Shown here piece by piece: positions 1 to 64,000 of a DNA stretch of 64,000 nt. The stretch covers positions 1 through 64,000 of the forward strand of contig JANWZE010000062.1 of NCBI GenBank assembly GCA_025054955.1. The letters run 5' to 3'. Made by a program: the position numbers and the translations under genes. This stretch comes from Blastocatellia bacterium. GTDB taxonomy: Bacteria > Acidobacteriota > Blastocatellia > HR10 > J050. The notes under the pieces are model-generated. The model was given only the letters and a program-made list of their open reading frames with translations. It was not told the DNA's origin and did not search any database. Every line of letters starts with the position of its first letter. The stretch's first letter is position 1.

Positions 1-1055
1 CCTCGATCACGCTCTGCCCGCGACAGTTCAAAGTATGGACCTTTGCCTGTACTTTTACCCTTTCCCCGCCAGTCAATATTGAGGACGGCCAAGCCAGCCC
101 GAGCTAACTCAATCTCCAACTCATGATAGGCATGACGATCACTCAACCCTGAGTGAAGCAGGATCACCGCTGGCTTCTTCCCAGTTTCCCTCTCCGGTAA
201 ACGAAAATTCCCAAAGATAGTCCAACCATCCTGCGTTTGAAACGAAACCTCGCGGAGTTGCCCGGTCATCAGCAGCAAATTTGAGATCCAGTCTCCTATT
301 TTTTCATGGAGTGGCTGCTGGTTGGGAAATTTCTGCCGATACATGCTAAACATCCATGTGCCAACACCCAATCCATCGTATATCTCAATGGTAGTGCTGG
401 CGCTATTAGACAGAAAGTACGCATCGGTCATGTCCGCGAAGCCGCGTTTATCTTCACTGCTCACCGTTAAAAAGAGGGGGAGTTTGGGGCTAGCCGCAAT
501 GTGCTGTTTGGCTACCTCACTCAGGCGACCTGAGATCAGCGCCATGGCCTGAACACGATTGTCACCAGCCCATCCCCGGACGGCAGCATCGGCACTGTGT
601 TCGACTCCCACCAAACCGACTCGCGATGCGTCAAGCATGGGCTGCTTTTCAATCAACGACATTGCCCCACGGACATCGAGATACATCCGAGATCGCTCCT
701 CATCATTGAATGAATGCTGCTCCTTCATTCCCATACTTTGACCACGACCGCGCAGATCAAGACTGAGCGTGGCGACACCGCGACTCAGAATGACGGGGGC
801 TAATCCAGGGTACTGAGAACGTCCCGGACCGGGATCACGATAGACGCCAAATGATGCGCGATCATGAGCCATGGAAGGCAGTAAGATAACGACCGGAAAC
901 TTCTGTTTGCCACTATCCGGTATGCTCAATGTACCATAGATCGTCCAACCGTCTTCCGTTTGAAAACTGATGTCTCGATCCTCAGCAGCAACGGAACTAG
1001 ACGTTGATACGCACAGCCCCATTAGCAACAACAAGCAGTGTAGTTTTGGTTTCAT
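1..1055 (-). CDS. Tandem alpha/beta-hydrolase-fold protein, 3' end cut by window
   Basis: Starts at ATG 1053-1055; the 3' end lies outside the window. A hydrophobic leader (about residues 4-20) suggests export. Domain 1 (about 30-250) carries the conserved SFQTEDGWTIYG start, AHDR after strand 3, DLRGRGQS near residue 100 and SGRLSE. Domain 2 begins near residue 265 with a second QTQDGWTIFG and continues through a second DWRGKGKS before the edge. The domain-1 nucleophile elbow reads G-V-E-H-S (150-154), with Glu where serine is expected, and the usual histidine is absent (YDGLGVGTWMF). It belongs to the same family as the genes at 12350, 17894, 30221, 30955 and 47557. It is divergent from the GGT gene with 48 bp between. 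The fold is clear; the function is unknown because triad residues are missing. Confidence 0.85.
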   Translation of the reverse strand, partial: MKPKLHCLLLLMGLCVSTSSSVAAEDRDISFQTEDGWTIYGTLSIPDSGKQKFPVVILLPSMAHDRASFGVYRDPGPGRSQYPGLAPVILSRGVATLSLDLRGRGQSMGMKEQHSFNDEERSRMYLDVRGAMSLIEKQPMLDASRVGLVGVEHSADAAVRGWAGDNRVQAMALISGRLSEVAKQHIAASPKLPLFLTVSSEDKRGFADMTDAYFLSNSASTTIEIYDGLGVGTWMFSMYRQKFPNQQPLHEKIGDWISNLLLMTGQLREVSFQTQDGWTIFGNFRLPERETGKKPAVILLHSGLSDRHAYHELEIELARAGLAVLNIDWRGKGKSTGKGPYFELSRAERDR

Positions 1056-1103
1056 GCCGACTCGATTTTTCAATGCAGCTCCGTTATAGTATCTACCTTC
1101 GCT

Positions 1104-2696
1104 ATGAAATTCTACGAGTATAGCTACCCCTCACGGCGATCCGTTGTCATGAGCCGACACGCCATGGTGGCATCCAGCCAGCCACTGGCCGTCGAGGCTG
1201 CGATTCACGTCTTGCGCAACGGAGGGAATGCCATTGACGCGGCCGTGACAGCCACTGCCATGCTTTCTGTCGTTGAGCCGATGTCTACCGGGTTGGGGGG
1301 CGACTGTTTCGCCTTAATGTACATTGCTAAAGAACATCGGCTCTTTGCCCTGAACGGGAGTGGCCGAGCGCCAAGCTATGCCTCGGCTGACGATTTGATC
1401 AGACAAGGCTTGACTCACATTCCGGCCGAGAGTCCTCATAGTGTGACCGTGCCTGGTGCCCTTCACGGTCTTGTACAGTGTTTAGAACGATTCGGCACAA
1501 TCACATTGGACCAAGTCCTTGCTCCCGCCATCGAGTGTGCCGAAAGCGGCTTCCCCGTATCCGAACTAGCAGCACAGCAGTGGAGCCGTGCTGCTTGCAA
1601 ACTCTCACGCCATGCAGAATCGGCACGGGTTTATCTGCCACATGGCCGGGCACCACGCCCCGGCGAAGTCTTTCGCAATCCTGAGCTGGCTCATACACTC
1701 AGGCGCATCGCACACCATGGGATCACTGCGTTTTATCAAGGGGATATCGGTCATGCGATTGCTGCCTCGGTTCAGCATCTGGGAGGGTCACTAACGTTAA
1801 ACGACCTTCAAGCGCATCGCTCAGATTGGGTTGAGCCAATCACCACATGCTATCGTGGACATGATGTAGTCGAATTACCACCAAACACTCAGGGACTGTT
1901 AGCTCTGATGGCCTTGAATATCGTTGAAGGCTTTCCCCTCACTCAGATGGGACATCATTCCGTTGACTATCTTCACAGCCTGATTGAGGCAATGAAACTC
2001 GCCTTGACTGACGCACAGACATATATTGCTGATCCAGATGAGCCATTGCCGCTAAGCAAACTTATCTCCAAATCCTATGCACAAACGCGACGCACCCAGA
2101 TCCACCCGACACAGCCGCTGATTCCTGCAACGCTCCCACCTTACTCTGGCGATACCGCCTACGTCGCTGTCGTGGATGAACAACGAAATGTTGTCTCCAT
2201 GATCAGCAGTGTGTACAAGCTCTTTGGCGCTGGCATCACTGTGCCGGGAACAGGTCTAGTACTACAAAATCGTGGCGCTTGTTTTACGCTTGAGCCCAAT
2301 CACCCAAATCGCTTGGGCCCAGGCAAGCGACCTTATCACACAATCATCCCCGCCATGATGCTACGCAAGGGTCGCCCATGGGCCTGCTTTGGCATCGTCG
2401 GCGGCATGATGCAGGCCCAAGCCCATCTTCAGGTTATCTCCAACCTTGTAGACTTCGACATGAACCCGCAAGCAGCCCTGGACGCACCACGTTTTCGGAT
2501 TCTTGAATCCGGTCAACTTGCTCTGGAAAAGGGCATCACAGCAGATGTGCAAAAACAACTCGCCGCCAGGGGACATCGGTTGACACCAAATGCGGCTGAA
2601 GAAGGATTCGGCGGCGGCCAACTCATTATCATCTCTAACGATGTCCTGCTTGGCGCTTCCGATCCCCGCAAGGACGGGTGCGCTATCGGATACTAA
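1104..2696 (+). CDS. ggt: Gamma-glutamyltransferase / cephalosporin acylase family protein
   Basis: A 530-residue Ntn-hydrolase of the GGT family. The N terminus has the typical YPSRRSVVMSRH and VASSQPLAVEA blocks, followed by NGGNAIDAAVT and GLGGDCF. The expected self-cleavage site is at SGDTAYVAVVD (about residues 348-358); the Thr after GD would become the N-terminal nucleophile of the small subunit. Classical GGT has TTH here, whereas T-A-Y resembles the YwrD-like subgroup, so the true substrate may not be glutathione. Further family blocks are FGAGITVPGTG, LQNRGACF, GPGKRPYHT and the late GGFGGGQ. No signal peptide is visible, so it is probably cytoplasmic. It is one of only two plus-strand genes and converges with the minus-strand cluster. 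Confidence 0.88.
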   Translation: MKFYEYSYPSRRSVVMSRHAMVASSQPLAVEAAIHVLRNGGNAIDAAVTATAMLSVVEPMSTGLGGDCFALMYIAKEHRLFALNGSGRAPSYASADDLIRQGLTHIPAESPHSVTVPGALHGLVQCLERFGTITLDQVLAPAIECAESGFPVSELAAQQWSRAACKLSRHAESARVYLPHGRAPRPGEVFRNPELAHTLRRIAHHGITAFYQGDIGHAIAASVQHLGGSLTLNDLQAHRSDWVEPITTCYRGHDVVELPPNTQGLLALMALNIVEGFPLTQMGHHSVDYLHSLIEAMKLALTDAQTYIADPDEPLPLSKLISKSYAQTRRTQIHPTQPLIPATLPPYSGDTAYVAVVDEQRNVVSMISSVYKLFGAGITVPGTGLVLQNRGACFTLEPNHPNRLGPGKRPYHTIIPAMMLRKGRPWACFGIVGGMMQAQAHLQVISNLVDFDMNPQAALDAPRFRILESGQLALEKGITADVQKQLAARGHRLTPNAAEEGFGGGQLIIISNDVLLGASDPRKDGCAIGY

Positions 2697-2805
2697 CTGC
2701 TAGCACAACACAATCAACAAGTCAGGCAACTGAGGCGCTAGAAACCAAAATGTCTTGCTGGCGATCGCCTGCTTCATTTGCTTCATCCTCTTCCTATCTG
2801 GTGCG

Positions 2806-3360
2806 TCACTCTGCCCAAACGGTCAAAGGCGTGACGTGGAAATACTCGCCATCCTTGACGCCTTTGTCCCAACCCCGCACGCGCGGCGCCGGCCCCTCCC
2901 ACCGAATATCAGCCAGATAACCATGAATGAAATTCTTCTTCCCCTCAATCAGTTCAGGTGGAGGTAGGGTGAAATGCTCATAGAACGCGCTGAAGTGATA
3001 ATGTGTATTTGGCTTCAGCTCCAGTGGCAGCGGCAATCCGTATTGAGAACCTTTATAGGGAGCTTTGCCATCCCATGGGTGAAAGTAAATCTCGGTAATC
3101 GTGAGTGAGCGTTTGTCGTCAATATTCCAAATTTCTATTTCGCTGCCAGCACCGATGAGCGATTCGCCCGGCTTATCATGATGTCCAGCTTTTGAACCAA
3201 AACCGCGCATGTGCATAAATGGCACTTTGATACGTTTCGGCCCGCTCACTAACTTACTGGCTGGCACAGCCTCAGATGACCTAACCATGAAACTGATGGC
3301 GCTGGTGATGAACACACCGAACAGAAAACTCAGACTGACACGAATCCGGGTTTTGTTCAT
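2806..3360 (-). CDS. Hypothetical exported or membrane-anchored protein, 184 aa
   Basis: I do not recognise the family. Residues 1-31 form a positively charged, hydrophobic leader that could be a signal peptide or anchor. The rest is a probably beta-rich soluble domain with many His, Trp and Tyr residues (FGSKAGHHDKPGE, IYFHPWDGKAPY, HYHFSAFYEHF, DIRWEGPAPRVRGWDKG). A good ribosome site (GGAAGGAG) precedes ATG 3358-3360. It is the last gene of the long minus-strand run, 49 bp downstream of the dihaem cytochrome, and may be a periplasmic accessory protein of that enzyme. That link rests on position only. Confidence 0.6.
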   Translation of the reverse strand: MNKTRIRVSLSFLFGVFITSAISFMVRSSEAVPASKLVSGPKRIKVPFMHMRGFGSKAGHHDKPGESLIGAGSEIEIWNIDDKRSLTITEIYFHPWDGKAPYKGSQYGLPLPLELKPNTHYHFSAFYEHFTLPPPELIEGKKNFIHGYLADIRWEGPAPRVRGWDKGVKDGEYFHVTPLTVWAE

Positions 3361-3409
3361 TGCTGTTTTCTCCTTCCCCTTTCCTCACCCTTTCATGATT
3401 GATGTGAGG

Positions 3410-4840
3410 CTATGGTACATCGCCGCGTGTGATAGGAATTTTCGCCGTTAAAATATCTTCAACACTAAACAAGATCAAACTCTTAAGGAATGCTACCACT
3501 GCTTGCTTATCCCGATGACGCAGTTGGGCAAACTTCTTTCTCGACTGAATCGCCCCGCCGCCGTGACGCATAATGGCTTCCTGAAGCGTACGCGCGCTAC
3601 CATCGTGCAAAAAAGCTGTATAGCTTCCGACGCCCCACAATGGTCGTGTCAGAAAGACGCTCCTAGCTATTCCCTCCTCATCGCTTACATCCGCCATGTG
3701 TGGTCCCATCTCATGTCGCTTCAAGTCGGAATAGAGAGGCACGACAAACGGCTGCCGGCGAGGGACAGCGAGCGGCATCGGTCGTTGGCGATCCGGATCC
3801 ACGTAGCCATCGTCAATGAGATCAAACAAGAAGCGACGTTCCGCCTCAAAGCGATTCGTTTGTTCGTTCCAGAAGACGGTCAGGTGCTCGATACGCGGGT
3901 CCTGCCGCACGCGCATTTCTGGACGGTGGCACTCTGTGCAGTTGATGGCATGAAAGATGCGCTCTCCACGGCGAACCTCGGCGGTGATCGGCCCACGACC
4001 GGGAATTGGATAATTCACCAACATGTTCTCTAATAGCGATAGACCGCCCTGTGTCAACTCATCAGCGACGCCGTCACCATCAGGATCAAGTCCCACTGAT
4101 ACAAGATCATCACACCGCCCATCGCCGTTTCTGTCACCGTTGGGACATTGAAACCGATCTTGCGCTTGAAGCCCTAGATGGAGCCAAGCAGCACGACTGG
4201 CAAATGCACGGATATGCGATTCGACGCCTTTGCGTCCAAACGGCCGAACAATCAAGTCAGGGTTGACACTCCCGCCCATGCGAACGCCAAGCCCCGTGTC
4301 GTAACGAACGCCATTGGCCGTCACGAGCGGCCGTGATGTGGCTTTCGCTAACGCTAGGTCTTCGCTGGCTTCAGCCGCTAACTGTTCAATCAAACCGGCA
4401 CCAAACAAATCCGGCGTTCGAATCCTGTTGCCGGCCGTAAATGTATCCCGAGTCTTGGGACCGAAACCAGCCGAATTCCTAGGAACACTGTGGCAGGTTG
4501 CACAACTGCTGGCTTCGAACTTAGACCAGGGTGGAGACCAAGTCGCGCTCGGATTTGGCAAATCACAGGGGATGCCGTTACACCCGCTATTTGTTCTCTC
4601 GGCAAAATCTTGATGGAACAAAAAGCGTCCAAGTTGAATGGCTTGACGAGCAAAAACGGCGCGATGAATTAGATATTGAGCCGTATGGGGAGTCGTCGGT
4701 GTTCCCTCAACCATTCGCGCGAGATCAGGATCTCCAAAGCTCAACTGTGGAGCTGCCTCTGTACATGTCAGTATGAGCAGTATACCAAGCGCAAAAATAA
4801 CCTGAGCGATCACCGTCCGAGTACGACTAACTGCCAGCAT
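3410..4840 (-). CDS. Dihaem c-type cytochrome, peroxidase/DHOR-like
   Basis: Secreted dihaem protein with a signal peptide at about residues 1-29. There are two CXXCH haem sites, CATCH near residue 113 and CTECH near 301, and a late conserved block (TRPLWGVGSY, FLHDGSARTLQEAI, HGGGA) typical of dihaem oxidoreductases related to MauG and cytochrome c peroxidase. Between the haems are two acidic loops, DRNGDGRCDD and DPDGDGVADE, that look like calcium-binding repeats. It probably acts in the periplasm as a peroxidase or electron-transfer oxidase. An in-frame TTG at 4844-4846 overlaps the ALDH stop codon; ATG 4838-4840, two residues in, is preferred. It lies directly behind the aldehyde dehydrogenase, so the two are probably co-translated. 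Confidence 0.85.
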   Translation of the reverse strand: MLAVSRTRTVIAQVIFALGILLILTCTEAAPQLSFGDPDLARMVEGTPTTPHTAQYLIHRAVFARQAIQLGRFLFHQDFAERTNSGCNGIPCDLPNPSATWSPPWSKFEASSCATCHSVPRNSAGFGPKTRDTFTAGNRIRTPDLFGAGLIEQLAAEASEDLALAKATSRPLVTANGVRYDTGLGVRMGGSVNPDLIVRPFGRKGVESHIRAFASRAAWLHLGLQAQDRFQCPNGDRNGDGRCDDLVSVGLDPDGDGVADELTQGGLSLLENMLVNYPIPGRGPITAEVRRGERIFHAINCTECHRPEMRVRQDPRIEHLTVFWNEQTNRFEAERRFLFDLIDDGYVDPDRQRPMPLAVPRRQPFVVPLYSDLKRHEMGPHMADVSDEEGIARSVFLTRPLWGVGSYTAFLHDGSARTLQEAIMRHGGGAIQSRKKFAQLRHRDKQAVVAFLKSLILFSVEDILTAKIPITRGDVP

Positions 4841-4842
4841 AC

Positions 4843-6309
4843 TCAACGAAACTTCACCGAGACCGTTTTTAACCGTGTAAAAAACTGCATAGCCACCTGC
4901 CCTTGCTCGCGAAATGTGTCAGTGCTTGATTTCTTCACGCCGCCGAAGGGTGCGTTGATGGCCACGCCAGTCGTTGGCTGATTGACTTTCACCATCCCAG
5001 CGTTGATCATCTGGGCGAAGCGTTGTGCCCGATTCAGATCACGTGTGCAAATGGAGGCTGAAAGTCCGTACTCAACATCATTGGCCACATGGATTGCTTC
5101 ATCAAAATCGCTCACCTCAAGAATGCTCAGCACCGGGCCGAAAATTTCTTCCTGAGCAATCCTCATGTGCGGTCGCACGCGGCCGAAGATCGTTGGTTCA
5201 ATGAAGTAACCTCGATCGAAACCGTCACCGTCGAGCTTCCTGCCGCCGTGTAACAGTTCAGCCCCCTCTTGCTTGCCGAGCTCAACATAACTGAGAATTG
5301 TTTTCTCTTGATAGCTGTCAGCAACTGGGCCGACTTTTACACCTTCTTGCAACCCATTGCCAATCACCAATTGTTTGGTAGCACGAACAAGTTTCTCCAC
5401 GTACTGTTCCAGTACGGCACGAACCACAATGGCCCGACTGGTTGCTGTGCATGACTGCCCTGTCATGCCGAATGCGCCTTGAACAGTGCAAGCCACAGCT
5501 AAATCCATGTCGGCGTCTTCAAGCACGACAATCGGATTTTTCCCACCCATCTCGAGTTGTGTACGACAAGTCGTCGCGACCCGATGTTGGATCTGATCAC
5601 CCACGTCCCAGGAGCCGGTGAAAGTCACGGCGCTGACGTGCGGGTTGCTGATCAATTCAGGTCCAATCGCCGATGCCGGCCCCGTCAACACGTTGAATAC
5701 GCCGTTGGGGCATCCGGCCTCCACAAGAACCTCGCCAATCTTAATGCCCATCAACGGGGTAAGAGAGGCCGGTTTGAACACAACCGTGTTACCGGCAACT
5801 AACGCCGGGGCGATTTTCCGAGTAGGGATTGTAACGGGAAAGTTCCAGGGTGTAATCACAGATATGACGCCCAGTGGTTCCCTCACCGTGTACAGAAACA
5901 CGCCTGGCTCGTCTGATGGGAGTGTGTCTCCACTGATCAGATAGGCCTGGTTAGCGTAGAACCGCCAGTTGGCCACGGCTCGTTTGATTTCAAACGTGCT
6001 CTCTGCCAATGTCTTGCCTTCCTCACGCGTCAACAATTCGGCCCATTCAGCAGCGTGAGATTCCATTAATTCGGCCACGAGATACAGTAGTTCGGCTCGT
6101 TTGGACGGCGGAGTAGCAGCCCACGCCGGTTGCGCAGCCCGGGCTGCTTCGATGGCCTCTCGCGCCTCGTCGGACGTCGCTTGCTGAAAATATCCGAGAA
6201 CTTCCGCTGTATCGGCGGGATTGATGCTGGCGAAAGTCGCACCACGTGACGATGTGACCCAACGGCCATCAATCAGATTGCTATAAATCTTTGCCAATCC
6301 AGACGGCAT
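4843..6309 (-). CDS. NAD(P)-dependent aldehyde dehydrogenase
   Basis: Full-length ALDH of about 488 residues: ITPWNFPV, the cofactor-side FKPAS motif, TFTGS, catalytic Glu in LEMGGKNP and catalytic Cys in GQSCTATSR. The GQxCTATSR form and general pattern are closest to alpha-ketoglutaric semialdehyde dehydrogenases, so a dicarboxylic semialdehyde is a reasonable substrate guess. The frame is open upstream to 6393, but AGGAAAG sits 8 nt before ATG 6307-6309 and that protein start (MPSGLAKIYSNLIDG) matches family N termini. It is cytoplasmic. It precedes the dihaem cytochrome almost without a gap and follows the aspartate dehydrogenase-like gene. Confidence 0.9.
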   Translation of the reverse strand: MPSGLAKIYSNLIDGRWVTSSRGATFASINPADTAEVLGYFQQATSDEAREAIEAARAAQPAWAATPPSKRAELLYLVAELMESHAAEWAELLTREEGKTLAESTFEIKRAVANWRFYANQAYLISGDTLPSDEPGVFLYTVREPLGVISVITPWNFPVTIPTRKIAPALVAGNTVVFKPASLTPLMGIKIGEVLVEAGCPNGVFNVLTGPASAIGPELISNPHVSAVTFTGSWDVGDQIQHRVATTCRTQLEMGGKNPIVVLEDADMDLAVACTVQGAFGMTGQSCTATSRAIVVRAVLEQYVEKLVRATKQLVIGNGLQEGVKVGPVADSYQEKTILSYVELGKQEGAELLHGGRKLDGDGFDRGYFIEPTIFGRVRPHMRIAQEEIFGPVLSILEVSDFDEAIHVANDVEYGLSASICTRDLNRAQRFAQMINAGMVKVNQPTTGVAINAPFGGVKKSSTDTFREQGQVAMQFFTRLKTVSVKFR

Positions 6310-6483
6310 ATCGTTCACTTTCCTAACGTTCATTTGCGAAACAATCACTTCCCGTCCAAAAGGTGCCGGGTGAACAATCCCACTGCCAACCAAGGCAACT
6401 TTCCTTAAGCGTCAGCCGCGGATACCAGCCGGGCAGCAAAATCGCTTCAGCAAGACCTCGTGTATGGAGACGTGACTGGTGCA

Positions 6484-7290
6484 TCAGAATCCTACAACGA
6501 CGGAATCTTGCAAACGTCGTATCGCTTTGATCAAACTCATCACCACAAGGTGACCTGTTTTCGGATTGCCCGGATACGGACGATTCTTCAATTCAAGCTT
6601 GATCTCGCCGAAATCACCGCGAGCCTGAAGCTCAAATGTGTTGTGTTCGACTGCCGGGTCAGCGTAAATTCTGACTCTCGTCTGATCCAGCCCAACACCG
6701 GCTAAGCTCAAAGCGGCGGCGACATTGACATTTTGAGGATACGAGGCAGCAGCTTCTCGTGCCGTCCCTTCAAAAAAACAGACCGGTTCTATTGCAGCGC
6801 GCAATGCAGCTTCTTCAGCCTGCGTTCCTTTCCAGGCAACGGGTGGTTTGCGAACGACCAGTGTCACTTCTTTGAGCGCCCCGATTGCAGCCGACGAGAT
6901 GGCATCCAGTCCACCGAGCGCGCCCGAAGGGATCATCAGCCGACGCCCGCTCTGGGCAGCCGCCCGTTTCACGCAGGAGAGAAGTTCATCGTCCACAAAG
7001 GCGCCAACACTAACCATTAAAAAATCGCGTCCACTCCTCAATGTGCGCTCAGCATATTGACGCACGGCTGCATGTCCCGCCGCCTCGATTATCACGTCCA
7101 AGCTCGCAGCAAAGAATTGGTCGGCGCTTGTTGTGATTCGACCAGCAACCAACCCAACATCCATTGAGCTGATTTTGTTCAGATCACGAACTAACACACA
7201 GCCTAACTCAACTTGCCCAGCACGACCAGCGTGGATGGCTTGGGCGATTGCGCGACCGATTGTCCCGAATCCAATCAAACCGATATTCAT
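6484..7290 (-). CDS. nadX: L-aspartate dehydrogenase family protein
   Basis: A 268-residue NAD(P)-dependent enzyme. The Rossmann start is MNIGLIGFGTIGRAIA. The middle block SGALGGLDAISS and the hallmark YPQNVNVAAALSLAGVG are typical of aspartate dehydrogenases, as is the C-terminal DPAVEHNTFELQARGDFGEI containing the conserved active-site His. The family interconverts L-aspartate and oxaloacetate/iminoaspartate. In a catabolic cluster it could act on another amino acid or release ammonia. ATG 7288-7290 is chosen because the Rossmann strand begins there; an ATG 18 nt upstream is possible. It lies between the ALDH gene and the GlcG-like gene, and a strong hairpin precedes it. Confidence 0.8.
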   Translation of the reverse strand: MNIGLIGFGTIGRAIAQAIHAGRAGQVELGCVLVRDLNKISSMDVGLVAGRITTSADQFFAASLDVIIEAAGHAAVRQYAERTLRSGRDFLMVSVGAFVDDELLSCVKRAAAQSGRRLMIPSGALGGLDAISSAAIGALKEVTLVVRKPPVAWKGTQAEEAALRAAIEPVCFFEGTAREAAASYPQNVNVAAALSLAGVGLDQTRVRIYADPAVEHNTFELQARGDFGEIKLELKNRPYPGNPKTGHLVVMSLIKAIRRLQDSVVVGF

Positions 7291-7322
7291 CACGGCCCAG
7301 GAAATCAAAGAACTGTCAAAAA

Positions 7323-7383
7323 CACAGATGTGACGGAAAATGCAAAGAGCGCATCGGCTCTCACTTCTTCTGTCACATCTGTG
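7323..7383 (-). repeat. Long inverted repeat between GlcG-like and aspartate dehydrogenase genes
   Basis: A perfect 12-nt inverted repeat pairs 7323-7334 with 7372-7383. It extends inward with a G-T wobble and three more pairs to about 16 bp. An inner 5-bp stem pairs 7346-7350 with 7357-7361. It occupies most of the intergenic space. It may be an attenuator, an mRNA-stabilising hairpin or a small palindromic repeat element. There is no clear T-run, so a simple intrinsic terminator is less likely. Confidence 0.65.
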
Positions 7384-7400
7384 CTGCGGTGAGTTTGCAA

Positions 7401-7808
7401 CTAAGCGATGACAGCAGCTTCAGCAATCTGGTGGTCAAGATCAGCCGGAATGCCACCACTGACGCCGACAGCGCCAATCACACATCCATTCTCGATGATC
7501 GGCACGGCCCCTTTGCCAACGAGAAATCGCCCTGGACCCAACCCAACAACGCTCATTGCAAACCATGGCCTTGCTTTCCATCGCTCTTCGAGTTCGGCTG
7601 TTGTGGCGCGGAATGCCGCGGCTGTAGCTGCTTTGGCTTGCGCGATTTCCGGTGTCACCCACAACGCATTGTCCATACGCAGCGCTCCGACGAGATGCCC
7701 AGCAGCATCAACGACAACAATCGCAGCTTCCACATTCAGTTCTTTGGCTTTGGCCTTTCCTTGTCTCAAGCACTGCTCGACTCGCTCAAGTGTTAGTTCA
7801 CTTGCCAT
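7401..7808 (-). CDS. GlcG/HbpS-family protein (DUF336, haem-degrading domain type)
   Basis: Small protein (135 aa) of the GlcG/HbpS family: AIVVVDAAGHLVGALRMD, the central ALWVTPEIAQAKAATAAAF helix, and the C-terminal GAVPII...GAVGVSGG...DHQIAEAAV block. Members form small alpha/beta oligomers and are linked to glycolate use, cobalamin/diol metabolism or haem binding; their catalytic role is unsettled. GGGAGAGGAAGC precedes ATG 7806-7808, so that start is preferred over the upstream in-frame codon at 7832. No signal peptide is seen. Confidence 0.85.
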   Translation of the reverse strand: MASELTLERVEQCLRQGKAKAKELNVEAAIVVVDAAGHLVGALRMDNALWVTPEIAQAKAATAAAFRATTAELEERWKARPWFAMSVVGLGPGRFLVGKGAVPIIENGCVIGAVGVSGGIPADLDHQIAEAAVIA

Positions 7809-7911
7809 GCTTCCTCTCCCAACATGAACCATAATTACTAGCTTCGACTTTTTTCAGAGAGGCAATGGATATGAGCCAGTAGCCACAACCACTGACAGAT
7901 CCACATCTCTC

Positions 7912-8622
7912 TTAACGATTTGGCGTATCGTCCTCTTTGCCGTAAACAGCATACCAATAAATCCCGTTCATGTGGTTCCAACGCTTCTGCGCAGCCGTTC
8001 GCACCCCTTCGATAGCCGCACGTTGCAGTTCATGTGTATTACAATACTTTTCAGTCATCTGAAATCCACGCGCACTATGAATCTCATCAGCAGCGACGTG
8101 GCCACGGAAGAATCGGATGGCTGGATCGTCTGGCTTCCAACCGTAATTATTATGGAGGCTAGGGATGATGCGCGGGTATATGTGTGGAGGTTGCGACTCA
8201 AGGCCGATCATCAAACTAGCGCATGAAACTTGCCAAGGATTCTGATAGACAAACCGCCATCCCCAATCGGTCAATGCTTGTGTCCAAGGCAGCACCTTAG
8301 CATTGATCACTTCATGGCGTGTGACGCCACATGCCTCGGCATAATCAATCAACATCTCCAGGTGACGGTCCGCCGGGTCTTCCTCTTCCTTGAGATTCTC
8401 AAGGATACTGTCTTTCACATCCTTTTCGGGACAAAGCGCCCAGATGAACGCGAGCCAGTTCAAATACTGGGTGACGAAATGATAGTGCATGACCACATAA
8501 ACAGCTGTCTGCTTTTTGGTCAGTTTCCCCTCTGCCCACAAATCAATGAATGGGTGATCCTTGCTATGCCATTCGTCACGTGCCGCTTTCAGTTGATTCA
8601 AAAATGCATCTGCGTTTGACAT
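7912..8622 (-). CDS. Haem-oxygenase-like diiron oxidase/oxygenase (TenA/PqqC/CADD superfamily)
   Basis: A 236-residue all-helical protein. Six putative iron ligands are visible: E80-x6-H87, E142 in GLESQ and H175-x3-D179-x2-H182. This order and spacing match those of the CADD-type haem-oxygenase-like diiron oxidases (HDO). It is therefore probably an O2-using enzyme and not a thiaminase or PqqC. HDO members do N-oxygenation, C-C cleavage and self-sacrificing or amino-acid-derived reactions, so the substrate cannot be read from sequence. It starts at ATG 8620-8622 after GAGGAG. It lies just downstream of the peroxiredoxin gene. A paralogue lies at 61947-62684. Confidence 0.8.
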   Translation of the reverse strand: MSNADAFLNQLKAARDEWHSKDHPFIDLWAEGKLTKKQTAVYVVMHYHFVTQYLNWLAFIWALCPEKDVKDSILENLKEEEDPADRHLEMLIDYAEACGVTRHEVINAKVLPWTQALTDWGWRFVYQNPWQVSCASLMIGLESQPPHIYPRIIPSLHNNYGWKPDDPAIRFFRGHVAADEIHSARGFQMTEKYCNTHELQRAAIEGVRTAAQKRWNHMNGIYWYAVYGKEDDTPNR

Positions 8623-8642
8623 ATATGCTCCTCAGAATTAGT

Positions 8643-8701
8643 TTGATTTCAATTTTTCAATCACCTTCTTAGGATTGGCTTGATTTCAATTTTTCAATCA
8701 C
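8643..8701. repeat. 22-bp direct repeat at the 3' end of the peroxiredoxin gene
   Basis: The 22-nt sequence at 8643-8664 recurs exactly at 8680-8701, a 37-nt period. The second copy encodes the last codons of the peroxiredoxin (VIEKLKS); the first lies just past its stop codon and would encode a near-copy of the same peptide. It looks like a local slippage duplication of the gene end. Confidence 0.85.
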
Positions 8702-9247
8702 TTTTCGCACCATCTCATAATCAGTTGGATCGTCATGTTTGAACTCAAGATCGCGATAGCGCACGATGCCTTGGCCATCAATCACGTAGATGGTTCGCTT
8801 GTTGTAGCCTAATGGTGGCCCCATATAACTAGCATAAGCCTTAGCAACAGTGTGATCGTGATCCGAGAGCAGAGGAAACGTCAAGCCATGATGCTTGGCC
8901 CATTCATGATGAGAGAACACATAGTCACCACTGATACCCAAAATCACAGCGCCCAGTTTGTCCAAATCACGGAATGAATCGCGGAGAGTGCATACCTCCG
9001 TTGTACAACCCGGAGACCAATCGGCAGGATAAAAGGCCAGTACGACAATCTTACCACGATACTGTGAAAGGCTGATGCCTTTTTGCGGGTCGTATACAAT
9101 CGTTTCATGTGTGGCGTATGGAAGCCGGAAGTCAGGCGCTTTCTCGCCGACGTTGGGCCCACCGTCGCTTCCCCAAACAACACTCACACCAGCAAGTCCT
9201 AGGCACGTCGCTAACAAAATCAAATGACTCACTCCCTTTGTGATCAT
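8669..9247 (-). CDS. bcp: Exported peroxiredoxin, AhpC/TSA (Bcp-like)
   Basis: Thioredoxin-fold peroxiredoxin, about 192 aa. A signal peptide (about residues 1-27, ITKGVSHLILLATCLGLAG) leads into VGEKAPDFRLP. The peroxidatic site is DWSPGCTTEVCTLRD, where the first Cys is peroxidatic and the Cys five residues later is the likely resolving residue, as in Bcp/PrxQ. The family reduces H2O2 and organic peroxides. Export fits protection of the many periplasmic oxidases encoded nearby. GAGGAG lies 7 nt before ATG 9245-9247. The frame stays open to ATG 9443-9445, which also has a good ribosome site (GGAGGT), so a 66-residue N-terminal extension cannot be excluded. Confidence 0.85.
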   Translation of the reverse strand: MITKGVSHLILLATCLGLAGVSVVWGSDGGPNVGEKAPDFRLPYATHETIVYDPQKGISLSQYRGKIVVLAFYPADWSPGCTTEVCTLRDSFRDLDKLGAVILGISGDYVFSHHEWAKHHGLTFPLLSDHDHTVAKAYASYMGPPLGYNKRTIYVIDGQGIVRYRDLEFKHDDPTDYEMVRKVIEKLKSSQS

Positions 9248-9582
9248 GGTTATTCTCCTCATTGAAATTCTAGAGCGTGGTTCCTCCTCGGATGCTGCTC
9301 GATTACCGGCTTGTTCAGCACCCTGCTGCGGCTCGTTTGTCACATCAGCAACAGTTGTGACTTCACTAAATCTGCCGTTTTGACTTAACTCCTCTAGGGT
9401 CCCTTCATAGGGAACTGAGCGATATAAGCTCCACCATGTAAACATCTGCCACCTCCGGTGTATTGTTACAAAATCCTCTAAGGGTTTAACGAATCACTCA
9501 TCACAGATGAGTGCCAGTTCGAACGAGAATTTAACAGGATATAAGTCGTCCCCGATAATGTGCGCTGCCCTTGAGGCGATTT
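9248..9582. other. 335-bp intergenic region with small inverted repeat
   Basis: The largest gene-free gap inside the cluster. An 8-bp perfect inverted repeat with a 3-nt loop lies at 9495-9513 and the palindrome GTTCGAAC at 9516-9523. Either may be an operator or a weak terminator for the upstream gene; no strong T-run follows. Part of the gap (9248-9445) is open in frame with the peroxiredoxin. I see no convincing sigma70 promoter. Confidence 0.4.
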
Positions 9583-11019
9583 CTACAATCGCTTGAACGA
9601 CTTCAAAATAGCATTGTACTGCTCTTGAGTATAATAGCCCTTAATTGACGGATCGGCCTCATAAGCGGGAATCCACTCTTCCCGCAGTAGCTCATCGGGA
9701 TTTCCATACTTGGCTGCGATGCGCCGAATCTCCGCATCATCGAGCGCCATCAGATGGCCATTGTCAACAATCTTTTGACCATTGACGGTGACCGTAGGAA
9801 ATGGGAGAAATACATCATGATGCCAGGTCGGGAGCCCCTCCTTCACTCCATCCAATCCCGACCACCCTTTGCCAAAGCCGATGTGGATGAAACCGGATCG
9901 CTTAATCTCACACCACCAGTAGTTGTATGAGCCTTGCTCAACGAAATAAGTCGGCGTGAAATAATCGGGTCGAATCACCTTGGGGCACGTGCCGATGTAA
10001 ACTCCCTCAAGCCAAGCGACACCTCGACCGTGAGGAAAGCCGTAATCAACATCTTTGTAGGCTCCAAGGCCACGACGCCATTCTTCAGCAATGGGGTCGT
10101 TACCTTCCACCTTCACGATCTGTCCACCCTCAATGTGTAGTTTCATCGGCGAGATCGGCCCCGATGGTAGTGACGTCGTCACAATCAGACCACGTCCGTC
10201 CGGTTTACGAGAGAGGCCGGGCGCGATTTTATTGTGGTGAAACATATATTCAACACGACGTGTGAGGGAAATCTCGATTCGGTTCAAATCATAAGCAAAA
10301 CTCTTCCTCACCCACTCACGATCCACGTCCTGCGTGAACGTTAGGTCTGTGCCGAGCGGATCTGTAATACGAATCACTTTGGGGCCGTCATCTACATCCG
10401 TTTGATCATAGAGCTTCCGCTGGAGCGCCACATCGAGTTCAGCCGGGAAAGTTGTCCATTTGGTGAAGGCCAACTGTTCACGTGTGTAGATATTGCCTGG
10501 CAGGCCGATCCGGCCACGATTCCATTTTGTCTCGACTGTCTGTCGCCGAATGCCGTGATTGATATTAATAGGTGTGAGGACGAGTGTGACATCCGCTTTC
10601 ATAATCGCATGCTCGAGCCATGTTGGCCACCAACTGGTCGGCTCAGACCCCATCGGTCCGACTTCAGGTGGCTCTCGATGCGGCGTCAGATCGAGGGTCA
10701 CAACGTCAACGATGGCGCCACGCTCTCTCGCTGCTTTTGCCCAAGCCTCGGTAATAAGCGGGTCGCCTACCCTTGAATCATCCAGAATGAGTACCTGCTC
10801 TCCCTGTTTGAGCTGTGTGGCGTGTTCTAGGTAATAGCGCGTGCCCGGCAAAAGCTGTTCAACAGAGGTGACTTTGTATTTGTCGGGAATGTTTGGCCGG
10901 CCTACGCTCACGGGAAAGTAGGAGAGAATCTTGTTTTCCTTCCCCTGCTCGTGTCGGTCGGACGCACGAGCAATGAACAAACAGGCCCCTATGAGTATGA
11001 TCGAGAGCATCCGATTCAT
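9583..11019 (-). CDS. Secreted NicX/M29 aminopeptidase T-like metalloprotein
   Basis: 478 residues with an N-terminal signal peptide (about 1-19). The C-terminal half has the pattern of the M29 aminopeptidase / NicX dioxygenase superfamily: ITDPLGTDLTF, LEGVYIGTCPKV (Glu before IGT), WWCEIKRSGFIHIGFGKG (Glu and His) and a late His-rich HHDVFLPFPT. These are candidate metal ligands. M29 enzymes are aminopeptidases; NicX opens 2,5-dihydroxypyridine with iron. A secreted member is unusual. The C-terminal AAKYGNPDELLREEWIPA is shared with the paralogue at 36557-38089. The start ATG overlaps the stop of the amidohydrolase at 11016 as ATGA. Confidence 0.65.
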   Translation of the reverse strand: MNRMLSIILIGACLFIARASDRHEQGKENKILSYFPVSVGRPNIPDKYKVTSVEQLLPGTRYYLEHATQLKQGEQVLILDDSRVGDPLITEAWAKAARERGAIVDVVTLDLTPHREPPEVGPMGSEPTSWWPTWLEHAIMKADVTLVLTPININHGIRRQTVETKWNRGRIGLPGNIYTREQLAFTKWTTFPAELDVALQRKLYDQTDVDDGPKVIRITDPLGTDLTFTQDVDREWVRKSFAYDLNRIEISLTRRVEYMFHHNKIAPGLSRKPDGRGLIVTTSLPSGPISPMKLHIEGGQIVKVEGNDPIAEEWRRGLGAYKDVDYGFPHGRGVAWLEGVYIGTCPKVIRPDYFTPTYFVEQGSYNYWWCEIKRSGFIHIGFGKGWSGLDGVKEGLPTWHHDVFLPFPTVTVNGQKIVDNGHLMALDDAEIRRIAAKYGNPDELLREEWIPAYEADPSIKGYYTQEQYNAILKSFKRL

Positions 11020-12353
11020 GGTTTGTTGACTCCAGCGAACGTGTTTTTGACCACTAGCCCACTTTTCATCACAAACTGCACCTGTTCGAGAACAGTGATG
11101 TCGTCAAGTGGATTCCCACTAACAGCGATGAGATCAGCCAGTTTACCAGCCTCGACCGTCCCAATCTCATGAGATAAGCGCAGCATCTCGGCGGCCACCG
11201 CTGTGGCCGACATCATCGCCTGAGCCGGCGTCATCCCCCACCGGACCATCACGGCAAATTGTCGCGCATTCCATCCTTGAGGAATGATGCCCGTGTCTGT
11301 CCCAAAAGCAATCTTAACGCCGCCCTGCACCGCCTTGCTAAAACTTTGCCGTTTTCTCTCGTGCAAGTGACGGGCTTTTTCCATGGCATGAGGTGGTTGT
11401 TTATTCTTCTCGCCTTCGATCAACGTATATTCCGACGTGAAAATGGTCGGCACAAGATAAGCACCTGTTTGCTTGAACAGGGCGATAGCTTCATCATCAA
11501 GAACGCTGCCATGCTCGATAGACCTAACACCAGCTCGTAGGGCTGATTTTGTGCCGGCAACGCCGTGTGAATGCGCGGCTACGTCCCGACCAAAACGGCG
11601 TGCTTCGTCAACCGCTGCCTTGATCTCTTCAAATGAAAATTGTTCTAAATCTGGATCGTCACCCGCTGAATAGATGCCGCCCGTGGCAGAGATTTTGATC
11701 CAATCAGCGCCCCACTTGACCTCTTTGCGTACGGCTTTCCGGACCTCATCAACCCCGTCAACAATTTCACCAAACGGTGGGATATTCAATTCCGGCGCGC
11801 CACTATTGAAATCGGCATGCCCACCGGTAATCGAAAGCAGATGACCAGCGGCCAGAATCCGTGGCCCGATAAACCGACCCGCTTTGATTGCATCCCTGAC
11901 AGCCAAGTGTGCATAAAAAGGATCCATGTCGCCTGGGTCGCGAATAGTGGTGAAACCGGCATTCAGGCATTTCTGTGCATGGAATAATCCTTCAAGGGCA
12001 TTGCGCGCCGATGAACGTTTCAGGTAATCATCCTGCGTATATCCGATTTCAGGAATGATGTGACAGTGAACGTCAATCAATCCGGGCAACACCGTTGCAC
12101 CGCGCAGATCAATCAGTGCTGCGTGCCGCGGTACCACCAGTTCATTGTTTTTGCTCACGGCTTCGATTCGTTCACCACGCACCACGACGGCCATGCCCTG
12201 TTGAGTGTGAAGCGACCGGCCATCCCAGAGCCTGCCGCATCGAATCACAACAACTTGTTCCGGCTGGGCGGCCAGAACGAATTGGCCAATGACAAGCAGG
12301 ACGAGGCAGCCGACCAAGATGCCAGGAATGAGGTAATGTCGTTTGAATCTCAT
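11016..12353 (-). CDS. Amidohydrolase, Xaa-Pro dipeptidase/imidazolonepropionase-like
   Basis: 445-residue metal-dependent hydrolase with an N-terminal hydrophobic segment (HYLIPGILVGCLVLLVIGQF) that is a signal peptide or anchor. Metal ligands follow the prolidase-type pattern: DVHCH, carboxylated Lys in ADWIKISATGG, AHSHG, SIEHGS and Asp in FGTDTG. The early VIRCGRLWDGRSL and late GTVEAGKLADLIAVSGNPLDDI strands form the small beta sandwich. Of the window's amidohydrolases it most resembles the Sgx9260-type Xaa-dipeptidases. ATG 12351-12353 overlaps the preceding stop (ATGA), which decides the start over an upstream GTG. Confidence 0.85.
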   Translation of the reverse strand: MRFKRHYLIPGILVGCLVLLVIGQFVLAAQPEQVVVIRCGRLWDGRSLHTQQGMAVVVRGERIEAVSKNNELVVPRHAALIDLRGATVLPGLIDVHCHIIPEIGYTQDDYLKRSSARNALEGLFHAQKCLNAGFTTIRDPGDMDPFYAHLAVRDAIKAGRFIGPRILAAGHLLSITGGHADFNSGAPELNIPPFGEIVDGVDEVRKAVRKEVKWGADWIKISATGGIYSAGDDPDLEQFSFEEIKAAVDEARRFGRDVAAHSHGVAGTKSALRAGVRSIEHGSVLDDEAIALFKQTGAYLVPTIFTSEYTLIEGEKNKQPPHAMEKARHLHERKRQSFSKAVQGGVKIAFGTDTGIIPQGWNARQFAVMVRWGMTPAQAMMSATAVAAEMLRLSHEIGTVEAGKLADLIAVSGNPLDDITVLEQVQFVMKSGLVVKNTFAGVNKP

Positions 12354-13810
12354 GACATGCACTCTTTCACCCAGTGAACAATTCGTTGTTCGAGCTCCTT
12401 ATCAACTTCAAAGAGTTGATAACCAACTGCTCCACCATCATAAACAATGATCTGACTTCGCTTGTCTTTCATCAGCTCGTAAAGATCCAGCATGGCGTTC
12501 GTCACCGGCCCAAGCCCGCGACTTCCGATAAACAATACGGGGAACGTTGCCTGCACAATCGCTTCTCGCTCCTGACCTGTAGGGATGTAGCCTGACAACA
12601 TCACTAAGGCACGAACTCGTTCATCCCCCAACGCCGCTGTCATGGCGAACTTTGCCCCCAGATAGGTACCAAGGATCGCCAACTTTGTCGCATCAACATC
12701 GGGTTGTGCGGCTAACACATGAAGAGCAGCTTTAGCATCTAGGTAAGCGCGATCACGATCTTCCCGCGATAGTTTGAAGTAATTACCTTTGTCTCGGCTC
12801 TTGCCACGACCCCGCCAATCAATATTGAGCACGGCAATGCCACACTGAGCGAACAATCGTTCTAGCCGATGGAAAATGTAGCGATCACTCCAACCAGAGT
12901 GAAGCAGGACGATACCCGGCGCACGCTCACCCGGTTTGAGATTTTCAGGAACTCGCAAGTTGCCGTAAATCGTCCAATCGTCTTCTGTCTTGAATGAGAT
13001 TTCCTTCATACGTCCGAGCGACTTGAGTCGGGCGACAAGCCAATCACTAATGATATTTTCAATCGGTTTCTGATCGCCTGGGTCTCGCGGCACAAGTTGG
13101 ATTTTATCCGTATCCACCCCCTGTTTGGCCAGAAAGCCGACGCCTATTGCATCTGGATAATGATAACGCCAGACGGTGAACATCGTCGTACCGACACCCA
13201 TGTCTTGATAAACCCGAATGACGCTGTCCGGATGCTTCGACGCCGCCGCAGTCGCTGACATATCAGCAAAGCCATGCTGATCGTCTTGACTCACAACGCA
13301 CAGAATTGGAACGTGCTGTCGTTCAGCCAATCGCTGGCGGGCTTGTTCGCTCAATCTGCCGGAGATGAATGCAAGCGCGATCACACGAGGATCACCTTCA
13401 GAACCCCATACGGCCCATTCGCTACCGACTTCTTCAGCCACGATAGCCAACCGCGAGGCGTCCACTTCAGGTTGTGATGCGAGAACATTCAAGGCAGCTT
13501 TGACATCAAGATAGATCCTGGATCGTTGCTCGACTGTAAACGAATGATACTCAACATCAGCAACGCTCTGACCACGGCCGCGCCAATCAATTCGCAATAC
13601 AGCCACTGCTTGCGATGATAGTATCTGTCCTAGGCCTGGATAGACGAATGATGCAAACGCATCACGATCATGAGCCGCGCCATGAAGCAGCAACGCAGCC
13701 GGGACAGGACGGTCCGAACAAGCCTGCTCCGGCAGATGGAGCGTGCCATAAATCGTGACACCGTCCTCTGTTTGAAAGTGTATCTCTCTCTCGACATCAG
13801 CCATAGACAT
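12350..13810 (-). CDS. Tandem alpha/beta-hydrolase-fold protein, degenerate triads
   Basis: 486 residues and two hydrolase domains (about 7-262 and 268-486), each opening with an xSFxTEDxWTIYG strand and carrying DWRGRG(K/Q)S. The domain-1 elbow is A-E-E-V-G (125-129) and the domain-2 elbow G-T-Y-L-G (381-385); neither has the nucleophilic Ser. The usual His positions are Thr (GVGTTMF) and Val (GGAVGYQLF). Domain 1 keeps a plausible acid in SQDDQHGF. No signal peptide is present, unlike the relatives at 17894 and 47557. It starts 1 nt after the GMC oxidoreductase stop and is followed by the amidohydrolase through an ATGA overlap. Either a pseudo-hydrolase or an enzyme with a different chemistry. 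Confidence 0.85.
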   Translation of the reverse strand: MSMADVEREIHFQTEDGVTIYGTLHLPEQACSDRPVPAALLLHGAAHDRDAFASFVYPGLGQILSSQAVAVLRIDWRGRGQSVADVEYHSFTVEQRSRIYLDVKAALNVLASQPEVDASRLAIVAEEVGSEWAVWGSEGDPRVIALAFISGRLSEQARQRLAERQHVPILCVVSQDDQHGFADMSATAAASKHPDSVIRVYQDMGVGTTMFTVWRYHYPDAIGVGFLAKQGVDTDKIQLVPRDPGDQKPIENIISDWLVARLKSLGRMKEISFKTEDDWTIYGNLRVPENLKPGERAPGIVLLHSGWSDRYIFHRLERLFAQCGIAVLNIDWRGRGKSRDKGNYFKLSREDRDRAYLDAKAALHVLAAQPDVDATKLAILGTYLGAKFAMTAALGDERVRALVMLSGYIPTGQEREAIVQATFPVLFIGSRGLGPVTNAMLDLYELMKDKRSQIIVYDGGAVGYQLFEVDKELEQRIVHWVKECMS

Positions 13811-13811
13811 C

Positions 13812-15314
13812 TCATTTCTTGAAATGATTGGCCACGATGCGCTGAGCCGCTAGCACGGCAATCGTAGCAATTGGACCGACAGCATCACCTGACGCGGAGC
13901 GCGGCAACACACTGGCGTCACAGATGAAAAGGTTACTCACATCGTGTGATTCAAATTGAGAATTGACTACCGATGAACGGGCATCGGAACCCGCCCGGCA
14001 TGTGCTCACGCCATGGGCAATATGATAGATAGGAGACATGTCAACGCCGACGATGCTCTTGGCACCCATTTTGTGTAACACCTCGCGCGCCATCTCGCCA
14101 CCTTCGCGCAAGCGACGCTCGATAGATGCACTGCCTTCGTACTCCATCTGTGCAGTGCGCAAATTGATTCGCCCGCGATAGCCTTCGGGCTTCTTCAGCA
14201 CAACCAGGAGCCCCCCCACGTGCATCCGGCCCTTCTTCATGAATTCTTTGTGCGCCTGGCCGAAATCCGGGGCAAACGGACTGAAGGCTAAGGTCCATGG
14301 CTCATGAATGCCAACCATCCCGCTGTCTTTCACTCGCAGCCGGCTGTATCCGTTCGGACCAGCATCGTCCAGAAAGAAAAACCCGGCCGGTGCAGCGCCG
14401 CGCGAGCCATCCTTGATCGGTTCATCAAAGTATGCGCTCACCACAATGGCCGCGTGAATATCCAAATGCCTTCCGATATTCGGATTCTCAGCTATGCAGT
14501 TCGTCCCTAAGTCTTCTTTTGATCCATATCCTGATCTCAAAAGCAACAGGGGAGTACCAATAACGCCAGCGCTCACAATCACGTACTGAGCGTGTAGCCT
14601 TGTAGACCGGCCAGCTTGCCGGATCACAACCCCCGTTGCCGTAGGCCGGGCCCTCTTTTTTTCGATTACAACGCGCTCGACCAGGGCATTAGGTATGATC
14701 TCGACACCATACTGCTCAGCTAGTGGAATATAGGTTGTCAGCGCGGTCATTTTGCTGTCATACCGACAGAAGTACCCGCCCTCACAAAAGCCGCAATACA
14801 GGCAGTTGCGTCGCGCGACGAGCGCCGGATGAACTTGGCGGCCAAGCGCGCGCGCCGCCTCACGAAAAAGCAGACTTCCCTTGCTCAGCACAATGTCGGG
14901 TTCAGCATGAATGTTGTACATCTGCTTGACTTCTGCCGCAGCCTCACGGCACTGTTCCTCTGTCCAGTCGGTTCCTTCCGCGACCCAATGCATATAGTCA
15001 ACATCATAAGGTAAGTAGACACTCGCGCCATAGTGCATTGTTGTGCCCCCGACCATCTTCACCATGCCCCACGGCCAAAGACGATCTGAGGCGTCATCAC
15101 TGAACACGTTAGTGATCAATTGTCGTCGTCGTGGATGGCCGTAGCCCGGTCGCGGCTCGCCTTTCCAGTATGGCCCTGCCTCAATCAACGCAATATGGAG
15201 CCGGTCTCCATTTCGGCTGTTGACACCTTTCTCAGCGATGCGCGCTGCCAGGATGCTGCCGGCTACGCCGGAACCTACAATGACGACATCGTAATGATTT
15301 CGTCTCGGTTTCAT
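13812..15314 (-). CDS. GMC-family flavin oxidoreductase, gluconate dehydrogenase-like large subunit
   Basis: 500-residue FAD enzyme: dinucleotide-binding VIVGSGVAGSILAA, LIEAG and MVGGTTMHYG near residue 88, and a C-terminal GMC block with AHGVSTCRAGSD and LFICDASVLPRS. The first catalytic His is present (AHGVSTC). The second His/Asn position (near SGDAVGPIAT) is not clearly conserved. Four cysteines, C171-x2-C174-x2-C177-x5-C183, could bind an iron-sulfur cluster, as in FAD-glucose dehydrogenases. No signal is visible; such subunits are carried out by a Tat-bearing partner, and the gene directly upstream (15343-15996) encodes exactly that type. It probably oxidises an alcohol or sugar and passes electrons to a cytochrome. 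Confidence 0.88.
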   Translation of the reverse strand: MKPRRNHYDVVIVGSGVAGSILAARIAEKGVNSRNGDRLHIALIEAGPYWKGEPRPGYGHPRRRQLITNVFSDDASDRLWPWGMVKMVGGTTMHYGASVYLPYDVDYMHWVAEGTDWTEEQCREAAAEVKQMYNIHAEPDIVLSKGSLLFREAARALGRQVHPALVARRNCLYCGFCEGGYFCRYDSKMTALTTYIPLAEQYGVEIIPNALVERVVIEKKRARPTATGVVIRQAGRSTRLHAQYVIVSAGVIGTPLLLLRSGYGSKEDLGTNCIAENPNIGRHLDIHAAIVVSAYFDEPIKDGSRGAAPAGFFFLDDAGPNGYSRLRVKDSGMVGIHEPWTLAFSPFAPDFGQAHKEFMKKGRMHVGGLLVVLKKPEGYRGRINLRTAQMEYEGSASIERRLREGGEMAREVLHKMGAKSIVGVDMSPIYHIAHGVSTCRAGSDARSSVVNSQFESHDVSNLFICDASVLPRSASGDAVGPIATIAVLAAQRIVANHFKK

Positions 15315-15342
15315 TTGAGATGAGGCTCCACCTCCTTTGATC

Positions 15343-15996
15343 TCACTGATCCCAGGTGATCGGCTTGAAATGAGCGCGACGGGCTTCTTCTTCCTCCCAG
15401 CTTAATGGTCCCTCGAAGCCGGCGATGTCCCACCCAGTTACCAACTCTTTTGTGTTTGGATTAGTGATCTGATGCAAATCACTAGGTTTGAGGATCGGCA
15501 CGCCATGCCGGTCCCGCGGAATCACGTTTTCCGGATAATTTTGATAAAAGACCATAAACACTCGCGTGCGCGTTCGGCGATAGACGCGCTGCAACGTTCT
15601 CAACTGCGCTGTATCAGCGAATTGAGTGCCATCAATGATCAGTCGAAGATACTCAGCGCGCTGGGACTCAGTGAGTTGAAGGAACGTCCGACCATCAAAG
15701 AATGCGCCGCATCCTCTATCAAAGACTCCGAGGTCAGCATCAGAAATCGCCTCCAACCCTTTCATCACTTCCATCGTGATTTTGTAGGGCTCAAGGCTTC
15801 TATAACCGGGATCTCCGGGGCTTGTTGGAATCAAGGTGTCACCCAGCGCCGCAAAGATTGCATGACGATCTATGACTGGCTTAGCAGCCTGGTTACGGCC
15901 AGGCGCCAGCTCCGGCGTCACCGCTGTTACCAGGAGAGAACTGACAGCAGACTGCTTCAAAAACGCCCGACGCGAAATCTTTTTCTTCTTCGACAT
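15343..15996 (-). CDS. Tat-exported gluconate 2-dehydrogenase subunit 3-like protein
   Basis: 217 residues with a twin-arginine leader (ISRRAFLKQS, residues 8-17), then the family block AIFAALGDTLIPTSPGDPGYRSLE and the C-terminal ITNPNTKELVTGWDIAGFEGPLSWEEEEARR. This small subunit partners the GMC flavoprotein and carries it through the Tat pathway in gluconate and FAD-glucose dehydrogenases (family knowledge). It sits 28 bp upstream of the GMC gene in the same direction, so the two probably form one complex. The protein at 17131-17877 is a close paralogue. Confidence 0.9.
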   Translation of the reverse strand: MSKKKKISRRAFLKQSAVSSLLVTAVTPELAPGRNQAAKPVIDRHAIFAALGDTLIPTSPGDPGYRSLEPYKITMEVMKGLEAISDADLGVFDRGCGAFFDGRTFLQLTESQRAEYLRLIIDGTQFADTAQLRTLQRVYRRTRTRVFMVFYQNYPENVIPRDRHGVPILKPSDLHQITNPNTKELVTGWDIAGFEGPLSWEEEEARRAHFKPITWDQ

Positions 15997-16002
15997 GATG
16001 CG

Positions 16003-16308
16003 TTACAGGTCTCCAAGCAGCTCCATCATTTTTGGATAGGTGAAGTGAATCGCTGGCCACATCACAACCGTTGATGCCATGCCTGAAGACCGAATCACAG
16101 CCGCTACTCGGTATGCTGATTCGACACTGGGAACATCGAGAACATCCATGAAATCGTAAGGACCAAGCAGGGCTAAATGGTGAGTGACATTCACTTCGGG
16201 ACAAGCAGCTTTGTACTGAGCGCCAACTTGGCGGCCAATCTCTTCCATCGTTTTGAAATTCTTGGCCAGTTCCGGTGACATCTTGATCAGCATGACGAAC
16301 GTAACCAT
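16003..16308 (-). CDS. GYD-domain protein (copy 1)
   Basis: 101-residue single-domain protein beginning MVTFVMLIKMSPELAKN, with TMEEIGRQVGA and LALLGPYDFMDVLDVP, the hallmark of GYD domains, which are small ferredoxin-like dimeric alpha+beta folds. The biochemical role is unknown. It is cytoplasmic by sequence, starts after GGGGGACACC, and is 9 nt from the near-duplicate upstream. The pair lies between the Dabb and Tat-subunit genes of the redox operon. Confidence 0.88.
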   Translation of the reverse strand: MVTFVMLIKMSPELAKNFKTMEEIGRQVGAQYKAACPEVNVTHHLALLGPYDFMDVLDVPSVESAYRVAAVIRSSGMASTVVMWPAIHFTYPKMMELLGDL

Positions 16309-16317
16309 GGTGTCCCC

Positions 16318-16620
16318 CTAAGTGATTTCTCTGGTTAATTCCAGCAGTTTGGCATATGGCAGTGCCGTCCACGTTTCGACTTCCGAGGCAAACCCTGACG
16401 AGAGAATGACCGAGGCCATCTTGAACACTGTTTCTTCATTCGGCGCCTCCAGAATATCCATGAAGTCATACGGACCAAGCAACGCCAAGTGAGCGGTGAC
16501 ATTGACCTCAGGGCACGCAGCCCGATATTTCGCGCCAACCTGCCGGCCAATCTCTTCCATCGTTTTGAAATTCTTGGCCAATTGTGGCGACATTTTAATC
16601 AGCATGACAAACGTAGCCAT
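16318..16620 (-). CDS. GYD-domain protein (copy 2)
   Basis: 100 residues, clearly the tandem duplicate of the gene at 16003: MATFVMLIKMSPQLAKN, the same TMEEIGRQVGA helix, CPEVNVTAHLALLGPYDFMDIL. The C-terminal third has diverged (VETWTALPYAKLLELT), which suggests different partners or ligands. It may assemble as a heterodimer with copy 1. No signal peptide. Confidence 0.88.
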   Translation of the reverse strand: MATFVMLIKMSPQLAKNFKTMEEIGRQVGAKYRAACPEVNVTAHLALLGPYDFMDILEAPNEETVFKMASVILSSGFASEVETWTALPYAKLLELTREIT

Positions 16621-16634
16621 CTGTACCTCCTTGA

Positions 16635-17018
16635 TTACTCGTTAACAATATCAATGACAACTTCGTCTTCAACATACGGCTTATACTGTTCATGCAACCG
16701 CATACTCTGTGGACTTTTGGCATATGCCGCCTTGGCTTCAAGGTTGATGAAATCAATGGAAATGCCATATTGATATTTCGTCCAACGACTCGTCTGCCTG
16801 CCAACCACAATGTTCGCTGCGCCCTTAATAGTCGGTAATGTCGCTTTGGTGTCAACCAGTATTTTCTCAACCATTTCCTGTGATACATCCGGCTTGAAGT
16901 TAAACGCCACGGTATGGCGCAGGATGCCTTTGGGCACCCGTCTACGTTCAGCATGAACGGCAAGCACGATGCCGACCAGACAGAGCAATATCGAACAAAG
17001 TAATATCGTTCGTTTCAT
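16635..17018 (-). CDS. Secreted Dabb-type (stress-responsive alpha/beta barrel) protein
   Basis: 127 residues. Signal peptide about 1-21 (RTILLCSILLCLVGIVLAVHA), then a Dabb barrel: ILRHTVAFNFKPDVS, KATLPTIKGAANIVVGRQ, YQYGISIDFINLEAKAAYAKSPQS, HEQYKPYVEDEVVIDI. Dabb proteins are small dimeric barrels, and one plant member is a polyketide cyclase; the role here is unknown. AAGGAGC precedes ATG 17016-17018. A paralogue lies at 51904-52299. Confidence 0.87.
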   Translation of the reverse strand: MKRTILLCSILLCLVGIVLAVHAERRRVPKGILRHTVAFNFKPDVSQEMVEKILVDTKATLPTIKGAANIVVGRQTSRWTKYQYGISIDFINLEAKAAYAKSPQSMRLHEQYKPYVEDEVVIDIVNE

Positions 17019-17130
17019 ATCAAGCTCCTTGTCGGTAGAACGAAAGATAAAAAACATGAAGAGCGGCACCTCGTCTCCCTTTCACTCTTCTGTCTTATGA
17101 TTCTCGATGGGAATTCGGGCAAGTGGAGTC

Positions 17131-17877
17131 TCATTCCTGCCAACGAATTTTCTTAAAGAAATTGCGACGACGCTCCTCTTCTTCCCAAGTTAACGGTCCT
17201 GCATAACCGGCTAAATCCCAGCCTGTTGGAATCTCAGGCGTGTTCGGATTGGTGATCTGATGGGTATCCCCTGGCTTCAACAAAGGCACACCCATCGCAT
17301 CGAATGGCCAACGATCCTGTGGAAAGTTTTGATAGTACGTCACGAAAACAGCCTCTCGTGTATTCGTGTACACAGTCATGAGCTTTTCATGGAGTGACTT
17401 GTCAGTGAAACCAGTCGCCGTGATAATGCGATGCAGGTACTGCGCGCGATCTATCTCAGACAACTCCGTGAATTTCTTTCCGAATAGCGGCACGCTTGCC
17501 TCATTAAACAGCTTCAATCCCTCATCTGTCACATTCTCTATTCGTCGTTCAACCTCAGCAGTAATACAATACCATTCCAAATCCTTGTACCCGGGGTCGC
17601 CGGGTGCTGAAGGGATCAAGGTGTCGCCAATAGCGAACAGAATGGCTCGACGATCTATCGTTGGCTCTTCGTCTTGTTGTGTGTTCCCTATTGCGGCCGA
17701 GATGAATGCGGATTCTGGCGCATCTTGCAGCGCCGAGTGAGCGCCCGTTGCAGCAGTTGACTTCAGCACTGTTAGACCGGCGACTGTAGCCGTTCCGGCA
17801 CTGGCGCTATGCTTAATGAACTCACGTCGTGAGACCCCTTTACGGCACGTCTGCTTCTTTTTCGCCTTCTTGTTCAT
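17131..17877 (-). CDS. Tat-exported gluconate 2-dehydrogenase subunit 3-like protein (second copy)
   Basis: 248 residues. Twin-arginine leader VSRREFIKHSASAG at about 16-29, then AILFAIGDTLIPSAPGDPGYKDLE and the C-terminal ITNPNTPEIPTGWDLAGYAGPLTWEEEERRR. It has a longer linker after the leader than the 15343 paralogue. No GMC gene is directly adjacent. The likely flavoprotein partner is the GMC protein at 23874, or both small subunits may share partners. ATG 17875-17877 is used; an in-frame ATG at 17904 would overlap the upstream hydrolase gene. Confidence 0.88.
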   Translation of the reverse strand: MNKKAKKKQTCRKGVSRREFIKHSASAGTATVAGLTVLKSTAATGAHSALQDAPESAFISAAIGNTQQDEEPTIDRRAILFAIGDTLIPSAPGDPGYKDLEWYCITAEVERRIENVTDEGLKLFNEASVPLFGKKFTELSEIDRAQYLHRIITATGFTDKSLHEKLMTVYTNTREAVFVTYYQNFPQDRWPFDAMGVPLLKPGDTHQITNPNTPEIPTGWDLAGYAGPLTWEEEERRRNFFKKIRWQE

Positions 17878-17893
17878 CGTGCTCTGCCTTTGC

Positions 17894-19360
17894 TTATAAA
17901 TCAAACTTCGGTTTCAGCCAACTAACAATCATTGGCTGGATTTCCTCATTGAGGTCAAAGATTTGATAGCCGACCGCCCCGCCCGGATACTCGACGAGAT
18001 GGCCGCCGCGGTCCCGATTGAGACGATAATAGTCACGGAATGCATCAGCGATAGGGGGCAATCCTTGACTAGACACAAACAGGATTGGGAACTGTGCCCT
18101 GGCAACATCTTCGCGATCCGGCAATCCGCCGAGTGCCACAAATGATTTCACTCGATCATCCATGACGGCTGCATCCAATCCATACTTAGCGCCGATAGAT
18201 GTGCCGATGATGGCAAGTTGACGACCATTGACACCTTTCTGCGATCCGAGAAAGTCCATGGCCGCCCGAACATCTAGGTAGGTTTTCGCTCGCTCTTCGA
18301 GCGACAAATAGAAATAGGTTCCTTTACCGATACTTTTGCCTCTACCACGAAAATCCAGATTGAGCACAGCAAAACCCGCGTCAGCCAGCAGTCGCTCAAG
18401 GTGATCAAACACGTGCCGATCAGTGAGGTATGAATGTATCAGGATCGCACCCGGCGCACCGCTAGCGCGACTCTGCGCCGGCTGGCGAAACGTTGCATAG
18501 ATTGTCCAACCATCCTGTGTTTGAAATGACACTTCTCGCGCGAGCCGTTGCAGCTTAGGAACAAACCACTCAGCAACATGCCATTCGAGCTGTTTCTCGC
18601 CGGCTCGCGTCGCCGCCCACATGATAAACATTGAATTACCGATGCCGAGATTCTGGTAAATCCACACATCACTCCCTGGATTACGTGAGAGTTTGTAGAC
18701 ATCGGTCATGTCAATGAACCCGGCCCTGTCTTCTTTAGTCACTAGACATAGCACCGGTAGATCATCGCGGGATGGGATGAGCTCTTTCGTTTTTTCACTC
18801 AGCCGCCCGGACAGCAGCACAATGGCTCGCACGCGTGAATCTTTTATCGCCGCGCGAACGGCCGCATCAGCACTGGCACCTTCTGCGACAATGCCGATGT
18901 GATCGGCAATTACCTGCGGCTGACGACTGAGAAAGTCAATGGCGCCACTTACATCTAAAGCAACACGTTCACGTTGCTCGTTGGTGAACGTATGGTACTC
19001 CTGTGGTTCAGCGCTCTTGCCCCGCCCGCGAATGTCAATGCGCAATGTGATTGTTTTGCCGAGCGCCGTCCGCAGGTTTTCTTGAGCATATCGCTCTACC
19101 CCGATTTGATGCCGTCCCAGATAAATATCACGATCATGAGCCGGAGAGTGAACCAACACCACAGCCGGGACCTTGTCACTCCCAGCGACCATCACCGGCA
19201 CGCTCAATGTCCCGTGAATGACCCAGCCATCTTCTGCTTTGAATGAAATCTCTGTTTCGTGGAATCTCGTTTCCAAGCCAGTTCCCTGTGTTGTTGAGGC
19301 TAACACGAACGTATTCACCAACAAGATTACAGCCCATACACCACCTACAATGCTCTGCAT
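17894..19360 (-). CDS. Secreted tandem alpha/beta-hydrolase; only copy with a Ser nucleophile
   Basis: 488 residues, signal peptide about 1-25. Domain 1 (about 36-270): HDRDIYLGRHQIG, DIRGRGKS, elbow A-E-G-A-S with Gly161 in the Ser position, LLSGRLSEK, acid candidate in TKEDRAGF, and Asn at the His position (GIGNSMF). Domain 2 (about 276-488): DFRGRGKS and a canonical G-T-S-I-G elbow (S388), but no His in GGAVGYQIF and no obvious acid after the next strand. It is therefore the family member closest to an active enzyme. GAGGACG precedes ATG 19358-19360. It lies between the triheme cytochrome and a Tat small subunit. Confidence 0.87.
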   Translation of the reverse strand: MQSIVGGVWAVILLVNTFVLASTTQGTGLETRFHETEISFKAEDGWVIHGTLSVPVMVAGSDKVPAVVLVHSPAHDRDIYLGRHQIGVERYAQENLRTALGKTITLRIDIRGRGKSAEPQEYHTFTNEQRERVALDVSGAIDFLSRQPQVIADHIGIVAEGASADAAVRAAIKDSRVRAIVLLSGRLSEKTKELIPSRDDLPVLCLVTKEDRAGFIDMTDVYKLSRNPGSDVWIYQNLGIGNSMFIMWAATRAGEKQLEWHVAEWFVPKLQRLAREVSFQTQDGWTIYATFRQPAQSRASGAPGAILIHSYLTDRHVFDHLERLLADAGFAVLNLDFRGRGKSIGKGTYFYLSLEERAKTYLDVRAAMDFLGSQKGVNGRQLAIIGTSIGAKYGLDAAVMDDRVKSFVALGGLPDREDVARAQFPILFVSSQGLPPIADAFRDYYRLNRDRGGHLVEYPGGAVGYQIFDLNEEIQPMIVSWLKPKFDL

Positions 19361-19406
19361 GACGTCCTCATCCCAATAATGATTCACTGTCTTTCTATCA
19401 TGGCGT

Positions 19407-20270
19407 TTACCGTTTTGATTCAACGGAAGCAAAGTGCTGAGCCAGATAGCTGACCATCACTTCACATTCAGCAACGGTCAATTGTGCCCCGCGAGCGACC
19501 ATATCGTGAACTGTATGCCTCCAACCTTCAACTGTTTTTCTCTGATCTGTGACGTAGCCTAGATTGTGACATTGAACGCATGCCGTTACAACAAGCTGCT
19601 TACCTTCGCCATCAGGTAATGACTGTGAGACTCGTGCTACGGCGTTTTGCTGCATACCAACTTGATTGGTCGGAACTGCCACATTGGATGAGTGAGGGCC
19701 GAAGTTTTCGGCAAGGTAGGCGACGAGTCGGGGCACTTCTTCCGGCCTCAACTTGGCGCCAAGCCGTATCATATCTTTGACGCTACTGTGCCAGCCTGAT
19801 TCATCTTTGCGATTGTGTGTTATCCGGTCCATTGGATGACACTGTATGCAGGCTCTGAGAATGATGGCCTTCGCCTCACCTTCCGGTAATTCCTGCCGAG
19901 CGGGTGCGCCGTGATAAACGTTCACCGCCGTTCCAGAGCCTGTGGATTCAGTCACCAACCTTGCGTTACGACCAAAATAGCGTGACAAGTAATCAACAAT
20001 CAGGGGAATTTCCTCTGCCTGCACTTGCGCTCCGCGAGCGACCATGTCATGCACCGTATGTTTCCACTCAGTAGGCGTTTTGCGTTGAAGCGCAATTAAA
20101 TTCAAAGTATGACACTGTACACATGTACCCAGAATGAGCCCCTTACCTTCGCCGTCGGGGAGCTCAACTCCTTGAGGACTTTCTACCATTTGGGCATGCA
20201 GGACGCTGGCAACGCACACCAGGCACAAGAATAGGGCCACAACTTGCCTTCTTCTTTGAAAAGGTTGCAT
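19407..20270 (-). CDS. Secreted triheme cytochrome c built of three repeated domains
   Basis: 287 residues: signal peptide about 1-26, then three homologous modules, each LP(D/E)GE-x(7,9)-C-x2-CH followed by a ...W..(T/S)V.DM helix. Haem sites are CVQCH 50-54, CIQCH 141-145 and CVQCH 231-235; the Met in the (H/K)DM motif is the likely sixth ligand. The same module occurs once in the HhH fusion at 35995. It probably takes electrons from the GMC complexes, replacing the classical triheme subunit of gluconate dehydrogenase. It is encoded 11 bp after the ThDP enzyme. The start is ATG 20268-20270; upstream in-frame codons would run into the ThDP gene. Confidence 0.88.
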   Translation of the reverse strand: MQPFQRRRQVVALFLCLVCVASVLHAQMVESPQGVELPDGEGKGLILGTCVQCHTLNLIALQRKTPTEWKHTVHDMVARGAQVQAEEIPLIVDYLSRYFGRNARLVTESTGSGTAVNVYHGAPARQELPEGEAKAIILRACIQCHPMDRITHNRKDESGWHSSVKDMIRLGAKLRPEEVPRLVAYLAENFGPHSSNVAVPTNQVGMQQNAVARVSQSLPDGEGKQLVVTACVQCHNLGYVTDQRKTVEGWRHTVHDMVARGAQLTVAECEVMVSYLAQHFASVESKR

Positions 20271-20281
20271 TCGTCTTTCCC

Positions 20282-22177
20282 TCAAACCCGTCGCGAACGC
20301 CGCTCGGCAACAGAGTAGCGTGGAAACCAAGTTGATTCCGAACCGATCCCCGTGCGCTCGATGATTACGTCCAACAGATACGGCCGGCCGTCGCGTGTCG
20401 CGCGAATAGCTCGATTCAACGCCGCTTGAATACTATCAGGATCGCTGACTACCTCACCAGCGATTCCGAATCCGGCTGCCAGCTTGGCGAAATCCACATC
20501 AGGCTGACCAAGATAGCAGGCCATATCTTTGCCAGTTTGCCCCTGTTTGCTCATCTTACCCAAAATGCGTTGACGCGGTTCATTGTAACTGCGATTGTTG
20601 AAGACAACCGTGATGACCGGCACCTCATATCGAGCCATCGTCCACAGCGCTTCAACCTGGCCAAACAAGAATGCTCCGTCGCCAACAAACGAGACAACTT
20701 GACGATTCGGTTGGGCAAACTTGGCACCGATCGAAAGTCCTACCCCCCAACCAAGCGCCTGCTGAATGGTGCGCCCGATGCGCAGACGTCCATTCCGACT
20801 GGTTCTGATATAACTGTATGCCTTTGTCTTCTCCGTACTCAACTCATCAACGATAATGGCATCAGGATCAAGGGCACGATCCAGCTCAATAGCCAGCCGA
20901 GGCCAGGATATCGGCTTGTTGGTCCAATTTGCTCTTGCCACGGCATCGAGTGATTCGCGCATGGATTGATTAAATGCGCGGATTTCCTCCACACGTGGCT
21001 TGGCAATCGAGGCGAGACGTTCAGTAGTAGCCATGCTCCGAATAGCGGCAATCAAATCCAAGATGAACGACCTGGGGTCGGCCAAAACCGGCAGCGTTGC
21101 TGGCTGGGCTTTGTTAATTTCACCCGGTTCGGTCGTAACATGAATCGTTTTGGCCATGCCCACTCGTGGCATGAACCCACCGAAAACAAGCACTAAGTCT
21201 ACGCTTGACGGAAATCGCACAGTCGGCGCAACATCAGCATTGATATAGAGGGGATGATCAGTCGGAAAACAATCTGTCCATGAATCAATCACCACGCGCA
21301 TAGCAGGGATACCAAGCAATTCCGCCAGCTCGATCGCAGCCGATTGCGCACCGCTCACCCATGCCTCATCGCCGACATACAGACACGGACTTTTGGCCTC
21401 TAACAACATCCTGGCCGCTGCTTCGACGGCTCCCGGTGGCGCTTTGATGACAGTCGGCACTTTGAATTTTTCCTGTGGAATGATCACCGCCGTCGTCTCA
21501 CCTGCCAGAATATCTTCAGGATAGTTGATAGATACGGGTCCGCCGGGCGCAGTCATGGCTACACGGATCGCACGTCGTGTAATGTCGGGGAGCACGTCAG
21601 TCGTCGGCACGTGCCAATGCCACTTCGATGTTGAATTGACTGCTCCGAGCAAACTCCTACCGCCATAGATCCCTTCGCGCTCCTCATACCTTGATGGCAC
21701 CATGTCGGTTGCCACCATCACCGGCAATCGTGCTGTCATGGCGTTATACATATTTGACGAAGCGTGCGGTGCGCCGGCCACTGAGCAGGCAACCACACCA
21801 AGCTTTCCCGACGCCATCGTATAACCCGAGGCAATCGCCACCGCCTGCCCCTCTTCGACTGACAGAATAGGGTGAATATCGGTGCGGTCAATGAATGCAT
21901 CATAGACAGTTCTCAAATGTGAAGAATTGCCAATGATGACAAATTCTGTGCCCGCCGCAGCCCATTGCTCGACCAGTACATCTGCCCCAGTTCCTTTCAC
22001 AGTCTTATAGCCAATTGTCCCGTCTGTCCTCAGCGGTGCTCCCGCGACAACGAATGGGTTCAACGACTCTAACACGCTTTCAGCCGCAACGGTGCTGAAT
22101 CCAGCCGCCACCATCTTTCTCAAAAAGCCGCGTCGCGATAGGTTGTGATTGAGAAATTCTGTGACCAGTTCGCGCAT
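20282..22177 (-). CDS. Tat-exported thiamine diphosphate-dependent enzyme (acetolactate synthase / benzoylformate decarboxylase-like)
   Basis: 631 residues with all three ThDP-enzyme domains. Catalytic Glu is E109 (SVEEGQA) in the PYR domain. The ThDP motif VGDGAFLFG starts near 498 and ends with FNNRSYN near 526-532. Ahead of the first domain is a twin-arginine leader, LSRRGFLRKMVAAGF (13-27). Enzymes of this superfamily are normally cytoplasmic, and Tat export would allow cofactor loading before transport. The substrate is probably a 2-oxo acid or acyloin, not known. ATG 22175-22177 follows GGAGAG. It heads a run with the triheme cytochrome, a tandem hydrolase and the Tat small subunit. Confidence 0.82.
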   Translation of the reverse strand: MRELVTEFLNHNLSRRGFLRKMVAAGFSTVAAESVLESLNPFVVAGAPLRTDGTIGYKTVKGTGADVLVEQWAAAGTEFVIIGNSSHLRTVYDAFIDRTDIHPILSVEEGQAVAIASGYTMASGKLGVVACSVAGAPHASSNMYNAMTARLPVMVATDMVPSRYEEREGIYGGRSLLGAVNSTSKWHWHVPTTDVLPDITRRAIRVAMTAPGGPVSINYPEDILAGETTAVIIPQEKFKVPTVIKAPPGAVEAAARMLLEAKSPCLYVGDEAWVSGAQSAAIELAELLGIPAMRVVIDSWTDCFPTDHPLYINADVAPTVRFPSSVDLVLVFGGFMPRVGMAKTIHVTTEPGEINKAQPATLPVLADPRSFILDLIAAIRSMATTERLASIAKPRVEEIRAFNQSMRESLDAVARANWTNKPISWPRLAIELDRALDPDAIIVDELSTEKTKAYSYIRTSRNGRLRIGRTIQQALGWGVGLSIGAKFAQPNRQVVSFVGDGAFLFGQVEALWTMARYEVPVITVVFNNRSYNEPRQRILGKMSKQGQTGKDMACYLGQPDVDFAKLAAGFGIAGEVVSDPDSIQAALNRAIRATRDGRPYLLDVIIERTGIGSESTWFPRYSVAERRSRRV

Positions 22178-22381
22178 AGGAACTCTCCATTATAAAAGAC
22201 AACTATACCAACACATACGTACCAAGTAGCGGGCGCACTTTCTGTCCTGCTTAATTCTCCCTGCGACCGTCCTCCTTGATCTCTTCAGTGGCATCAGTGC
22301 AGCCTCTGCATCTTTCTGGGTAACCCCACCACTCGTTCTTATCTGCTGATTATCGAAAACGGCTCGCTTTGAAACAAGCTG
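22178..22381. other. 204-bp intergenic gap upstream of the ThDP gene
   Basis: A minus-strand TATAAT lies at 22189-22194, but only about 12 nt from the start codon and without a good -35, so a promoter call is weak. No hairpin stands out. The gap is one of the few places in the cluster where a new transcript could begin. Confidence 0.3.
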
Positions 22382-23848
22382 TCATGGTTGATGGGTCACG
22401 GCTGATCGCCGGCCACGCATGGTCAATTGCCTCTCCAGCCAATTCGGCCGCATGATGGTTGGCTTGGGGGTTGGAATAGAATAATCAGAATGATAGGTCA
22501 TATCAACTAGCTCTCCATCTTTGATCACCATCGCGATGCGCTGCGTATGACGAATATCATCAAGCGGATTGGCATGAAGGATAACGAGGTCGGCTAACTT
22601 ACCGGGCGTGATGGTGCCCAGTGTTTTTCCTTGTCCCATGAACTGCGCATTCTCTTTGGTTGCCATTGAAATGACCTTAAGCGGCGAGAATCCTGCATCA
22701 ACGAGCATCGCCATCTCCCGATGAAGGCTCAGGCCCGGAATTGACAAAAATGTGTCCGACCCAGCCAGCACTTTGCCTCCGGCTCGATGGTGCTGCCGGA
22801 GAAGCTCTTGAACCTTGTTGCTGGCGGTCTCTAGCTGTGCCAGATCATCTGCATTCTTTGCCCGGAAGATGAACGACGATCTCCAGACTTGACGCACCTG
22901 TTCAGGTACGTAAGCCAGAGCAGGATTGCTTGCGTATTCAGCATCCTGGCGAGCAAAATCGTCACGACGGGGTGATGCAATGCGCCACCAATTCGACATG
23001 GTAGGAATCAGCGCGACGTTTCTGGCAGCCAGAAACTTCACCAACTCGACAGCCTTAGCTGAATCAATACGCGCATAGTTCTTTAACTCCCAGATGGCTT
23101 TTTCTAAATCATCCTTACCTGGATACTCTGGGATCGGTCCGGTAGCAGTAGCCTCCACGACTCCACTGGCATGCTCCAACCCATCAATCCCAGCGAGCGC
23201 CGCCTGGCGAGCGTCGAGATGGCCAATATGGCCAGTCACATGCATCCCCAGCTTGTGAGCCTCTTCTGTGATGGCCCGTAACAAATCGAAAGTAATCTTC
23301 TCTCTCACTTTCACGGCCGTTGCGCCGCGCTGATGTTGAAGTCGGACTGCCCGCCTGGCCATGTCGGGCGTCTGGACGGCTATATGTGAATCCCGAACCG
23401 GCGGCGGTGCATCAATCCCATATCCAACATACAGAATGCGAGGACCGCGCATGCGTCCCCGTTCAACATCCCGGCTCACACTGGAAATCCACTCGATAGG
23501 ATTGCCAACATCTTTGACTGTCGTCACGCCATGAACCAAAAACAACTCCCCCATCCAATCAAAGTAATGCACGTGCAGATCAATGAAGCCTGGTAATAAG
23601 AACTTGCCGGAAACATCGAACACGCGCGCCGTCCCAGGGATGTTGACCTCATGTTGCCGCCCAACTTGAGCGATCTTTCTTCCTTTGATGACGACGGTAT
23701 GCTGAAGCGGAGGGCCGCCGTGGCCATCAATGACCGTGCCACCAACCAACGCGATGATTGGTTCCGATAGCACTGGCGCTGGTGCCAGACCTGGGCAGAT
23801 AGTCAGAGCAGCGAGGGCCAATGACACAATATACGAACGAACCTGCAT
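22382..23848 (-). CDS. Secreted imidazolonepropionase-like amidohydrolase (RPxWLERQL-tail subfamily)
   Basis: 488 residues, signal peptide about 1-28. TIM-barrel amidohydrolase with H92-x-H94 (DLHVHY), Lys180 in ATAVKVREK (carbamylated metal bridge), H207 (VTGHIGH), H226 (LEHASG) and D365 (LAGSDT). The shared block GELFLVHGVTTVKDVGNPIEWIS and the C-terminal tail ending RPNWLERQL mark a subfamily of four in this window (also 28855, 45604, 50437). It probably cleaves a cyclic or linear amide, or a lactone, in the periplasm. AGGGAGGTGC precedes ATG 23846-23848. The stop lies 204 bp upstream of the ThDP gene. Confidence 0.87.
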   Translation of the reverse strand: MQVRSYIVSLALAALTICPGLAPAPVLSEPIIALVGGTVIDGHGGPPLQHTVVIKGRKIAQVGRQHEVNIPGTARVFDVSGKFLLPGFIDLHVHYFDWMGELFLVHGVTTVKDVGNPIEWISSVSRDVERGRMRGPRILYVGYGIDAPPPVRDSHIAVQTPDMARRAVRLQHQRGATAVKVREKITFDLLRAITEEAHKLGMHVTGHIGHLDARQAALAGIDGLEHASGVVEATATGPIPEYPGKDDLEKAIWELKNYARIDSAKAVELVKFLAARNVALIPTMSNWWRIASPRRDDFARQDAEYASNPALAYVPEQVRQVWRSSFIFRAKNADDLAQLETASNKVQELLRQHHRAGGKVLAGSDTFLSIPGLSLHREMAMLVDAGFSPLKVISMATKENAQFMGQGKTLGTITPGKLADLVILHANPLDDIRHTQRIAMVIKDGELVDMTYHSDYSIPTPKPTIMRPNWLERQLTMRGRRSAVTHQP

Positions 23849-23873
23849 CTGCACCTCCCTGCTGGCGGACCGA

Positions 23874-25634
23874 TCACCGCGTTTTCTTTGTGAAGTGTCG
23901 GGCGATAATTCGGTCAGAAGCAAAAATAGAAACAATACCGACAGTCAAAAACAATCCCAGCGTTGGCGAGCGCGGAATCGAGCCGGCGTCAACGATGAAT
24001 AATCCTTCCACGTCGTGCGATTCGAAATGTGAGTTAATAACAGAATTCTTTGGATCAGCTCCAGCTCGACATCCACCAACGAGCCATTTAAACGTCAGGC
24101 CGCCACTAGGAATAATTGGCTCGGCAATGATTTTCTTGGCTCCCATCTTCTGGAGAACCGTTTTAGCCAGCTCCTGCCCGGCAGCAAATTTTTTATAGAC
24201 CTCCGGATGAATCTCATGATAGATCCGCTCTTGCTTACCGGTTTCCTTGCTGTGCTTAATGACCTCCTCGCCGAAGATTTGCACACGGCTGTATCGGTCA
24301 ATTCTTCCGCGTGGCGCGGCACGCGGCAATTTCATATCTACGGCCAGGCGGGCGACGTGAAACAGCGGGTCGCGGGCCTTGAGCGAGGCGGCTGATGGTG
24401 TAGCCCACGGATTGCAAATCTGGCGCATGTACTCCTTGTGTTCCCAACCAAACGCTGGCGTCAATCGAATGACGTCACTAAACGCTTGACCATATGGCGG
24501 CGCAAACGGCGAAAGTGCCAGCCGTTCAGGAAATCCATTCCAAAAACTGTAAAACGGTGGCGCCGCATATCCGTTGAGCAGCACAATACGATCCTCACCG
24601 ATGCGCGTCTGAAAGTGCAGTAGCGGATCAACACCCCACCCCCCATCCATGCCGCCGACCCGTTCGGAGAAAAGGCCAATCACCCCGATCTGCCCACCTT
24701 CTCCATAATGTCCGTCAACGTTACGACCAACGTTGGGGTTTTCAACGATCAGGCCACGGCCACAATCCTCCTTTGAACCATATCCCGATGCAAACAGCAG
24801 TGGGGGCGTTTCCAAATCTCCGCAACTGACAATGACTTTCTTGGCCAGGATCGTGATCTCTTTGGCCTGATTCCAATCAACGAAATCATCTCCAGGGTAA
24901 ACCTCATCCGGCAAATCCAGTTTCCTGATGATCACGCCACGCGCCACGGCTTTGCCGCCGCTTCGCTCAATAATGATTTTCTGGGCACGTGCGTTGGGGA
25001 TAATGTCTACACCATTTCGTTCGGCAATGGGAGCATGCGTAATGAGCGTTGTCGCCTTGGAATCGTATTTGCAAATTTGACGCTCGGCACAATGTCCACA
25101 AAAGATGCAGTTTTTCACTGCCCGCGAATGTCCCGGCCTCACCTCATATCCCATGCTCTCAGCCGCCCGTTTGAACAACTCACTCGCCCGACGATTGGAC
25201 AACGTCTGCTCGGGAGGAAACTCAACATTGAAGACATGTCGCGCTTCCTCCACCGCCGATTTCATATTCTCTTTACTCCAATCCGTGCCGGTTTCTTCTT
25301 GCCACTCATCATAGTCTTCATCGAACGGAAACCAGGCGCCGCTGCCAAAGATAAGCGAGCTACCGCCCACGCCCCGCCCTCGTCCTTGGGCGGTGACAAA
25401 GTGGCTACCGAATTTAATATCTCGCGGCATGTTTGTGAATACCTGCCGGCGCAACGGAATACCATAACCCGGTTTGGGCGCGCCCCGTAGATAAGCGCCT
25501 GCCTCAACCATTGCGATCTTCAACCGCTGGCCGGTTTCAGGATTGACGCCCTTCTCGGAAATTTTTGCTGCCAAAATGCAACCGGCTGTTCCACCGCCAA
25601 CGATGACCAGGTCATAGGTTCTCACATCAGCCAT
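23874..25634 (-). CDS. GMC-family oxidoreductase with altered active site
   Basis: 586 residues. FAD-binding LVIVGGGTAGCILAA and MVEAG, GVGGSSLIFGSG near 88-99, cysteine set C176-x2-C179-x2-C182-x5-C188 as in the paralogue at 13812, and the C-terminal block GGCRAGADP and LFIVDAGSIPRS. Where the paralogue has the catalytic His (AHGVSTC), this protein has FKWLVGGC, with Trp in the aligned position; the second His/Asn position is also not evident (SPTLGLFLTV). It may still be a dehydrogenase using other residues. The gene starts 4 nt after the amidohydrolase at 25639. It probably works with a Tat small subunit, since it has no leader. Confidence 0.82.
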   Translation of the reverse strand: MADVRTYDLVIVGGGTAGCILAAKISEKGVNPETGQRLKIAMVEAGAYLRGAPKPGYGIPLRRQVFTNMPRDIKFGSHFVTAQGRGRGVGGSSLIFGSGAWFPFDEDYDEWQEETGTDWSKENMKSAVEEARHVFNVEFPPEQTLSNRRASELFKRAAESMGYEVRPGHSRAVKNCIFCGHCAERQICKYDSKATTLITHAPIAERNGVDIIPNARAQKIIIERSGGKAVARGVIIRKLDLPDEVYPGDDFVDWNQAKEITILAKKVIVSCGDLETPPLLFASGYGSKEDCGRGLIVENPNVGRNVDGHYGEGGQIGVIGLFSERVGGMDGGWGVDPLLHFQTRIGEDRIVLLNGYAAPPFYSFWNGFPERLALSPFAPPYGQAFSDVIRLTPAFGWEHKEYMRQICNPWATPSAASLKARDPLFHVARLAVDMKLPRAAPRGRIDRYSRVQIFGEEVIKHSKETGKQERIYHEIHPEVYKKFAAGQELAKTVLQKMGAKKIIAEPIIPSGGLTFKWLVGGCRAGADPKNSVINSHFESHDVEGLFIVDAGSIPRSPTLGLFLTVGIVSIFASDRIIARHFTKKTR

Positions 25635-25638
25635 AATT

Positions 25639-27105
25639 CTATTCCATAATCTTTTTGACAGCGCCCTCAATTACTGTTCCCTTGAAGAAGTCACGATTCA
25701 TTCCAGCCAAAAATGAGACAGGATTGGTGAAAACGAAGTCGCGAAAATCTTCCTCAGTAATGAGACGTTTTTCGACTAATTCATAAGCCTCTTCAACCAC
25801 CTCGGCCATATCCGGCACATCCCAATGGGAAATATCCGAACTGAAGATGGCGTTGAGCCGCGCACCAAATGGATTGATTTTGTCATTAAACGCCCAGGCA
25901 TTCATTGGATCATCGGCTTCGCAGCCGAAGTAGAAGTTAGTGACGAACAGATCACGAATATCCTCTGCCTCCTCAATCTGACAGAGTGACCATTCATCCA
26001 GGTTCTCTGGTTCAGGCCCCATCTCCATAACGCCCGCGCCCGCGCCCAGTTTCAGTGGGTCTCGACCAAGTCGGTCCAGCTTTTCAACCATGTGCCCGCC
26101 ATAACGCTGAAATAGATCAAAGTAGAGCTGCCGGTCCAGGTTGGCCGGATTTACAGCCTCTAGAGCCCGAATATTCCTCTTCTCCCAGTGTCCGACCAGG
26201 TCCGCATACAAACGGCAGGCCCAACCAACGCCGCCTTCCAAGAAACCGAACTTCATCGTTGGAAACCGTCTCGTCACGCCCCCTATGAACAATGACTTGC
26301 ATACCGCTTCACCGGCCGTGGCGAAATTGCCGATGTGATTGTACACGTATGTCGAAATGGAACTATGCCCGCCCCAACCGGTTGCTCCCGAATGGAACCC
26401 TACGGGGATACCGAGCTCGACACACTTGGACCACACTGGATCATAATCATACTCGCTATCGAGGCCGTATGTATCCACCCAAAAGACCCAGCGAGCGGCT
26501 TCGGGCGCCTCTCGCACAGCAGCAGGGATGGGGCGACGCACATAGCTTTGCATGAAGGCGATCTTCAGTCTCAAGACATTCACCACGTACTCAAGTTCTT
26601 CGATCGCTTCTTGTGGCGTGTATGTGGGAATAATTGCAGCAGCGGTGATACGATCCGAATAGTCTCGATACAGGTCAGCATAGTACGTGTTATAGGCGCG
26701 ACACACTGCGCGGCGCACCTCTTCATCTTTCGGCGTGGTCGCCGTCATCCCAACGGAAGGAAACAGGATGGCAAAGTCAATGCCAAACTCATCAAGCCGC
26801 TCATACAGCAGTTTGGGCAAAGTAGCAGTGGCGCGATCCAGTGTGTTTTTTGTCGGCGCCCCCCACCAAGGCGCGCGGGGAACTCGGCGCTCACGTCGCT
26901 CCTCCAGAGTGAACTGCCCACCACCGAACAATCGGCTGCCAGCAACTGCTGAGAGATACCTATCTACGACTTTTGCGCCACCGACCTGCTTGATGTAATC
27001 TAATACATCCGGTTCAAACTCGATCATGTGTCCATCACTATCAATTACCGGATGTCCCAACCGAGCACGAACGGCCGCCGATTTCGAGGTGTGAGAATGA
27101 CTCAT
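25639..27105 (-). CDS. Amidohydrolase_2 (ACMSD-like) metal-dependent hydrolase/decarboxylase
   Basis: 488 residues. Starts VIDSDGHMIEFEP, the D-x-D-x-H form of the first metal motif. Later come PVGFHSGATGWGG (His), FGFLEGGVGWACRLYADLVGHWE (the family helix with His) and FSSDISHWDVPD (catalytic Asp). The family includes ACMSD, gamma-resorcylate decarboxylase and related hydratases and hydrolases, so ring or carboxyl chemistry is plausible. It is long for the family, with an insertion around residues 200-250. No signal peptide. GGAGGG precedes ATG 27103-27105, which decides the start over codons further upstream. Confidence 0.82.
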   Translation of the reverse strand: MSHSHTSKSAAVRARLGHPVIDSDGHMIEFEPDVLDYIKQVGGAKVVDRYLSAVAGSRLFGGGQFTLEERRERRVPRAPWWGAPTKNTLDRATATLPKLLYERLDEFGIDFAILFPSVGMTATTPKDEEVRRAVCRAYNTYYADLYRDYSDRITAAAIIPTYTPQEAIEELEYVVNVLRLKIAFMQSYVRRPIPAAVREAPEAARWVFWVDTYGLDSEYDYDPVWSKCVELGIPVGFHSGATGWGGHSSISTYVYNHIGNFATAGEAVCKSLFIGGVTRRFPTMKFGFLEGGVGWACRLYADLVGHWEKRNIRALEAVNPANLDRQLYFDLFQRYGGHMVEKLDRLGRDPLKLGAGAGVMEMGPEPENLDEWSLCQIEEAEDIRDLFVTNFYFGCEADDPMNAWAFNDKINPFGARLNAIFSSDISHWDVPDMAEVVEEAYELVEKRLITEEDFRDFVFTNPVSFLAGMNRDFFKGTVIEGAVKKIME

Positions 27106-27390
27106 ATACCCTCCATGTGAGGTCATCAAACTCCTATATGCTCGAGACGTGCTCTGGAATCCAGAATCCACCACAAGGACGCCAAGGGGGCTAATACCAA
27201 ATGCCGAGTGAAGATCAGACATTCCCGCTCAGTCAGTTTAGCTCCCGCCATGCTGTTTGACTCCATGAATTATGAACGAGGTCTTTAAGAAAAACAGGCC
27301 GGGCGTGGCTGGCCACAATCATCAGCGCAGACGATATTGACTCTCATTCCAGTGTCCACTTATGTGCGTCTCTCTTCGCTCTTGCCGCCT
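27106..27390. other. 285-bp intergenic gap
   Basis: No gene, strong hairpin or convincing promoter seen. The frame of the downstream gene stays open to 27222, but that stretch lacks family similarity. It separates the 27391-62684 block from the 22-27 kb block and is the likeliest internal promoter site by position only. Confidence 0.35.
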
Positions 27391-28848
27391 CTATGGAGTC
27401 TGTTCAAATCGTTTCTCATGCCGGACAGATGATTCAACTTCGTCCAGCAGTATTCTTAAATCTGCCTTGCTGAGGAAATATCCGTTCACAAAGACGCCGG
27501 CAACGCGTTGTGTGTAGCCAATATTCTCTAACGGATTGGCTTCCAGCAAGACCATATCAGCGATCTTGCCTGCTTCAATCGTGCCGAACACTTCAAGCTT
27601 ACCTAAATACTGCGCCGGGTTTCGAGTCGCTGCTTGCAACGCTGCCATCGGCGATAGTCCGGCCTTGACCAAGAGGGTTAGCTCTTCATGCAAACTAAAG
27701 CCGGGAACCACATATAGCGTAGCCGTATCCGTTCCGGCCAATATGCCAACGCCCGCGCGATGCATCGCTCCGACAAGCTCAAGCTGTTTATCAAACAACC
27801 TCTCAGGCTTTTTCAGATATTCTGTGGGCAAGGAGGAGAGCAGACCGGTCCTCTGCTTCTCCCACGCCTCCCGCTTTTCCGACGAGAGATATTTCCCACC
27901 GCGCGGGAGCTGAAAGTCCTCAGGTGAAGATAGATTTCGCCAGCCGACGAGCGTCGGCACTTGCCACGTCCCGTTTTTCACCAAGCGAGCGAAAAGGGCC
28001 GTTGCTTTCTTTCTATCATAACTGTTCAAAGAGCGCATCTGAGCCTGAAGCTCGGCCCGAACAAATGCTGCAAACCCATCTCGATTGATCAATGCAATCG
28101 CTTGATCGCGCAATGCCGATTCGTTAACTGAACATGCAGCAAACATTCCAAAGAGATGTTCTATGCTCTTTTGTCCAACGTCAGACGCTTCAACGACACT
28201 CACCTGAAACGGCACATGACCGGCGAACAGCAACCCTTGTTGTCTGGCTTCCTCGGCCAGCGCCAAATAGGCATCGCGGGGGAGCATAGAATATACCTTG
28301 ATGAAATCGGCGCCACTTCGCTTGAGCGTGTTGACGGCGCGTCGGGCTTCATCGCCAGTCCCTACGTTGAGCGAGTAAGGTCGTCCAATCTGTTTTGGGC
28401 CGTCCACATGAATGCCCGCCATGAGAATGCGCGGCCCGATCCGTATCCTGTCAGCAATCTCTCTGCGCCATCGTTGAAGTTGTTGGAACTCATCAGGAGA
28501 GCCTCCCATGTCACGCACGCCGGTGACCCCATTGGCGATAAGCAATGATAGATAGGTTTTGTCGCTAATGTGAGCGTGCATATCCCAGAGGCCAGGAATG
28601 AGAAATTTTTCTCGCCCATCAATCACATGCGCTCCGTCGGGAATGTTGATCTGTTTCGACGGGCTAAGTTGACTGATCCGTTCATTAACAATAACCACGG
28701 TCATGTCAGGTTTCGGCGCGGCACCGGTGGCGTCAATCACCGTCACATGCGTCACAGCAATGATTCTCGGCCTATCAGTTACCTGTTCATTGGACAGCAA
28801 CACAATCGGCAGCAGCAAATACCAGAGCAATGTCCTAATCATGTTCAC
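27391..28848 (-). CDS. Secreted imidazolonepropionase-like amidohydrolase (without the WLERQL tail)
   Basis: 485 residues, signal peptide about 1-19. Metal motifs: WDMHAH, ADFIKVYSM (Lys), LFAGHVPF (His), SIEHLFG (His) and LAGTDTATL (Asp). Ends with FGTIEAGKIADMVLLEANPLENI and a tail unlike that of the four RPxWLERQL paralogues, so it is a separate branch with another specificity. The start is GTG 28846-28848 behind AAGGTG; ATG 28840-28842 is the alternative. It lies 6 nt after the amidohydrolase at 28855, so the two are co-translated. Confidence 0.85.
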   Translation of the reverse strand: MNMIRTLLWYLLLPIVLLSNEQVTDRPRIIAVTHVTVIDATGAAPKPDMTVVIVNERISQLSPSKQINIPDGAHVIDGREKFLIPGLWDMHAHISDKTYLSLLIANGVTGVRDMGGSPDEFQQLQRWRREIADRIRIGPRILMAGIHVDGPKQIGRPYSLNVGTGDEARRAVNTLKRSGADFIKVYSMLPRDAYLALAEEARQQGLLFAGHVPFQVSVVEASDVGQKSIEHLFGMFAACSVNESALRDQAIALINRDGFAAFVRAELQAQMRSLNSYDRKKATALFARLVKNGTWQVPTLVGWRNLSSPEDFQLPRGGKYLSSEKREAWEKQRTGLLSSLPTEYLKKPERLFDKQLELVGAMHRAGVGILAGTDTATLYVVPGFSLHEELTLLVKAGLSPMAALQAATRNPAQYLGKLEVFGTIEAGKIADMVLLEANPLENIGYTQRVAGVFVNGYFLSKADLRILLDEVESSVRHEKRFEQTP

Positions 28849-28854
28849 GGCACC

Positions 28855-30234
28855 TTACAATGAATCAATACAACTGGCCAACTGCCTTTCTAACCACAAT
28901 GGACGTGTGAGCTTTGGTTCAGGCGTTGCAATGGAATAGTCAGCGTGATAGCTTCGATCTACAATCTGCCCATCCTTGATGACCAGGTCAATCTGCCGAA
29001 TGTGGTCAATTTTCTCCAGCGGATCGGCACTGACAACAACAATATCAGCCAACTTACCCGGTTCAATCGTACCAAGTTCGTCAGCTTTCCCAAGAAAGGC
29101 TGCGTTGTCCCGTGTCGCCATCAACAGTGTCTGCATGGGCGTAAATCCAGCATCAACCAGCACGATCAACTCGCGCAGCAAACTCACGCCGGGGACAGAG
29201 TAGATCGTATCAGAACCGGCCAACACTTTTCCGCCAGCATGGTAATGGCGCTGCAATACGACCAGTAGTTTCTCAAAGCCCGAACAGACTTGCGCGAGAT
29301 CATCGGCGTTCTGCACCTCAAAGATCAATGGATGCGTGAGAAACTCACGGGTCATTGGTGGAATATAAGCCAGTGCTGGGTTGTCAGCATAGATGGCATC
29401 TTCAGAAGCAAACTCCTTTCGCCGCTCCATCGCCATTCGCCACCAATTTGCCATCGTAGGAATCAACGCCACGTCTTCTCTCACTAGCAACTCGATCAGT
29501 TTGTCAACGCGGTCAAGATTGATGAGCGAAAATGCTTTCAGCTCATCAATGAATTGTTGGAGATCACTCAACCCCGGTTCGCTGCGTCGCGTCCGCACAG
29601 CCGTTGCGTCAACCACGCCAGTAGCATGCTCAAGCCCGTCAATACCCGCCAGTGCGGCAGCATAAGCATCCGTATGGGCAATGTGACCAGTAACGCGAAT
29701 GCCAAGTTCGTGTGCGCGTTCACACACAGCTTGTAACAACCCGGGGGTGATTTTCTCACGGACCTTGATGGCTGCTGCACCTCGCTCGTACAAAAGCTCT
29801 ACGGCTTTCTTGGCTGCCTCAGGGCTTTGCAATCCAACATGGTGTTCTCGAAATGGGGGCGGTGCATCCAGGCCATTGCCCACATAATAGATGCGCGGGC
29901 CGCGAACTTTTCCTTCATTCACGTCGGCGCTGATGGACGAAATCCATTCAACGTCATTCCCCATGTCTTTCACGGTTGTCACACCGTGAGACAAAAAGAG
30001 CTCTCCCATCCAACCCTGGTAGTGAACGTGAATGTCAATCAATCCAGGTAATATGAATTTGCCTGTTGCATCAACACGCTGAACCTCGCTGTTGATGGGG
30101 ACACAGTGACGAGGCCCGACAGCCACGATGCGATTCCCCTCAACCACAACCACACCGTCTTGCAGCGGTTCGCCTCCACAACCGTCAATAATCGTTCCGC
30201 CGACGAGAGCGAAGCCCTGTTCAGACCGGGACAC
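28855..30234 (-). CDS. Imidazolonepropionase-like amidohydrolase (RPxWLERQL-tail subfamily), no signal peptide
   Basis: 459 residues. DIHVHYQGWMGELFLSHGVTT, AAIKVREK (Lys), VTGHIAH, LEHATGV and LAGSDT give the complete metal set. The tail ends RPLWLERQL, as in the genes at 22382, 45604 and 50437. Unlike those, it begins directly at the beta-sandwich (ALVGGTIIDGCGG) and should be cytoplasmic. The start is GTG 30232-30234 preceded by GGAGGAGG, overlapping the 3' end of the hydrolase gene at 30221 by 14 nt. Confidence 0.85.
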   Translation of the reverse strand: MSRSEQGFALVGGTIIDGCGGEPLQDGVVVVEGNRIVAVGPRHCVPINSEVQRVDATGKFILPGLIDIHVHYQGWMGELFLSHGVTTVKDMGNDVEWISSISADVNEGKVRGPRIYYVGNGLDAPPPFREHHVGLQSPEAAKKAVELLYERGAAAIKVREKITPGLLQAVCERAHELGIRVTGHIAHTDAYAAALAGIDGLEHATGVVDATAVRTRRSEPGLSDLQQFIDELKAFSLINLDRVDKLIELLVREDVALIPTMANWWRMAMERRKEFASEDAIYADNPALAYIPPMTREFLTHPLIFEVQNADDLAQVCSGFEKLLVVLQRHYHAGGKVLAGSDTIYSVPGVSLLRELIVLVDAGFTPMQTLLMATRDNAAFLGKADELGTIEPGKLADIVVVSADPLEKIDHIRQIDLVIKDGQIVDRSYHADYSIATPEPKLTRPLWLERQLASCIDSL

Positions 30235-30955
30235 AACCTCCTCCAGACGTTTTCTTTGCCTTCCGATTCAACTGCTCATCCAACCAGACTGCGATCATAT
30301 CCTCAAGTGGTTGCTCGTCAGGGTATTCAAACCGCCACGCGCTGAACATCGTCGTGCCGAAACCAAGTCCTTCAAATACCTTCAAGCGACTTTTGCTGTT
30401 GCGTGATGCGAGGTATAGTTCTGTCATGTCTCTTAACCCAAGGCGATCCTCCTTGCTGACCAGACAAAAAACCGGCGCCCTGACATTCTGCATCACTTTC
30501 TTAGCTGACTCACCAAGCCGGCCGGAAATGAATACATATGCTATAAGGCGCCGGTCCCTGGCGCTGGCCAATGCCGCGGCATGAGCGTTGTCCTGCTCAG
30601 CCACAATGGCTAGCCGCTCCGCATCTACACCTTGCTGGCAGGCAAGAAACTCGATGGCGGCCTCAATATCAAGAGTGACTCGCTTTTTCTCCTCCGGAGC
30701 CAATGAATCGAACACCTGCGGCTCACGACTCGCGCCACGACCCCGCAGATCAATCCTCAACACGGCTATATGATACTTGCTGAGTGAATGGGGCAGACCG
30801 CTTGAGGTCAGTTGACCATACGCATCCGCTTCATGCTTTGAGCCATGAACTAATACAACGCCCGCCACCGGCGTCACACGTTCGGGAACATACAGCATAC
30901 CTACGATGCGCCAGCCATCTGTCGTTTGAAACATGATCTGACGCTCGCCCGTCAT
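30221..30955 (-). CDS. Single-domain relative of the tandem alpha/beta hydrolases (domain-1 type)
   Basis: 244 residues corresponding to domain 1 of the tandem family: IMFQTTDGWRIVG, VLVHGSKHEADAYG, DLRGRGAS, elbow A-E-Q-D-N (Gln121 at the Ser position), VFISGRLGES, acid candidate in SKEDRLGL, and Thr at the His position (GFGTTMF). Start and the upstream stop share TGATG, so translation is coupled to the gene at 30955. It probably complements that gene, whose own first domain is eroded. Confidence 0.82.
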   Translation of the reverse strand: MTGERQIMFQTTDGWRIVGMLYVPERVTPVAGVVLVHGSKHEADAYGQLTSSGLPHSLSKYHIAVLRIDLRGRGASREPQVFDSLAPEEKKRVTLDIEAAIEFLACQQGVDAERLAIVAEQDNAHAAALASARDRRLIAYVFISGRLGESAKKVMQNVRAPVFCLVSKEDRLGLRDMTELYLASRNSKSRLKVFEGLGFGTTMFSAWRFEYPDEQPLEDMIAVWLDEQLNRKAKKTSGGGCVPV

Positions 30956-32202
30956 CACCCCAATCCTTGTTTGAGCCATTGGACAATCGTTGGTTCTAAT
31001 TGAGGGTGCAGTTCGAAGAGTTGATACCCAATCGCCCCGCCATCATAAATCAGTAGCCGCGCCAACTTGTCCGTTGTCGCTTCATACAATTCATGCATCG
31101 CTTTGGTGACGACACGATGGCCTCGGCATGAGACGTACATCACATGCACGTGCCCCCCTGTCAGCAGCTTCCGCTCCGCCTCGCTGATTGGCACGTAGCC
31201 TGTCAGCAGCGCCAACGCCTTGACGCGTGAGTCTCCAATGGAGCAACGAACGGCATGCTCGGCGCCGTGAACGATTCCGACCAATCCAATGCGCTGTGCG
31301 TCAACGACGTCCTGAGAGGCAAGATAGTTGATCGCTGCTCTGGCATCCAACCAACCATTGGCGCGCTCCTCTTGAGATAGATCAAAATAGCGGCCCTTAT
31401 TCACGCTCTTGCCTCGGCCGCGCCAATCAATATTGAGCACGGCAAGGCCGGCCCTGACCAGTAGCCGCTCCAAGTTAGCGAAAACATACCGATCGCTGCG
31501 ACCAGAATGAAGCAGGACTATGCCGGGTACCTTCTTTGCTGAAGGATCAGGCAGTAGCAGATTGCCGAAAATCCTCCAACCATCTTCCGACAGAAACGAC
31601 ACTTCGCGGGCGCGACCGACTGAAATGAGCTCGTTACGAATCCAATTAGCAATGAACTGAGCGAGTGGTTCGCGTTCAGGAAATTGTTCAGACCACGCTT
31701 CAATCATTGCCAGGCCACGACCAAGCCCTTCAAACACCCGAATATCCGAATTCGACCGGTCTGACTCGAGGTAAACAGTCGTCATGTCTCGCAATGCGTT
31801 CCTATCTTCGCTACTGACCAAACACAGAACCGCATTATTTCGCCATTCGACCAATGTCTCCACAGCTTTTTTGTTCAACCGTCCTGACAACAACACAAAC
31901 GACCGCACGCAGGATTCGGTGCGAGCGCCGAGTACGGCAGCGCTGGCTGCATCCGTTTCTACCAACACGGCCACCCGATGACTGTTTTCGCCGCATTTCC
32001 TGGAGAGAAAACGAATCGAAGAGCTCACCGCTTCAGCCGTGCGGTCGGACAGGCGAACGCGCAGCGTCGCCAATCCAGCAGCACACAGAGCTGAGAGCAA
32101 TTGATCGTGTCCACCCGTTGGCTGACGATCTGACAAAAACACAACCACACCGCCGACAGGCGTGGCGTCAGGCAATAACAGCCTTTTCCTACCCAGACTC
32201 AT
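30955..32202 (-). CDS. Tandem alpha/beta-hydrolase-fold protein with eroded first domain
   Basis: 415 residues. Domain 1 (about 8-190) has lost the opening strand, the HDRD segment and DxRGRGxS; its elbow is V-E-T-D-A. Domain 2 (about 198-415) is intact in outline: VSFLSEDGWRIFG, LLHSGRSDRYVF, DWRGRGKS, but the elbow G-I-V-H-G has Val311 for Ser, and GGAIGYQLF lacks His. ATG 32200-32202 overlaps the stop of the luciferase-like gene as ATGA. No signal peptide. Confidence 0.8.
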   Translation of the reverse strand: MSLGRKRLLLPDATPVGGVVVFLSDRQPTGGHDQLLSALCAAGLATLRVRLSDRTAEAVSSSIRFLSRKCGENSHRVAVLVETDAASAAVLGARTESCVRSFVLLSGRLNKKAVETLVEWRNNAVLCLVSSEDRNALRDMTTVYLESDRSNSDIRVFEGLGRGLAMIEAWSEQFPEREPLAQFIANWIRNELISVGRAREVSFLSEDGWRIFGNLLLPDPSAKKVPGIVLLHSGRSDRYVFANLERLLVRAGLAVLNIDWRGRGKSVNKGRYFDLSQEERANGWLDARAAINYLASQDVVDAQRIGLVGIVHGAEHAVRCSIGDSRVKALALLTGYVPISEAERKLLTGGHVHVMYVSCRGHRVVTKAMHELYEATTDKLARLLIYDGGAIGYQLFELHPQLEPTIVQWLKQGLG

Positions 32203-33203
32203 GACTGAAAATGAGGAATGATCTCTTGGCCAAATCGCGCGATACATTTGAGTACCTCTTGATGACTCGGTCCTTGCGGATGTCGTAGCAAGAGGATTAA
32301 CGTCTCGCAGCCAATCTCCGTGCGATAGCGCTCGATCTGCCCAACCACGTCATCGGGTGTACCAGCAATCAATCGGTCAGGCCCAATTCTCTCAAACGTC
32401 CAATCTGCTTCACCTCCTGCCAACATAAGATCCTTGAACAATCCCATCTTGGCATAAGGCTGGAAGAAGGCTCTGACACGAGGCCACCACTGTTCAGCAA
32501 TGTCGCTACGGTTGTCACCTATCCACGCGCTGCGTGCCAGTAGCACTTCCGATTTCCTGCTGTGCTCGGCGGCCGTCTGCCGATAGAGGTTAGCCCACTC
32601 CTTGATAGTGGCGAGACTCTGCAAATTATCTGTCGGCCAACCGTCACCGAGGCGCCCCGCACGCAACAGGCCGGGTTTGGAGAGTGCGCCGATCCAGATT
32701 GGCGGCCCTCCGCGTTGAACGGGCCGTGGCGAAATGCGCACATTATCGAGCGTGAAATACTCCCCGCCATAGGAAAACGATTCGTTCGCCCATGCCTGTC
32801 GAATGATCTGGACACTCTCTTCAAATCGCCTGACAATGCCCTCTCTGGGAATGCCAAATGCTGATCGGTCTCTCTGTCCCAGGCCGACGCCGAGTGCGAA
32901 TCGCCCATGTGAAATATTGTCAACGACTGCGCCCATCTCTGCCACGTGCAGGGGATGCCACATGGGAAGTTGCATCACATCAGAAGCCACAACCATTCGG
33001 CTTGTGCGTGCAGCAAGAGCAGCGCAAAATGTGAGCGCCGACGGTAAACAGCCATCCAGACTGTGATGATGCTCGCCCACCACAGCTAACTCGAACCCAG
33101 CTTGCTCGGCCGCCTCTGCTTCACGAAATGCCTCATCATAGATGCGAGCAATATCGTCTCCGCGCGGCGGGTCTTGTGTGTTTAGGACAATGCCAAATCT
33201 CAT
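32199..33203 (-). CDS. LLM-class flavin-dependent oxidoreductase (luciferase-like)
   Basis: 334-residue TIM-barrel protein: MRFGIVLNTQDPP, VVGEHHHSLDGCLPSAL, GRFALGVGLGQRDRSAFGI, PIWIGALSKPGLLRAGRLGDGW and a late GTPDDVVGQIERY. The family oxidises substrates with reduced FMN or F420; EHH and the GxGxG-like strand are typical. A monooxygenase or F420-dependent dehydrogenase role is likely; the cofactor cannot be told from sequence. The start directly abuts the MFS stop (TGAATG). It is cytoplasmic. Confidence 0.87.
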   Translation of the reverse strand: MRFGIVLNTQDPPRGDDIARIYDEAFREAEAAEQAGFELAVVGEHHHSLDGCLPSALTFCAALAARTSRMVVASDVMQLPMWHPLHVAEMGAVVDNISHGRFALGVGLGQRDRSAFGIPREGIVRRFEESVQIIRQAWANESFSYGGEYFTLDNVRISPRPVQRGGPPIWIGALSKPGLLRAGRLGDGWPTDNLQSLATIKEWANLYRQTAAEHSRKSEVLLARSAWIGDNRSDIAEQWWPRVRAFFQPYAKMGLFKDLMLAGGEADWTFERIGPDRLIAGTPDDVVGQIERYRTEIGCETLILLLRHPQGPSHQEVLKCIARFGQEIIPHFQS

Positions 33204-34595
33204 TCACCCCACCTCAACCGTCTTGACGACGCGAATCTGACGGGGCGCAGTTCGCCAAATCAACCACACCGACGTTACCATTGCCAGAGCGGCCATCACG
33301 AAACTCAACTTATATCCCTGCGTGATGTCAAAAAACAATCCGCTCAACCAACCACCCACGCCGCCAACGGTCCATCCACCGAGCATGATGATGCCAAGAA
33401 TGGAACCGAAATGTTTACCTTCAAATAAATCGGCAACCGATGCCATTAACGACGGCAAGCACATGCCTCCAGCCAACCCAAATGCCACAGCGTAGCTGTA
33501 TACCAGAACGGGGTTCACAAACAAGCTGCAGAGGCTCAACAATACCAGGCTGACCAAATAGGCGGTGACAGCGAGTGTTAGCGTCACCTCTCGCCCGATG
33601 CGATCAGATAAGATGCCGCCCCAAACTCGGCCCAGCATGTTGATCAGCCCTTGCACACTCATGACGGAGGCAGCCATCACCGTTCCGTAGCCGTGATCAA
33701 CCAGATAGGCAACCAACTGCACCGATGTCAAGAAAAGTCCCATCGCATAGGAAGCCAACACACTCATCATAAGCCAGAACCGAGAGGTCTTCACGGCTGT
33801 CGCAACCGTCCACTCAGTGGATGCCCATGTCTGATCAAGAACGACCACCTCACGTCTGCGCGTCTGACTCCATATTCCTCCGATGGCTGATTTCTTCTGA
33901 ACGACGTCGGACGCTGACTTTTCCCGCCAGGGCCATGGAAGACGTTCATCCTTGACTGACAACCCGATGTCCTCTGGTCGAGAGTGAAGCAATAGCAATG
34001 CCAACGTCGTAGGCATAAGTAATATAATCAGGCCGAGCGCGAAATAGGCCCAGCGCCAGCCAACCCGATCAATCGTGAATTGAAGTACCGGCAACAGGAC
34101 CTGTCCGATGCTTTGTCCGACACCGACGAGGCCAATGGCTGTACCACGATGCCGCTCAAACCATTTTGACACAAGTGAGGTCAGTGGGGTGAAGTACAGC
34201 ATTGAGCTGCCAACGGCTGCAAGCACGCCGAAGGCAACATAGAAATGCCAGATGGCGCTGCATTGGCTCATCCAAACAAAACCAATTGCCGTCAACGCCG
34301 CACCCAGTGGCATGATGATTCGTGGGCCGTATCGGTCCATTAATCCACCAGCAAACGGCGACGCAAGGCCGCTCAGCACCATGTGGATCGTCATTGCGGT
34401 TGCCGTATCCGCACGGTTCCACTTGAATTCCTCCAGCACTGATACATACAAGAGTGAAAAGCCATCAAGCACAATGGAAATCGGCGCTAGGATGATGACA
34501 CACACTAGCACCACAACCCAGCCGTAGTAGATGCGATCACACCGAGAGGATACCTGAACACCGATTATATGGCCACCTGTCTCCATTCCCGGCAT
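33204..34595 (-). CDS. MFS transporter, OFA (oxalate/formate antiporter)-like, copy A
   Basis: About 463 residues, 12 predicted membrane segments. Opens with YYGWVVVLVCVIILAP; loop 2-3 motif GGLMDRYGPR; central loop EVVVLDQTWASTEW joined to TAVKTSRFWLM; the C half has VWGGILSDRIGREVTL. The same architecture and central-loop motif occur in the MFS genes at 34606, 38105 and 41113. It probably imports or exchanges small organic anions released by the periplasmic enzymes (inference). The start is uncertain: ATG 34593-34595 or ATG 34584-34586. Confidence 0.85.
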   Translation of the reverse strand: MPGMETGGHIIGVQVSSRCDRIYYGWVVVLVCVIILAPISIVLDGFSLLYVSVLEEFKWNRADTATAMTIHMVLSGLASPFAGGLMDRYGPRIIMPLGAALTAIGFVWMSQCSAIWHFYVAFGVLAAVGSSMLYFTPLTSLVSKWFERHRGTAIGLVGVGQSIGQVLLPVLQFTIDRVGWRWAYFALGLIILLMPTTLALLLLHSRPEDIGLSVKDERLPWPWREKSASDVVQKKSAIGGIWSQTRRREVVVLDQTWASTEWTVATAVKTSRFWLMMSVLASYAMGLFLTSVQLVAYLVDHGYGTVMAASVMSVQGLINMLGRVWGGILSDRIGREVTLTLAVTAYLVSLVLLSLCSLFVNPVLVYSYAVAFGLAGGMCLPSLMASVADLFEGKHFGSILGIIMLGGWTVGGVGGWLSGLFFDITQGYKLSFVMAALAMVTSVWLIWRTAPRQIRVVKTVEVG

Positions 34596-34605
34596 GACAG
34601 CGGAA

Positions 34606-35976
34606 CTATGAACCGACCAAAACAGTCCGAACAATCCGGACTTGGCTGGGCCGTGCTTTCCAGATCAAGACGCCTGAGGCAATCATCACCGCTCCAGCAA
34701 CGATGAACATAGCCTCATAAGACTTTGTCACATCATACAGGTATCCACCACCCCATACACCAAGTGCCCCGCCAGCAAATCCACCGATCATCAAAACGCC
34801 AATGATCGAGCCTAGATTTCTACCCTGAAAAATATCGCCGGCGGCAGCCATGAGCACCGGCAACGTCATTCCTGATCCAACACCGTAGAAGATCGAAAAT
34901 ACGTAGACGAGAAACGGGCTGACGAGTAGGCCACAAATATACAACAACACGAGGCAAATAACCGATGAGGCAACACTCAATGTGAGCGTTTTCTCGCGCC
35001 CGATATGATCCGACATCAATCCGCCCAAGAACCGGCCGAAAATGTTAATCAATCCCTGCAATCCAATCACCGAGGCCGCCAAAATCGAACTATATCCCTT
35101 GTCGGTTAAATAGGCGGCTAACTGCACAGCCATCATCATAAAACCAGTGGCAAACAGAGCCATCAAGATCGTCAATGTCCAAAACCGGCTCGTTTGAACC
35201 GCCTTCGCAACCGTCCAATCTATGCCGGCCCAATCTGGATCAACAACAATCACTTCACGCTTGCGTGCTGTTCTGGTATGGGAAGCTATGGCATCACCTG
35301 GATGAGCGTTGTGCCACGGCAACCGCTCGTCAACCAGCGTGAGTCCTCGATCCTCAGGCCTGCGCTCCAGAAACAACACAATCAATGTCGTAGGAACGAA
35401 CAGCAACAGCGCGCCAATGAGCAGATAGGTTTGCCGCCAGCCAATGTGATCAATAGCATACTGTAAGATTGGCATGCAGACTTGCCCAACGCCTTGACCG
35501 GCTGTCACAATGCCAATGGCTAAGCCTCGATGGCGGATAAACCACTTCGACACGATGGCCGTGAGCGGAACGATATGGATCAATGCAGAGCCGGCAGAAG
35601 CCAATACGCCGTAGGCCAGATAAAATTCCCATTGCGCTTCTATCTGACTCAACCAGAGCAAGGCGACCGCTGTACTGACCGTACCGATGGACATAACCCA
35701 CTTGGGTTTGTACCGATCAAACAGCCAGCCGGAAACCGGTCCGGCTAAGCCAGTTACCACCATAAAAATAGCTAGCGCCAGCGCAGTGTCAGCACGGCTC
35801 CACTTGAGGTCATTTAACAAAGCCACGTAGAAGATGGAGAACGAGGCTAGCAACGGAGCTGCTAGTGTCATGACCACGAGACAGACCAATACAATGACCC
35901 AACCATAATAGAATCGGCCAGAGGGCTGCGAGGTCTGTGCAGTCATGCGTTGATCAGGTGGCTGTGTTGTTCGCAC
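34606..35976 (-). CDS. MFS transporter, OFA-like, copy B
   Basis: 456 residues with 12 membrane segments: FYYGWVIVLVCLVVMTLA, GWLFDRYKPKW, a central loop EVIVVDPDWAGIDW then AVQTSRFWTLT, and GGLMSDHIGREKTL. Closest to copies A and C in this window. The start is GTG 35974-35976 or ATG 35944-35946. It is 18 bp after the cytochrome-HhH gene. Confidence 0.85.
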   Translation of the reverse strand: MRTTQPPDQRMTAQTSQPSGRFYYGWVIVLVCLVVMTLAAPLLASFSIFYVALLNDLKWSRADTALALAIFMVVTGLAGPVSGWLFDRYKPKWVMSIGTVSTAVALLWLSQIEAQWEFYLAYGVLASAGSALIHIVPLTAIVSKWFIRHRGLAIGIVTAGQGVGQVCMPILQYAIDHIGWRQTYLLIGALLLFVPTTLIVLFLERRPEDRGLTLVDERLPWHNAHPGDAIASHTRTARKREVIVVDPDWAGIDWTVAKAVQTSRFWTLTILMALFATGFMMMAVQLAAYLTDKGYSSILAASVIGLQGLINIFGRFLGGLMSDHIGREKTLTLSVASSVICLVLLYICGLLVSPFLVYVFSIFYGVGSGMTLPVLMAAAGDIFQGRNLGSIIGVLMIGGFAGGALGVWGGGYLYDVTKSYEAMFIVAGAVMIASGVLIWKARPSQVRIVRTVLVGS

Positions 35977-35994
35977 AGTTTGTCCAGCGGCTTA

Positions 35995-36543
35995 TCATTT
36001 GTCCGCGACCAAGTAAGGCTTGACCTGTTCTAGCAAGGTCTTATCAAAACCGGCCAGTCGCGCTAGTTGCTCGACCGACGTAAAACGTCGCTTGGATTGA
36101 CGAGCCTCAACAATGGCATGGGCCATCTGGGAGCTAATGCCCGGCACACGAGCCAAAGCCTCGACCGAAGCTGTGTTGATATTGAGCGGCAATCGGTCAA
36201 TAGGATTTTCTTCGCCAAAATGGCGGGCAAGATAGCCAACCAGCAGTGGCACATCCTGCGGATCAACTGGCGCACCATACATCGTCACCATGTTCTGAAC
36301 CGTTTGGCTCCAACTCAAGCTCGTTTTCCTCTGGGTCGCAATCTGTCGGAAATCATGACAGCCCGAACATGACATGACAACCTCGGTTCGGCCATCACCT
36401 TCCGGTAGGAATACGCTCCAGTCAGGCTTCTGACCGACAGCGTGTTGGATCACCGCACGTCTATCCGACTCAATGACACCAAGTGCAATCCCCACAAACA
36501 ACAATGAGATAAGAACCAGTATCGCTACTTTTGAGGCAACCAT
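35995..36543 (-). CDS. Secreted cytochrome c module fused to a ComEA-like helix-hairpin-helix domain
   Basis: 182 residues. Signal peptide or anchor about 1-23. Residues 45-112 are one copy of the module found three times in the triheme cytochrome at 19407 (CSGCH 59-63, later a Met in VQNMVTMYGA). Residues 121-178 are a double helix-hairpin-helix: NINTASVEALARVPGIS and FTSVEQLARLAGFDK, as in ComEA-type proteins that bind DNA or act as a compact spacer. This fusion is unusual. An electron-transfer role is likely; what the HhH binds is open. ATG 36541-36543 starts 13 nt after the M29-like gene stop. Confidence 0.85.
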   Translation of the reverse strand: MVASKVAILVLISLLFVGIALGVIESDRRAVIQHAVGQKPDWSVFLPEGDGRTEVVMSCSGCHDFRQIATQRKTSLSWSQTVQNMVTMYGAPVDPQDVPLLVGYLARHFGEENPIDRLPLNINTASVEALARVPGISSQMAHAIVEARQSKRRFTSVEQLARLAGFDKTLLEQVKPYLVADK

Positions 36544-36556
36544 ATAGACGTCCCAC

Positions 36557-38089
36557 TTACTTATAATATTTTTTGCTCCGTTCAATCTCTGTGCCGTACA
36601 CTCGGCGATGCTCTTGTTTCATGTACGACTCTGGATCGTTGGCATAGTCCTTCCAGTAATCCCCGGTCGTGTTGATCCCCGGAATCGCCGGTATCCAATC
36701 CTCACGCAGCAGCTCGTCGGGGTTCCCATATTTGGCTGCCACCTGACGAACACGAGGGTCATCCAACGCTGTCAGCCGCCCTTTGTCTATGATGTTTACC
36801 TCCCGACCATCCTTTAAGTAGCAGGTGTAGGTAGGAAAGTACAAATGCACATGAAAATGATAAAATGGAAGCTCTCGTTTCAACGCCCACACTAAATCCA
36901 ACATCTGCCCGATTCCAATATGAATGATGCCTGATCGGTCGCGTTCGGCGATGAATGTTGGTCGTGCCGTGGCTGATTCAAACACGTTGAACGGCCGGAT
37001 TACTTTCGGATGAGTGCCAATAGCAGCCTCAACGAAATAATCAATACCTGGCTGGGGATAGTGTGGGAATTTGACGTTCTTATTTCTTTCAATAAACTGC
37101 CGCCACAGATCACCAAATTCCCCGCCCCCTTCAATCTTGGTGACTTTGTTGTTCTTCAAATAAATCTTCAGATGAGGGTAGGGCCCCAAATGGTCACTTG
37201 TCCCAGCGACAACGCCTGAGAGGTCCGACTTCGGCAACACGATGCCCAGCGGATAGCCAGCGATGTGTCCTGAAATGATCGGATCATTCAATGCTCCATG
37301 ATGATAGTGGTGCGTTCCGAACCCTTCGGTTGGAGGCTGCAGGTAACCCGGGAAATTCCCATCCATAATTTGCCAATATTCATCGAACCAGGTAAAGCTC
37401 ACGTCCGTGCCTTCAGGATCAGTGATACGCACGCGTGCAGTCTTCCGTAGAATCTCCCATGTAACTCGATCAACCATTTCGATGATTTCTTCGGGATACA
37501 TCACCGCCGGACTGGCTAACTGCTCCCGCGTCGGCCAATCCATGGAAAAGCTGTAGGATTTGCGAGTGCAATTATTGTTGGCCCAAAACGTCTGACCGAT
37601 GACCTTATCATACCCGCCTTTTGTCGCGATATCCTCGACCCAGGCTGGGCCACCCAGAATCCACGGTCCCGGTTTTGTATTGACAATGTACCGCATGAGC
37701 TCTTCGGTGCGATACATGCGTCGTTGGCCCTGGAATTGAAGTACGTCAACCTGGCAGTGCATTTCGTCTCTCAACACCCGCATGAATGCTTGGAAAACAA
37801 GCGGATCAACATCACTATCGGTCACAAATAGGACTTTTTCTCCTCCCTTCAATCCATAACCCGGTCGTTGGTCACCGGTGTACGGCATAGGACGTTGCAC
37901 GACGTGGCGCACATAGGGCAGCAACTGCTCAACCGTTGTGATATCTGGAATCTTTTGGTACCGAGGCGCCGGATAGTCGAGCGCAGGGAGCGCTGGTGCC
38001 GCCTGTGAAAATGGCCCGCCTGAGACTAAACAAGCCAATAGTATCAACGCAAACCCCACACCGACTGATAAAACATGATGGGTTTTCAT
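36557..38089 (-). CDS. Secreted NicX/M29 aminopeptidase T-like metalloprotein, second copy
   Basis: 510 residues with signal peptide about 1-30. Motifs parallel the 9583 paralogue: ITDPEGTDVSF, VEAAIGTHPKV, ERDRSGIIHIGIGQM, a His-rich YHFHVHLYFPT, and a C-terminal AAKYGNPDELLREDWIPA. The M29/NicX superfamily binds two metals or one iron through such Glu/His residues. The N-terminal half has extra sequence (HHYHHGALND). The shared C-terminal signature and secretion define a small paralogous pair. GGAGGAGAAAGG precedes ATG 38087-38089. It follows an MFS gene by 15 nt. Confidence 0.65.
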   Translation of the reverse strand: MKTHHVLSVGVGFALILLACLVSGGPFSQAAPALPALDYPAPRYQKIPDITTVEQLLPYVRHVVQRPMPYTGDQRPGYGLKGGEKVLFVTDSDVDPLVFQAFMRVLRDEMHCQVDVLQFQGQRRMYRTEELMRYIVNTKPGPWILGGPAWVEDIATKGGYDKVIGQTFWANNNCTRKSYSFSMDWPTREQLASPAVMYPEEIIEMVDRVTWEILRKTARVRITDPEGTDVSFTWFDEYWQIMDGNFPGYLQPPTEGFGTHHYHHGALNDPIISGHIAGYPLGIVLPKSDLSGVVAGTSDHLGPYPHLKIYLKNNKVTKIEGGGEFGDLWRQFIERNKNVKFPHYPQPGIDYFVEAAIGTHPKVIRPFNVFESATARPTFIAERDRSGIIHIGIGQMLDLVWALKRELPFYHFHVHLYFPTYTCYLKDGREVNIIDKGRLTALDDPRVRQVAAKYGNPDELLREDWIPAIPGINTTGDYWKDYANDPESYMKQEHRRVYGTEIERSKKYYK

Positions 38090-38104
38090 AGCCTTTCTCC
38101 TCCG

Positions 38105-39511
38105 CTACAGCGACATTGAATCACCCTGAACACTTCTGACCAAACGGACTCGGCTAGGCCGCGCCTTCCAAACGAGCATTGCGGAGATAACCATGGTGAG
38201 CGCAGCTACCAAGAAATTCATTTGATAGGTACCTGTCCTGTCGTACAGGTAACCCCCGAGCCATGTACCGACCGCCCCACCAAGGAATCCACCGAGCAGA
38301 ATGACGCCCAAAATTGCGCCGAAATGCTTACCGTCAAACAGGTCGGATGACGACGTAATCAGAGCAGGTAACGCCATGCCGTAGCCCAATCCATAAAAGA
38401 TAGCGAACACATAAACCAACACCGCACTGATGAGAGTACCACTAAGGGCAAGCACTATAACGCAAGTGACGAACATGATGATGCTCAACGTCAACGTTTT
38501 CTCCCGCCCAATCCGATCGCATAGCACGCCACCGAAGAATTTGCCGCCCATATTGATGAAACCTTGAAATCCCATAATGGAGGCCGCCAACATGGAGCTG
38601 TATCCTGCATCGGTGAGATAGGCAACTAATTGAACTGAAATAATGAAGAAACCAGCAGCGAACATCGCCATCATCAGCGTTAGCGCCCAAAAGCGAAATG
38701 TCTTGATCGCCTTGAACACCGTCCAATCCGTTTCAACCCATTCTTGATCGAGAATGACTACTTCATTCTTGCGGATGAATCCGCGCTTGCGCCCAATTAC
38801 TTGCCCTTCCTCTTCAACGACGATGCTGACAGGCTGTCGCTTTCGTCGGGGCTGCATCTCAGCCTCAGCCGACAGGCCGCGGTCTTCTGGAGAGTTATGT
38901 AGAAAACCGATTATCAAGACAGTTGGCACCACGAGGATTAACGAGCCAAGCACGATATATGAATTTCGCCAACCAATCTCGTTGATTAGATATTGAAGCA
39001 ACGGCAGCAGCACGAGCTGGCCCGCACCTGAACCGGCTGAGAGCAAGCCAATTGCTGTGCCACGGTGTATCATAAACCAATTGGAGACGATCCTGGTTAA
39101 TGGTGTAATGTGAATCAGTGCACTGCCAAGAGCGGCGACAACGCCAAACGCCACATAAAAGTGCCATAAAGCGGACGCCTGACTCAGCCACAACAGGGCA
39201 CCCCCCATGACGAGGGCGCCTATCGGCATGACCCGACGCGCTTGATAGCGATCGATCAACGCGCCAGCACCAGGGCCGGCCAATCCACTCACGATCAGGT
39301 GGATGGCCATCGCAACGGCCGTGCTACCGCGAGTCCACTGGAATTCGTTCAACACCGGAACATAAAACATTGCGAATGAGGCTAGCAATGGAGCGTTGAG
39401 AGCTAGCACAATAAAACACACTGCAACGACGATCCAGCCGTAGTATACTCCGCCGGCTGATTGAACGGCTTCGCCAGCAACTTGCAAATGACGTTCTTCG
39501 CTTGGTCGCAT
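38105..39511 (-). CDS. MFS transporter, OFA-like, copy C
   Basis: About 468 residues, 12 membrane segments: YYGWIVVAVCFIVLALN, GALIDRYQARR, a basic central loop ending EVVILDQEWVETDW then AIKTFRFWALT, and GGVLCDRIGREKTL. Belongs to the same paralogous set as copies A, B and D. ATG 39509-39511 is preferred; an in-frame TTG at 39572-39574 would directly abut the kelch gene stop. Confidence 0.85.
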   Translation of the reverse strand: MRPSEERHLQVAGEAVQSAGGVYYGWIVVAVCFIVLALNAPLLASFAMFYVPVLNEFQWTRGSTAVAMAIHLIVSGLAGPGAGALIDRYQARRVMPIGALVMGGALLWLSQASALWHFYVAFGVVAALGSALIHITPLTRIVSNWFMIHRGTAIGLLSAGSGAGQLVLLPLLQYLINEIGWRNSYIVLGSLILVVPTVLIIGFLHNSPEDRGLSAEAEMQPRRKRQPVSIVVEEEGQVIGRKRGFIRKNEVVILDQEWVETDWTVFKAIKTFRFWALTLMMAMFAAGFFIISVQLVAYLTDAGYSSMLAASIMGFQGFINMGGKFFGGVLCDRIGREKTLTLSIIMFVTCVIVLALSGTLISAVLVYVFAIFYGLGYGMALPALITSSSDLFDGKHFGAILGVILLGGFLGGAVGTWLGGYLYDRTGTYQMNFLVAALTMVISAMLVWKARPSRVRLVRSVQGDSMSL

Positions 39512-39574
39512 CGCTTCAGCTAGTTCTTCTATGTGTCGTCTATCACAACCGCATCTGAACGGGTCTCCGCCCAA

Positions 39575-41116
39575 TCAGCGCAGAGCGTCCAACGGCAAGC
39601 TGTACATCTCAAGATTGTAAACGGCGCCTTGTGAGTCTGGGCCTCCGCACTTGTAATCGAATCCATGTGTGACGTACAACCGATTACCAGCCTGAGCGTA
39701 ATACACTCGCTTCAATGGCTGAGGACCAAACCCGGTGGGCACTCGCGTCCATTTACCTGAAGGATTGGCGACGTTAAGTCGCCACACCTCATTTGTTGGG
39801 TTTTGTTGTTCGCTGGCCTGATCAGTCAGGCAGCCTCCGCCATGAACGTCACCCAGGCCGATAAGAAAAGTATTGCCGATCACGGCACATGCCCCATGAG
39901 TTCGTCCGGAGATATTTGTGTTCTCTTCCGAAACAAGCACAGTGAATGTATTGGTCGGGATGTTGTACTTCCAAGTATCATTCCTCTGAATGGTATAGGT
40001 CTCCCGATAGTTACCACCGAAAATGTAAACATCATCCCCTGATTCGCTCAACTGAAATCGAAAGATGTAGCGTTTCGACGGCGACGCCGGATCATTATCC
40101 TTCTTCAGTTGTTTCCATGTGTTCGTCAGCAGATTAAATGACCACAAATCATTGTGCGCCTGGAATGACTGATCGTATCCACCAAAAGCATACAGCATGT
40201 CGTCTTTGATGACGATCTCCATGCCCAATCGCGGACCGGGTCCTTGATTGGCATAGCGGATTTCTGCCAGCGTATTAGTCTTCGGATCATACTCCCACAT
40301 GTCGCCATAGACATGTGCGGGAGCCAAGTTCACCGCGTAAAACGTTCCGCCAAAGAAAATGGCCGTGCCTTTCCGAGCGTACGTTGCAGCACCAAGAAAA
40401 GCCCTTCCACCGGGCACACCGCCTGTCCGAGAAATAGGCTGTTTTTTCTCCCAACGATTCGATTTCAAGTCAAGTGTATAAATGTCGTTGAAGTAGATAT
40501 GCTCGCATTTGGTTTTCTCAAAGCACTCGTAGAAGCCGCCGAACATTACCAACATGTCGCCAATCGCCACCATTTTGCCGGCGCCACGCGCTGATGGCTT
40601 CTCTCCGGTGGTTCGCACAAGTTGCCAATCAACCCGGTTGGATTCATCGGCCACAGGGAATGAGGCGTGCTCATGGATGATTACCCAACGACCTTTGCGC
40701 CTTTCAGCCACCATTGTCCAACGGCCCTGCGTCGTCCTCTTGACTCCATCATAGCCTTCCCGTTCAACATGGAATTGTGCCGCCAGCCAGCCGGTACGGC
40801 CTGTTCCGCCCGCGCGAACATCACTGATTGTCATTTTGACCTTAGCCACATTTTTGACAAATGCATCAATTACTCGATCCACATCACTCCGCGTATACGA
40901 CATCTCCCGTTCCCAGAAAAAAATGGTGTTCGGCTCGGTTGCATAATGACGTTTGATCGCCGCAGCATCGAGACGCTCATAGGCATCGAGGACCTGCCGG
41001 GCGAACACTTGCATGCTCTTACTAACCGACTCTCCACCAACAACCGACCACGGTGATAATCCCGTTACAAGAAACACCAGGAAGGCAGAAACAAGATTGC
41101 CAATTCTTTTCTTCAT
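39575..41116 (-). CDS. Secreted SnoaL-like domain fused to kelch-type beta-propeller
   Basis: 513 residues. Signal peptide about 1-28. Residues 32-150 are a SnoaL/NTF2-like cone (VFARQVLDAYERLDAAAI, QGRWTMVAERRKGRWVIIHEHASFP). From about 170 to the end are five to six kelch repeats with the GG-Y/F-W pattern (VMFGGFYECFEK, AIFFGGTFYAV, YAFGGYDQSFQAHNDLWSF, YIFGGNYRE). The propeller probably binds a substrate or partner protein; the NTF2-like domain could bind a small hydrophobic ligand. Its ATG overlaps the stop of the MFS gene at 41113 as ATGA. Confidence 0.85.
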   Translation of the reverse strand: MKKRIGNLVSAFLVFLVTGLSPWSVVGGESVSKSMQVFARQVLDAYERLDAAAIKRHYATEPNTIFFWEREMSYTRSDVDRVIDAFVKNVAKVKMTISDVRAGGTGRTGWLAAQFHVEREGYDGVKRTTQGRWTMVAERRKGRWVIIHEHASFPVADESNRVDWQLVRTTGEKPSARGAGKMVAIGDMLVMFGGFYECFEKTKCEHIYFNDIYTLDLKSNRWEKKQPISRTGGVPGGRAFLGAATYARKGTAIFFGGTFYAVNLAPAHVYGDMWEYDPKTNTLAEIRYANQGPGPRLGMEIVIKDDMLYAFGGYDQSFQAHNDLWSFNLLTNTWKQLKKDNDPASPSKRYIFRFQLSESGDDVYIFGGNYRETYTIQRNDTWKYNIPTNTFTVLVSEENTNISGRTHGACAVIGNTFLIGLGDVHGGGCLTDQASEQQNPTNEVWRLNVANPSGKWTRVPTGFGPQPLKRVYYAQAGNRLYVTHGFDYKCGGPDSQGAVYNLEMYSLPLDALR

Positions 41117-42501
41117 CTGCGTTCTCCTCCTGATTGAACTCTCTCTTCAACAACAATCTCGACGCCCTGACTCTCGCTGCGCTGTACGTGACATGTACGC
41201 AGCCGTCTGACGCTACTCGGCCTGGCTTGCCACATCATCCATGCCGCAACAGCGAAGGCAACAGCCGACATTATGAAACTGACCTGATAACTCTCCGTCA
41301 AATCTCGTAATAGCCCGCCAACACTAGACCCTATCGCCGCACCAACCAGCCCGACAAAGGTTAGACAGCCCACGATGGACCCGAATCTCGGCCCATGAAA
41401 TATGTCTCCATAGGCCGCAATCATCACTGGCATGCTCAAACCATATCCCGTGCTAAACAAGAACACAGCCACAAAAAACAGCCATGCAGATGGGTCAGCC
41501 TGACTCATGCTCAACGTATACAATCCCACGAGAATCAATCCTACACTCATCGCCATCGTGCGTTCTCGCCCTAGATAATCTGACACCATACCGCCGACAA
41601 ATTTGGACCATCCCTTGTGTAATCCACTCGTGCCAAGAACCAGCGCAATGAGCAGGGAACGCCTTTGAAATTCAGGGCGTTCTTGCGTCAACACAAACAG
41701 TTGGGGTGAAACCAAAAAGAATCCCAACGCGAAGGCGAATGTTGTCAACGCCAATGCCCAGAACCGAAACGTTCTTGCAGCATGACGAAGTGTCCATTCG
41801 GTAGCAGCCCATTCCCGGTCAACAACAATCACCTGGCGGCCCACCGATTGCTGCTGGCTTGATTCTTGGCCATAGGGCAAGAGACCAATGTCTGACGGCC
41901 TATGATACTGAAACAACATAATCAGGAGCGCTGGAATCAGTGCAATAACCGGTGCCAACACGAGGTAAGTGGCGCGCCAGCCAATTGTGAGAATCAACCA
42001 CTGAGTCACCGGCGTGAGCCACAACTGTCCTAGCCCCGTGCCCGCCAGAACAATGCCAGTGGCCGTGCCACGATGTTTCAAAAACCAGTTTGCAACGACG
42101 ACAGTGTTGGGAACCGATTGTATCATCGCCATACCAACAGCGGCGACAATACCAAATGTGATGTACAACTGCCACAAGCGTTCTACTTGACTGGTCAAGA
42201 TGAGCCCACTCCCAAGGATCAGCGCCCCAGCAGGCATGACTCGTCTGGTGCCGAAACGATCAAGTAGCCAGCCAACTGCTGGTGAAATGGCCCCATTCAA
42301 AAATTGATGTAGGCCAAAGACGCCTGAGATACCAGCATGACTCCATTGGAATTGCTGCTTGAATGCTTGATAGAAAAGTTGAAAAGTTGTCCCTACAGGT
42401 GAAACCAGACTCACCGTTGTAAAGGAAACGACCACAACGATCCAGCCATAATAGAATGTTCGTTTCAACAGCAATCTCTCATCGCGACCAGGTGTCACCA
42501 T
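41113..42501 (-). CDS. MFS transporter, OFA-like, copy D
   Basis: About 462 residues with 12 membrane segments: FYYGWIVVVVSFTTVSLVS, GWLLDRFGTRR, central loop QVIVVDREWAATEW then AARTFRFWALA, and GGMVSDYLGRERTM. It is the most diverged of the four OFA-like copies: Pro/Glu-rich periplasmic loop TQERPEFQ instead of the YLTDxGY motif. The start is ATG 42499-42501 or GTG 42547-42549; both lie inside or next to the 3' end of the propeller gene. Confidence 0.84.
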   Translation of the reverse strand: MVTPGRDERLLLKRTFYYGWIVVVVSFTTVSLVSPVGTTFQLFYQAFKQQFQWSHAGISGVFGLHQFLNGAISPAVGWLLDRFGTRRVMPAGALILGSGLILTSQVERLWQLYITFGIVAAVGMAMIQSVPNTVVVANWFLKHRGTATGIVLAGTGLGQLWLTPVTQWLILTIGWRATYLVLAPVIALIPALLIMLFQYHRPSDIGLLPYGQESSQQQSVGRQVIVVDREWAATEWTLRHAARTFRFWALALTTFAFALGFFLVSPQLFVLTQERPEFQRRSLLIALVLGTSGLHKGWSKFVGGMVSDYLGRERTMAMSVGLILVGLYTLSMSQADPSAWLFFVAVFLFSTGYGLSMPVMIAAYGDIFHGPRFGSIVGCLTFVGLVGAAIGSSVGGLLRDLTESYQVSFIMSAVAFAVAAWMMWQARPSSVRRLRTCHVQRSESQGVEIVVEERVQSGGERR

Positions 42502-44377
42502 TATCCGTCGAATGGAACACACCGCCTGCCGTACCGGCAAACAGATCACCTGAAGGACTCACCACCAACTTAAAGACCGTCAAATTATCCAACCCCTTAT
42601 TGATCGGCCACCACGTCTGGCCATTATCGCTGGAGCGATATACACCTGAATCGGTGCCGAGAAAGATGTGCCCTTTGGCATTGATCGCGATGTTGCCGAT
42701 TTTGGCATTCCTCACGCCCGTATTCAACTCCACCCAGCTTTCACCATTGTCAACTGAACGAAATACCCGACATCCGCGCGCGCCGGCAAAAATATGCCCA
42801 CGAGCATTCACGGCCAATCCATAAACAGTGATCGCCGGCATACCACGATTGACCAACGTCCAGGTTCGGCCATTGTTGGTCGAGCGGAAGACGCCACCGA
42901 ACTTGCCTCCGTTCTCAAACTTTTCTGTTCCGGCGAACACATGGCCTCGCGCATTAACCAACAAGCTGTGAACAGTCGGATGTGTCAGACCAACATTGAT
43001 TGGTATCCACGATGCTCCATTATCGGTAGAGCGACATACGCCACCATCTTTGGTCCCGACAAACAGATGACCTAATGTATTTCTGGCGAATGTATACACA
43101 ACAGAGCTGGACAGGCCTTGATTTGCTGGTTTCCATGTTTCGCCGCCATCGGTAGAACGAAGAACGCCTTCATAAGTCCCCGCCAACACGACCTTTTTGT
43201 CGCTGATGAACAAGGAGAATACCATCGGGTTGGACAGCCCCATCTCAATCGGCGTCCACGTCTTGCCTTCATCGTTTGAGCGCACCACGCCGCCGCCAGT
43301 GCCGGCAAACAAATGGCCGGCCGAATGGATGGCCAAGGCGTAGACTTGCGCAACCGTCAAACCGGTATGTACAGACGCCCACAAATTGCCTTCATTGGTT
43401 GAGCGCCAGAGGCCTTCATAGCTTCCAGCTAGTAGCGAGCCGGCTGCCGTTGTGGTCAAGCAAAATACACGAGGCGTCGCCATACCTTGGTGTATCGGCG
43501 CCCATGTTTTTCCTTGATCGGTCGAGCGAAAGACACCGCTACCAGTGCCGGCATAGATGTGCCCCACCACACTAACGGCCAGCGAGTAGATATATAAATC
43601 TGTCAAGCCTGCATTGACTGGCTCCCATTGCTCTCCCGTCTCACTCGAACGCCATACACCCAACTGATGCGTTCCGGCTAATACCCGTCCAGAGGGCGTC
43701 ACCACCAACGCATAGACAGCTACCTTCGACAACCGGTCATCAACTGATGCCCATGTCCGGCCATTGTCGGTCGAGCGAAACACACCACCGCCAGCGAGCC
43801 GCGAAGTAAAATCCTTACACGTCCCAGCAAACAACTCGCCAGCGGCATTGACTTTAATCGAGAAGACAATTTTGTTTGTCAAACCTGTATTGACCGGCTG
43901 CCAGCTTAATCCACCATCGGCCGAGCGGAAAATGCCGCTTCCATGCGTCCCGGCAAACAAGTGGCCAGTCGCATTGGCGGCGAGGCTGAACACTGCGACA
44001 CGTTCTATCCCACCATGAGCTGGCATCCAACTGTCCCCATCGCTTGTCAATCGGTAGACACCATAGCCGTTCGTGCCCACATACAGATGTCCTGAAGGAG
44101 CCACTAGAAGCGCATGGACACTGAGCGTCGGTAAACCTGTATTGACCGGCTGCCACGTTATTCCGTCATCGGTTGAACGAATAACTCCGCTAGCATAAGT
44201 CCCGGCAAAAACGTGGCCAGCCGAATTGACTGTCAATGCAAAAAACTTTGGCGGCCCTGGCAACGGCCTGACATCCTGCCTAGCCAACCCTGTGGATGAA
44301 ACATGAGGGCCAGCAGTCAACAGACAGATCATAGTTCCACCGAGCATGATAGAAAGAAACCGCAATGACTTGGTCAT
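42479..44377 (-). CDS. Secreted Asp-box (BNR-like) beta-propeller repeat protein
   Basis: 632 residues. Signal peptide about 1-25, then 14 consecutive repeats of about 41-43 residues with the pattern G-H-x-F-A-G-T ... G-V-x-R-S-T-D-x-G-x-T-W-x-P-x-N-x-G-L. The SxDxGxTW element is the Asp box of sialidase/sortilin-type propellers. Fourteen repeats suit one large or two seven-bladed propellers. No catalytic domain is present, so a binding or scaffold role is likely. ATG 44375-44377 follows GGAGGAGG; a TTG directly before it is also in frame. A strong hairpin lies 1 nt upstream of the ribosome site. Confidence 0.9.
   Translation of the reverse strand: MTKSLRFLSIMLGGTMICLLTAGPHVSSTGLARQDVRPLPGPPKFFALTVNSAGHVFAGTYASGVIRSTDDGITWQPVNTGLPTLSVHALLVAPSGHLYVGTNGYGVYRLTSDGDSWMPAHGGIERVAVFSLAANATGHLFAGTHGSGIFRSADGGLSWQPVNTGLTNKIVFSIKVNAAGELFAGTCKDFTSRLAGGGVFRSTDNGRTWASVDDRLSKVAVYALVVTPSGRVLAGTHQLGVWRSSETGEQWEPVNAGLTDLYIYSLAVSVVGHIYAGTGSGVFRSTDQGKTWAPIHQGMATPRVFCLTTTAAGSLLAGSYEGLWRSTNEGNLWASVHTGLTVAQVYALAIHSAGHLFAGTGGGVVRSNDEGKTWTPIEMGLSNPMVFSLFISDKKVVLAGTYEGVLRSTDGGETWKPANQGLSSSVVYTFARNTLGHLFVGTKDGGVCRSTDNGASWIPINVGLTHPTVHSLLVNARGHVFAGTEKFENGGKFGGVFRSTNNGRTWTLVNRGMPAITVYGLAVNARGHIFAGARGCRVFRSVDNGESWVELNTGVRNAKIGNIAINAKGHIFLGTDSGVYRSSDNGQTWWPINKGLDNLTVFKLVVSPSGDLFAGTAGGVFHSTDNGDTWSR
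42482..44218 (-). repeat. Fourteen tandem ~125-bp coding repeats (Asp-box propeller)
   Basis: The DNA repeats with a period of about 123-129 bp in register with the protein blades; two blades (near 43.8 and 42.9 kb) carry insertions. Similar blade sequences at DNA level suggest growth by internal duplication. Confidence 0.85.
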
Positions 44378-44393
44378 CAACGAGCCTCCTCCG

Positions 44394-44430
44394 AGGATGG
44401 ATCACAGGCGTCCCGCCTATGATCCATCCT
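44394..44430 (-). promoter_or_regulatory. Strong hairpin in the leader of the propeller gene
   Basis: A 17-bp stem pairs 44394-44410 with 44414-44430, with one mismatch and a 3-nt loop. It sits between the amidohydrolase stop and the propeller start, its base 1 nt from the Shine-Dalgarno sequence at 44385-44392. There is no T-run. It could limit ribosome access, protect mRNA or be one copy of a dispersed palindromic repeat. Confidence 0.7.
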
Positions 44431-44489
44431 GATCGTTTCTGGGCGTCGCCACCGACGACATGAACAACGCCTCGCTCGAATACACTGGC

Positions 44490-45575
44490 TCAGTTTACTG
44501 AGGCGCTCAACCCAAGGAACCGAGCCCCGTTGCTCAGGATTTTCGTCTTCGACTCCTCCGTCAAATCGCTTCGCTCACGTACCCACCGGACAGCATTGGG
44601 AAATTTGCTATCTGTGTGTGGATAATCCGAACCGAACAAAATGAAATCATCACCAATGGCCTGAACAACCGCCGGCAACATGCGTTCGTCAGGCTCAGTC
44701 GAGACGAAGCAACTGCCGCTTTGGAAATACTCAATCGGCTCCCGCTTCATTAACGGTACCTCAGCAGCGCGTCGTTCATAATGTTCGTGCATACGATCAA
44801 GCCAATATGGCACCCAACTGCATCCGGCTTCCAGGAATGCAAACCGGAGTTTCGGAAACAGTTCGATCACACCACCGCAGATGATGCAAGCCAACGCGAT
44901 CATCTGCTCGAATGGATGCCCAACCAAGTGCGACATGAAGTGGGTGTCAAACCGCTCCGTGCCAGCCGCATTCAAATACGCGCCATTTCCCCAATGGATG
45001 CCGATTGGAATGTTGAGCTTTTGAGCCTCTTCGTAAATCGGATAAAAATCTGGGTGATCGAGATTCTTCCCATTGACGTTTGGCGGCATCGCAATACCAA
45101 CATGCCCCAGTTCCTGGATGGCCCTCCGCACCTCCTGAACCGACGCTGGAATATCTTGCAATGGTAGCGCTGCCATCGCCTTGAGCCGTTGCCGATTCAC
45201 GCTGCAAAAGTCAGCGTAATAGTCATTGCAAGCGCGGCTCATGGCCACAGCAAAATCCTTGTCCGGCAGCGCGCTCAAACCCAACCCCATACTGCCAAAG
45301 ATGACCTGAACATGAATCCCTTCCAGATCCAGGTCGCCAATCCGCGCAAGCGGGTCTTGCGCGCCAGGTTGAACGCCTCCCATCTTCGGTCCTTCGACTT
45401 TTTTGTGTGCCTGTTTCAATCGCGGCTCAGGGTACAGCCGCCCTTCCATGATGATCCGCGTCAACCCGTAGGTGTCCTTGACGATGATCGGCCGGCGTGA
45501 GCGATAAGGTTCTTCGAGGAACTTCTCGAACACTTCCACTGGCTCGTTAATGTGGGTATCGCTATCAACTATCAT
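44490..45575 (-). CDS. Amidohydrolase_2 (ACMSD-like) hydrolase/decarboxylase
   Basis: 361 residues, usual family size. Opens MIVDSDTHINEP (first metal motif), then IPIGIHWGNG (His), RFAFLEAGCSWVPYWLDRMHEHYE (family helix) and ILFGSDYPHTDSKFPN (catalytic Asp and His). Most similar in style to bacterial decarboxylase/hydratase members acting on carboxylated rings. No signal peptide, so cytoplasmic. AAGGAGG precedes ATG 45573-45575. It lies 28 bp after the amidohydrolase at 45604. Confidence 0.87.
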   Translation of the reverse strand: MIVDSDTHINEPVEVFEKFLEEPYRSRRPIIVKDTYGLTRIIMEGRLYPEPRLKQAHKKVEGPKMGGVQPGAQDPLARIGDLDLEGIHVQVIFGSMGLGLSALPDKDFAVAMSRACNDYYADFCSVNRQRLKAMAALPLQDIPASVQEVRRAIQELGHVGIAMPPNVNGKNLDHPDFYPIYEEAQKLNIPIGIHWGNGAYLNAAGTERFDTHFMSHLVGHPFEQMIALACIICGGVIELFPKLRFAFLEAGCSWVPYWLDRMHEHYERRAAEVPLMKREPIEYFQSGSCFVSTEPDERMLPAVVQAIGDDFILFGSDYPHTDSKFPNAVRWVRERSDLTEESKTKILSNGARFLGLSASVN

Positions 45576-45603
45576 GATCTCTTTTCCTCCTTTTCAAGTT
45601 GCT

Positions 45604-47058
45604 TCAATTGCTTTCGGCGAGTAGACGTTCCAGATAAAGCGGCCGGACCAGCTGCGGCCGTGACGGCGGCAACGCATAGTCGGGCTGGAAACGAATTTCT
45701 ATTAGCTGTCCACCCTGAAACACCTTCTCGATCTCTCGTAAATGTCTTATGTTATCGAGCGGATTGGCTCTGACGACGAGCATATCGGCAATTTGACCGG
45801 GCTCAATCGAGCCGAGGTCACGACGGTTCAAAAACCGTGCGGCAGAATGAGTGGCCGCCCGCAACGCGTGGTATGGTTCCAATCCGGCGGCCACCAGACT
45901 TTCAAGTTCTCGGTGGAGCGTGATGCCCGGCACGCCATTGAGGTTGTCTGAGCCGGCTAGCACCAAGCCACCGGCCCGGTGGAATTCCCGCACGAAACGC
46001 TCCAGCCGCCGGTAGCCTTTCCGCATCATATCCATCTCCGCGCCGCGAAATGCTTCAAGGATTTTCTGCTCAACAGGCGCCTCAATCCAATGCCGCCGCA
46101 CCGACTCAGGGACATACGCGAGCGATGGATCGCGGGCATATTTGCTGTCTTCCTGACGCGCGAGCTCGGTATCCAACAAAATACGCCGGCGCACAGCCAG
46201 CGTGGGGATGAGCGCTACACGCTTTTCAACAAGCTTTTTGATGAGCGCCGTTTCCTTGGCCTTATCCATCTGTGAAAAACCGCGCAGATCTTCGAGGAAA
46301 ACGGCCAAGCCCTTGGCATCTGTCTTGACCTGTCCAGGCATTTTGGACGCCGCTCGCGCCACGCCGGTCGCGTGTTCAAGGCCGTCTAAACCGGATTGCG
46401 CGGCTTCCATCGCATCCGTTTTGCCAAGATGGCCCGTCACGGGAAGGTCGAGCGCATGAGCGGCCTTCGTTATCTCAGCTAGTTGGTCAGGCGTCACTTT
46501 GTGCCGGACCTTGATCGCCGTCACGCCCAACTGATGAAGCAATCGGACCGCCCGCTCAATATCCGATGAATTGGCTATGCCGATATGATGATCACCTTCA
46601 GGCGGCGAGGCATCTAGATTGTTGCCGACAAAGAAAAGACGCGGCCCGCGCAACTGACCCGCGACCTGCATTCGACTCAATGCGGAAATCCACTCGACAG
46701 GATTACCGAGATCTTTCACGCTGGTGATGCCGTGCGCCAAAAACAACTCGCCCTGCCACTCCCGATAATGCGTGTGCATGTCAATGAGTCCGGGCACGAC
46801 ATACATGCCGGCGGCTTCCACCACTTGCGCATCACGCGGCCATTTCACTTTTCCTGCGCGACCGACCGTTTTGATCCTGTCCCCCTCAATGACGACTACG
46901 CCGCCTCGAATAGGAGCTCGCCCCGTGCCATCAATCACCGTCGCGCCCGTGATGACTGTGACCTGAGGTCCGGTCGCAGCCGTCGTGAGCGTCAACACCA
47001 GCAGCGTGACGAAACACGCACACAGAGCGGCAGAGGCCATCGCTTTCTGCCGATTCAT
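45604..47058 (-). CDS. Secreted imidazolonepropionase-like amidohydrolase (RPxWLERQL-tail subfamily)
   Basis: 484 residues, signal peptide about 1-28. DMHTHYREWQGELFLAHGITS, TAIKVRHK (Lys), VTGHLGK, LEHATGV and LAGSDN complete the metal set, with Asn after the catalytic Asp where the paralogues have Thr. The tail runs DYALPPSRPQLVRPLYLERLL, a slight variant. GAAGGA precedes ATG 47056-47058. Encoded next to a tandem hydrolase and a small barrel protein, repeating the association seen at 11-14 kb and 28-32 kb. Confidence 0.86.
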   Translation of the reverse strand: MNRQKAMASAALCACFVTLLVLTLTTAATGPQVTVITGATVIDGTGRAPIRGGVVVIEGDRIKTVGRAGKVKWPRDAQVVEAAGMYVVPGLIDMHTHYREWQGELFLAHGITSVKDLGNPVEWISALSRMQVAGQLRGPRLFFVGNNLDASPPEGDHHIGIANSSDIERAVRLLHQLGVTAIKVRHKVTPDQLAEITKAAHALDLPVTGHLGKTDAMEAAQSGLDGLEHATGVARAASKMPGQVKTDAKGLAVFLEDLRGFSQMDKAKETALIKKLVEKRVALIPTLAVRRRILLDTELARQEDSKYARDPSLAYVPESVRRHWIEAPVEQKILEAFRGAEMDMMRKGYRRLERFVREFHRAGGLVLAGSDNLNGVPGITLHRELESLVAAGLEPYHALRAATHSAARFLNRRDLGSIEPGQIADMLVVRANPLDNIRHLREIEKVFQGGQLIEIRFQPDYALPPSRPQLVRPLYLERLLAESN

Positions 47059-47087
47059 TCCTTCGCGGTTATGGTGCATCGGTGTGG

Positions 47088-47543
47088 CTATTCCCTAGCT
47101 CCGGACGTGCTGGCAAATTCGTAGAGCACATCGCTTTTGACGATTTCCATCAACGCTTCGGCTTCCCGTTGAATATCCCGCCCCGGAAATTTCTCTTCGC
47201 AGATTTTCAACAACTCTGGAATGAGGTTGTCAAACGTCGCGAAGCCTTTCGCCTTCACGATGAGGATGTGCGAATATCCGACATTTGTCCCGAAATAAAC
47301 CGGATGCTCGTAAGCTGTCCAGCTTTCAATCACACCGGCTTTGACTGCCTCCTCCCACATCGGTTTAAAAACCTGGATGGCAAACTTTCGATACTCGCGA
47401 TCCCTGCCCGGTTTGGCCTGAACGAACGCGATGTGGTACAGGGGGCGGCTCTTCTCCTCAAAACCGACGCCTCGCTGAGCCTGAGATGGAATGAGTCCGC
47501 CGAAAATCAAGATGGTCACAAACGTTCCGAGTAGCTGTCTCAT
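47088..47543 (-). CDS. Small secreted protein, probable dimeric alpha+beta barrel
   Basis: 151 residues with signal peptide about 1-22. The mature part (LYHIAFVQAKPGRDREYRKF, VFKPMWEEAVKAGVIESW, GYSHILIVKAKGFATFDNL) has the beta-alpha-beta rhythm of ferredoxin-like barrels such as Dabb, GYD and EthD, but I cannot name the exact family. AGGAGGAGG precedes ATG 47541-47543. It sits between a tandem hydrolase and an amidohydrolase, like the other small barrels in this cluster. Confidence 0.68.
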   Translation of the reverse strand: MRQLLGTFVTILIFGGLIPSQAQRGVGFEEKSRPLYHIAFVQAKPGRDREYRKFAIQVFKPMWEEAVKAGVIESWTAYEHPVYFGTNVGYSHILIVKAKGFATFDNLIPELLKICEEKFPGRDIQREAEALMEIVKSDVLYEFASTSGARE

Positions 47544-47556
47544 GTCGCTCCTCCTC

Positions 47557-49047
47557 CTAGAATTTCGTTTCATTCAATCGCTCTTTGAACCACTGTACAA
47601 GCGTGGAGCCGAGCGTCACGTCAACCTCAAACAACGAGTAGCCTAACATGCCACCCGGATAGACGAGGATTTTGTTTCGACCGTTTCGGGCAACGAACTC
47701 CACAAATGCTTTCGACGACGCGCCGAACGCATCGCCGGTGACGAGTAGGACAGGTTGCTTAATGGCCGCTGCGATTTCGCAGTCACCAGCCAACTCATGC
47801 GGCTTCACCACCGGCGTGAGCATGGCGATGGCTTTCACCTGCGGAATCTCTCGAGCTGCGCTCAAAGCGAGCTTGGCGCCGAATGCTGTACCGAGAATGC
47901 CGATGCGTTCCCGATCAATGCCTGGCTGGGAAAGCAAAAATTTATATCCCTCCAGAACGTCGTTCAATGCCTCAGACATGGTCTCGACGGACATATCCAA
48001 CAAAGTTCCACGATTCGTACTCTGACCGATGCCACGCCAGTCCAAATTCAGCACAGCTATACCCTGTTTGACAAATGCGCGTTCAAGGTTGTAGTAGCTC
48101 ATGCGGTCGGAAAGCGCTGTCGGCAACAGGATGACACCAGGGACAAGTTGATCGGTACTAGTTCGATCCGGTAATCCCAGATGAGCATAAAGAATCCAAC
48201 CATCCTGCGTCTGAAGCATGACCTCGCCAATCGGCTCAGGGCGCCGCAGTGCATTGACAAGCCAGGCCCCGGCCCTAAAATCAATCGCTTGTTCGAGCGG
48301 TTGATTGGGATATTTGTTGCGCCACAGACTGCCCATCGCCAGACCGACGCCGAGTCCATCCTGAACCCAGATTTCGCTTGTCGAGGACGCCATCAGACGG
48401 TGCGCTCCGAGCAAACTGTCGAGGCTCGGCTTGTCTTCGCGACTAACGATGAACAACACGGATTTGTCCGAGTAAGCAGTCATAAGGGCTAATGCTTGTT
48501 CACTGAGACGGCCTGAAATGATGACAAAGGCTTTCACGCGCGCATCTCCAGCCGCTTCAATGATAGCTGGATCAGCGCTGAATCCTTCAGCCGCCACACC
48601 GATCTGCATCGCATTGACCTCCGGCTGTGCGGCTAGAAAATCAATGGCGGCTCTTACATCCAACCTCACCCGTTCGCGCTGCGCCGGCGAGAAAGCAGCA
48701 AAGGGAATTTGCCTCTTACTTTTCCCGCACCCGCGCCAATCAATTCGCAGCGTAACGAGTGACTCTTGAACCTTCACCCAACCAGGATATACAGCCCAAA
48801 CAATCTGCGTGTGCGTAGCACCGTGTAATAACAAGGCCGCCGGCCGCTTTTCTTCATGCCGCAAATTAACCGGGATCGTCAGCGTACCATAGATCGTCCA
48901 ATCGTCTTCGGTCTTGAATGAGATTTCTTTCTGTATAGCCTGAGGCGCTTGAATTATTTCTATAGACGAGTTCTGCGCAGACACCGGAGGTCCACCAGCA
49001 GTTGCGAGCCATACAAACATGAGGAAGGAGTAATAACTAAGCCCCAT
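47557..49047 (-). CDS. Secreted tandem alpha/beta-hydrolase-fold protein, no nucleophile
   Basis: 496 residues, signal peptide about 1-24. Domain 1: ISFKTEDDWTIYG, LLHGATH, DWRGCGKS, elbow A-E-G-F-S (Gly155 for Ser), IISGRLSEQ, acid candidate in SREDKPSL, Leu at the His position (GVGLAMG). Domain 2: TQDGWILYA, ALSDRMSYYNLERAF, DWRGIGQS, elbow G-T-A-F-G (Ala388 for Ser), GGMLGYSLF without His. Both triads are incomplete. It follows the ACS-type MFS gene by 12 bp and precedes the small barrel protein by 13 bp. Confidence 0.86.
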   Translation of the reverse strand: MGLSYYSFLMFVWLATAGGPPVSAQNSSIEIIQAPQAIQKEISFKTEDDWTIYGTLTIPVNLRHEEKRPAALLLHGATHTQIVWAVYPGWVKVQESLVTLRIDWRGCGKSKRQIPFAAFSPAQRERVRLDVRAAIDFLAAQPEVNAMQIGVAAEGFSADPAIIEAAGDARVKAFVIISGRLSEQALALMTAYSDKSVLFIVSREDKPSLDSLLGAHRLMASSTSEIWVQDGLGVGLAMGSLWRNKYPNQPLEQAIDFRAGAWLVNALRRPEPIGEVMLQTQDGWILYAHLGLPDRTSTDQLVPGVILLPTALSDRMSYYNLERAFVKQGIAVLNLDWRGIGQSTNRGTLLDMSVETMSEALNDVLEGYKFLLSQPGIDRERIGILGTAFGAKLALSAAREIPQVKAIAMLTPVVKPHELAGDCEIAAAIKQPVLLVTGDAFGASSKAFVEFVARNGRNKILVYPGGMLGYSLFEVDVTLGSTLVQWFKERLNETKF

Positions 49048-49059
49048 ATATCCACCATA

Positions 49060-50382
49060 CTATTCTAGGGTTGATTCACCCAGCGCCACTGATTGTGTTG
49101 CCGTCCGTTGTTTCGCCTGAGATTCAGGTATAACCAAGAAATAGAAAATGGCGAATGCCACGACTGCCATGGCAGCCGCGACCAGAAAGGGCAATGCCCA
49201 GTTACCGGTGGCTCTGTAAATATACCCGGCTGTTGATGGACCGAACATGCCACCGAAATTTCCTGCGCATGTCATCACTCCGGAAATCGCCCCAACCAGC
49301 TTGGGATCGAGCTCCAGCGGAACACCCCAGTAGCCACCGGTGGCGAGATTAATAATGCATAGGTAGGCAGCAAAACAGGCGACCGACACGCTGCCTGATG
49401 GCACCAGCACAGCAGCAACCAAAAACGGCACGCCCAGGATGATACACATTGCCGGTCCTTTGATGCGGGCAATGTGTGGCTGAAAACCTCGCCGCAACAG
49501 TTGATCTGATAGCACGCCACCACTCACCAAACCGATAAAGCTGGCCGCCGTCGGAATCATGCCGATCCAACTCATTTGCTGTAATGTGAACCCACGGCCT
49601 TTGACCAGATATGTCGGCAGCCACAACATGATCATCCACACACCAAACACGAGACACATGTACGATAACGACAGCATGAGCACGGGGCGCGACCTGAGGA
49701 TGCCCCATGGAGAAACCATTTCGGTTGTACGACGTGGGATGACATGCTCCTGAATCATTTTCAACTCAGCCTGACTGATGCGCGGGTGCTCGGTCGGATG
49801 ATTGGTGGCCATCAGTAACCAAGCAACCATCCATACCACACCGATGGCTGCATTAACGTAAAACACCATCGGCCAGGAAAACGCCTGCACCATCCAGATG
49901 GTGAACGGATAGGCAATAGCTTGCCCCAAATATGAACCGGAGAGACTGATTGTTTGTGCCCGGCTGTACTCGTGCCGAGGAATCCAACGAGCATTGAACG
50001 AAGCATAGGCCGGGAAGCTCACTGACTCGAATGCGCCAACCAAAAAACGAATGACTAACATCAACCCAAAGGCCATCGCGCCAAGCGGAGTGAGCGCAGT
50101 AAACAGCGAAAAAAACAGGCAGGACAATGCAATTACTTTCTTGGCATTCCAACGGTCAGCGATCAAACCGCCAGGAAACTGAAACAGCGTGTAGCCGGCG
50201 AGAAAAGCTGAGAAAATCAGACCAAACTTCGCCTCATCCCAACCGAGCGCCGGCATCATGACCGGTGCAGCAACGGAGATGTTCACCCGATCAGCAAAGT
50301 TAATCATTGCACCGATGGTGAGCAATCCAACCAATCGGTACCGCACAGGCCATTTCGGTTTGTGGGGATTTGGTTCGGTCAT
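49060..50382 (-). CDS. MFS transporter, ACS (anion:cation symporter)-like
   Basis: 440 residues with 12 membrane segments. The first segment INFADRVNISVAAPVM is the ACS-family signature; also FSAFLAGYTLFQFPGGLIADRWNAKKV and GAFESVSFPAYASFNARWIP. ACS members import organic anions such as hexuronates, phthalates and small aromatic acids. It is unrelated in detail to the four OFA-like copies. ATG 50380-50382 is the start; the upstream in-frame codon is TTG. It lies 54 bp after the amidohydrolase at 50437. Confidence 0.87.
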   Translation of the reverse strand: MTEPNPHKPKWPVRYRLVGLLTIGAMINFADRVNISVAAPVMMPALGWDEAKFGLIFSAFLAGYTLFQFPGGLIADRWNAKKVIALSCLFFSLFTALTPLGAMAFGLMLVIRFLVGAFESVSFPAYASFNARWIPRHEYSRAQTISLSGSYLGQAIAYPFTIWMVQAFSWPMVFYVNAAIGVVWMVAWLLMATNHPTEHPRISQAELKMIQEHVIPRRTTEMVSPWGILRSRPVLMLSLSYMCLVFGVWMIMLWLPTYLVKGRGFTLQQMSWIGMIPTAASFIGLVSGGVLSDQLLRRGFQPHIARIKGPAMCIILGVPFLVAAVLVPSGSVSVACFAAYLCIINLATGGYWGVPLELDPKLVGAISGVMTCAGNFGGMFGPSTAGYIYRATGNWALPFLVAAAMAVVAFAIFYFLVIPESQAKQRTATQSVALGESTLE

Positions 50383-50436
50383 ACAATAGGTCAATAAATC
50401 AGTGGAGCTGCGACCTTTCCTCCCGCCTCTTGCTTG

Positions 50437-51897
50437 CTACATCTTACCTCTGGCTTCCCTCTTCAATTGCTGTTCAAGCCACACAGGCCGCTCTAGTTGG
50501 GGCCTGGGAATCGGCATGGCGTAATCCGGGTTATAGCTCGTATCAACCTCCTTCCCATTTTTGATCACCAATTCAACCTGCTGAATATTTTTAATATCGT
50601 CCAGCGGATTGCTTTTCACGATAATCAGGTCGGCGAACTTGCCGGCCGCAATGGTCCCCAATTCCTTCTCTTTTCGCAAAAACTCCGCATTACCTTGCGT
50701 CGTCATTCGGATGACCTCTCCCGGCGATAGTCCCAACTCAACCATCATTTCCATCTCTCGATGCAAACTCCGCCCCGGCACCATGACACTGGTTGAACTG
50801 CCCACGAGTAGCTTCCCACCAGCGTCATGGAATTGTTTCAAGAACCGGCTCATATTCCGATAGGCGCGGCGGAACCGGTCTCGTTCCTCCGGGCTTTTGG
50901 GCTCAAACAGCACGGAGGTTCGCCATAACTTTCTCACTTCGTCCGGCACGTAGCGCAGGTTTTCATTTCTGGCGAACATTGCATCTTCCTGCGCATACGC
51001 TTGGCGGTGGTCGGAAGCTATTCGGAAGTACGTCACCAGCGTCGGCTGAATGGCTACTTTTTTTTCAACCAGCAATCTGATCAGCCGGGCGAAATTCTCC
51101 GGTTTCATTTCAGCCATCTCATTGAGGTCGTCATAATAGCCGGTGAGCTCGTTCTCTGGTTCTCGGTCCTGAATAAACTCGGCGTTTGGCCCGGTCGAAC
51201 GCGCCACGCCGGTGGAGTGTTCAAGCGCATCAATGCCGGCCAACGCCGCCTGTATGGCTCCCAGACGACGTATGTGACCTGTAACGCGCAAGCCGAGTTT
51301 GTGAGCTTCATCAGCGACGACGCGCAATAACTCCAGGGTAATCTGCTGATGAACTTTGATTGCAATGGCGCCGTTTTCTTTCAGCAGGCGAACTGCACGG
51401 CGGGCCATCTGCGGACTCTCCAAACCAATATGATGATCTCTCAGGGCTGGAGGCGCTGTCAGACTATTGCCGGTATAGAACAGCCGCGGCCCTCTGACCA
51501 AACCCTCATCCAAAGCGGCACTCAACGCTTTCAACCATTCCACCGGATTGCCAGTGTCTTTGACTGTGGTCACGCCGTGCGCCAACGTTAATTCACCGTG
51601 CCATGCATCATAATGCACGTGCCCATCAATGAGTCCAGGCAGAATGAATTTGCCATCCGCCCGAATGACGCGGGCGGCCTTCGGATATGCGATGCTCCCC
51701 TTTCTGCCCACTGCCGCAATTTTGTTTCTGTGTACTACCACGACGGCGTTCTCCATGACGGGGCCGCCCGTGCCATCAATCAACGTGCCGCCTTCGATAA
51801 CGATGGGATGCGGCCGATCTCCGCCAGTCTCTACCTGCTGAAAACTAAGAATTAGCGTGAGACTGACAAATGAGACTATGCCCTGTGAGGTTCTCAT
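50437..51897 (-). CDS. Secreted imidazolonepropionase-like amidohydrolase (RPxWLERQL-tail subfamily)
   Basis: 486 residues, signal peptide about 1-24. DGHVHYDAWHGELTLAHGVTT, IAIKVHQQ (Lys), VTGHIRR and LEHSTGV are in place. At the catalytic Asp the sequence is LLVGSSTSVMVPG: Ser occupies the position where the other paralogues have Asp (AGSD), so activity is doubtful or altered. The tail PRPQLERPVWLEQQL is the subfamily mark. It is followed by an MFS gene and preceded 6 nt upstream by a Dabb gene. Confidence 0.84.
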   Translation of the reverse strand: MRTSQGIVSFVSLTLILSFQQVETGGDRPHPIVIEGGTLIDGTGGPVMENAVVVVHRNKIAAVGRKGSIAYPKAARVIRADGKFILPGLIDGHVHYDAWHGELTLAHGVTTVKDTGNPVEWLKALSAALDEGLVRGPRLFYTGNSLTAPPALRDHHIGLESPQMARRAVRLLKENGAIAIKVHQQITLELLRVVADEAHKLGLRVTGHIRRLGAIQAALAGIDALEHSTGVARSTGPNAEFIQDREPENELTGYYDDLNEMAEMKPENFARLIRLLVEKKVAIQPTLVTYFRIASDHRQAYAQEDAMFARNENLRYVPDEVRKLWRTSVLFEPKSPEERDRFRRAYRNMSRFLKQFHDAGGKLLVGSSTSVMVPGRSLHREMEMMVELGLSPGEVIRMTTQGNAEFLRKEKELGTIAAGKFADLIIVKSNPLDDIKNIQQVELVIKNGKEVDTSYNPDYAMPIPRPQLERPVWLEQQLKREARGKM

Positions 51898-51903
51898 CCA
51901 ATT

Positions 51904-52299
51904 TTATTCCTCGCACAAATCGGTGATCTGCGATTGCGCGATGAGGTGAACGTACTTGTTATGTGTACCGCGATGGCCTTCATCCTGACGATATCGCTTC
52001 AAAGCCGCTTCATCGTCGAAATCCATCGAGATGCCATATTGAAAGGCGGCGTTCTGATTGATCTGCGGGCCAGCTACCACATGGCGGACGCCTTCGATCT
52101 GCGTAATGTTGGCTTTGACCTCGCGAATAATTTGTTGAATCTGAGCCGGCGATGTATTGGGTTTGAAATTAAGCAAAATCGTACGGCGTATCTTTTTACT
52201 GCCGGCTGAGGTTGTTGCCGTCGTCGCCCAACTTCCGAGCAACGCGCCAATCAACACGGCTACAACGACGAATGCAAGAGACAGTTTTTGTTGCGTCAT
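51904..52299 (-). CDS. Secreted Dabb-type alpha/beta barrel protein
   Basis: 131 residues, signal peptide or anchor about 1-27. Barrel motifs: IRRTILLNFKPNTSPAQ, ANITQIEGVRHVVAGPQ, FQYGISMDFDDEAALKRY, THNKYVHLIAQSQITDL. Clear paralogue of 16635-17018 (same FxYGISxDF strand). GAGGAG precedes ATG 52297-52299. It stands between a SnoaL-type gene and an amidohydrolase in a tight run. Confidence 0.86.
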   Translation of the reverse strand: MTQQKLSLAFVVVAVLIGALLGSWATTATTSAGSKKIRRTILLNFKPNTSPAQIQQIIREVKANITQIEGVRHVVAGPQINQNAAFQYGISMDFDDEAALKRYRQDEGHRGTHNKYVHLIAQSQITDLCEE

Positions 52300-52319
52300 G
52301 GATCTCCTCAGATATTGAA

Positions 52320-52796
52320 CTAACTGGGCTTGGTCACCCGCGAACTGTGAAAGTGAATGAGCGTCCACCGGCCATTCTTCCTGACGAACACATCAGTTTG
52401 CTTGCCTTCATACGCGTACAGCTTGCCGCCTTCGGCTTCCCCAGTTTCGATGAAGTGATACGTCACTACCGCCGCATCGCCAACGATCTGCACGCGCGGT
52501 TGAACCTTGTACAGACCCGTGGCAGTCGAGTATTTGTAGAACGTCTTCAATCCATCTTCAACCGTTTTGCGGTCGTCGAGGCGATATGGATTGGAAGCGT
52601 GGAATGCGCTCAATTCTTCATCAACGCTCCGAAAAAAGGCCGCCATGTCCTTGTTTAGGTAGGCAGAGGTCATGCGACTCTCAATGTCCAAAAGCTCTTT
52701 CTCGGGGCGGTTTTGACTCACCGTGCCCACTTGTTCGACGGCCAGCCCTAGCACAAACAGCAACATTGAAACGAGCGAACGTGTGATTTTTTTCAT
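52320..52796 (-). CDS. Secreted SnoaL/DUF4440-like protein
   Basis: 158 residues, signal peptide about 1-28. NTF2-like cone: IESRMTSAYLNKDMAAFFRSVDEELSAF, VQIVGDAAVVTYHFIETG, EGKQTDVFVRKNGRWTLIHFHSS. The last strand is the DUF4440/SnoaL hallmark. Proteins of this fold act as isomerases, cyclases or ligand binders, and some have no known reaction. AAGGAG precedes ATG 52794-52796. Related in fold to the N-terminal domain of the kelch fusion at 39575. Confidence 0.86.
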   Translation of the reverse strand: MKKITRSLVSMLLFVLGLAVEQVGTVSQNRPEKELLDIESRMTSAYLNKDMAAFFRSVDEELSAFHASNPYRLDDRKTVEDGLKTFYKYSTATGLYKVQPRVQIVGDAAVVTYHFIETGEAEGGKLYAYEGKQTDVFVRKNGRWTLIHFHSSRVTKPS

Positions 52797-52818
52797 CAGA
52801 TTCTCCTTGCTCACATTG

Positions 52819-54294
52819 TTATGCAGGCCATCCATCGCGCTGATGAAGGTGACTGAGGAACTCACGCCGTGTCCGCGGGCCATGGGTACTGAAACTCGGT
52901 TGAGGGTTTTCCATGTAGGCTATTTTGGTCTTCTCTACCTGGTCACGGCGAATTCTCTTCAGTATCTTTTTCGGATCAATGCCGTAAGGAACGGTCGCAT
53001 TCAGACCGAAGACCTTAGCTTTGATTTCCTTGGTCAGTGCCGGGTAGCCGTATCGTTCTTGAAACTCCTGCGAAATCTGGAACGCCCGGAACGCCTGAAT
53101 CTGATCCTGCGGCGAGCCGAACCAGATCGAATCCGTTCCCCATAAGACTCTGTCCTCACCGACAAACCTGAGCAGCTTGCCGATGACGTGAGCGGCCGCC
53201 GCCGGATTCTTCATCACCTGACGCCAGGTGCTTCCAAGTTCGGCATAAACATTGGCATTGGGGGGAATTCCGTGATCGTGGAGCGATTTGATGAGTGCGT
53301 CAATGCCTTTGGCCGTGTTGGGGTCATACGGACCTTCTGGTACTGACGGCTCAAACCCTGAATGGTAGACAATAAAAGTGACGTCCGGGAACATTTTGGC
53401 AACTGCGCCGATGTCGCGAGGGCTAGCGTAATCAAATGTGAAGCCAGGCAAAGAGAGCCCCTTATGAGCGCAAATGATCTTGACGCCAAGTTCACGGGCC
53501 TTCTCAATGAAGGGTATACCGATGGTCGGATCGTCCAGCCACCATCCTGTTTTCTTATCGGGACCCCACGGCGTATAGACTTTCCACGCCTTGATCTTCC
53601 ATTGTTCGACCAGTCGTTGCATGGCCTCCAGTTGCGCCTTCTTCGGCTCGAGATTGGGCAGCGCCAGACCGTGAATCTGCAAGCGCGGTGAGCCATCTAA
53701 CTTTTCGACGACAGCACGGGTGGCATCAGCTTCTTCAGTTGTCAGCGGCACATCAGCGAACACGGGCGGCACAGCACTTAAGACAGCCATCGCCGTATCA
53801 CTATCGAGGAAAAGTTCCTTGATATAATGATCACGGGTCAGACAGTTGGCTGGGTCCGATTCGCCACATTTGGTTTGTCCAAAATAACTCATAAAATCAA
53901 CAAACTCCTGATTCCGCTTGAGCCATTCACCACTAGGCCTGATGTGGTGTGTCTGGACATCAAAGATGAACTCATCCCCGGCCACCACAGTCGCCGCTGC
54001 TTCCGGGTCAAGCGCCATGTCCGGACTGACATCGAAGAATCCGCCGGTATTGCCCCGATGCGCAAATACCTGGTTCATGCAGAGCATCGTGGTCGCCACG
54101 CCGCATGCACTCATCAAAAACCGTCGTCGCGACCAGCCAAGCCGCCGCGCATTGGTTTCGGCTTGCTCCATTGCCAAGGACTTCACCAACTGGACGTCAG
54201 GGTGAAGGGGCACAGGATGGTACTCACCATTGGAAGTGGCGTCGAGTTTAAGAGGCAACCTCGGTTCTGGTTCAAACCGCGATTTTCGGGGCAT
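52819..54294 (-). CDS. Tat-exported amidohydrolase_2-like protein with long N-terminal extension
   Basis: 491 residues. A twin-arginine motif, WSRRRFLMSA, is placed unusually deep (54-63) after a hydrophilic lead of about 50 residues and followed by a hydrophobic stretch. The catalytic domain has FDVQTHHIRP, IICAHKGLSLPG, FIVYHSGFEP and VLWGTDSIWFG, the amidohydrolase_2 metal pattern. The long lead is probably a Tat N-region, although a cytoplasmic domain ahead of an anchor cannot be excluded. ATG 54292-54294 follows GAGGAACC. It lies 7 nt after the TonB receptor stop, so the two are likely one unit. Confidence 0.82.
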   Translation of the reverse strand: MPRKSRFEPEPRLPLKLDATSNGEYHPVPLHPDVQLVKSLAMEQAETNARRLGWSRRRFLMSACGVATTMLCMNQVFAHRGNTGGFFDVSPDMALDPEAAATVVAGDEFIFDVQTHHIRPSGEWLKRNQEFVDFMSYFGQTKCGESDPANCLTRDHYIKELFLDSDTAMAVLSAVPPVFADVPLTTEEADATRAVVEKLDGSPRLQIHGLALPNLEPKKAQLEAMQRLVEQWKIKAWKVYTPWGPDKKTGWWLDDPTIGIPFIEKARELGVKIICAHKGLSLPGFTFDYASPRDIGAVAKMFPDVTFIVYHSGFEPSVPEGPYDPNTAKGIDALIKSLHDHGIPPNANVYAELGSTWRQVMKNPAAAAHVIGKLLRFVGEDRVLWGTDSIWFGSPQDQIQAFRAFQISQEFQERYGYPALTKEIKAKVFGLNATVPYGIDPKKILKRIRRDQVEKTKIAYMENPQPSFSTHGPRTRREFLSHLHQRDGWPA

Positions 54295-54301
54295 AGGTTC
54301 C

Positions 54302-57300
54302 TCACCAGATGAACTTGAAGCCAAATTGAAGCTGACGCGAACTGGTTGTCGTGCGTGTCAGTTGTCCAAAGCTCGCGGGGACGATACCGTTGCCATTGGC
54401 ATCCACGCCGCTGAAAACAAGGCGACTGGCTGAATCCAGAGGTCCGAAATTCGTATGGTTGAACAGATTGAAGGCTTCAAACCGAAACTCTGTATTCAAC
54501 CGCTCAGTAATCGGTGTCCGCTTGATCACCGAAAAGTCGAACACATGGAGGTCGGGGCCTTCAAAGATGTTCCGACCAGCGCTTCCATAAAAACCGGCAG
54601 GCTGAAGCTGGAAGATCGAGGGATCAATATACCGCGAGGGATTCCCAGTGACCGCGCTTGCTGGGTTGCGGCCCGGCGCCAGATTGGGGCGTTGAGACTG
54701 CACATTATCAATCCCACTTCGTGCCCGGTCGAACCCAATGGCCGGACCAAACGGAAACCCGGATCGCATATTGAGAATACCGCCAAGGGACCACCCTTTG
54801 GCCAATACGCCCGCGGCGCCCGACCGATTCTTGCCCAGCGGCACATCCCAAAGGAAATTGGCAACGAAGTTGTGTCGCACATCAAAATCGGACAACCCGC
54901 GATCGCCACGTGAATTAAATGGATCTTGCATATCGGCGCCAAGCTGCGCGTTGGTGAAGGTGGAATCAATCGAAGAGTTTGTGTCAATAGACTTGGAATA
55001 GGTGTAGGCAAAATGGAACTGCAAGCCAGAGGACAGTCGTCGCGTCGCCGTCAGTTGGAGCCCGTGATAATAGGCGTCTCCATTAAACCCGAGGAGCTGA
55101 ATGGCACCGTAAGCCGGATTCAACCGTGCGGCCTGGATGTTCGAAATCTGCGGATAAAACCGTTGACCGTTGACAAACTGGAAGTCACGCCGGATGTTGG
55201 TGCTGTTTCCCGTTTGTAGGTTCACACCGCGCGAACCAATGTAGCCAGCCGTGACGACGAAGTCTTGACCGAGTCCACGTTGTACGTTGAGGCTCCACTG
55301 GTAGACGGTGGATTGCTCGGCCTTGAACTGGGTCAACCACAACAAGCCAGGGACAGGAATCGGATTGTTCCCAAATACGGCAAAACAACTTGGAAAGCAC
55401 GGAGCACCCGTTTGAAAATTGATCCCCGGTATCACCCGGAAACTGGAAAACGGCGGGACGCTGGAAATCTGGAAGCGATACCGCATAGGGAACAATTCCG
55501 AATAGAAAATCCCCGCGCCCGCACGGACCGACCAGTTGCCATTACCGGTCGGATCCCAGGCAAACCCGATGCGCGGCCCGAAGTTCCCCCGCGACGGGTT
55601 ATCAATGTAGGGATCGCCCACCACGGGCGTGGCATCGGTGAAATTGCGGAAATTGGAGACCCGGCCATTGGCTTCCGTCGGCGTGCTGATCGTCTCATAG
55701 CGTAATCCCAGATTCAATGTCAGGTTGCGCCGCACCTTCCAGTCATCCTGGACATAGAGGGCAAACAGGGATTGACGGATAGCCCGATAGAAATCCGTTC
55801 CCGGTGTTGGGATATAGAGAACCTGAGGGCGCGCCGTCAGAAACAGGTTGAGCCCGCCGCCATACACGTAAACGCCATCCGGCACGAGCGCTGAGTTCGC
55901 ATTGAGCTGGTAGCGGCGGAGCAACCCGCCGATCTTCAGATTATGCCCTCCGCGGGTGTATAGAAATTGATCGCTGACCTCATACGTGTTGAGGACAAAA
56001 TTGCGCCCGGCCGTCAGGGCCGGTCGAAGCTCAGTGAACCCGGCCAGCGAGAATGCGCCCATCGGGTGGCCAGGCAGAAACCCCAGGTCCGGACTAACTG
56101 GCACGTTAAACGGGAAGTCGCTCACAAACGCCGACCGGTTGAAGCCAAATCGAGCGTTGTTGATCGCGCGCGATGTGATCAACCAATTCCCTTCGAGGGT
56201 CATGTACTGATTCCGATTGGTGAGAACCTGATTCTGAATGACGGCGGCCACCTTGGTCAGTTCGGAATCGTCAAACGTGTAGCGACCGAACATACTGAGT
56301 TTCTCTGTCAACTGATGGTCCAGTCGAATCGTGAGGAAATCCTCGTTGGTGACTTCATTGAAGTCCTTGCGAAAGATCCCCGTGTCTCCAGAGATGGGTC
56401 CATTTGGCATCGGATACAGGGCCAGATACGGCAGCACGTTGGGATGCACCATCACCTGACCGGTGGTGAGATTTCCCATACGGGCGGCTGGGCTCGGAAC
56501 GTTGAAGATGGTCGACGTGCCTTCGCCCCGCCGCAATCCCTCAAAGCTGCCAAAGAAGAAGGTTCGATCTTTGACGATGGGTCCCCCCAGACTGCCTCCA
56601 AATTGATTCCGCTTGAACGGGAGTTTTTGGGCGTTGAAGAAATTGCGCGCATCCAGTGCGCTATTGCGATGGAAGATGAAGGCTGTGCCGTGAAGGTCGT
56701 TTCCGCCGCTTTTAGTCACAGCATTGATGATGGCCCCGCCGCCCTGGCCAAACTCGGCTGAGTAATTTGACGTGAGCACTTCAAACTCTCGGAGCGCATC
56801 CACGCCGAGGAACCCGCCGCTGAGGCCCCCCGGTGAGTAGCCAAACGCATCCACCGTTTCCGTGCCATCGAGATAATAGGTATTGAAATCCAACCGGCCG
56901 CCATTGACCGACAGTCGCGTCGCGCCGGGCCCAACCTCATCCTGACCGAACGTGATGGTGCTCGTGCTGATGACGCCGTTTTGCAGCGTCGCCAGTTGAT
57001 ACACGTCGCGACCATTCAACGGCAACTGCTCAATTTGCCGCTCATTAACCAGCCAGCGGACCGCTGAATTGGTTGTCTCCAGTAGCGGCGCGTCACCTTG
57101 CACCAGGACGGTCTCCTGAATCGAGCCAACCGCGAGCGAGAAATCAACCACGGCTTCGCGCCCCACTGTCAGCTCAATCCCACTGCGCACCTCCTGCTTG
57201 AATCCATCGCGCTCGGCTTTGATCTCATACAAGCCGGGCGACAGTTCCGCCAGACGATAGCGACCTGCTTCATCCGTGTTCGTCTCCCGCGAAATGCCTG

Positions 57301-57505
57301 TTCCCTTGTTCGTGGCCGAAATCCTGACATTGACCACGACTGCGCCACCCTGATCAGTGACTGTCCCTGACACCGTTGCCTTGGTGCTTTGAGCAAACGC
57401 GACAGTGGTCGATGACGCCATCGGCATTGAGATGACTACGACTATCACGGCCAGTCGCGCCCAAAACTTGATCTTAACCCAAAACTTGATCTTAAGTTGA
57501 CTCAT
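54302..57505 (-). CDS. TonB-dependent receptor with N-terminal carboxypeptidase-regulatory-like domain
   Basis: 1067 residues. Signal peptide region about 1-40 with a duplicated KIKFWV element. Residues about 40-125 are a carboxypeptidase-regulatory (CarbopepD_reg) domain: ATVSGTVTDQGGAVV, DEAGRYRLAELSPGLYEI. A plug domain follows (ERQIEQLPLNGRDVYQLATLQNG, SAEFGQGGGAIINAVTKSGGNDLHG), then a long beta-barrel ending in an aromatic residue (FGFKFIW). This Oar-like architecture is typical of Acidobacteriota. It would import a large or scarce substrate across the outer membrane and is the only such receptor in the window. AGGGAGGC precedes ATG 57503-57505. Confidence 0.92.
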   Translation of the reverse strand: MSQLKIKFWVKIKFWARLAVIVVVISMPMASSTTVAFAQSTKATVSGTVTDQGGAVVVNVRISATNKGTGISRETNTDEAGRYRLAELSPGLYEIKAERDGFKQEVRSGIELTVGREAVVDFSLAVGSIQETVLVQGDAPLLETTNSAVRWLVNERQIEQLPLNGRDVYQLATLQNGVISTSTITFGQDEVGPGATRLSVNGGRLDFNTYYLDGTETVDAFGYSPGGLSGGFLGVDALREFEVLTSNYSAEFGQGGGAIINAVTKSGGNDLHGTAFIFHRNSALDARNFFNAQKLPFKRNQFGGSLGGPIVKDRTFFFGSFEGLRRGEGTSTIFNVPSPAARMGNLTTGQVMVHPNVLPYLALYPMPNGPISGDTGIFRKDFNEVTNEDFLTIRLDHQLTEKLSMFGRYTFDDSELTKVAAVIQNQVLTNRNQYMTLEGNWLITSRAINNARFGFNRSAFVSDFPFNVPVSPDLGFLPGHPMGAFSLAGFTELRPALTAGRNFVLNTYEVSDQFLYTRGGHNLKIGGLLRRYQLNANSALVPDGVYVYGGGLNLFLTARPQVLYIPTPGTDFYRAIRQSLFALYVQDDWKVRRNLTLNLGLRYETISTPTEANGRVSNFRNFTDATPVVGDPYIDNPSRGNFGPRIGFAWDPTGNGNWSVRAGAGIFYSELFPMRYRFQISSVPPFSSFRVIPGINFQTGAPCFPSCFAVFGNNPIPVPGLLWLTQFKAEQSTVYQWSLNVQRGLGQDFVVTAGYIGSRGVNLQTGNSTNIRRDFQFVNGQRFYPQISNIQAARLNPAYGAIQLLGFNGDAYYHGLQLTATRRLSSGLQFHFAYTYSKSIDTNSSIDSTFTNAQLGADMQDPFNSRGDRGLSDFDVRHNFVANFLWDVPLGKNRSGAAGVLAKGWSLGGILNMRSGFPFGPAIGFDRARSGIDNVQSQRPNLAPGRNPASAVTGNPSRYIDPSIFQLQPAGFYGSAGRNIFEGPDLHVFDFSVIKRTPITERLNTEFRFEAFNLFNHTNFGPLDSASRLVFSGVDANGNGIVPASFGQLTRTTTSSRQLQFGFKFIW
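57461..57495 (-). repeat. 18-bp tandem duplication in the TonB receptor leader
   Basis: A 17-nt identical core at 57461-57477 recurs at 57479-57495, an 18-nt period, duplicating six codons (KIKFWV) in frame within the signal peptide N-region. Probably a slippage event. Confidence 0.9.
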
Positions 57506-57589
57506 ACGTTTAGCCTCCCTGAGTGGTGCTTGCCTTCGTTGAAAAGGATTCATAATGCCAATTCTAGGCAAATCCATCAATCACTCTGG

Positions 57590-58750
57590 TCAATCGGCGA
57601 CAGCCTGATCTGAATTGAAAATCTGTCTGGCAATAATTAACCGTTGAATCTCAGACGTGCCCTCGTAGATTTGAATGCCTTTAGCGTCGCGCATCAGTTT
57701 TTCGACTGGATAGTCTTTCATGTATCCATATCCGCCAAATATCTGCACGACCTCAGTTGTAATCTGCATGCATGTGTCAGCGGCGAACGCCTTGGCAATC
57801 GCTGCTTGTCGTGTATTCTGCTGACCATGATCAGCGATCCAGGCCGCTTGCCATGTCAGCAACCGTGCTGCCTCAATCTGAATGGCCATATCAGCCACCT
57901 TAAAACTGATGGCCTGATGCCGAGCGATCGGCCGACCGAAGGTTTTCCGTTGTTGTGCATAGGCGATAGCGTGTTCCATTGCCCGCCGTGACACGCCCAC
58001 TGCGGTCGAAGCGACAACGGGTCGCGACCGATCAAACACTTGCATGGCGATCTTGAATGCGCTGCCTTCGTGACCGAGCAGGTTATCTTTAGAGACGACC
58101 ACATCTTCAAAGATAATCTGCGCACAGTCCGATGCCCGTTGGCCCATTTTGTCCTCCTTCTTGGTCACGCAGACGCCCTTGGTTTCGCGTTCGACGATGA
58201 ATGCGCTCAGACCATTATATTTCTTCTCCCGATCTGTGCTGACAAAAACGATATAAAAGTGCGCATAGGAACCATTCGAGATGAAGTTTTTGGTCCCGTT
58301 CAACACATACTCATTCCCAACTCGCCTAGCAGTTGACTGGATAGAAGCAACGTCGGAGCCGGCAGCCGGCTCTGTAACAGCGTATGAAGCAATCTGACGA
58401 TCCGACGTCATTCGTCCCAGATACTCTTTCTTTTGCTTTTCTGTGCCAGCCACAATGATAGGGATTGCTGCAACAGCATTCATCCCCAACGCACCGGCAA
58501 TCCCCGGGCATCCCCATGTCAGCTCCTCATTGATGATGCATTCATCCAGTATCCCCAGTCCTGGACCACCATAAGCGTGCGGAATATTGAGATTGATGAG
58601 TCCGACATCAAATGCCGCGTGGAAGACTGGCCATGGAAACTCCGCTGTCTGGTCATAGTAGCGCGCGACCGGCGCGATCTCTCGCTCAGCAAACTCATGT
58701 GAGAGTTTTTGCAAAGCTCGTTGCTCGTCACTCAGGGAGAAATCAATCAT
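57590..58750 (-). CDS. Acyl-CoA dehydrogenase
   Basis: 386 residues, usual family length. MIDFSLSDEQRALQ start, YAVTEPAAGSD in the flavin-binding middle domain, DRSRPVVASTAVGVSRRAMEHA, and a C-terminal QIYEGTSEIQRLII in which Glu of YEGT is the catalytic base. Introduces a 2,3 double bond into an acyl-CoA, passing electrons to ETF; the substrate is unknown. GGAGGTG precedes ATG 58748-58750. Part of the CoA module with the thiolase-like and ligase genes. A short palindrome lies in its leader (58784-58796). Confidence 0.93.
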   Translation of the reverse strand: MIDFSLSDEQRALQKLSHEFAEREIAPVARYYDQTAEFPWPVFHAAFDVGLINLNIPHAYGGPGLGILDECIINEELTWGCPGIAGALGMNAVAAIPIIVAGTEKQKKEYLGRMTSDRQIASYAVTEPAAGSDVASIQSTARRVGNEYVLNGTKNFISNGSYAHFYIVFVSTDREKKYNGLSAFIVERETKGVCVTKKEDKMGQRASDCAQIIFEDVVVSKDNLLGHEGSAFKIAMQVFDRSRPVVASTAVGVSRRAMEHAIAYAQQRKTFGRPIARHQAISFKVADMAIQIEAARLLTWQAAWIADHGQQNTRQAAIAKAFAADTCMQITTEVVQIFGGYGYMKDYPVEKLMRDAKGIQIYEGTSEIQRLIIARQIFNSDQAVAD

Positions 58751-58783
58751 CAGACACCTCCAACACTGAATAACCAATATGCG

Positions 58784-58796
58784 AGGAATGATTCCT
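58784..58796. promoter_or_regulatory. Small palindrome upstream of acyl-CoA dehydrogenase
   Basis: AGGAATGATTCCT, 6-bp arms around one central base, about 34 nt before the start codon. It is a possible operator; there is no direct evidence for a binding protein. Confidence 0.3.
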
Positions 58797-58853
58797 GAAG
58801 GATGGTAGGTTGAGACCACCAGGAATTGCTACGTTGCACCCCAATTCACCATT

Positions 58854-59135
58854 TCACTCATGAGCCTCAAATAAATCTTCGTAGGGAATACCTGTCCTCG
58901 CGGAGTGTTCCACCAGCCGAGCTTGCTCCTGCCTGGCTTGCTGATTGACCGATTGTTTGGCATGTCGAGCCGCTGAGCGGCTGGCAAATTTGCTGAAATT
59001 GAGTGATGGAGCTGACAAAATTCGTTCAACCTGCCCACCGCACTGCACACATCCGCTAGGTGAACCAGACTTCATCGCTTGAAGGACTTCAAAAATATGA
59101 CCACAACGCTGACATTCATACTCATAAATCGGCAT
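58854..59135 (-). CDS. FmdB-type zinc-ribbon protein
   Basis: 93 residues. MPIYEYECQRCGHIFEVLQ and CVQCGGQVERILSAPSLNF give the two CxxC knuckles of the FmdB/CxxC_CxxC_SSSS family; the rest is a charged helical tail. Usually a putative regulatory or adaptor protein. Position next to a thiolase-fold gene recalls zinc-ribbon (DUF35) partners of such enzymes, although this is a different family. AGGAG precedes ATG 59133-59135. Confidence 0.87.
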   Translation of the reverse strand: MPIYEYECQRCGHIFEVLQAMKSGSPSGCVQCGGQVERILSAPSLNFSKFASRSAARHAKQSVNQQARQEQARLVEHSARTGIPYEDLFEAHE

Positions 59136-59156
59136 AATATCACTCCTAACCAACGC

Positions 59157-60326
59157 TCACACCTCGGTGGATAAAATGGCTGTCGCATGGGTTGACATGA
59201 TTCCACCTTCGGCATGAATCAACACAGTTCGTGCATTCGCCACCTGCCGCGCGCCGCATTGCCCGCGCAGTTGTAACACAGCCTCAACGAGTAAGAGTAG
59301 CGCACCAGGATTGCCCGGATGCGCATAGGCGAGCAATCCCCCATTGGTATTGACCGGCAGCCGGCCGCCTAGTTGTGTCTGGCCAGCCTCGACAAATGCT
59401 CCACCCTCGCCTCGCTCACAAAACCCTAGGTCTTCAAGAAACATAATCACGGTTGGCGTAAATGGATCGTACAACATGGCGCAATCCATATCTACAGGTC
59501 GGCGATCAGCCATCTCATATGCCTGCGCCCCAGATTCGACAGCAGCTGTCCTCGCCAGATCAATAGCCTGACTGACGTGCTCGTGCTGATGTGCTTCACC
59601 GAGACCAAGGATGTAAATGGGCTTGGATTTCAAATCTCGGGCCCGCTCTACACTGGTTAGCACCAGTGCAGCACCACCATCTGAGACCAATGCGCACTCC
59701 AGTACGTGCAGCGGATCAGCGATCAGCTTGGAGTTCAGCACGTCATCCAGCGTGATCAGTTGTCGCATCTGCGCGCCCGGATGCAGAAATGCGTGCTTGC
59801 GGGCAACAACAGCTACTTGCGCATATTGCTCTGGGCGTGTTCCAGAAGCATGACGATGAGCCTGAGCAACCAAGGCATAGAGAGCCGGAACAAATGTCCC
59901 ATAGGGAATTTCAAACTGCGGATGCCCCGCATTGGCAGCCATCAACTCGATCATCTTTTCACGAGAGAAGGCGCTCAACCAGTTATCCGCCGCTGCCACC
60001 AGTACCGACTGACACAAGCCCGCAACGATGAGGCTCACAGCCTGTTGAATCGCTGCAATCATCGTACCTCCGCCTGTTCCTAGCGTTAGGCAGTAATGTG
60101 GGTTGATGCCCATATATTCAGCTATCCACTCAGCATGATAATAATGCGGCTGTGACCATGAATTGGCAGTGATCATGCCATCAATCTGCTTGTTTGTAAG
60201 ACCAGCATCGTCAAGGGCCAGTCGGCAGGCCTTGGCATACATCTGTGTCGCCGTCAGGTGCGGAACACAACCGACCTCGGTTTGTCCAACCCCAACAATG
60301 GCAACCCTGCCACGAAGAAAGCTCAC
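59157..60326 (-). CDS. Thiolase-fold protein (SCP2/Ltp-like) without nucleophilic Cys
   Basis: 389 residues. VAIVGVGQTEVG start, the dimer helix AKACRLALDDAGL, LTLGTGGGTMIAAIQQA where thiolases have the C-A-S-G nucleophile (here T-G-G-G), LVSDGGAALVL, YDPFTPTVIMFLEDLGF and VNTNGGLLAYAHPGNPG. The missing Cys and the YDPFTPTV block point to the lipid-transfer-protein-like aldolase branch that splits beta-hydroxyacyl-CoA by retro-aldol chemistry, and not to a true thiolase. The start is GTG 60324-60326. It lies 7 bp after the CoA ligase gene. Confidence 0.8.
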   Translation of the reverse strand: MSFLRGRVAIVGVGQTEVGCVPHLTATQMYAKACRLALDDAGLTNKQIDGMITANSWSQPHYYHAEWIAEYMGINPHYCLTLGTGGGTMIAAIQQAVSLIVAGLCQSVLVAAADNWLSAFSREKMIELMAANAGHPQFEIPYGTFVPALYALVAQAHRHASGTRPEQYAQVAVVARKHAFLHPGAQMRQLITLDDVLNSKLIADPLHVLECALVSDGGAALVLTSVERARDLKSKPIYILGLGEAHQHEHVSQAIDLARTAAVESGAQAYEMADRRPVDMDCAMLYDPFTPTVIMFLEDLGFCERGEGGAFVEAGQTQLGGRLPVNTNGGLLAYAHPGNPGALLLLVEAVLQLRGQCGARQVANARTVLIHAEGGIMSTHATAILSTEV

Positions 60327-60333
60327 GTCTCCG

Positions 60334-61935
60334 TTACCTCTTCAGCACGATACCCGCTTTTTCACGATCCCACGTTGCTGCATTGAGCGCGTCAGCACGG
60401 AGCTTGTATTTCTCAATCCGCTGTGAAGGATTCTTCGGCAAAGCCTCTCTGAACTCCACATAACGAGGGACCATGAAATACGCCATGCGGGATTCACAAT
60501 AACGGACCACTTCTTCGTGCGTCATTGACAGGCCCGGCCTAAGCACAATCACGATTTTCACATCATCCTCTCCCAGCTCTGAGGGAACGGCAATGGCTGC
60601 CGATTCGAGCACCGCTGGGTGTTGATTGACGACCCGCTCAATTTCAAAAGCTGGGATATTCTCGCCACGACGCCGAATCGCATCTTTCTTCCGACCGACG
60701 TAATACAAAAAACCGTCCTCATCGAAGTAGCCGAGGTCGCCTGTGTGAAACCATAAGTTACGAAACGCTTCAAGCGTGGCTTCAGGCATTTTGTAATACC
60801 CGGACATCATCGTATACGGTTGGCGTGGACGCACGACGATCTCGCCTGTTTGTCTGGGGGCCAGTGGTATATCATCATCGTCAACAATCTGGACTTCATA
60901 GTCCTCAATTGGCTTGCCACAACACCCAGGGCGACGAGGCTCATAGAGTTTTGGCGGAATAATCAAACACTCAGTCATGCCGAACGTTTCATAAATCACC
61001 CGCAGCCCAAACCGGCGTTCAAACCCTTCCAGATCACCAGGCGGCGGAACAATCACGGCTAACCTGACCCGATTTTCTCGATCCCTCGCAGATGGCGGGT
61101 TCTTCATCAAGATATTCCCGACTGCGCCCATCCCGAGGAAAATCGTCGCTTGCGAAGCAATGATCTCATCCCAAAACGTACTAGCACTGAATCGCTGATA
61201 TAGAGCAACCTGTGCGCCGGCGTAGAGCGCCGACATAATCGAGCCAATTTGCGCATTGATGTGAAACAGTGGCATGCATGTGTAGGAAATGTCCTCTTCG
61301 GTATACCCAATGCTGTTAGCTACCATCTGGGCATAGAAGTAGTAAAAGTGGTTGGTCATCACTACGCCTTTTGACAATCCAGTCGTGCCACCTGTATAGA
61401 GGATCATGACTGGATCCGTGTGGCGTACCTCAACGATCGGTTTTTCAGCTGAAGATGCTCGCAGGGCATCCAGCGGGAGCCAATCCAGGTGAGACAAACC
61501 TGAATCGCGCTCAAACGCATGGCCGGCATGAACAACTAACAGGCGCAGGCGAGTCAGGTGAGCGGCAATCTCATTGACAGTCGAAATATAGAGATCATCG
61601 AGAACTAATATCTCAGCATCAGAATTGTTGATGATATGCACCAACCCTTCGCCTTTATAAGCCGTATTAATCGGCACGGTCACAACGCCAAGTTTGGCTG
61701 CTCCCAATAGCAAGTAGAGATATTCTGGGCTGTTCTGCAACATGAGGGCCAGCTTTTTCCCCTTCTCCAAGCCCAATGCCCGGAGGCCGTTGGCATAACG
61801 ATTTGCCTCCTCATCCAGGCCTTGATAGGTGATACTCTGCTCACCTTTGAAGTTCAGAAACAGCCGCTCGCCATACGTGGCAGCACGATCTTCGAGCAAC
61901 CGACTAAGTAAACGATCCTGGACTGCATGCTCCAT
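60334..61935 (-). CDS. AMP-forming acyl-CoA ligase
   Basis: 533 residues. ILYTGGTTGLSKGVVMT (phosphate loop), YETFGMTECL, FHTGDLGYFDEDGFLYYVGRKKDAIRRRGENIP (hinge and A8 region), and a C-terminal RIEKYKLR with the conserved Lys environment. Resembles the CaiC/DhbE-like broad group, so an organic acid entering the CoA module is activated here; the specific acid is unknown. ATG 61933-61935 with GAAGG is preferred over TTG at 61950, which would overlap the preceding stop. Confidence 0.92.
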   Translation of the reverse strand: MEHAVQDRLLSRLLEDRAATYGERLFLNFKGEQSITYQGLDEEANRYANGLRALGLEKGKKLALMLQNSPEYLYLLLGAAKLGVVTVPINTAYKGEGLVHIINNSDAEILVLDDLYISTVNEIAAHLTRLRLLVVHAGHAFERDSGLSHLDWLPLDALRASSAEKPIVEVRHTDPVMILYTGGTTGLSKGVVMTNHFYYFYAQMVANSIGYTEEDISYTCMPLFHINAQIGSIMSALYAGAQVALYQRFSASTFWDEIIASQATIFLGMGAVGNILMKNPPSARDRENRVRLAVIVPPPGDLEGFERRFGLRVIYETFGMTECLIIPPKLYEPRRPGCCGKPIEDYEVQIVDDDDIPLAPRQTGEIVVRPRQPYTMMSGYYKMPEATLEAFRNLWFHTGDLGYFDEDGFLYYVGRKKDAIRRRGENIPAFEIERVVNQHPAVLESAAIAVPSELGEDDVKIVIVLRPGLSMTHEEVVRYCESRMAYFMVPRYVEFREALPKNPSQRIEKYKLRADALNAATWDREKAGIVLKR

Positions 61936-61946
61936 AGCCTTCAGGC

Positions 61947-62684
61947 TCAAAACCGCTTTCCGGTAACGTACGTTCGATAGAGTCCATCATGCCAGAGCTG
62001 ATAGGCATCAATCGCCTCAGTCGCCGCCTTCCACATGGACTCCATTTTGTCAGGTTTACCGTAGTTCCGCATTAGCATCTCGATGCTCTCACCATGATCA
62101 ATGTCAGCGATAATGTGCATGTCGTAGTAGAAGGTTTCCGTCATGCCATAGTTCTTGACCAGCCCATCACGTATGGCCGTAAAGTAGCGTGGGCTTTGTG
62201 TCTCCAACCCGAAGCCAAGACAGACCATCGCCTCTTGCCAAGGTCTGTCACGCGCATAATATTCCATGACTCGCATGAACGCATTGGTCTCCGGCAACAG
62301 TGTCGCATAATAAAGCGCATGGCGGTCTGCTCCAAACGATTTCTCCGCCATATCCAATAACAAGTCAACGTGGTCAGCCGGATTACGAAACTCGCCGTAC
62401 AGATTATCGAGTAATACGTTTTTGGCTTGGCGGTGCTCAAGATCAACAGGGATGTTCCCGAGCAACCATGGTAACCAGGCTTTTCCGCCTCGTTCAACAT
62501 ACACACAAAATTGGCCGAGATAGCCAATGATGCCTTCGCGGCTGATCGTCCCATTGACGATGGACTGAGTAAATGGATGATCGGCAACATGCCGCTCGTC
62601 GCGATAGGCTCTCAGTTTCACAATCAGTTCTTCAGCATCGGCACACTCCCATGGTTTCTTAGTTGATTGTGCATCTTCTCTCAT
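61947..62684 (-). CDS. Haem-oxygenase-like diiron oxidase/oxygenase (TenA/PqqC/CADD superfamily), second copy
   Basis: 245 residues. The complete six-ligand set is present: E98-x6-H105, E161 in GLETQ, and H190-x3-D194-x2-H197 (MHIIADIDH), matching the first copy at 7912-8622. Overall similarity to that copy is limited, so the two probably use different substrates. It is the first gene of the minus-strand cluster and precedes the CoA ligase, so it may make or trim the acid that is activated. AAGGAG is 8 nt before ATG 62682-62684; GTG 62688-62690 is too close to the ribosome site. Confidence 0.8.
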   Translation of the reverse strand: MREDAQSTKKPWECADAEELIVKLRAYRDERHVADHPFTQSIVNGTISREGIIGYLGQFCVYVERGGKAWLPWLLGNIPVDLEHRQAKNVLLDNLYGEFRNPADHVDLLLDMAEKSFGADRHALYYATLLPETNAFMRVMEYYARDRPWQEAMVCLGFGLETQSPRYFTAIRDGLVKNYGMTETFYYDMHIIADIDHGESIEMLMRNYGKPDKMESMWKAATEAIDAYQLWHDGLYRTYVTGKRF

Positions 62685-62712
62685 AATCACATCTCCTTAA
62701 AAAATTGGCTCC

Positions 62713-62741
62713 TTGACTTGATATTGTAGCACCCCTAGAAT
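62713..62741 (+). promoter_or_regulatory. Sigma70-type promoter for the DHA2 transporter
   Basis: TTGACT (62713-62718), a 17-nt spacer and TAGAAT (62736-62741), close to consensus. The expected transcript start is near 62748, just before GTG 62751. This would give a leaderless message; no Shine-Dalgarno sequence is visible before the GTG. Confidence 0.6.
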
Positions 62742-62750
62742 GGCGTGCCT

Positions 62751-64000
62751 GTGGAAAGCGAATCCCTATCGGCGCTACGATACGCCGGAACAATCCGTCA
62801 AAAATGGCTCTGTTTGCTTTGCGTTTCACTGGGAACGTTCATCGCGTATCTTGATTCGAGCATTGTGAATATCGCGCTGCCCACATTGGCCAGGTACTTT
62901 CAGGCTAACATCCCTGACGTTGAGTGGGTCGTCACAGCGTATCTGCTGATGATCACTGGACTCACTGTCGTCTTCGGTCGAGTCGCGGATATGTACGGTC
63001 GCAAAAAAGTCTACATAGCCGGCTTTATCATCTTCACCATTGGGTCGGCTCTGTGCAGCACCGCACCATCCCTTTGGTTGCTCGTCGCATCTCGCTGTAT
63101 TCAAGGTATCGGTGGGGCAGCATTACTGGCCAACGGCATTGCTCTCCTGACCGAGTCCTTTCCTCTGGTAGAACGGGGCAAAGCGCTCGGTCTCAACGCC
63201 TCCACACTGGCATTGGCTGGCATCTCCGGTCCGTTGCTTGGTGGATTCCTGACCGAGCACATTGGCTGGCCAGCGATTTTTTACGTCAACATTCCTATCG
63301 GCATTATTGCCATATTCCTATCAGCTAGATTCTTGCCAGCATCCACAACATCTCCACAAACCGAACCGTTCGACTGGCCAGGCTCGATTACCCTCGTCGC
63401 TGGCCTTAGTTGCTTTCTTCTCCTATCTAACAGCCTATCCAGGCATGAAGGCCGAAGCGTTATGATAATCGGCTTGTTGATCACGGCACTGGCTTTTGCT
63501 CTCATGTTTCTGTTGATCGAAGTGCGCAACAAACATCCACTGCTAGACCTGAGGCTCTTTCAACGTCGCGCTTTCAGCGTTGCGGCGGCCAGTTGTTTTC
63601 TCAGCTTTTGGGCCATGTCAGCAGTCATTTTTCTGGTTCCGTTTTACCTTGATCGTGTTCTCGGTTACAGCCCGACGCAAATAGGCCAGATCCTAGCTCC
63701 AGTGCCGCTGGTTCTGCTTGGAGCCGCTCCGCTGGGTGGCTATCTCGCTGACAGATTTGGAGCACGGCCAGTGTGCCTCATCGGCGCCACTATCAACTGC
63801 CTTGGACTCCTGTCGCTTAGCACCCTCGACGCCAGCATGACAAGGTTCGATGTGATGCTTCGTCTAATCCCATTTGGCTTAGGCACCGGACTCTTCCAAC
63901 CGCCGAATAACAGCAAAATGGTGGGAGCTGTCCCCAGCCATCGTCTCGGTGTTGCATCGGGCCTCATCGGAGCGATGAAAAATCTTGGCTCCATGAGCGG
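62751..64000 (+). CDS. DHA2-family MFS drug exporter, 3' end cut by window
   Basis: An open frame runs from GTG 62751 (or GTG 62745) to the window end, about 416 residues of a 14-segment exporter of the EmrB/QacA type: SLGTFIAYLDSSIVNIALPT, WVVTAYLLMITGLTVVFGRVAD, the antiporter-type motif around GISGPLLGGFLTEHIGW, and FYVNIPIGIIAI. The family exports drugs or toxic metabolites with protons. It is divergent from the cluster across a 66-bp gap holding a good promoter, so it may remove a toxic substrate or intermediate. Confidence 0.9.
   Translation, partial: MESESLSALRYAGTIRQKWLCLLCVSLGTFIAYLDSSIVNIALPTLARYFQANIPDVEWVVTAYLLMITGLTVVFGRVADMYGRKKVYIAGFIIFTIGSALCSTAPSLWLLVASRCIQGIGGAALLANGIALLTESFPLVERGKALGLNASTLALAGISGPLLGGFLTEHIGWPAIFYVNIPIGIIAIFLSARFLPASTTSPQTEPFDWPGSITLVAGLSCFLLLSNSLSRHEGRSVMIIGLLITALAFALMFLLIEVRNKHPLLDLRLFQRRAFSVAAASCFLSFWAMSAVIFLVPFYLDRVLGYSPTQIGQILAPVPLVLLGAAPLGGYLADRFGARPVCLIGATINCLGLLSLSTLDASMTRFDVMLRLIPFGLGTGLFQPPNNSKMVGAVPSHRLGVASGLIGAMKNLGSMS

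Follow-up and report, generated by a model that had tools for sequence, protein, structure and literature searches.

Proteins with the alpha/beta-hydrolase fold carry their active site at the C-terminal strand ends. In the plant protein GID1, the catalytic His of this fold is replaced by Val or Ile and gibberellin is bound in the old pocket (PMC4728528, PMC3531792). NDRG3 has lost the whole catalytic triad (PMC7022630). More broadly, NDRG proteins, neuroligins, gliotactin, and thyroglobulin retain the fold with non-reactive residues in place of the triad (PMC7022630), as do the bacterial proteins described here; those animal proteins belong to other subfamilies, however, without such tandem duplication or a catabolic-island context. 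A literature search yielded no relevant paper on tandem or acidobacterial pseudo-hydrolases. The proteins described here are best read as a new family of pseudo-hydrolases with a tandem alpha/beta-hydrolase fold and seven orthologous types. They share with GID1 the fold, replacement of His by Val or Ile (V/I/L in domain 2 of the family), a retained acid Asp (in domain 1 of the family), and an origin from active enzymes (PMC4728528, PMC3531792). GID1 is a single-domain plant protein that keeps its Ser and has an HSL-type lid and a DELLA partner, whereas the present proteins are bacterial, tandem, and multi-paralogue and lie closest to dienelactone hydrolase (DLH)/UilS-type hydrolases rather than to HSL. 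GID1-like descent from hormone-sensitive lipases (PF07859) was rejected, with only one copy (c6) matching at 18.8 bits against a cut-off of 25, and no NDRG family occurs among Pfam matches at E <= 0.01. The proteins are members of neither the GID1 nor the NDRG family; by analogy, GID1 is their nearest precedent in mechanism.

The window covers the initial 64 kb of contig C62 (104,672 bases) in a draft genome of 4.69 Mb. Six loci that a preliminary description had recognized as fused hydrolase domains or parts of them (c1 to c6; Table 1) are confirmed as ORFs, all on the minus strand. Pairwise BLASTP between copies gives E values down to 1e-124, and the two domains can be aligned with each other both within and between copies; c2, c3, and c6 each contain two complete alpha/beta-hydrolase domains. 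The c4 and c5 genes overlap by 25 bases, an arrangement that recurs in a second draft genome of the same class and a different family (G014; JAHBSF01, 'Acidobacteria bacterium isolate ACE_ACI1'). To judge from their phylum and from the shapes of related genomes, the class is probably Blastocatellia. Domain 1 of c5 lacks the DxRGRGxS segment, a deletion common to c5 and its G014 orthologue. The tail of c1 lies on the adjoining contig (C84:1-315), where it gives the Val elbow of domain 2, and is followed directly by a complete seventh copy (C84:312-1745). This placement of the tail implies that C62 reversed and C84 forward form one nearly co-directional island; within its first 62.7 kb, C62 has 47 of its 49 larger ORFs on the minus strand. 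Judged by eye, signal peptides are likely on c1, c3, c6, and the C84 copy, with none on c2, c4, and c5, so periplasmic action is not needed for all copies.

Table 1. Positions in the window of the tandem pseudo-hydrolases and of neighbouring amidohydrolase and transporter genes
Feature	Position	Strand	Remarks
c1, tandem pseudo-hydrolase, cut by contig edge	3..1073	-	Domain-1 elbow Glu; domain-2 elbow Val
c2, complete tandem pseudo-hydrolase, 486 aa	12350..13810	-	Domain 1: elbow E127, His column V206, invariant acid D177; domain 2: elbow Y383, His column V462
c2 codon for His47	13670..13672	-	Conserved domain-1 column
c3, tandem pseudo-hydrolase, 488 aa from ATG	17894..19360	-	Domain-1 elbow Gly; domain-2 Ser388, without His and acid
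c4, domain 1 only	30221..30979	-	Elbow Gln
c5, tandem, shortened domain 1	30955..32247	-	Domain-1 elbow Thr; domain-2 elbow Val
c6, tandem pseudo-hydrolase, 496 aa	47557..49047	-	Domain-1 elbow Gly; domain-2 elbow A388
Amidohydro_1 protein, overlaps c2	11016..12362	-	
Amidohydro_1, island clade	22382..23935	-	
Amidohydro_1	27391..28848	-	
Amidohydro_1, island clade, overlaps c4	28855..30234	-	
Amidohydro_1, island clade, next but one to c6	45604..47079	-	
Amidohydro_1, island clade, without metal-binding Asp	50437..51897	-	
MFS transporter, G014 C87 trio type, 45.5% identical	33204..34634	-	
MFS transporter, G014 C87 trio type, 50% identical	34606..35976	-	
MFS transporter beside c6	49060..50394	-	Orthologue beside G014 c6 orthologue, 70% identical

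AlphaFold2 predicts two confident domains in both c2 (pLDDT 91.3, pTM 0.75) and c3 (pLDDT 88.1, pTM 0.64), and in the c2 model E127 and Y383 have a nucleophile-like placement between strand and helix. Foldseek matches include PET46, thermophilic lipases, feruloyl esterases, and dienelactone hydrolase 2o2g (TM by target 0.83), with an E value of 2e-14, and five of the six window proteins score above the gathering threshold of Pfam alpha/beta-hydrolase models. Structure prediction, Foldseek, and Pfam together place the proteins in the alpha/beta-hydrolase-fold superfamily. The closest sequence families of the domains are UilS-type lactonases (NF047920), FrsA esterases (NF003460), and DLH (PF01738). 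These are catalytic enzymes, whereas here the triads are missing and scores fall far below the NCBIfam equivalog cut-offs: the best score is 61.5 bits for UilS (curated cut-off 400) and 46.7 bits for FrsA (curated cut-off 477), and neither assignment was accepted. PF01738 scores pass the gathering cut-off of 21 bits in c2 (47.8), c3 (27.4), c5 (21.7), and c6 (43.4), but assignment to DLH was rejected because the nucleophile-His-Asp set is missing. PET46/MHETase-like hydrolases and 2o2g, the best profile or Foldseek matches to single domains of the family, are active enzymes with intact triads and are ~15-21% identical to the family domains. Classification as catalytic serine hydrolases was rejected on both the elbow nucleophile and the His.

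Catalytic residues were compared in an alignment of 17 members from the two genomes, which comprises 32 domains. Ser is lost in 30 of these, the exceptions being the second domains of c3 and its orthologue, and His is absent from the catalytic position after strand 8 in every one (0/32). The elbow is occupied by E, G, Q, T, or R in domain 1 and by Y, S, A, V, I, or D in domain 2, and the His column by V/I/R/F/M/S and V/I/L, respectively. The acid Asp after strand 7 is present in domain 1 of all 17 members; in domain 2 the column holds L, F, H, I, or M instead. Three single-domain proteins from the same class, used as an outgroup (L024, L025, L028), all have Ser and the catalytic-loop His, and eight ordinary Hydrolase_4-type proteins encoded in the window's own genome, read by eye, all retain an elbow nucleophile (seven Ser, one Asp) and an intact catalytic-loop His. 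In a PDB profile alignment, the His of an MHETase-type hydrolase falls on the aliphatic position of the family. Classical Ser-His hydrolysis has very probably been lost in these proteins.

The preliminary description had read the domain-1 elbows of c1 to c6 as E, E, G, Q, T, and G and the domain-2 elbows of c2, c3, c5, and c6 as Y383, S388, V311, and A388, with a single window copy retaining Ser and with His replaced in every readable domain; these readings all agree with the alignment, numbering included. Its interpretation of SGRLSE as a general fold motif needs revision, as this motif is specific to domain 1 and lies on the pocket face. It had also allowed that a triad might be supplied by other residues or that these positions might vary at random. 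In the alignment no other Ser/His pair replaces the triad, and the residues are mostly fixed per orthologous group, above all in domain 2.

Domain 1 has acquired a residue set of its own. Nine positions (H47, G59, A125, E126, R152, A157, E176, M210, and R215) reach 85% or more conservation among non-degenerate domain-1 copies and differ from both the domain-2 consensus and the intact outgroups. His47 is present in 15/15 non-degenerate domain-1 copies, is not the consensus in domain 2, and is absent from the outgroups. E126 and R152 are each found in 13/15, E176 in 14/15, and D177 in 17/17; c1 and its orthologue G_c1a have no E126. Seven of the nine positions lie in loops past the C-terminal strand ends, on the pocket face (P = 0.0007, elbow included). 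This enrichment, tested post hoc, is also found with strand ends taken from -1 to +10 (P = 0.0024) and with strict DSSP ends (5/9 positions, P = 0.035). Mean information in pocket-face loops is 2.59 versus 1.99 in opposite-face loops for domain 1, and 2.70 versus 2.00 for domain 2. Residue gain on the pocket face together with loop conservation suggests, on this post hoc basis, re-use of the site rather than decay.

G014 contains an orthologue, 50-64% identical, of every type (c1 to c6 and C84); rpoB is 72% identical between the two genomes. In the domain tree, domain 1 forms one clade (99/98), domain 2 another (97/94), and the paralogue types are resolved. Since each domain is one clade, a single fusion of two domains followed by paralogue radiation is indicated. 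Among the relatives found, intact serine hydrolases with a single domain are the nearest. Between-genome pairs are mostly saturated at synonymous sites and dN/dS was taken from G014 paralogues, of which three pairs give 0.14-0.15 and the closest pair gives 0.27. The domain-2 elbow is identical between orthologues in five types (Y, S, A, V, D) and is V/I in c5; a distant extra c6-like copy on G014 C87 has I. The domain-1 elbow is kept in c2, c3, c4, and the C84 type and changed in c1 (E vs G), c5 (T vs R), and c6 (G vs E). At ~60% overall identity, elbow identity across orthologues would, taken alone, be modest evidence. Recurrence of all seven types as orthologous groups, with dN/dS of 0.14-0.27, indicates that the genes are not decaying. 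The preliminary proposals that classical hydrolysis is not what selection acts on and that the proteins form an undescribed pseudo-hydrolase family both gain support from cross-family orthologous groups, low dN/dS, loss of His in 32/32 domains, and new group-specific conserved residues on the pocket face.

The family has a narrow distribution. A single-protein scan of GTDB contigs returned no relatives and an alignment-based scan returned only G014 and weak ordinary hydrolases. At E <= 1e-40, members of the family occur in 2 of the 162 genomes of the class and in 2 of the 396 genomes sampled from the phylum. Plasmids gave only ordinary partial hydrolase matches and viral contigs gave none. The genes lie in an island of ~80 kb (C84:1-16.4 kb plus C62 to ~63 kb) that is common to both genomes, and most of it has reciprocal best hits in G014 contigs C126, C131, and C166. 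Its gene products, assigned from family matches or by eye, include acyl-CoA ligases, two PaaK-like ligases, acyl-CoA dehydrogenases, an enoyl-CoA hydratase, and thiolase-like proteins with DUF35-like partners. It also includes GMC oxidoreductases with gluconate-dehydrogenase-type small subunits, TenA/haem-oxygenase-like proteins, Amidohydro_1 and Amidohydro_2 enzymes, MFS transporters, and TonB-dependent receptors. On these assignments it is a CoA-dependent catabolic island. Recent horizontal transfer is not favoured, with island proteins ~50-80% identical against 72% for rpoB; the island pattern is equally compatible with an old transfer and with wide loss.

Several other features of these genomes were observed. 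Thiolase-like and DUF35-like genes are paired at C84:4789-6371 and C84:10567-12148, and by eye these pairs recall the side-chain retro-aldolases of steroid catabolism. In phylum genomes G281, G289, G358, G372, G442, and G463, several GMC oxidoreductases on multiple contigs show 41-49% identity to that at window positions 23874-25670, and these loci are possibly related catabolic clusters without pseudo-hydrolases. Two minus-strand genes in the window (9583-11019 and 36557-38089) encode proteins of ~480-510 aa that begin with signal-peptide-like sequences, appear to form one family, and by eye resemble M29-type aminopeptidases; neither has a Pfam match, and the former also has no PDB match. In G014, recA (C111:33772-35628) is broken by a ~350-aa insertion with intein-like ends.

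Amidohydrolases and MFS transporters are recurrent neighbours of the pseudo-hydrolases (Table 1). Among the 162 class genomes, the island Amidohydro_1 clade is found in the genome of the window and in G014, plus one weak match, and apart from that match its distribution is that of the pseudo-hydrolases. On G014 C87, outside the island, an MFS transporter, an island-clade amidohydrolase, and a pseudo-hydrolase lie side by side; of the other ORFs examined at C87:18-42 kb, a single one matches the island contigs, weakly (30%), and the gene that it matches is not in the conserved part. By eye, L024, one of the three intact single-domain relatives, adjoins an amidohydrolase-like protein with a signal peptide. 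The amidohydrolase at 50437-51897 has GSST, and its G014 orthologue (C131:96175-97656) has GSAQ, in place of GSDT, with HxH kept in both; this pair is a candidate second pseudoenzyme in the island. Two amidohydrolases that are separate genes in the window are joined head to tail in one 995-aa ORF at G014 C126:28620-31607.

We propose, at about even probability, that these proteins, no longer catalytic, bind ligands or act as partners of the neighbouring amidohydrolases and MFS transporters; this and the other probabilities expressed here are judgements. The comparisons above show a single fusion of two domains ahead of the paralogue radiation and the disappearance of His from every domain and of Ser from nearly all, with purifying selection preserving the fold, the domain-1 Asp, and a new domain-1-specific residue set on the old active-site face. 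The old pocket of one or both domains may bind a small molecule of the island pathway uncut, or a protein partner, and the protein could serve the adjacent amidohydrolases and MFS transporters as a carrier or accessory subunit without catalytic activity. The isolated trio on G014 C87, the matching distribution of the amidohydrolase clade, and the precedents of GID1 and NDRG3 strengthen this proposal, and it is weakened by the variable domain-1 His column, by elbow changes in the c1, c5, and c6 groups, and by the trio being a single case. A fuller version, in which seven receptors or carriers with their own rebuilt pockets each join a cognate amidohydrolase and MFS transporter in one module to recognise and hand over different island intermediates, is tentative and somewhat doubtful.

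Other explanations bear on the same evidence. The double domain might be a protein-protein module of the neuroligin or NDRG kind that holds amidohydrolases or other island enzymes together, with the pocket irrelevant. The recurring neighbourhood of amidohydrolases and MFS transporters fits such a scaffold, as does the action of known non-enzymatic fold members in protein scaffolds (PMC7022630), but pocket-face loops are more conserved than opposite-face loops in both domains and the domain-1-specific residues lie mostly on the pocket face, and we consider a pure scaffold rather unlikely. These residues raise the alternative of a putative new catalytic site in domain 1, where His47, Glu126, Asp177, and Arg152 would support a non-classical reaction. 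Their near-invariance, like that of E176, and their location at C-terminal strand ends, where the fold has its active site, are in its favour. However, c1 and G_c1a lack E126, the elbow nucleophile position is not a fixed reactive residue, and a charged binding site explains the same pattern; new catalysis is unlikely. Some copies could still carry out ordinary hydrolysis, for instance if Ser388 of c3 worked with another base, and the Ser is kept in the G014 orthologue, yet both proteins lack His and acid in domain 2 and no catalytic-loop His is conserved, which leaves this very improbable. Relaxed selection on decaying hydrolase duplicates in an amplified island would account for replacement of Ser and His by many different residues and for the missing domain 2 of c4 and part of domain 1 of c5. 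Against it, all ORFs are open in both genomes, the seven types have their orthologues in another family, dN/dS is low, and the c5 deletion and c4/c5 overlap are common to both genomes; decay of the genes is already contradicted and this explanation is the least credible of all.

The family appears to represent a bacterial, tandem, multi-paralogue case in which a hydrolase pocket became a non-catalytic site and was split into seven versions. Such conversion is directly testable because intact relatives can serve as ancestor models, orthologues are available from a second genome, and the three-gene unit offers a candidate partner enzyme. If the proteins do act as a receptor or carrier module, they would provide an example of bacterial conversion of an enzyme to a binding protein, followed by diversification of its paralogues.

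Follow-up and report, generated by a model that had tools for sequence, protein, structure and literature searches.

A putatively Tat-exported thiamine diphosphate enzyme paired with a c-type cytochrome in Acidobacteriota and some proteobacteria

As read from its genes, the 64,000-nucleotide stretch of a Blastocatellia bacterium analysed here (contig JANWZE010000062.1, hereafter the window) carries an intact thiamine diphosphate (ThDP) enzyme with a conserved twin-arginine leader, in an operon with a predicted exported cytochrome, and pairs of this kind recur in two clades. Export of the enzyme is strongly supported by these comparisons. We infer that its substrates are 2-oxo acids and that the cytochrome obtains its electrons from the ThDP intermediate itself, not from a neighbouring GMC flavoenzyme. 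Our leading, though tentative, reading is therefore a periplasmic ThDP-dependent 2-oxo-acid (oxidative) decarboxylase. The protein would fold and load ThDP and Mg in the cytoplasm, would be exported by Tat in its folded form and would (oxidatively) decarboxylate a 2-oxo acid in the periplasm, while the co-translated triheme cytochrome c would take the electrons of the reaction and pass them to the respiratory chain. If true, some proteobacteria and a phylum widespread in soil could break down 2-oxo acids in the periplasm, as a respiratory step linked to cytochromes.

Members of this ThDP superfamily are, to our knowledge, usually regarded as cytoplasmic. In the open-access literature, no account of an exported ThDP enzyme with a cytochrome partner was found, and thiamine is mentioned neither in a review of Tat cargo (PMC6708511) nor in an experimental survey of Tat substrates in P. 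aeruginosa (PMC6085387).

The ThDP gene, its leader and its cytochrome partner

The features of the locus are listed in Table 1. The open reading frame of the ThDP gene is intact and matches the Pfam domains TPP_enzyme_N, TPP_enzyme_M and TPP_enzyme_C in that order. A confident AlphaFold2 model (pLDDT 89, pTM 0.86) retrieved HKA synthase, glyoxylate carboligase, 4-hydroxybenzoylformate decarboxylase, AHAS and cyclohexane-1,2-dione hydrolase (CDH) in Foldseek, and the modelled fold is of the benzoylformate-decarboxylase (BFD)/acetolactate-synthase (ALS) type. With its PYR, middle and PP domains, the catalytic Glu at residue 109 and the GDG...NN motif at residues 499 and 527, the protein belongs to the ThDP-dependent decarboxylase/ALS/POX-type superfamily, and the preliminary description was right to call it a complete three-domain enzyme.

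Table 1. Features of the ThDP operon and its surroundings (window coordinates)
Feature	Position	Strand	Remarks
Three-domain ThDP-dependent enzyme, 631 aa	20282..22177	-	Pfam TPP_enzyme_N/M/C, AlphaFold2, Foldseek
Tat leader (predicted), residues 1-46	22040..22177	-	conserved across 33 homologues
Twin-arginine motif SRRGFL, residues 14-19	22121..22138	-	R15, R16 33/33; F18 32/33
Shine-Dalgarno-like GGAGAG 5' of ATG	22183..22188	-	read off sequence
Catalytic Glu109 codon	21851..21853	-	E109 invariant in 33-row alignment A3
ThDP/Mg binding motif GDG(499)...NN(527)	20594..20683	-	D500, G501, N528 invariant in A3
Triheme c-type cytochrome, three tandem SorB/QHNDH-like domains	19407..20270	-	Sec-type signal; listed ORF starts at 20330
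Two-domain alpha/beta hydrolase	17894..19432	-	syntenic in G014
Tat-led gluconate-2-dehydrogenase subunit 3-like protein	17131..17904	-	orthologue L026:8456-9268 matches PF13618 and TAT_signal
Dabb-domain protein	16635..17069	-	domain match
Two tandem GYD-domain proteins	16003..16620	-	16318-16620 by domain match; downstream copy by sequence similarity
Tat-led gluconate-2-dehydrogenase subunit 3-like protein	15343..15996	-	orthologue L026:6479-7138 matches PF13618, E 0.00045
GMC oxidoreductase, alternative electron donor for the cytochrome	13812..15314	-	domain match
Amidohydrolase	22382..23935	-	nearest curated model Xaa-Pro dipeptidase, below cut-off
GMC oxidoreductase	23874..25670	-	
Amidohydro_2 protein	25639..27222	-	
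Aldehyde dehydrogenase of the same island	4843..6393	-	kept in G014 (71%)

The leader (MRELVTEFLNHNLSRRGFLRKMVAAGFS) opens with an ATG, and a mis-called start was ruled out by the ribosome site upstream of it together with the conservation of the leader. Its letters (MRELVTEFLNHNLSRRGFLRKMVAAGFSTVAAESVLESLNPFVVAGAP) include SRRGFLRK, which agrees with the S/T-R-R-x-F-L-K type of Tat motif. Like the two arginines, G26 is kept in all 33 aligned homologues. Mean pairwise identity among these homologues is 0.44 over leader columns 1-28, compared with 0.37-0.45 in the core. This conservation is unusually high for a signal peptide, and the N-terminal helix may have a role beyond targeting. Cleavage probably occurs near VVAGA-P. 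Two other ThDP enzymes of the same genome turned up by the search, and both are leaderless.

The neighbouring cytochrome contains three CxxCH motifs in one set of three tandem repeats of ~90 residues. It probably starts at the ATG at 20270 and carries a Sec-type signal (RRRQVVALFLCLVCVASVLHAQ); with this start, 11 bp separate it from the stop codon of the ThDP gene. The earlier placement of the ThDP gene directly before a triheme cytochrome is confirmed. An orthologue with 49% identity occupies the same position at L026:10814-11716. The three repeats match the haem domains of SorB-type proteins and of the alpha subunit of quinohemoprotein amine dehydrogenase (QHNDH). In contrast to these systems, the window cytochrome has three repeats per chain, with a SorB score slightly below the cut-off of that model, and its partner is a ThDP enzyme and not a molybdenum or quinone enzyme.

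Two clades with the ThDP-cytochrome pair

Homologues were sampled in 396 genomes of Acidobacteriota and, beyond the phylum, on plasmids. Leader-spanning ThDP homologues were identified in 37 of the 396 genomes, so the suggestion that export of this superfamily is rare needs correction for Acidobacteriota, where ThDP enzymes with such leaders are not especially uncommon. In a tree built from the core only, with the leader left out, the 37 proteins form one clade (support 96/97), which rules out the leader itself as the cause of their grouping. The preliminary description had named leaderless homologues with downstream starts as one of the observations that would count against it. This objection did not hold: the 18 leaderless ThDP rows in this tree fall on other branches. 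Contamination or a unique oddity was likewise ruled out, as a 67% relative in another acidobacterium (L004/L026) has the same operon and the island is syntenic.

A second, distinct Tat-led ThDP clade (clade B) comprises L091-L095 and L097 in Acidobacteriota, and its plasmid-borne relatives in Caballeronia zhejiangensis and Novosphingobium sp. KACC 22771 carry a Tat-ThDP and cytochrome c pair. Clade B leaders are of the classical Tat type: with the NCBI Tat model TIGR01409, the two tested acidobacterial leaders scored above the cut-off and that of Novosphingobium scored at it. The tree, with two changes, suggests that the leader was gained separately in the two clades; a strict reading would still admit a single origin for both.

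Cytochrome linkage was scored when a secreted CxxCH ORF lay on the same strand, <=300 bp from the ThDP gene. Such an ORF adjoins the gene in 11 of the 18 members of the window's 18-row subclade and in 7 of the 8 Tat members of clade B. It was found in none of the remaining 19 sequences of the 37-row clade, and one leader-bearing subclade of 15 members lacks a cytochrome neighbour altogether. In the acidobacterial part of clade B, the partner is a small monohaem cytochrome (5/6 loci). In Caballeronia, the Tat-ThDP gene and an annotated c-type cytochrome gene are 8 bases apart, and the Novosphingobium cytochrome is also adjacent. Leaderless controls gave 0/22 (0/16 acidobacterial ThDP genes and 0/6 proteobacterial relatives of clade B), and the background on the same contigs was 14 of 272 ORFs. 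Fisher tests on these counts returned 4e-9, 0.005 and 3e-4, values that overstate the case because the sequences are related and not phylogenetically independent.

Among the loci counted, cytochrome linkage was thus found only with leader-bearing enzymes. An aldehyde dehydrogenase gene adjoins two of the six leaderless proteobacterial relatives, which would be expected if the two arrangements carry out similar chemistry but differ in electron acceptor. The recurrence of a putative exported ThDP enzyme with cytochrome c in two clades makes a stronger case than the preliminary description of a single gene suggested, and the Caballeronia pair makes the reading testable in a cultured organism.

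Electron path and competing readings

The window enzyme shares its fold, domain order, catalytic Glu, GDG...NN motif and the equivalent of Ser26 with benzoylformate decarboxylase of P. putida (MdlC, 1bfd), and BFD is the best solved match of the leader-bearing relative L082. Unlike BFD, it has a leader and a cytochrome partner. Membership in the BFD family itself is contradicted by the absence of a His70 equivalent throughout the window's subclade, where Ser26 is kept, and by a score of 159.6 bits against a cut-off of 493 in the curated BFD model PRK07092. The His is present in leader-bearing members outside this subclade and also in clade B, which has the cytochrome. Being confined to one branch, the loss of His70 counts as a single event and is only a hint.

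The FAD motifs of the genome's own ALS (GMHG, FDDR, IDIDP) were absent from the window protein and from all leader-bearing rows compared, and an FAD-dependent oxidase is therefore not supported. Pyruvate oxidases (PoxB/POX) are cytosolic and FAD-dependent. They would share with the window enzyme an oxidative decarboxylation that depends on ThDP and runs independently of NAD, but the missing POX/ALS-type FAD motif makes an electron path like that of pyruvate oxidase unlikely, and electrons would have to pass directly from ThDP to haem. Ferricyanide can be reduced by the decarboxylated ThDP intermediates of enzymes that lack flavin, which makes haem reduction conceivable without FAD and direct transfer possible. 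The boldest form of this proposal, a flavin-free and iron-sulfur-free Tat-exported ThDP respiratory dehydrogenase of a new kind, whose decarboxylated ThDP intermediate would hand electrons straight to periplasmic c-type haem and which possibly arose twice, is in our view rather doubtful.

A substantial alternative, which we consider a real possibility and only somewhat less probable than oxidative decarboxylation, is an exported enzyme whose reaction is not oxidative. As a BFD-like decarboxylase or C-C lyase of the periplasm, it would make an aldehyde, and the cytochrome would serve a three-part, gluconate-dehydrogenase-like complex of the GMC enzyme and subunit 3 encoded in the operon. The cytochrome does have an alternative donor in the GMC and Tat-led subunit 3-like genes, which are also present in the G014 counterpart, and all three component types of gluconate 2-dehydrogenase (GMC enzyme, Tat-led subunit 3, cytochrome c) occur in the operon or its relatives. 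At L027 the order is ThDP, Tat-led subunit 3, GMC and pentahaem cytochrome, the cytochrome following the GMC gene and not the ThDP gene. The conserved aldehyde dehydrogenase of the island, the Ser26 and His70 equivalents of related Tat-led enzymes, and a plausible source of 2-oxo acid at L062 (a Tat-led aminotransferase and an M24 peptidase directly downstream) fit the same reading. It accounts less well for clade B and for L064, L068, L074, L083 and L089, where a cytochrome adjoins the ThDP gene and no GMC gene was recognised among the neighbours, or for the loss of His70 in the window's own subclade. In several loci, the pair has no recognised flavin dehydrogenase of any kind next to it. In contrast to gluconate 2-dehydrogenase, the set here includes a ThDP enzyme with the cytochrome adjoining its gene, and the subunit 3-like proteins of the window could be identified only by way of their orthologues.

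Positions 5526-7346 of L069, which lie upstream of its Tat-ThDP and diheme cytochrome genes, encode a flavocytochrome-like protein that combines an FAD_binding_2 domain with three CxxCH motifs. This gene, the GMC and subunit 3-like genes and the L027 order together make a redox link between the operon and cytochrome c well supported, and leave a direct link from the ThDP enzyme unproven. The earlier proposal of oxidative decarboxylation outside the cytoplasm with electrons going to haem is thus partly supported. The location has the leader conservation, the second Tat-led clade, the cytochrome linkage and TatC in its favour; the step from ThDP to haem, with the FAD motif missing and the GMC enzyme as a rival donor, is the conjectural part.

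Tat export itself is well supported by a leader kept throughout the 37-member clade, by the second Tat-led clade, by the TatC encoded in the genome and by the link with cytochromes of the c type, which receive their haem outside the cytoplasm. It is improbable that the enzyme stays in the cytosol, with the N-terminal segment acting as a conserved helical extension and the cytochrome merely co-transcribed. The high conservation would suit such an extension, as would the short, weak h-region (11 uncharged residues, then a Glu, with acidic residues beyond) and the TIGR01409 result, in which the window leader gave no match and relatives of its own clade scored 8-17 bits against a cut-off of 16.7. 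These features are outweighed by RR-x-F and G26 in the 33 homologues, by the alanine-rich segment that follows the RR motif in their leaders, often with A-x-A-like sites, by the classical leaders of the separate clade B, some above the cut-off, and by the confinement of cytochrome linkage to leader-bearing enzymes.

Very unlikely is a periplasmic carboligase or CDH-like C-C hydrolase whose chemistry does not involve the cytochrome: BbmA (HKA synthase, 8x3x) and CDH (2pgn) are the best solved relatives and top sequence and fold matches, and the active-site loop GNSSHL resembles GHTSHF of CDH, but identity to either is only ~23%, outside the window protein the SSH loop occurs only in the 67% relative (L065: PSSHN), and the repeated cytochrome linkage would be left unexplained. 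CDH is described as requiring both FAD and ThDP, and we know of no leader or cytochrome for BbmA or CDH.

The surrounding catabolic island

The operon lies in a same-strand catabolic island of almost 60 kb (window 2806-62690, minus strand) that is rich in paralogous amidohydrolases, MFS transporters and alpha/beta hydrolases. The island also encodes an outer-membrane TonB-type receptor, an acyl-CoA dehydrogenase, a thiolase, an AMP ligase, a luciferase-type monooxygenase, GMC enzymes and an aldehyde dehydrogenase. A 38-kb contig of G014 matches much of it and keeps the order ThDP, cytochrome, hydrolase, subunit 3, GYD, subunit 3, GMC.

Several further genes of the island, all on the minus strand, were recorded. 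The small protein encoded at 35995-36585 is an odd fusion: it starts with a membrane or signal segment, has a single haem domain of the SorB-like CxxCH type and ends in a helix-hairpin-helix domain. Between this gene and an MFS gene, 36557-38089 encodes a protein of 510 aa that has a signal-like N terminus and matched nothing in Pfam. Near the two ends of the island, 7912-8622 and 61947-62690 encode haem-oxygenase-like/TENA-type iron-containing redox enzymes (PF14518).

Unusual neighbours were also observed at other Tat-ThDP loci. At L062:4344-8867, the gene of the Tat-led ThDP enzyme precedes those of a Tat-led PLP aminotransferase and a Tat-led M24 peptidase, possibly an exported route by which peptides would yield amino acids and these in turn 2-oxo acids. 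The arrangement was seen at this locus only, and an exported aminotransferase was ruled out as a general partner of the clade. At L060:7745-8740, a haem domain fused to a metallo-beta-lactamase-fold domain adjoins the Tat-ThDP gene.
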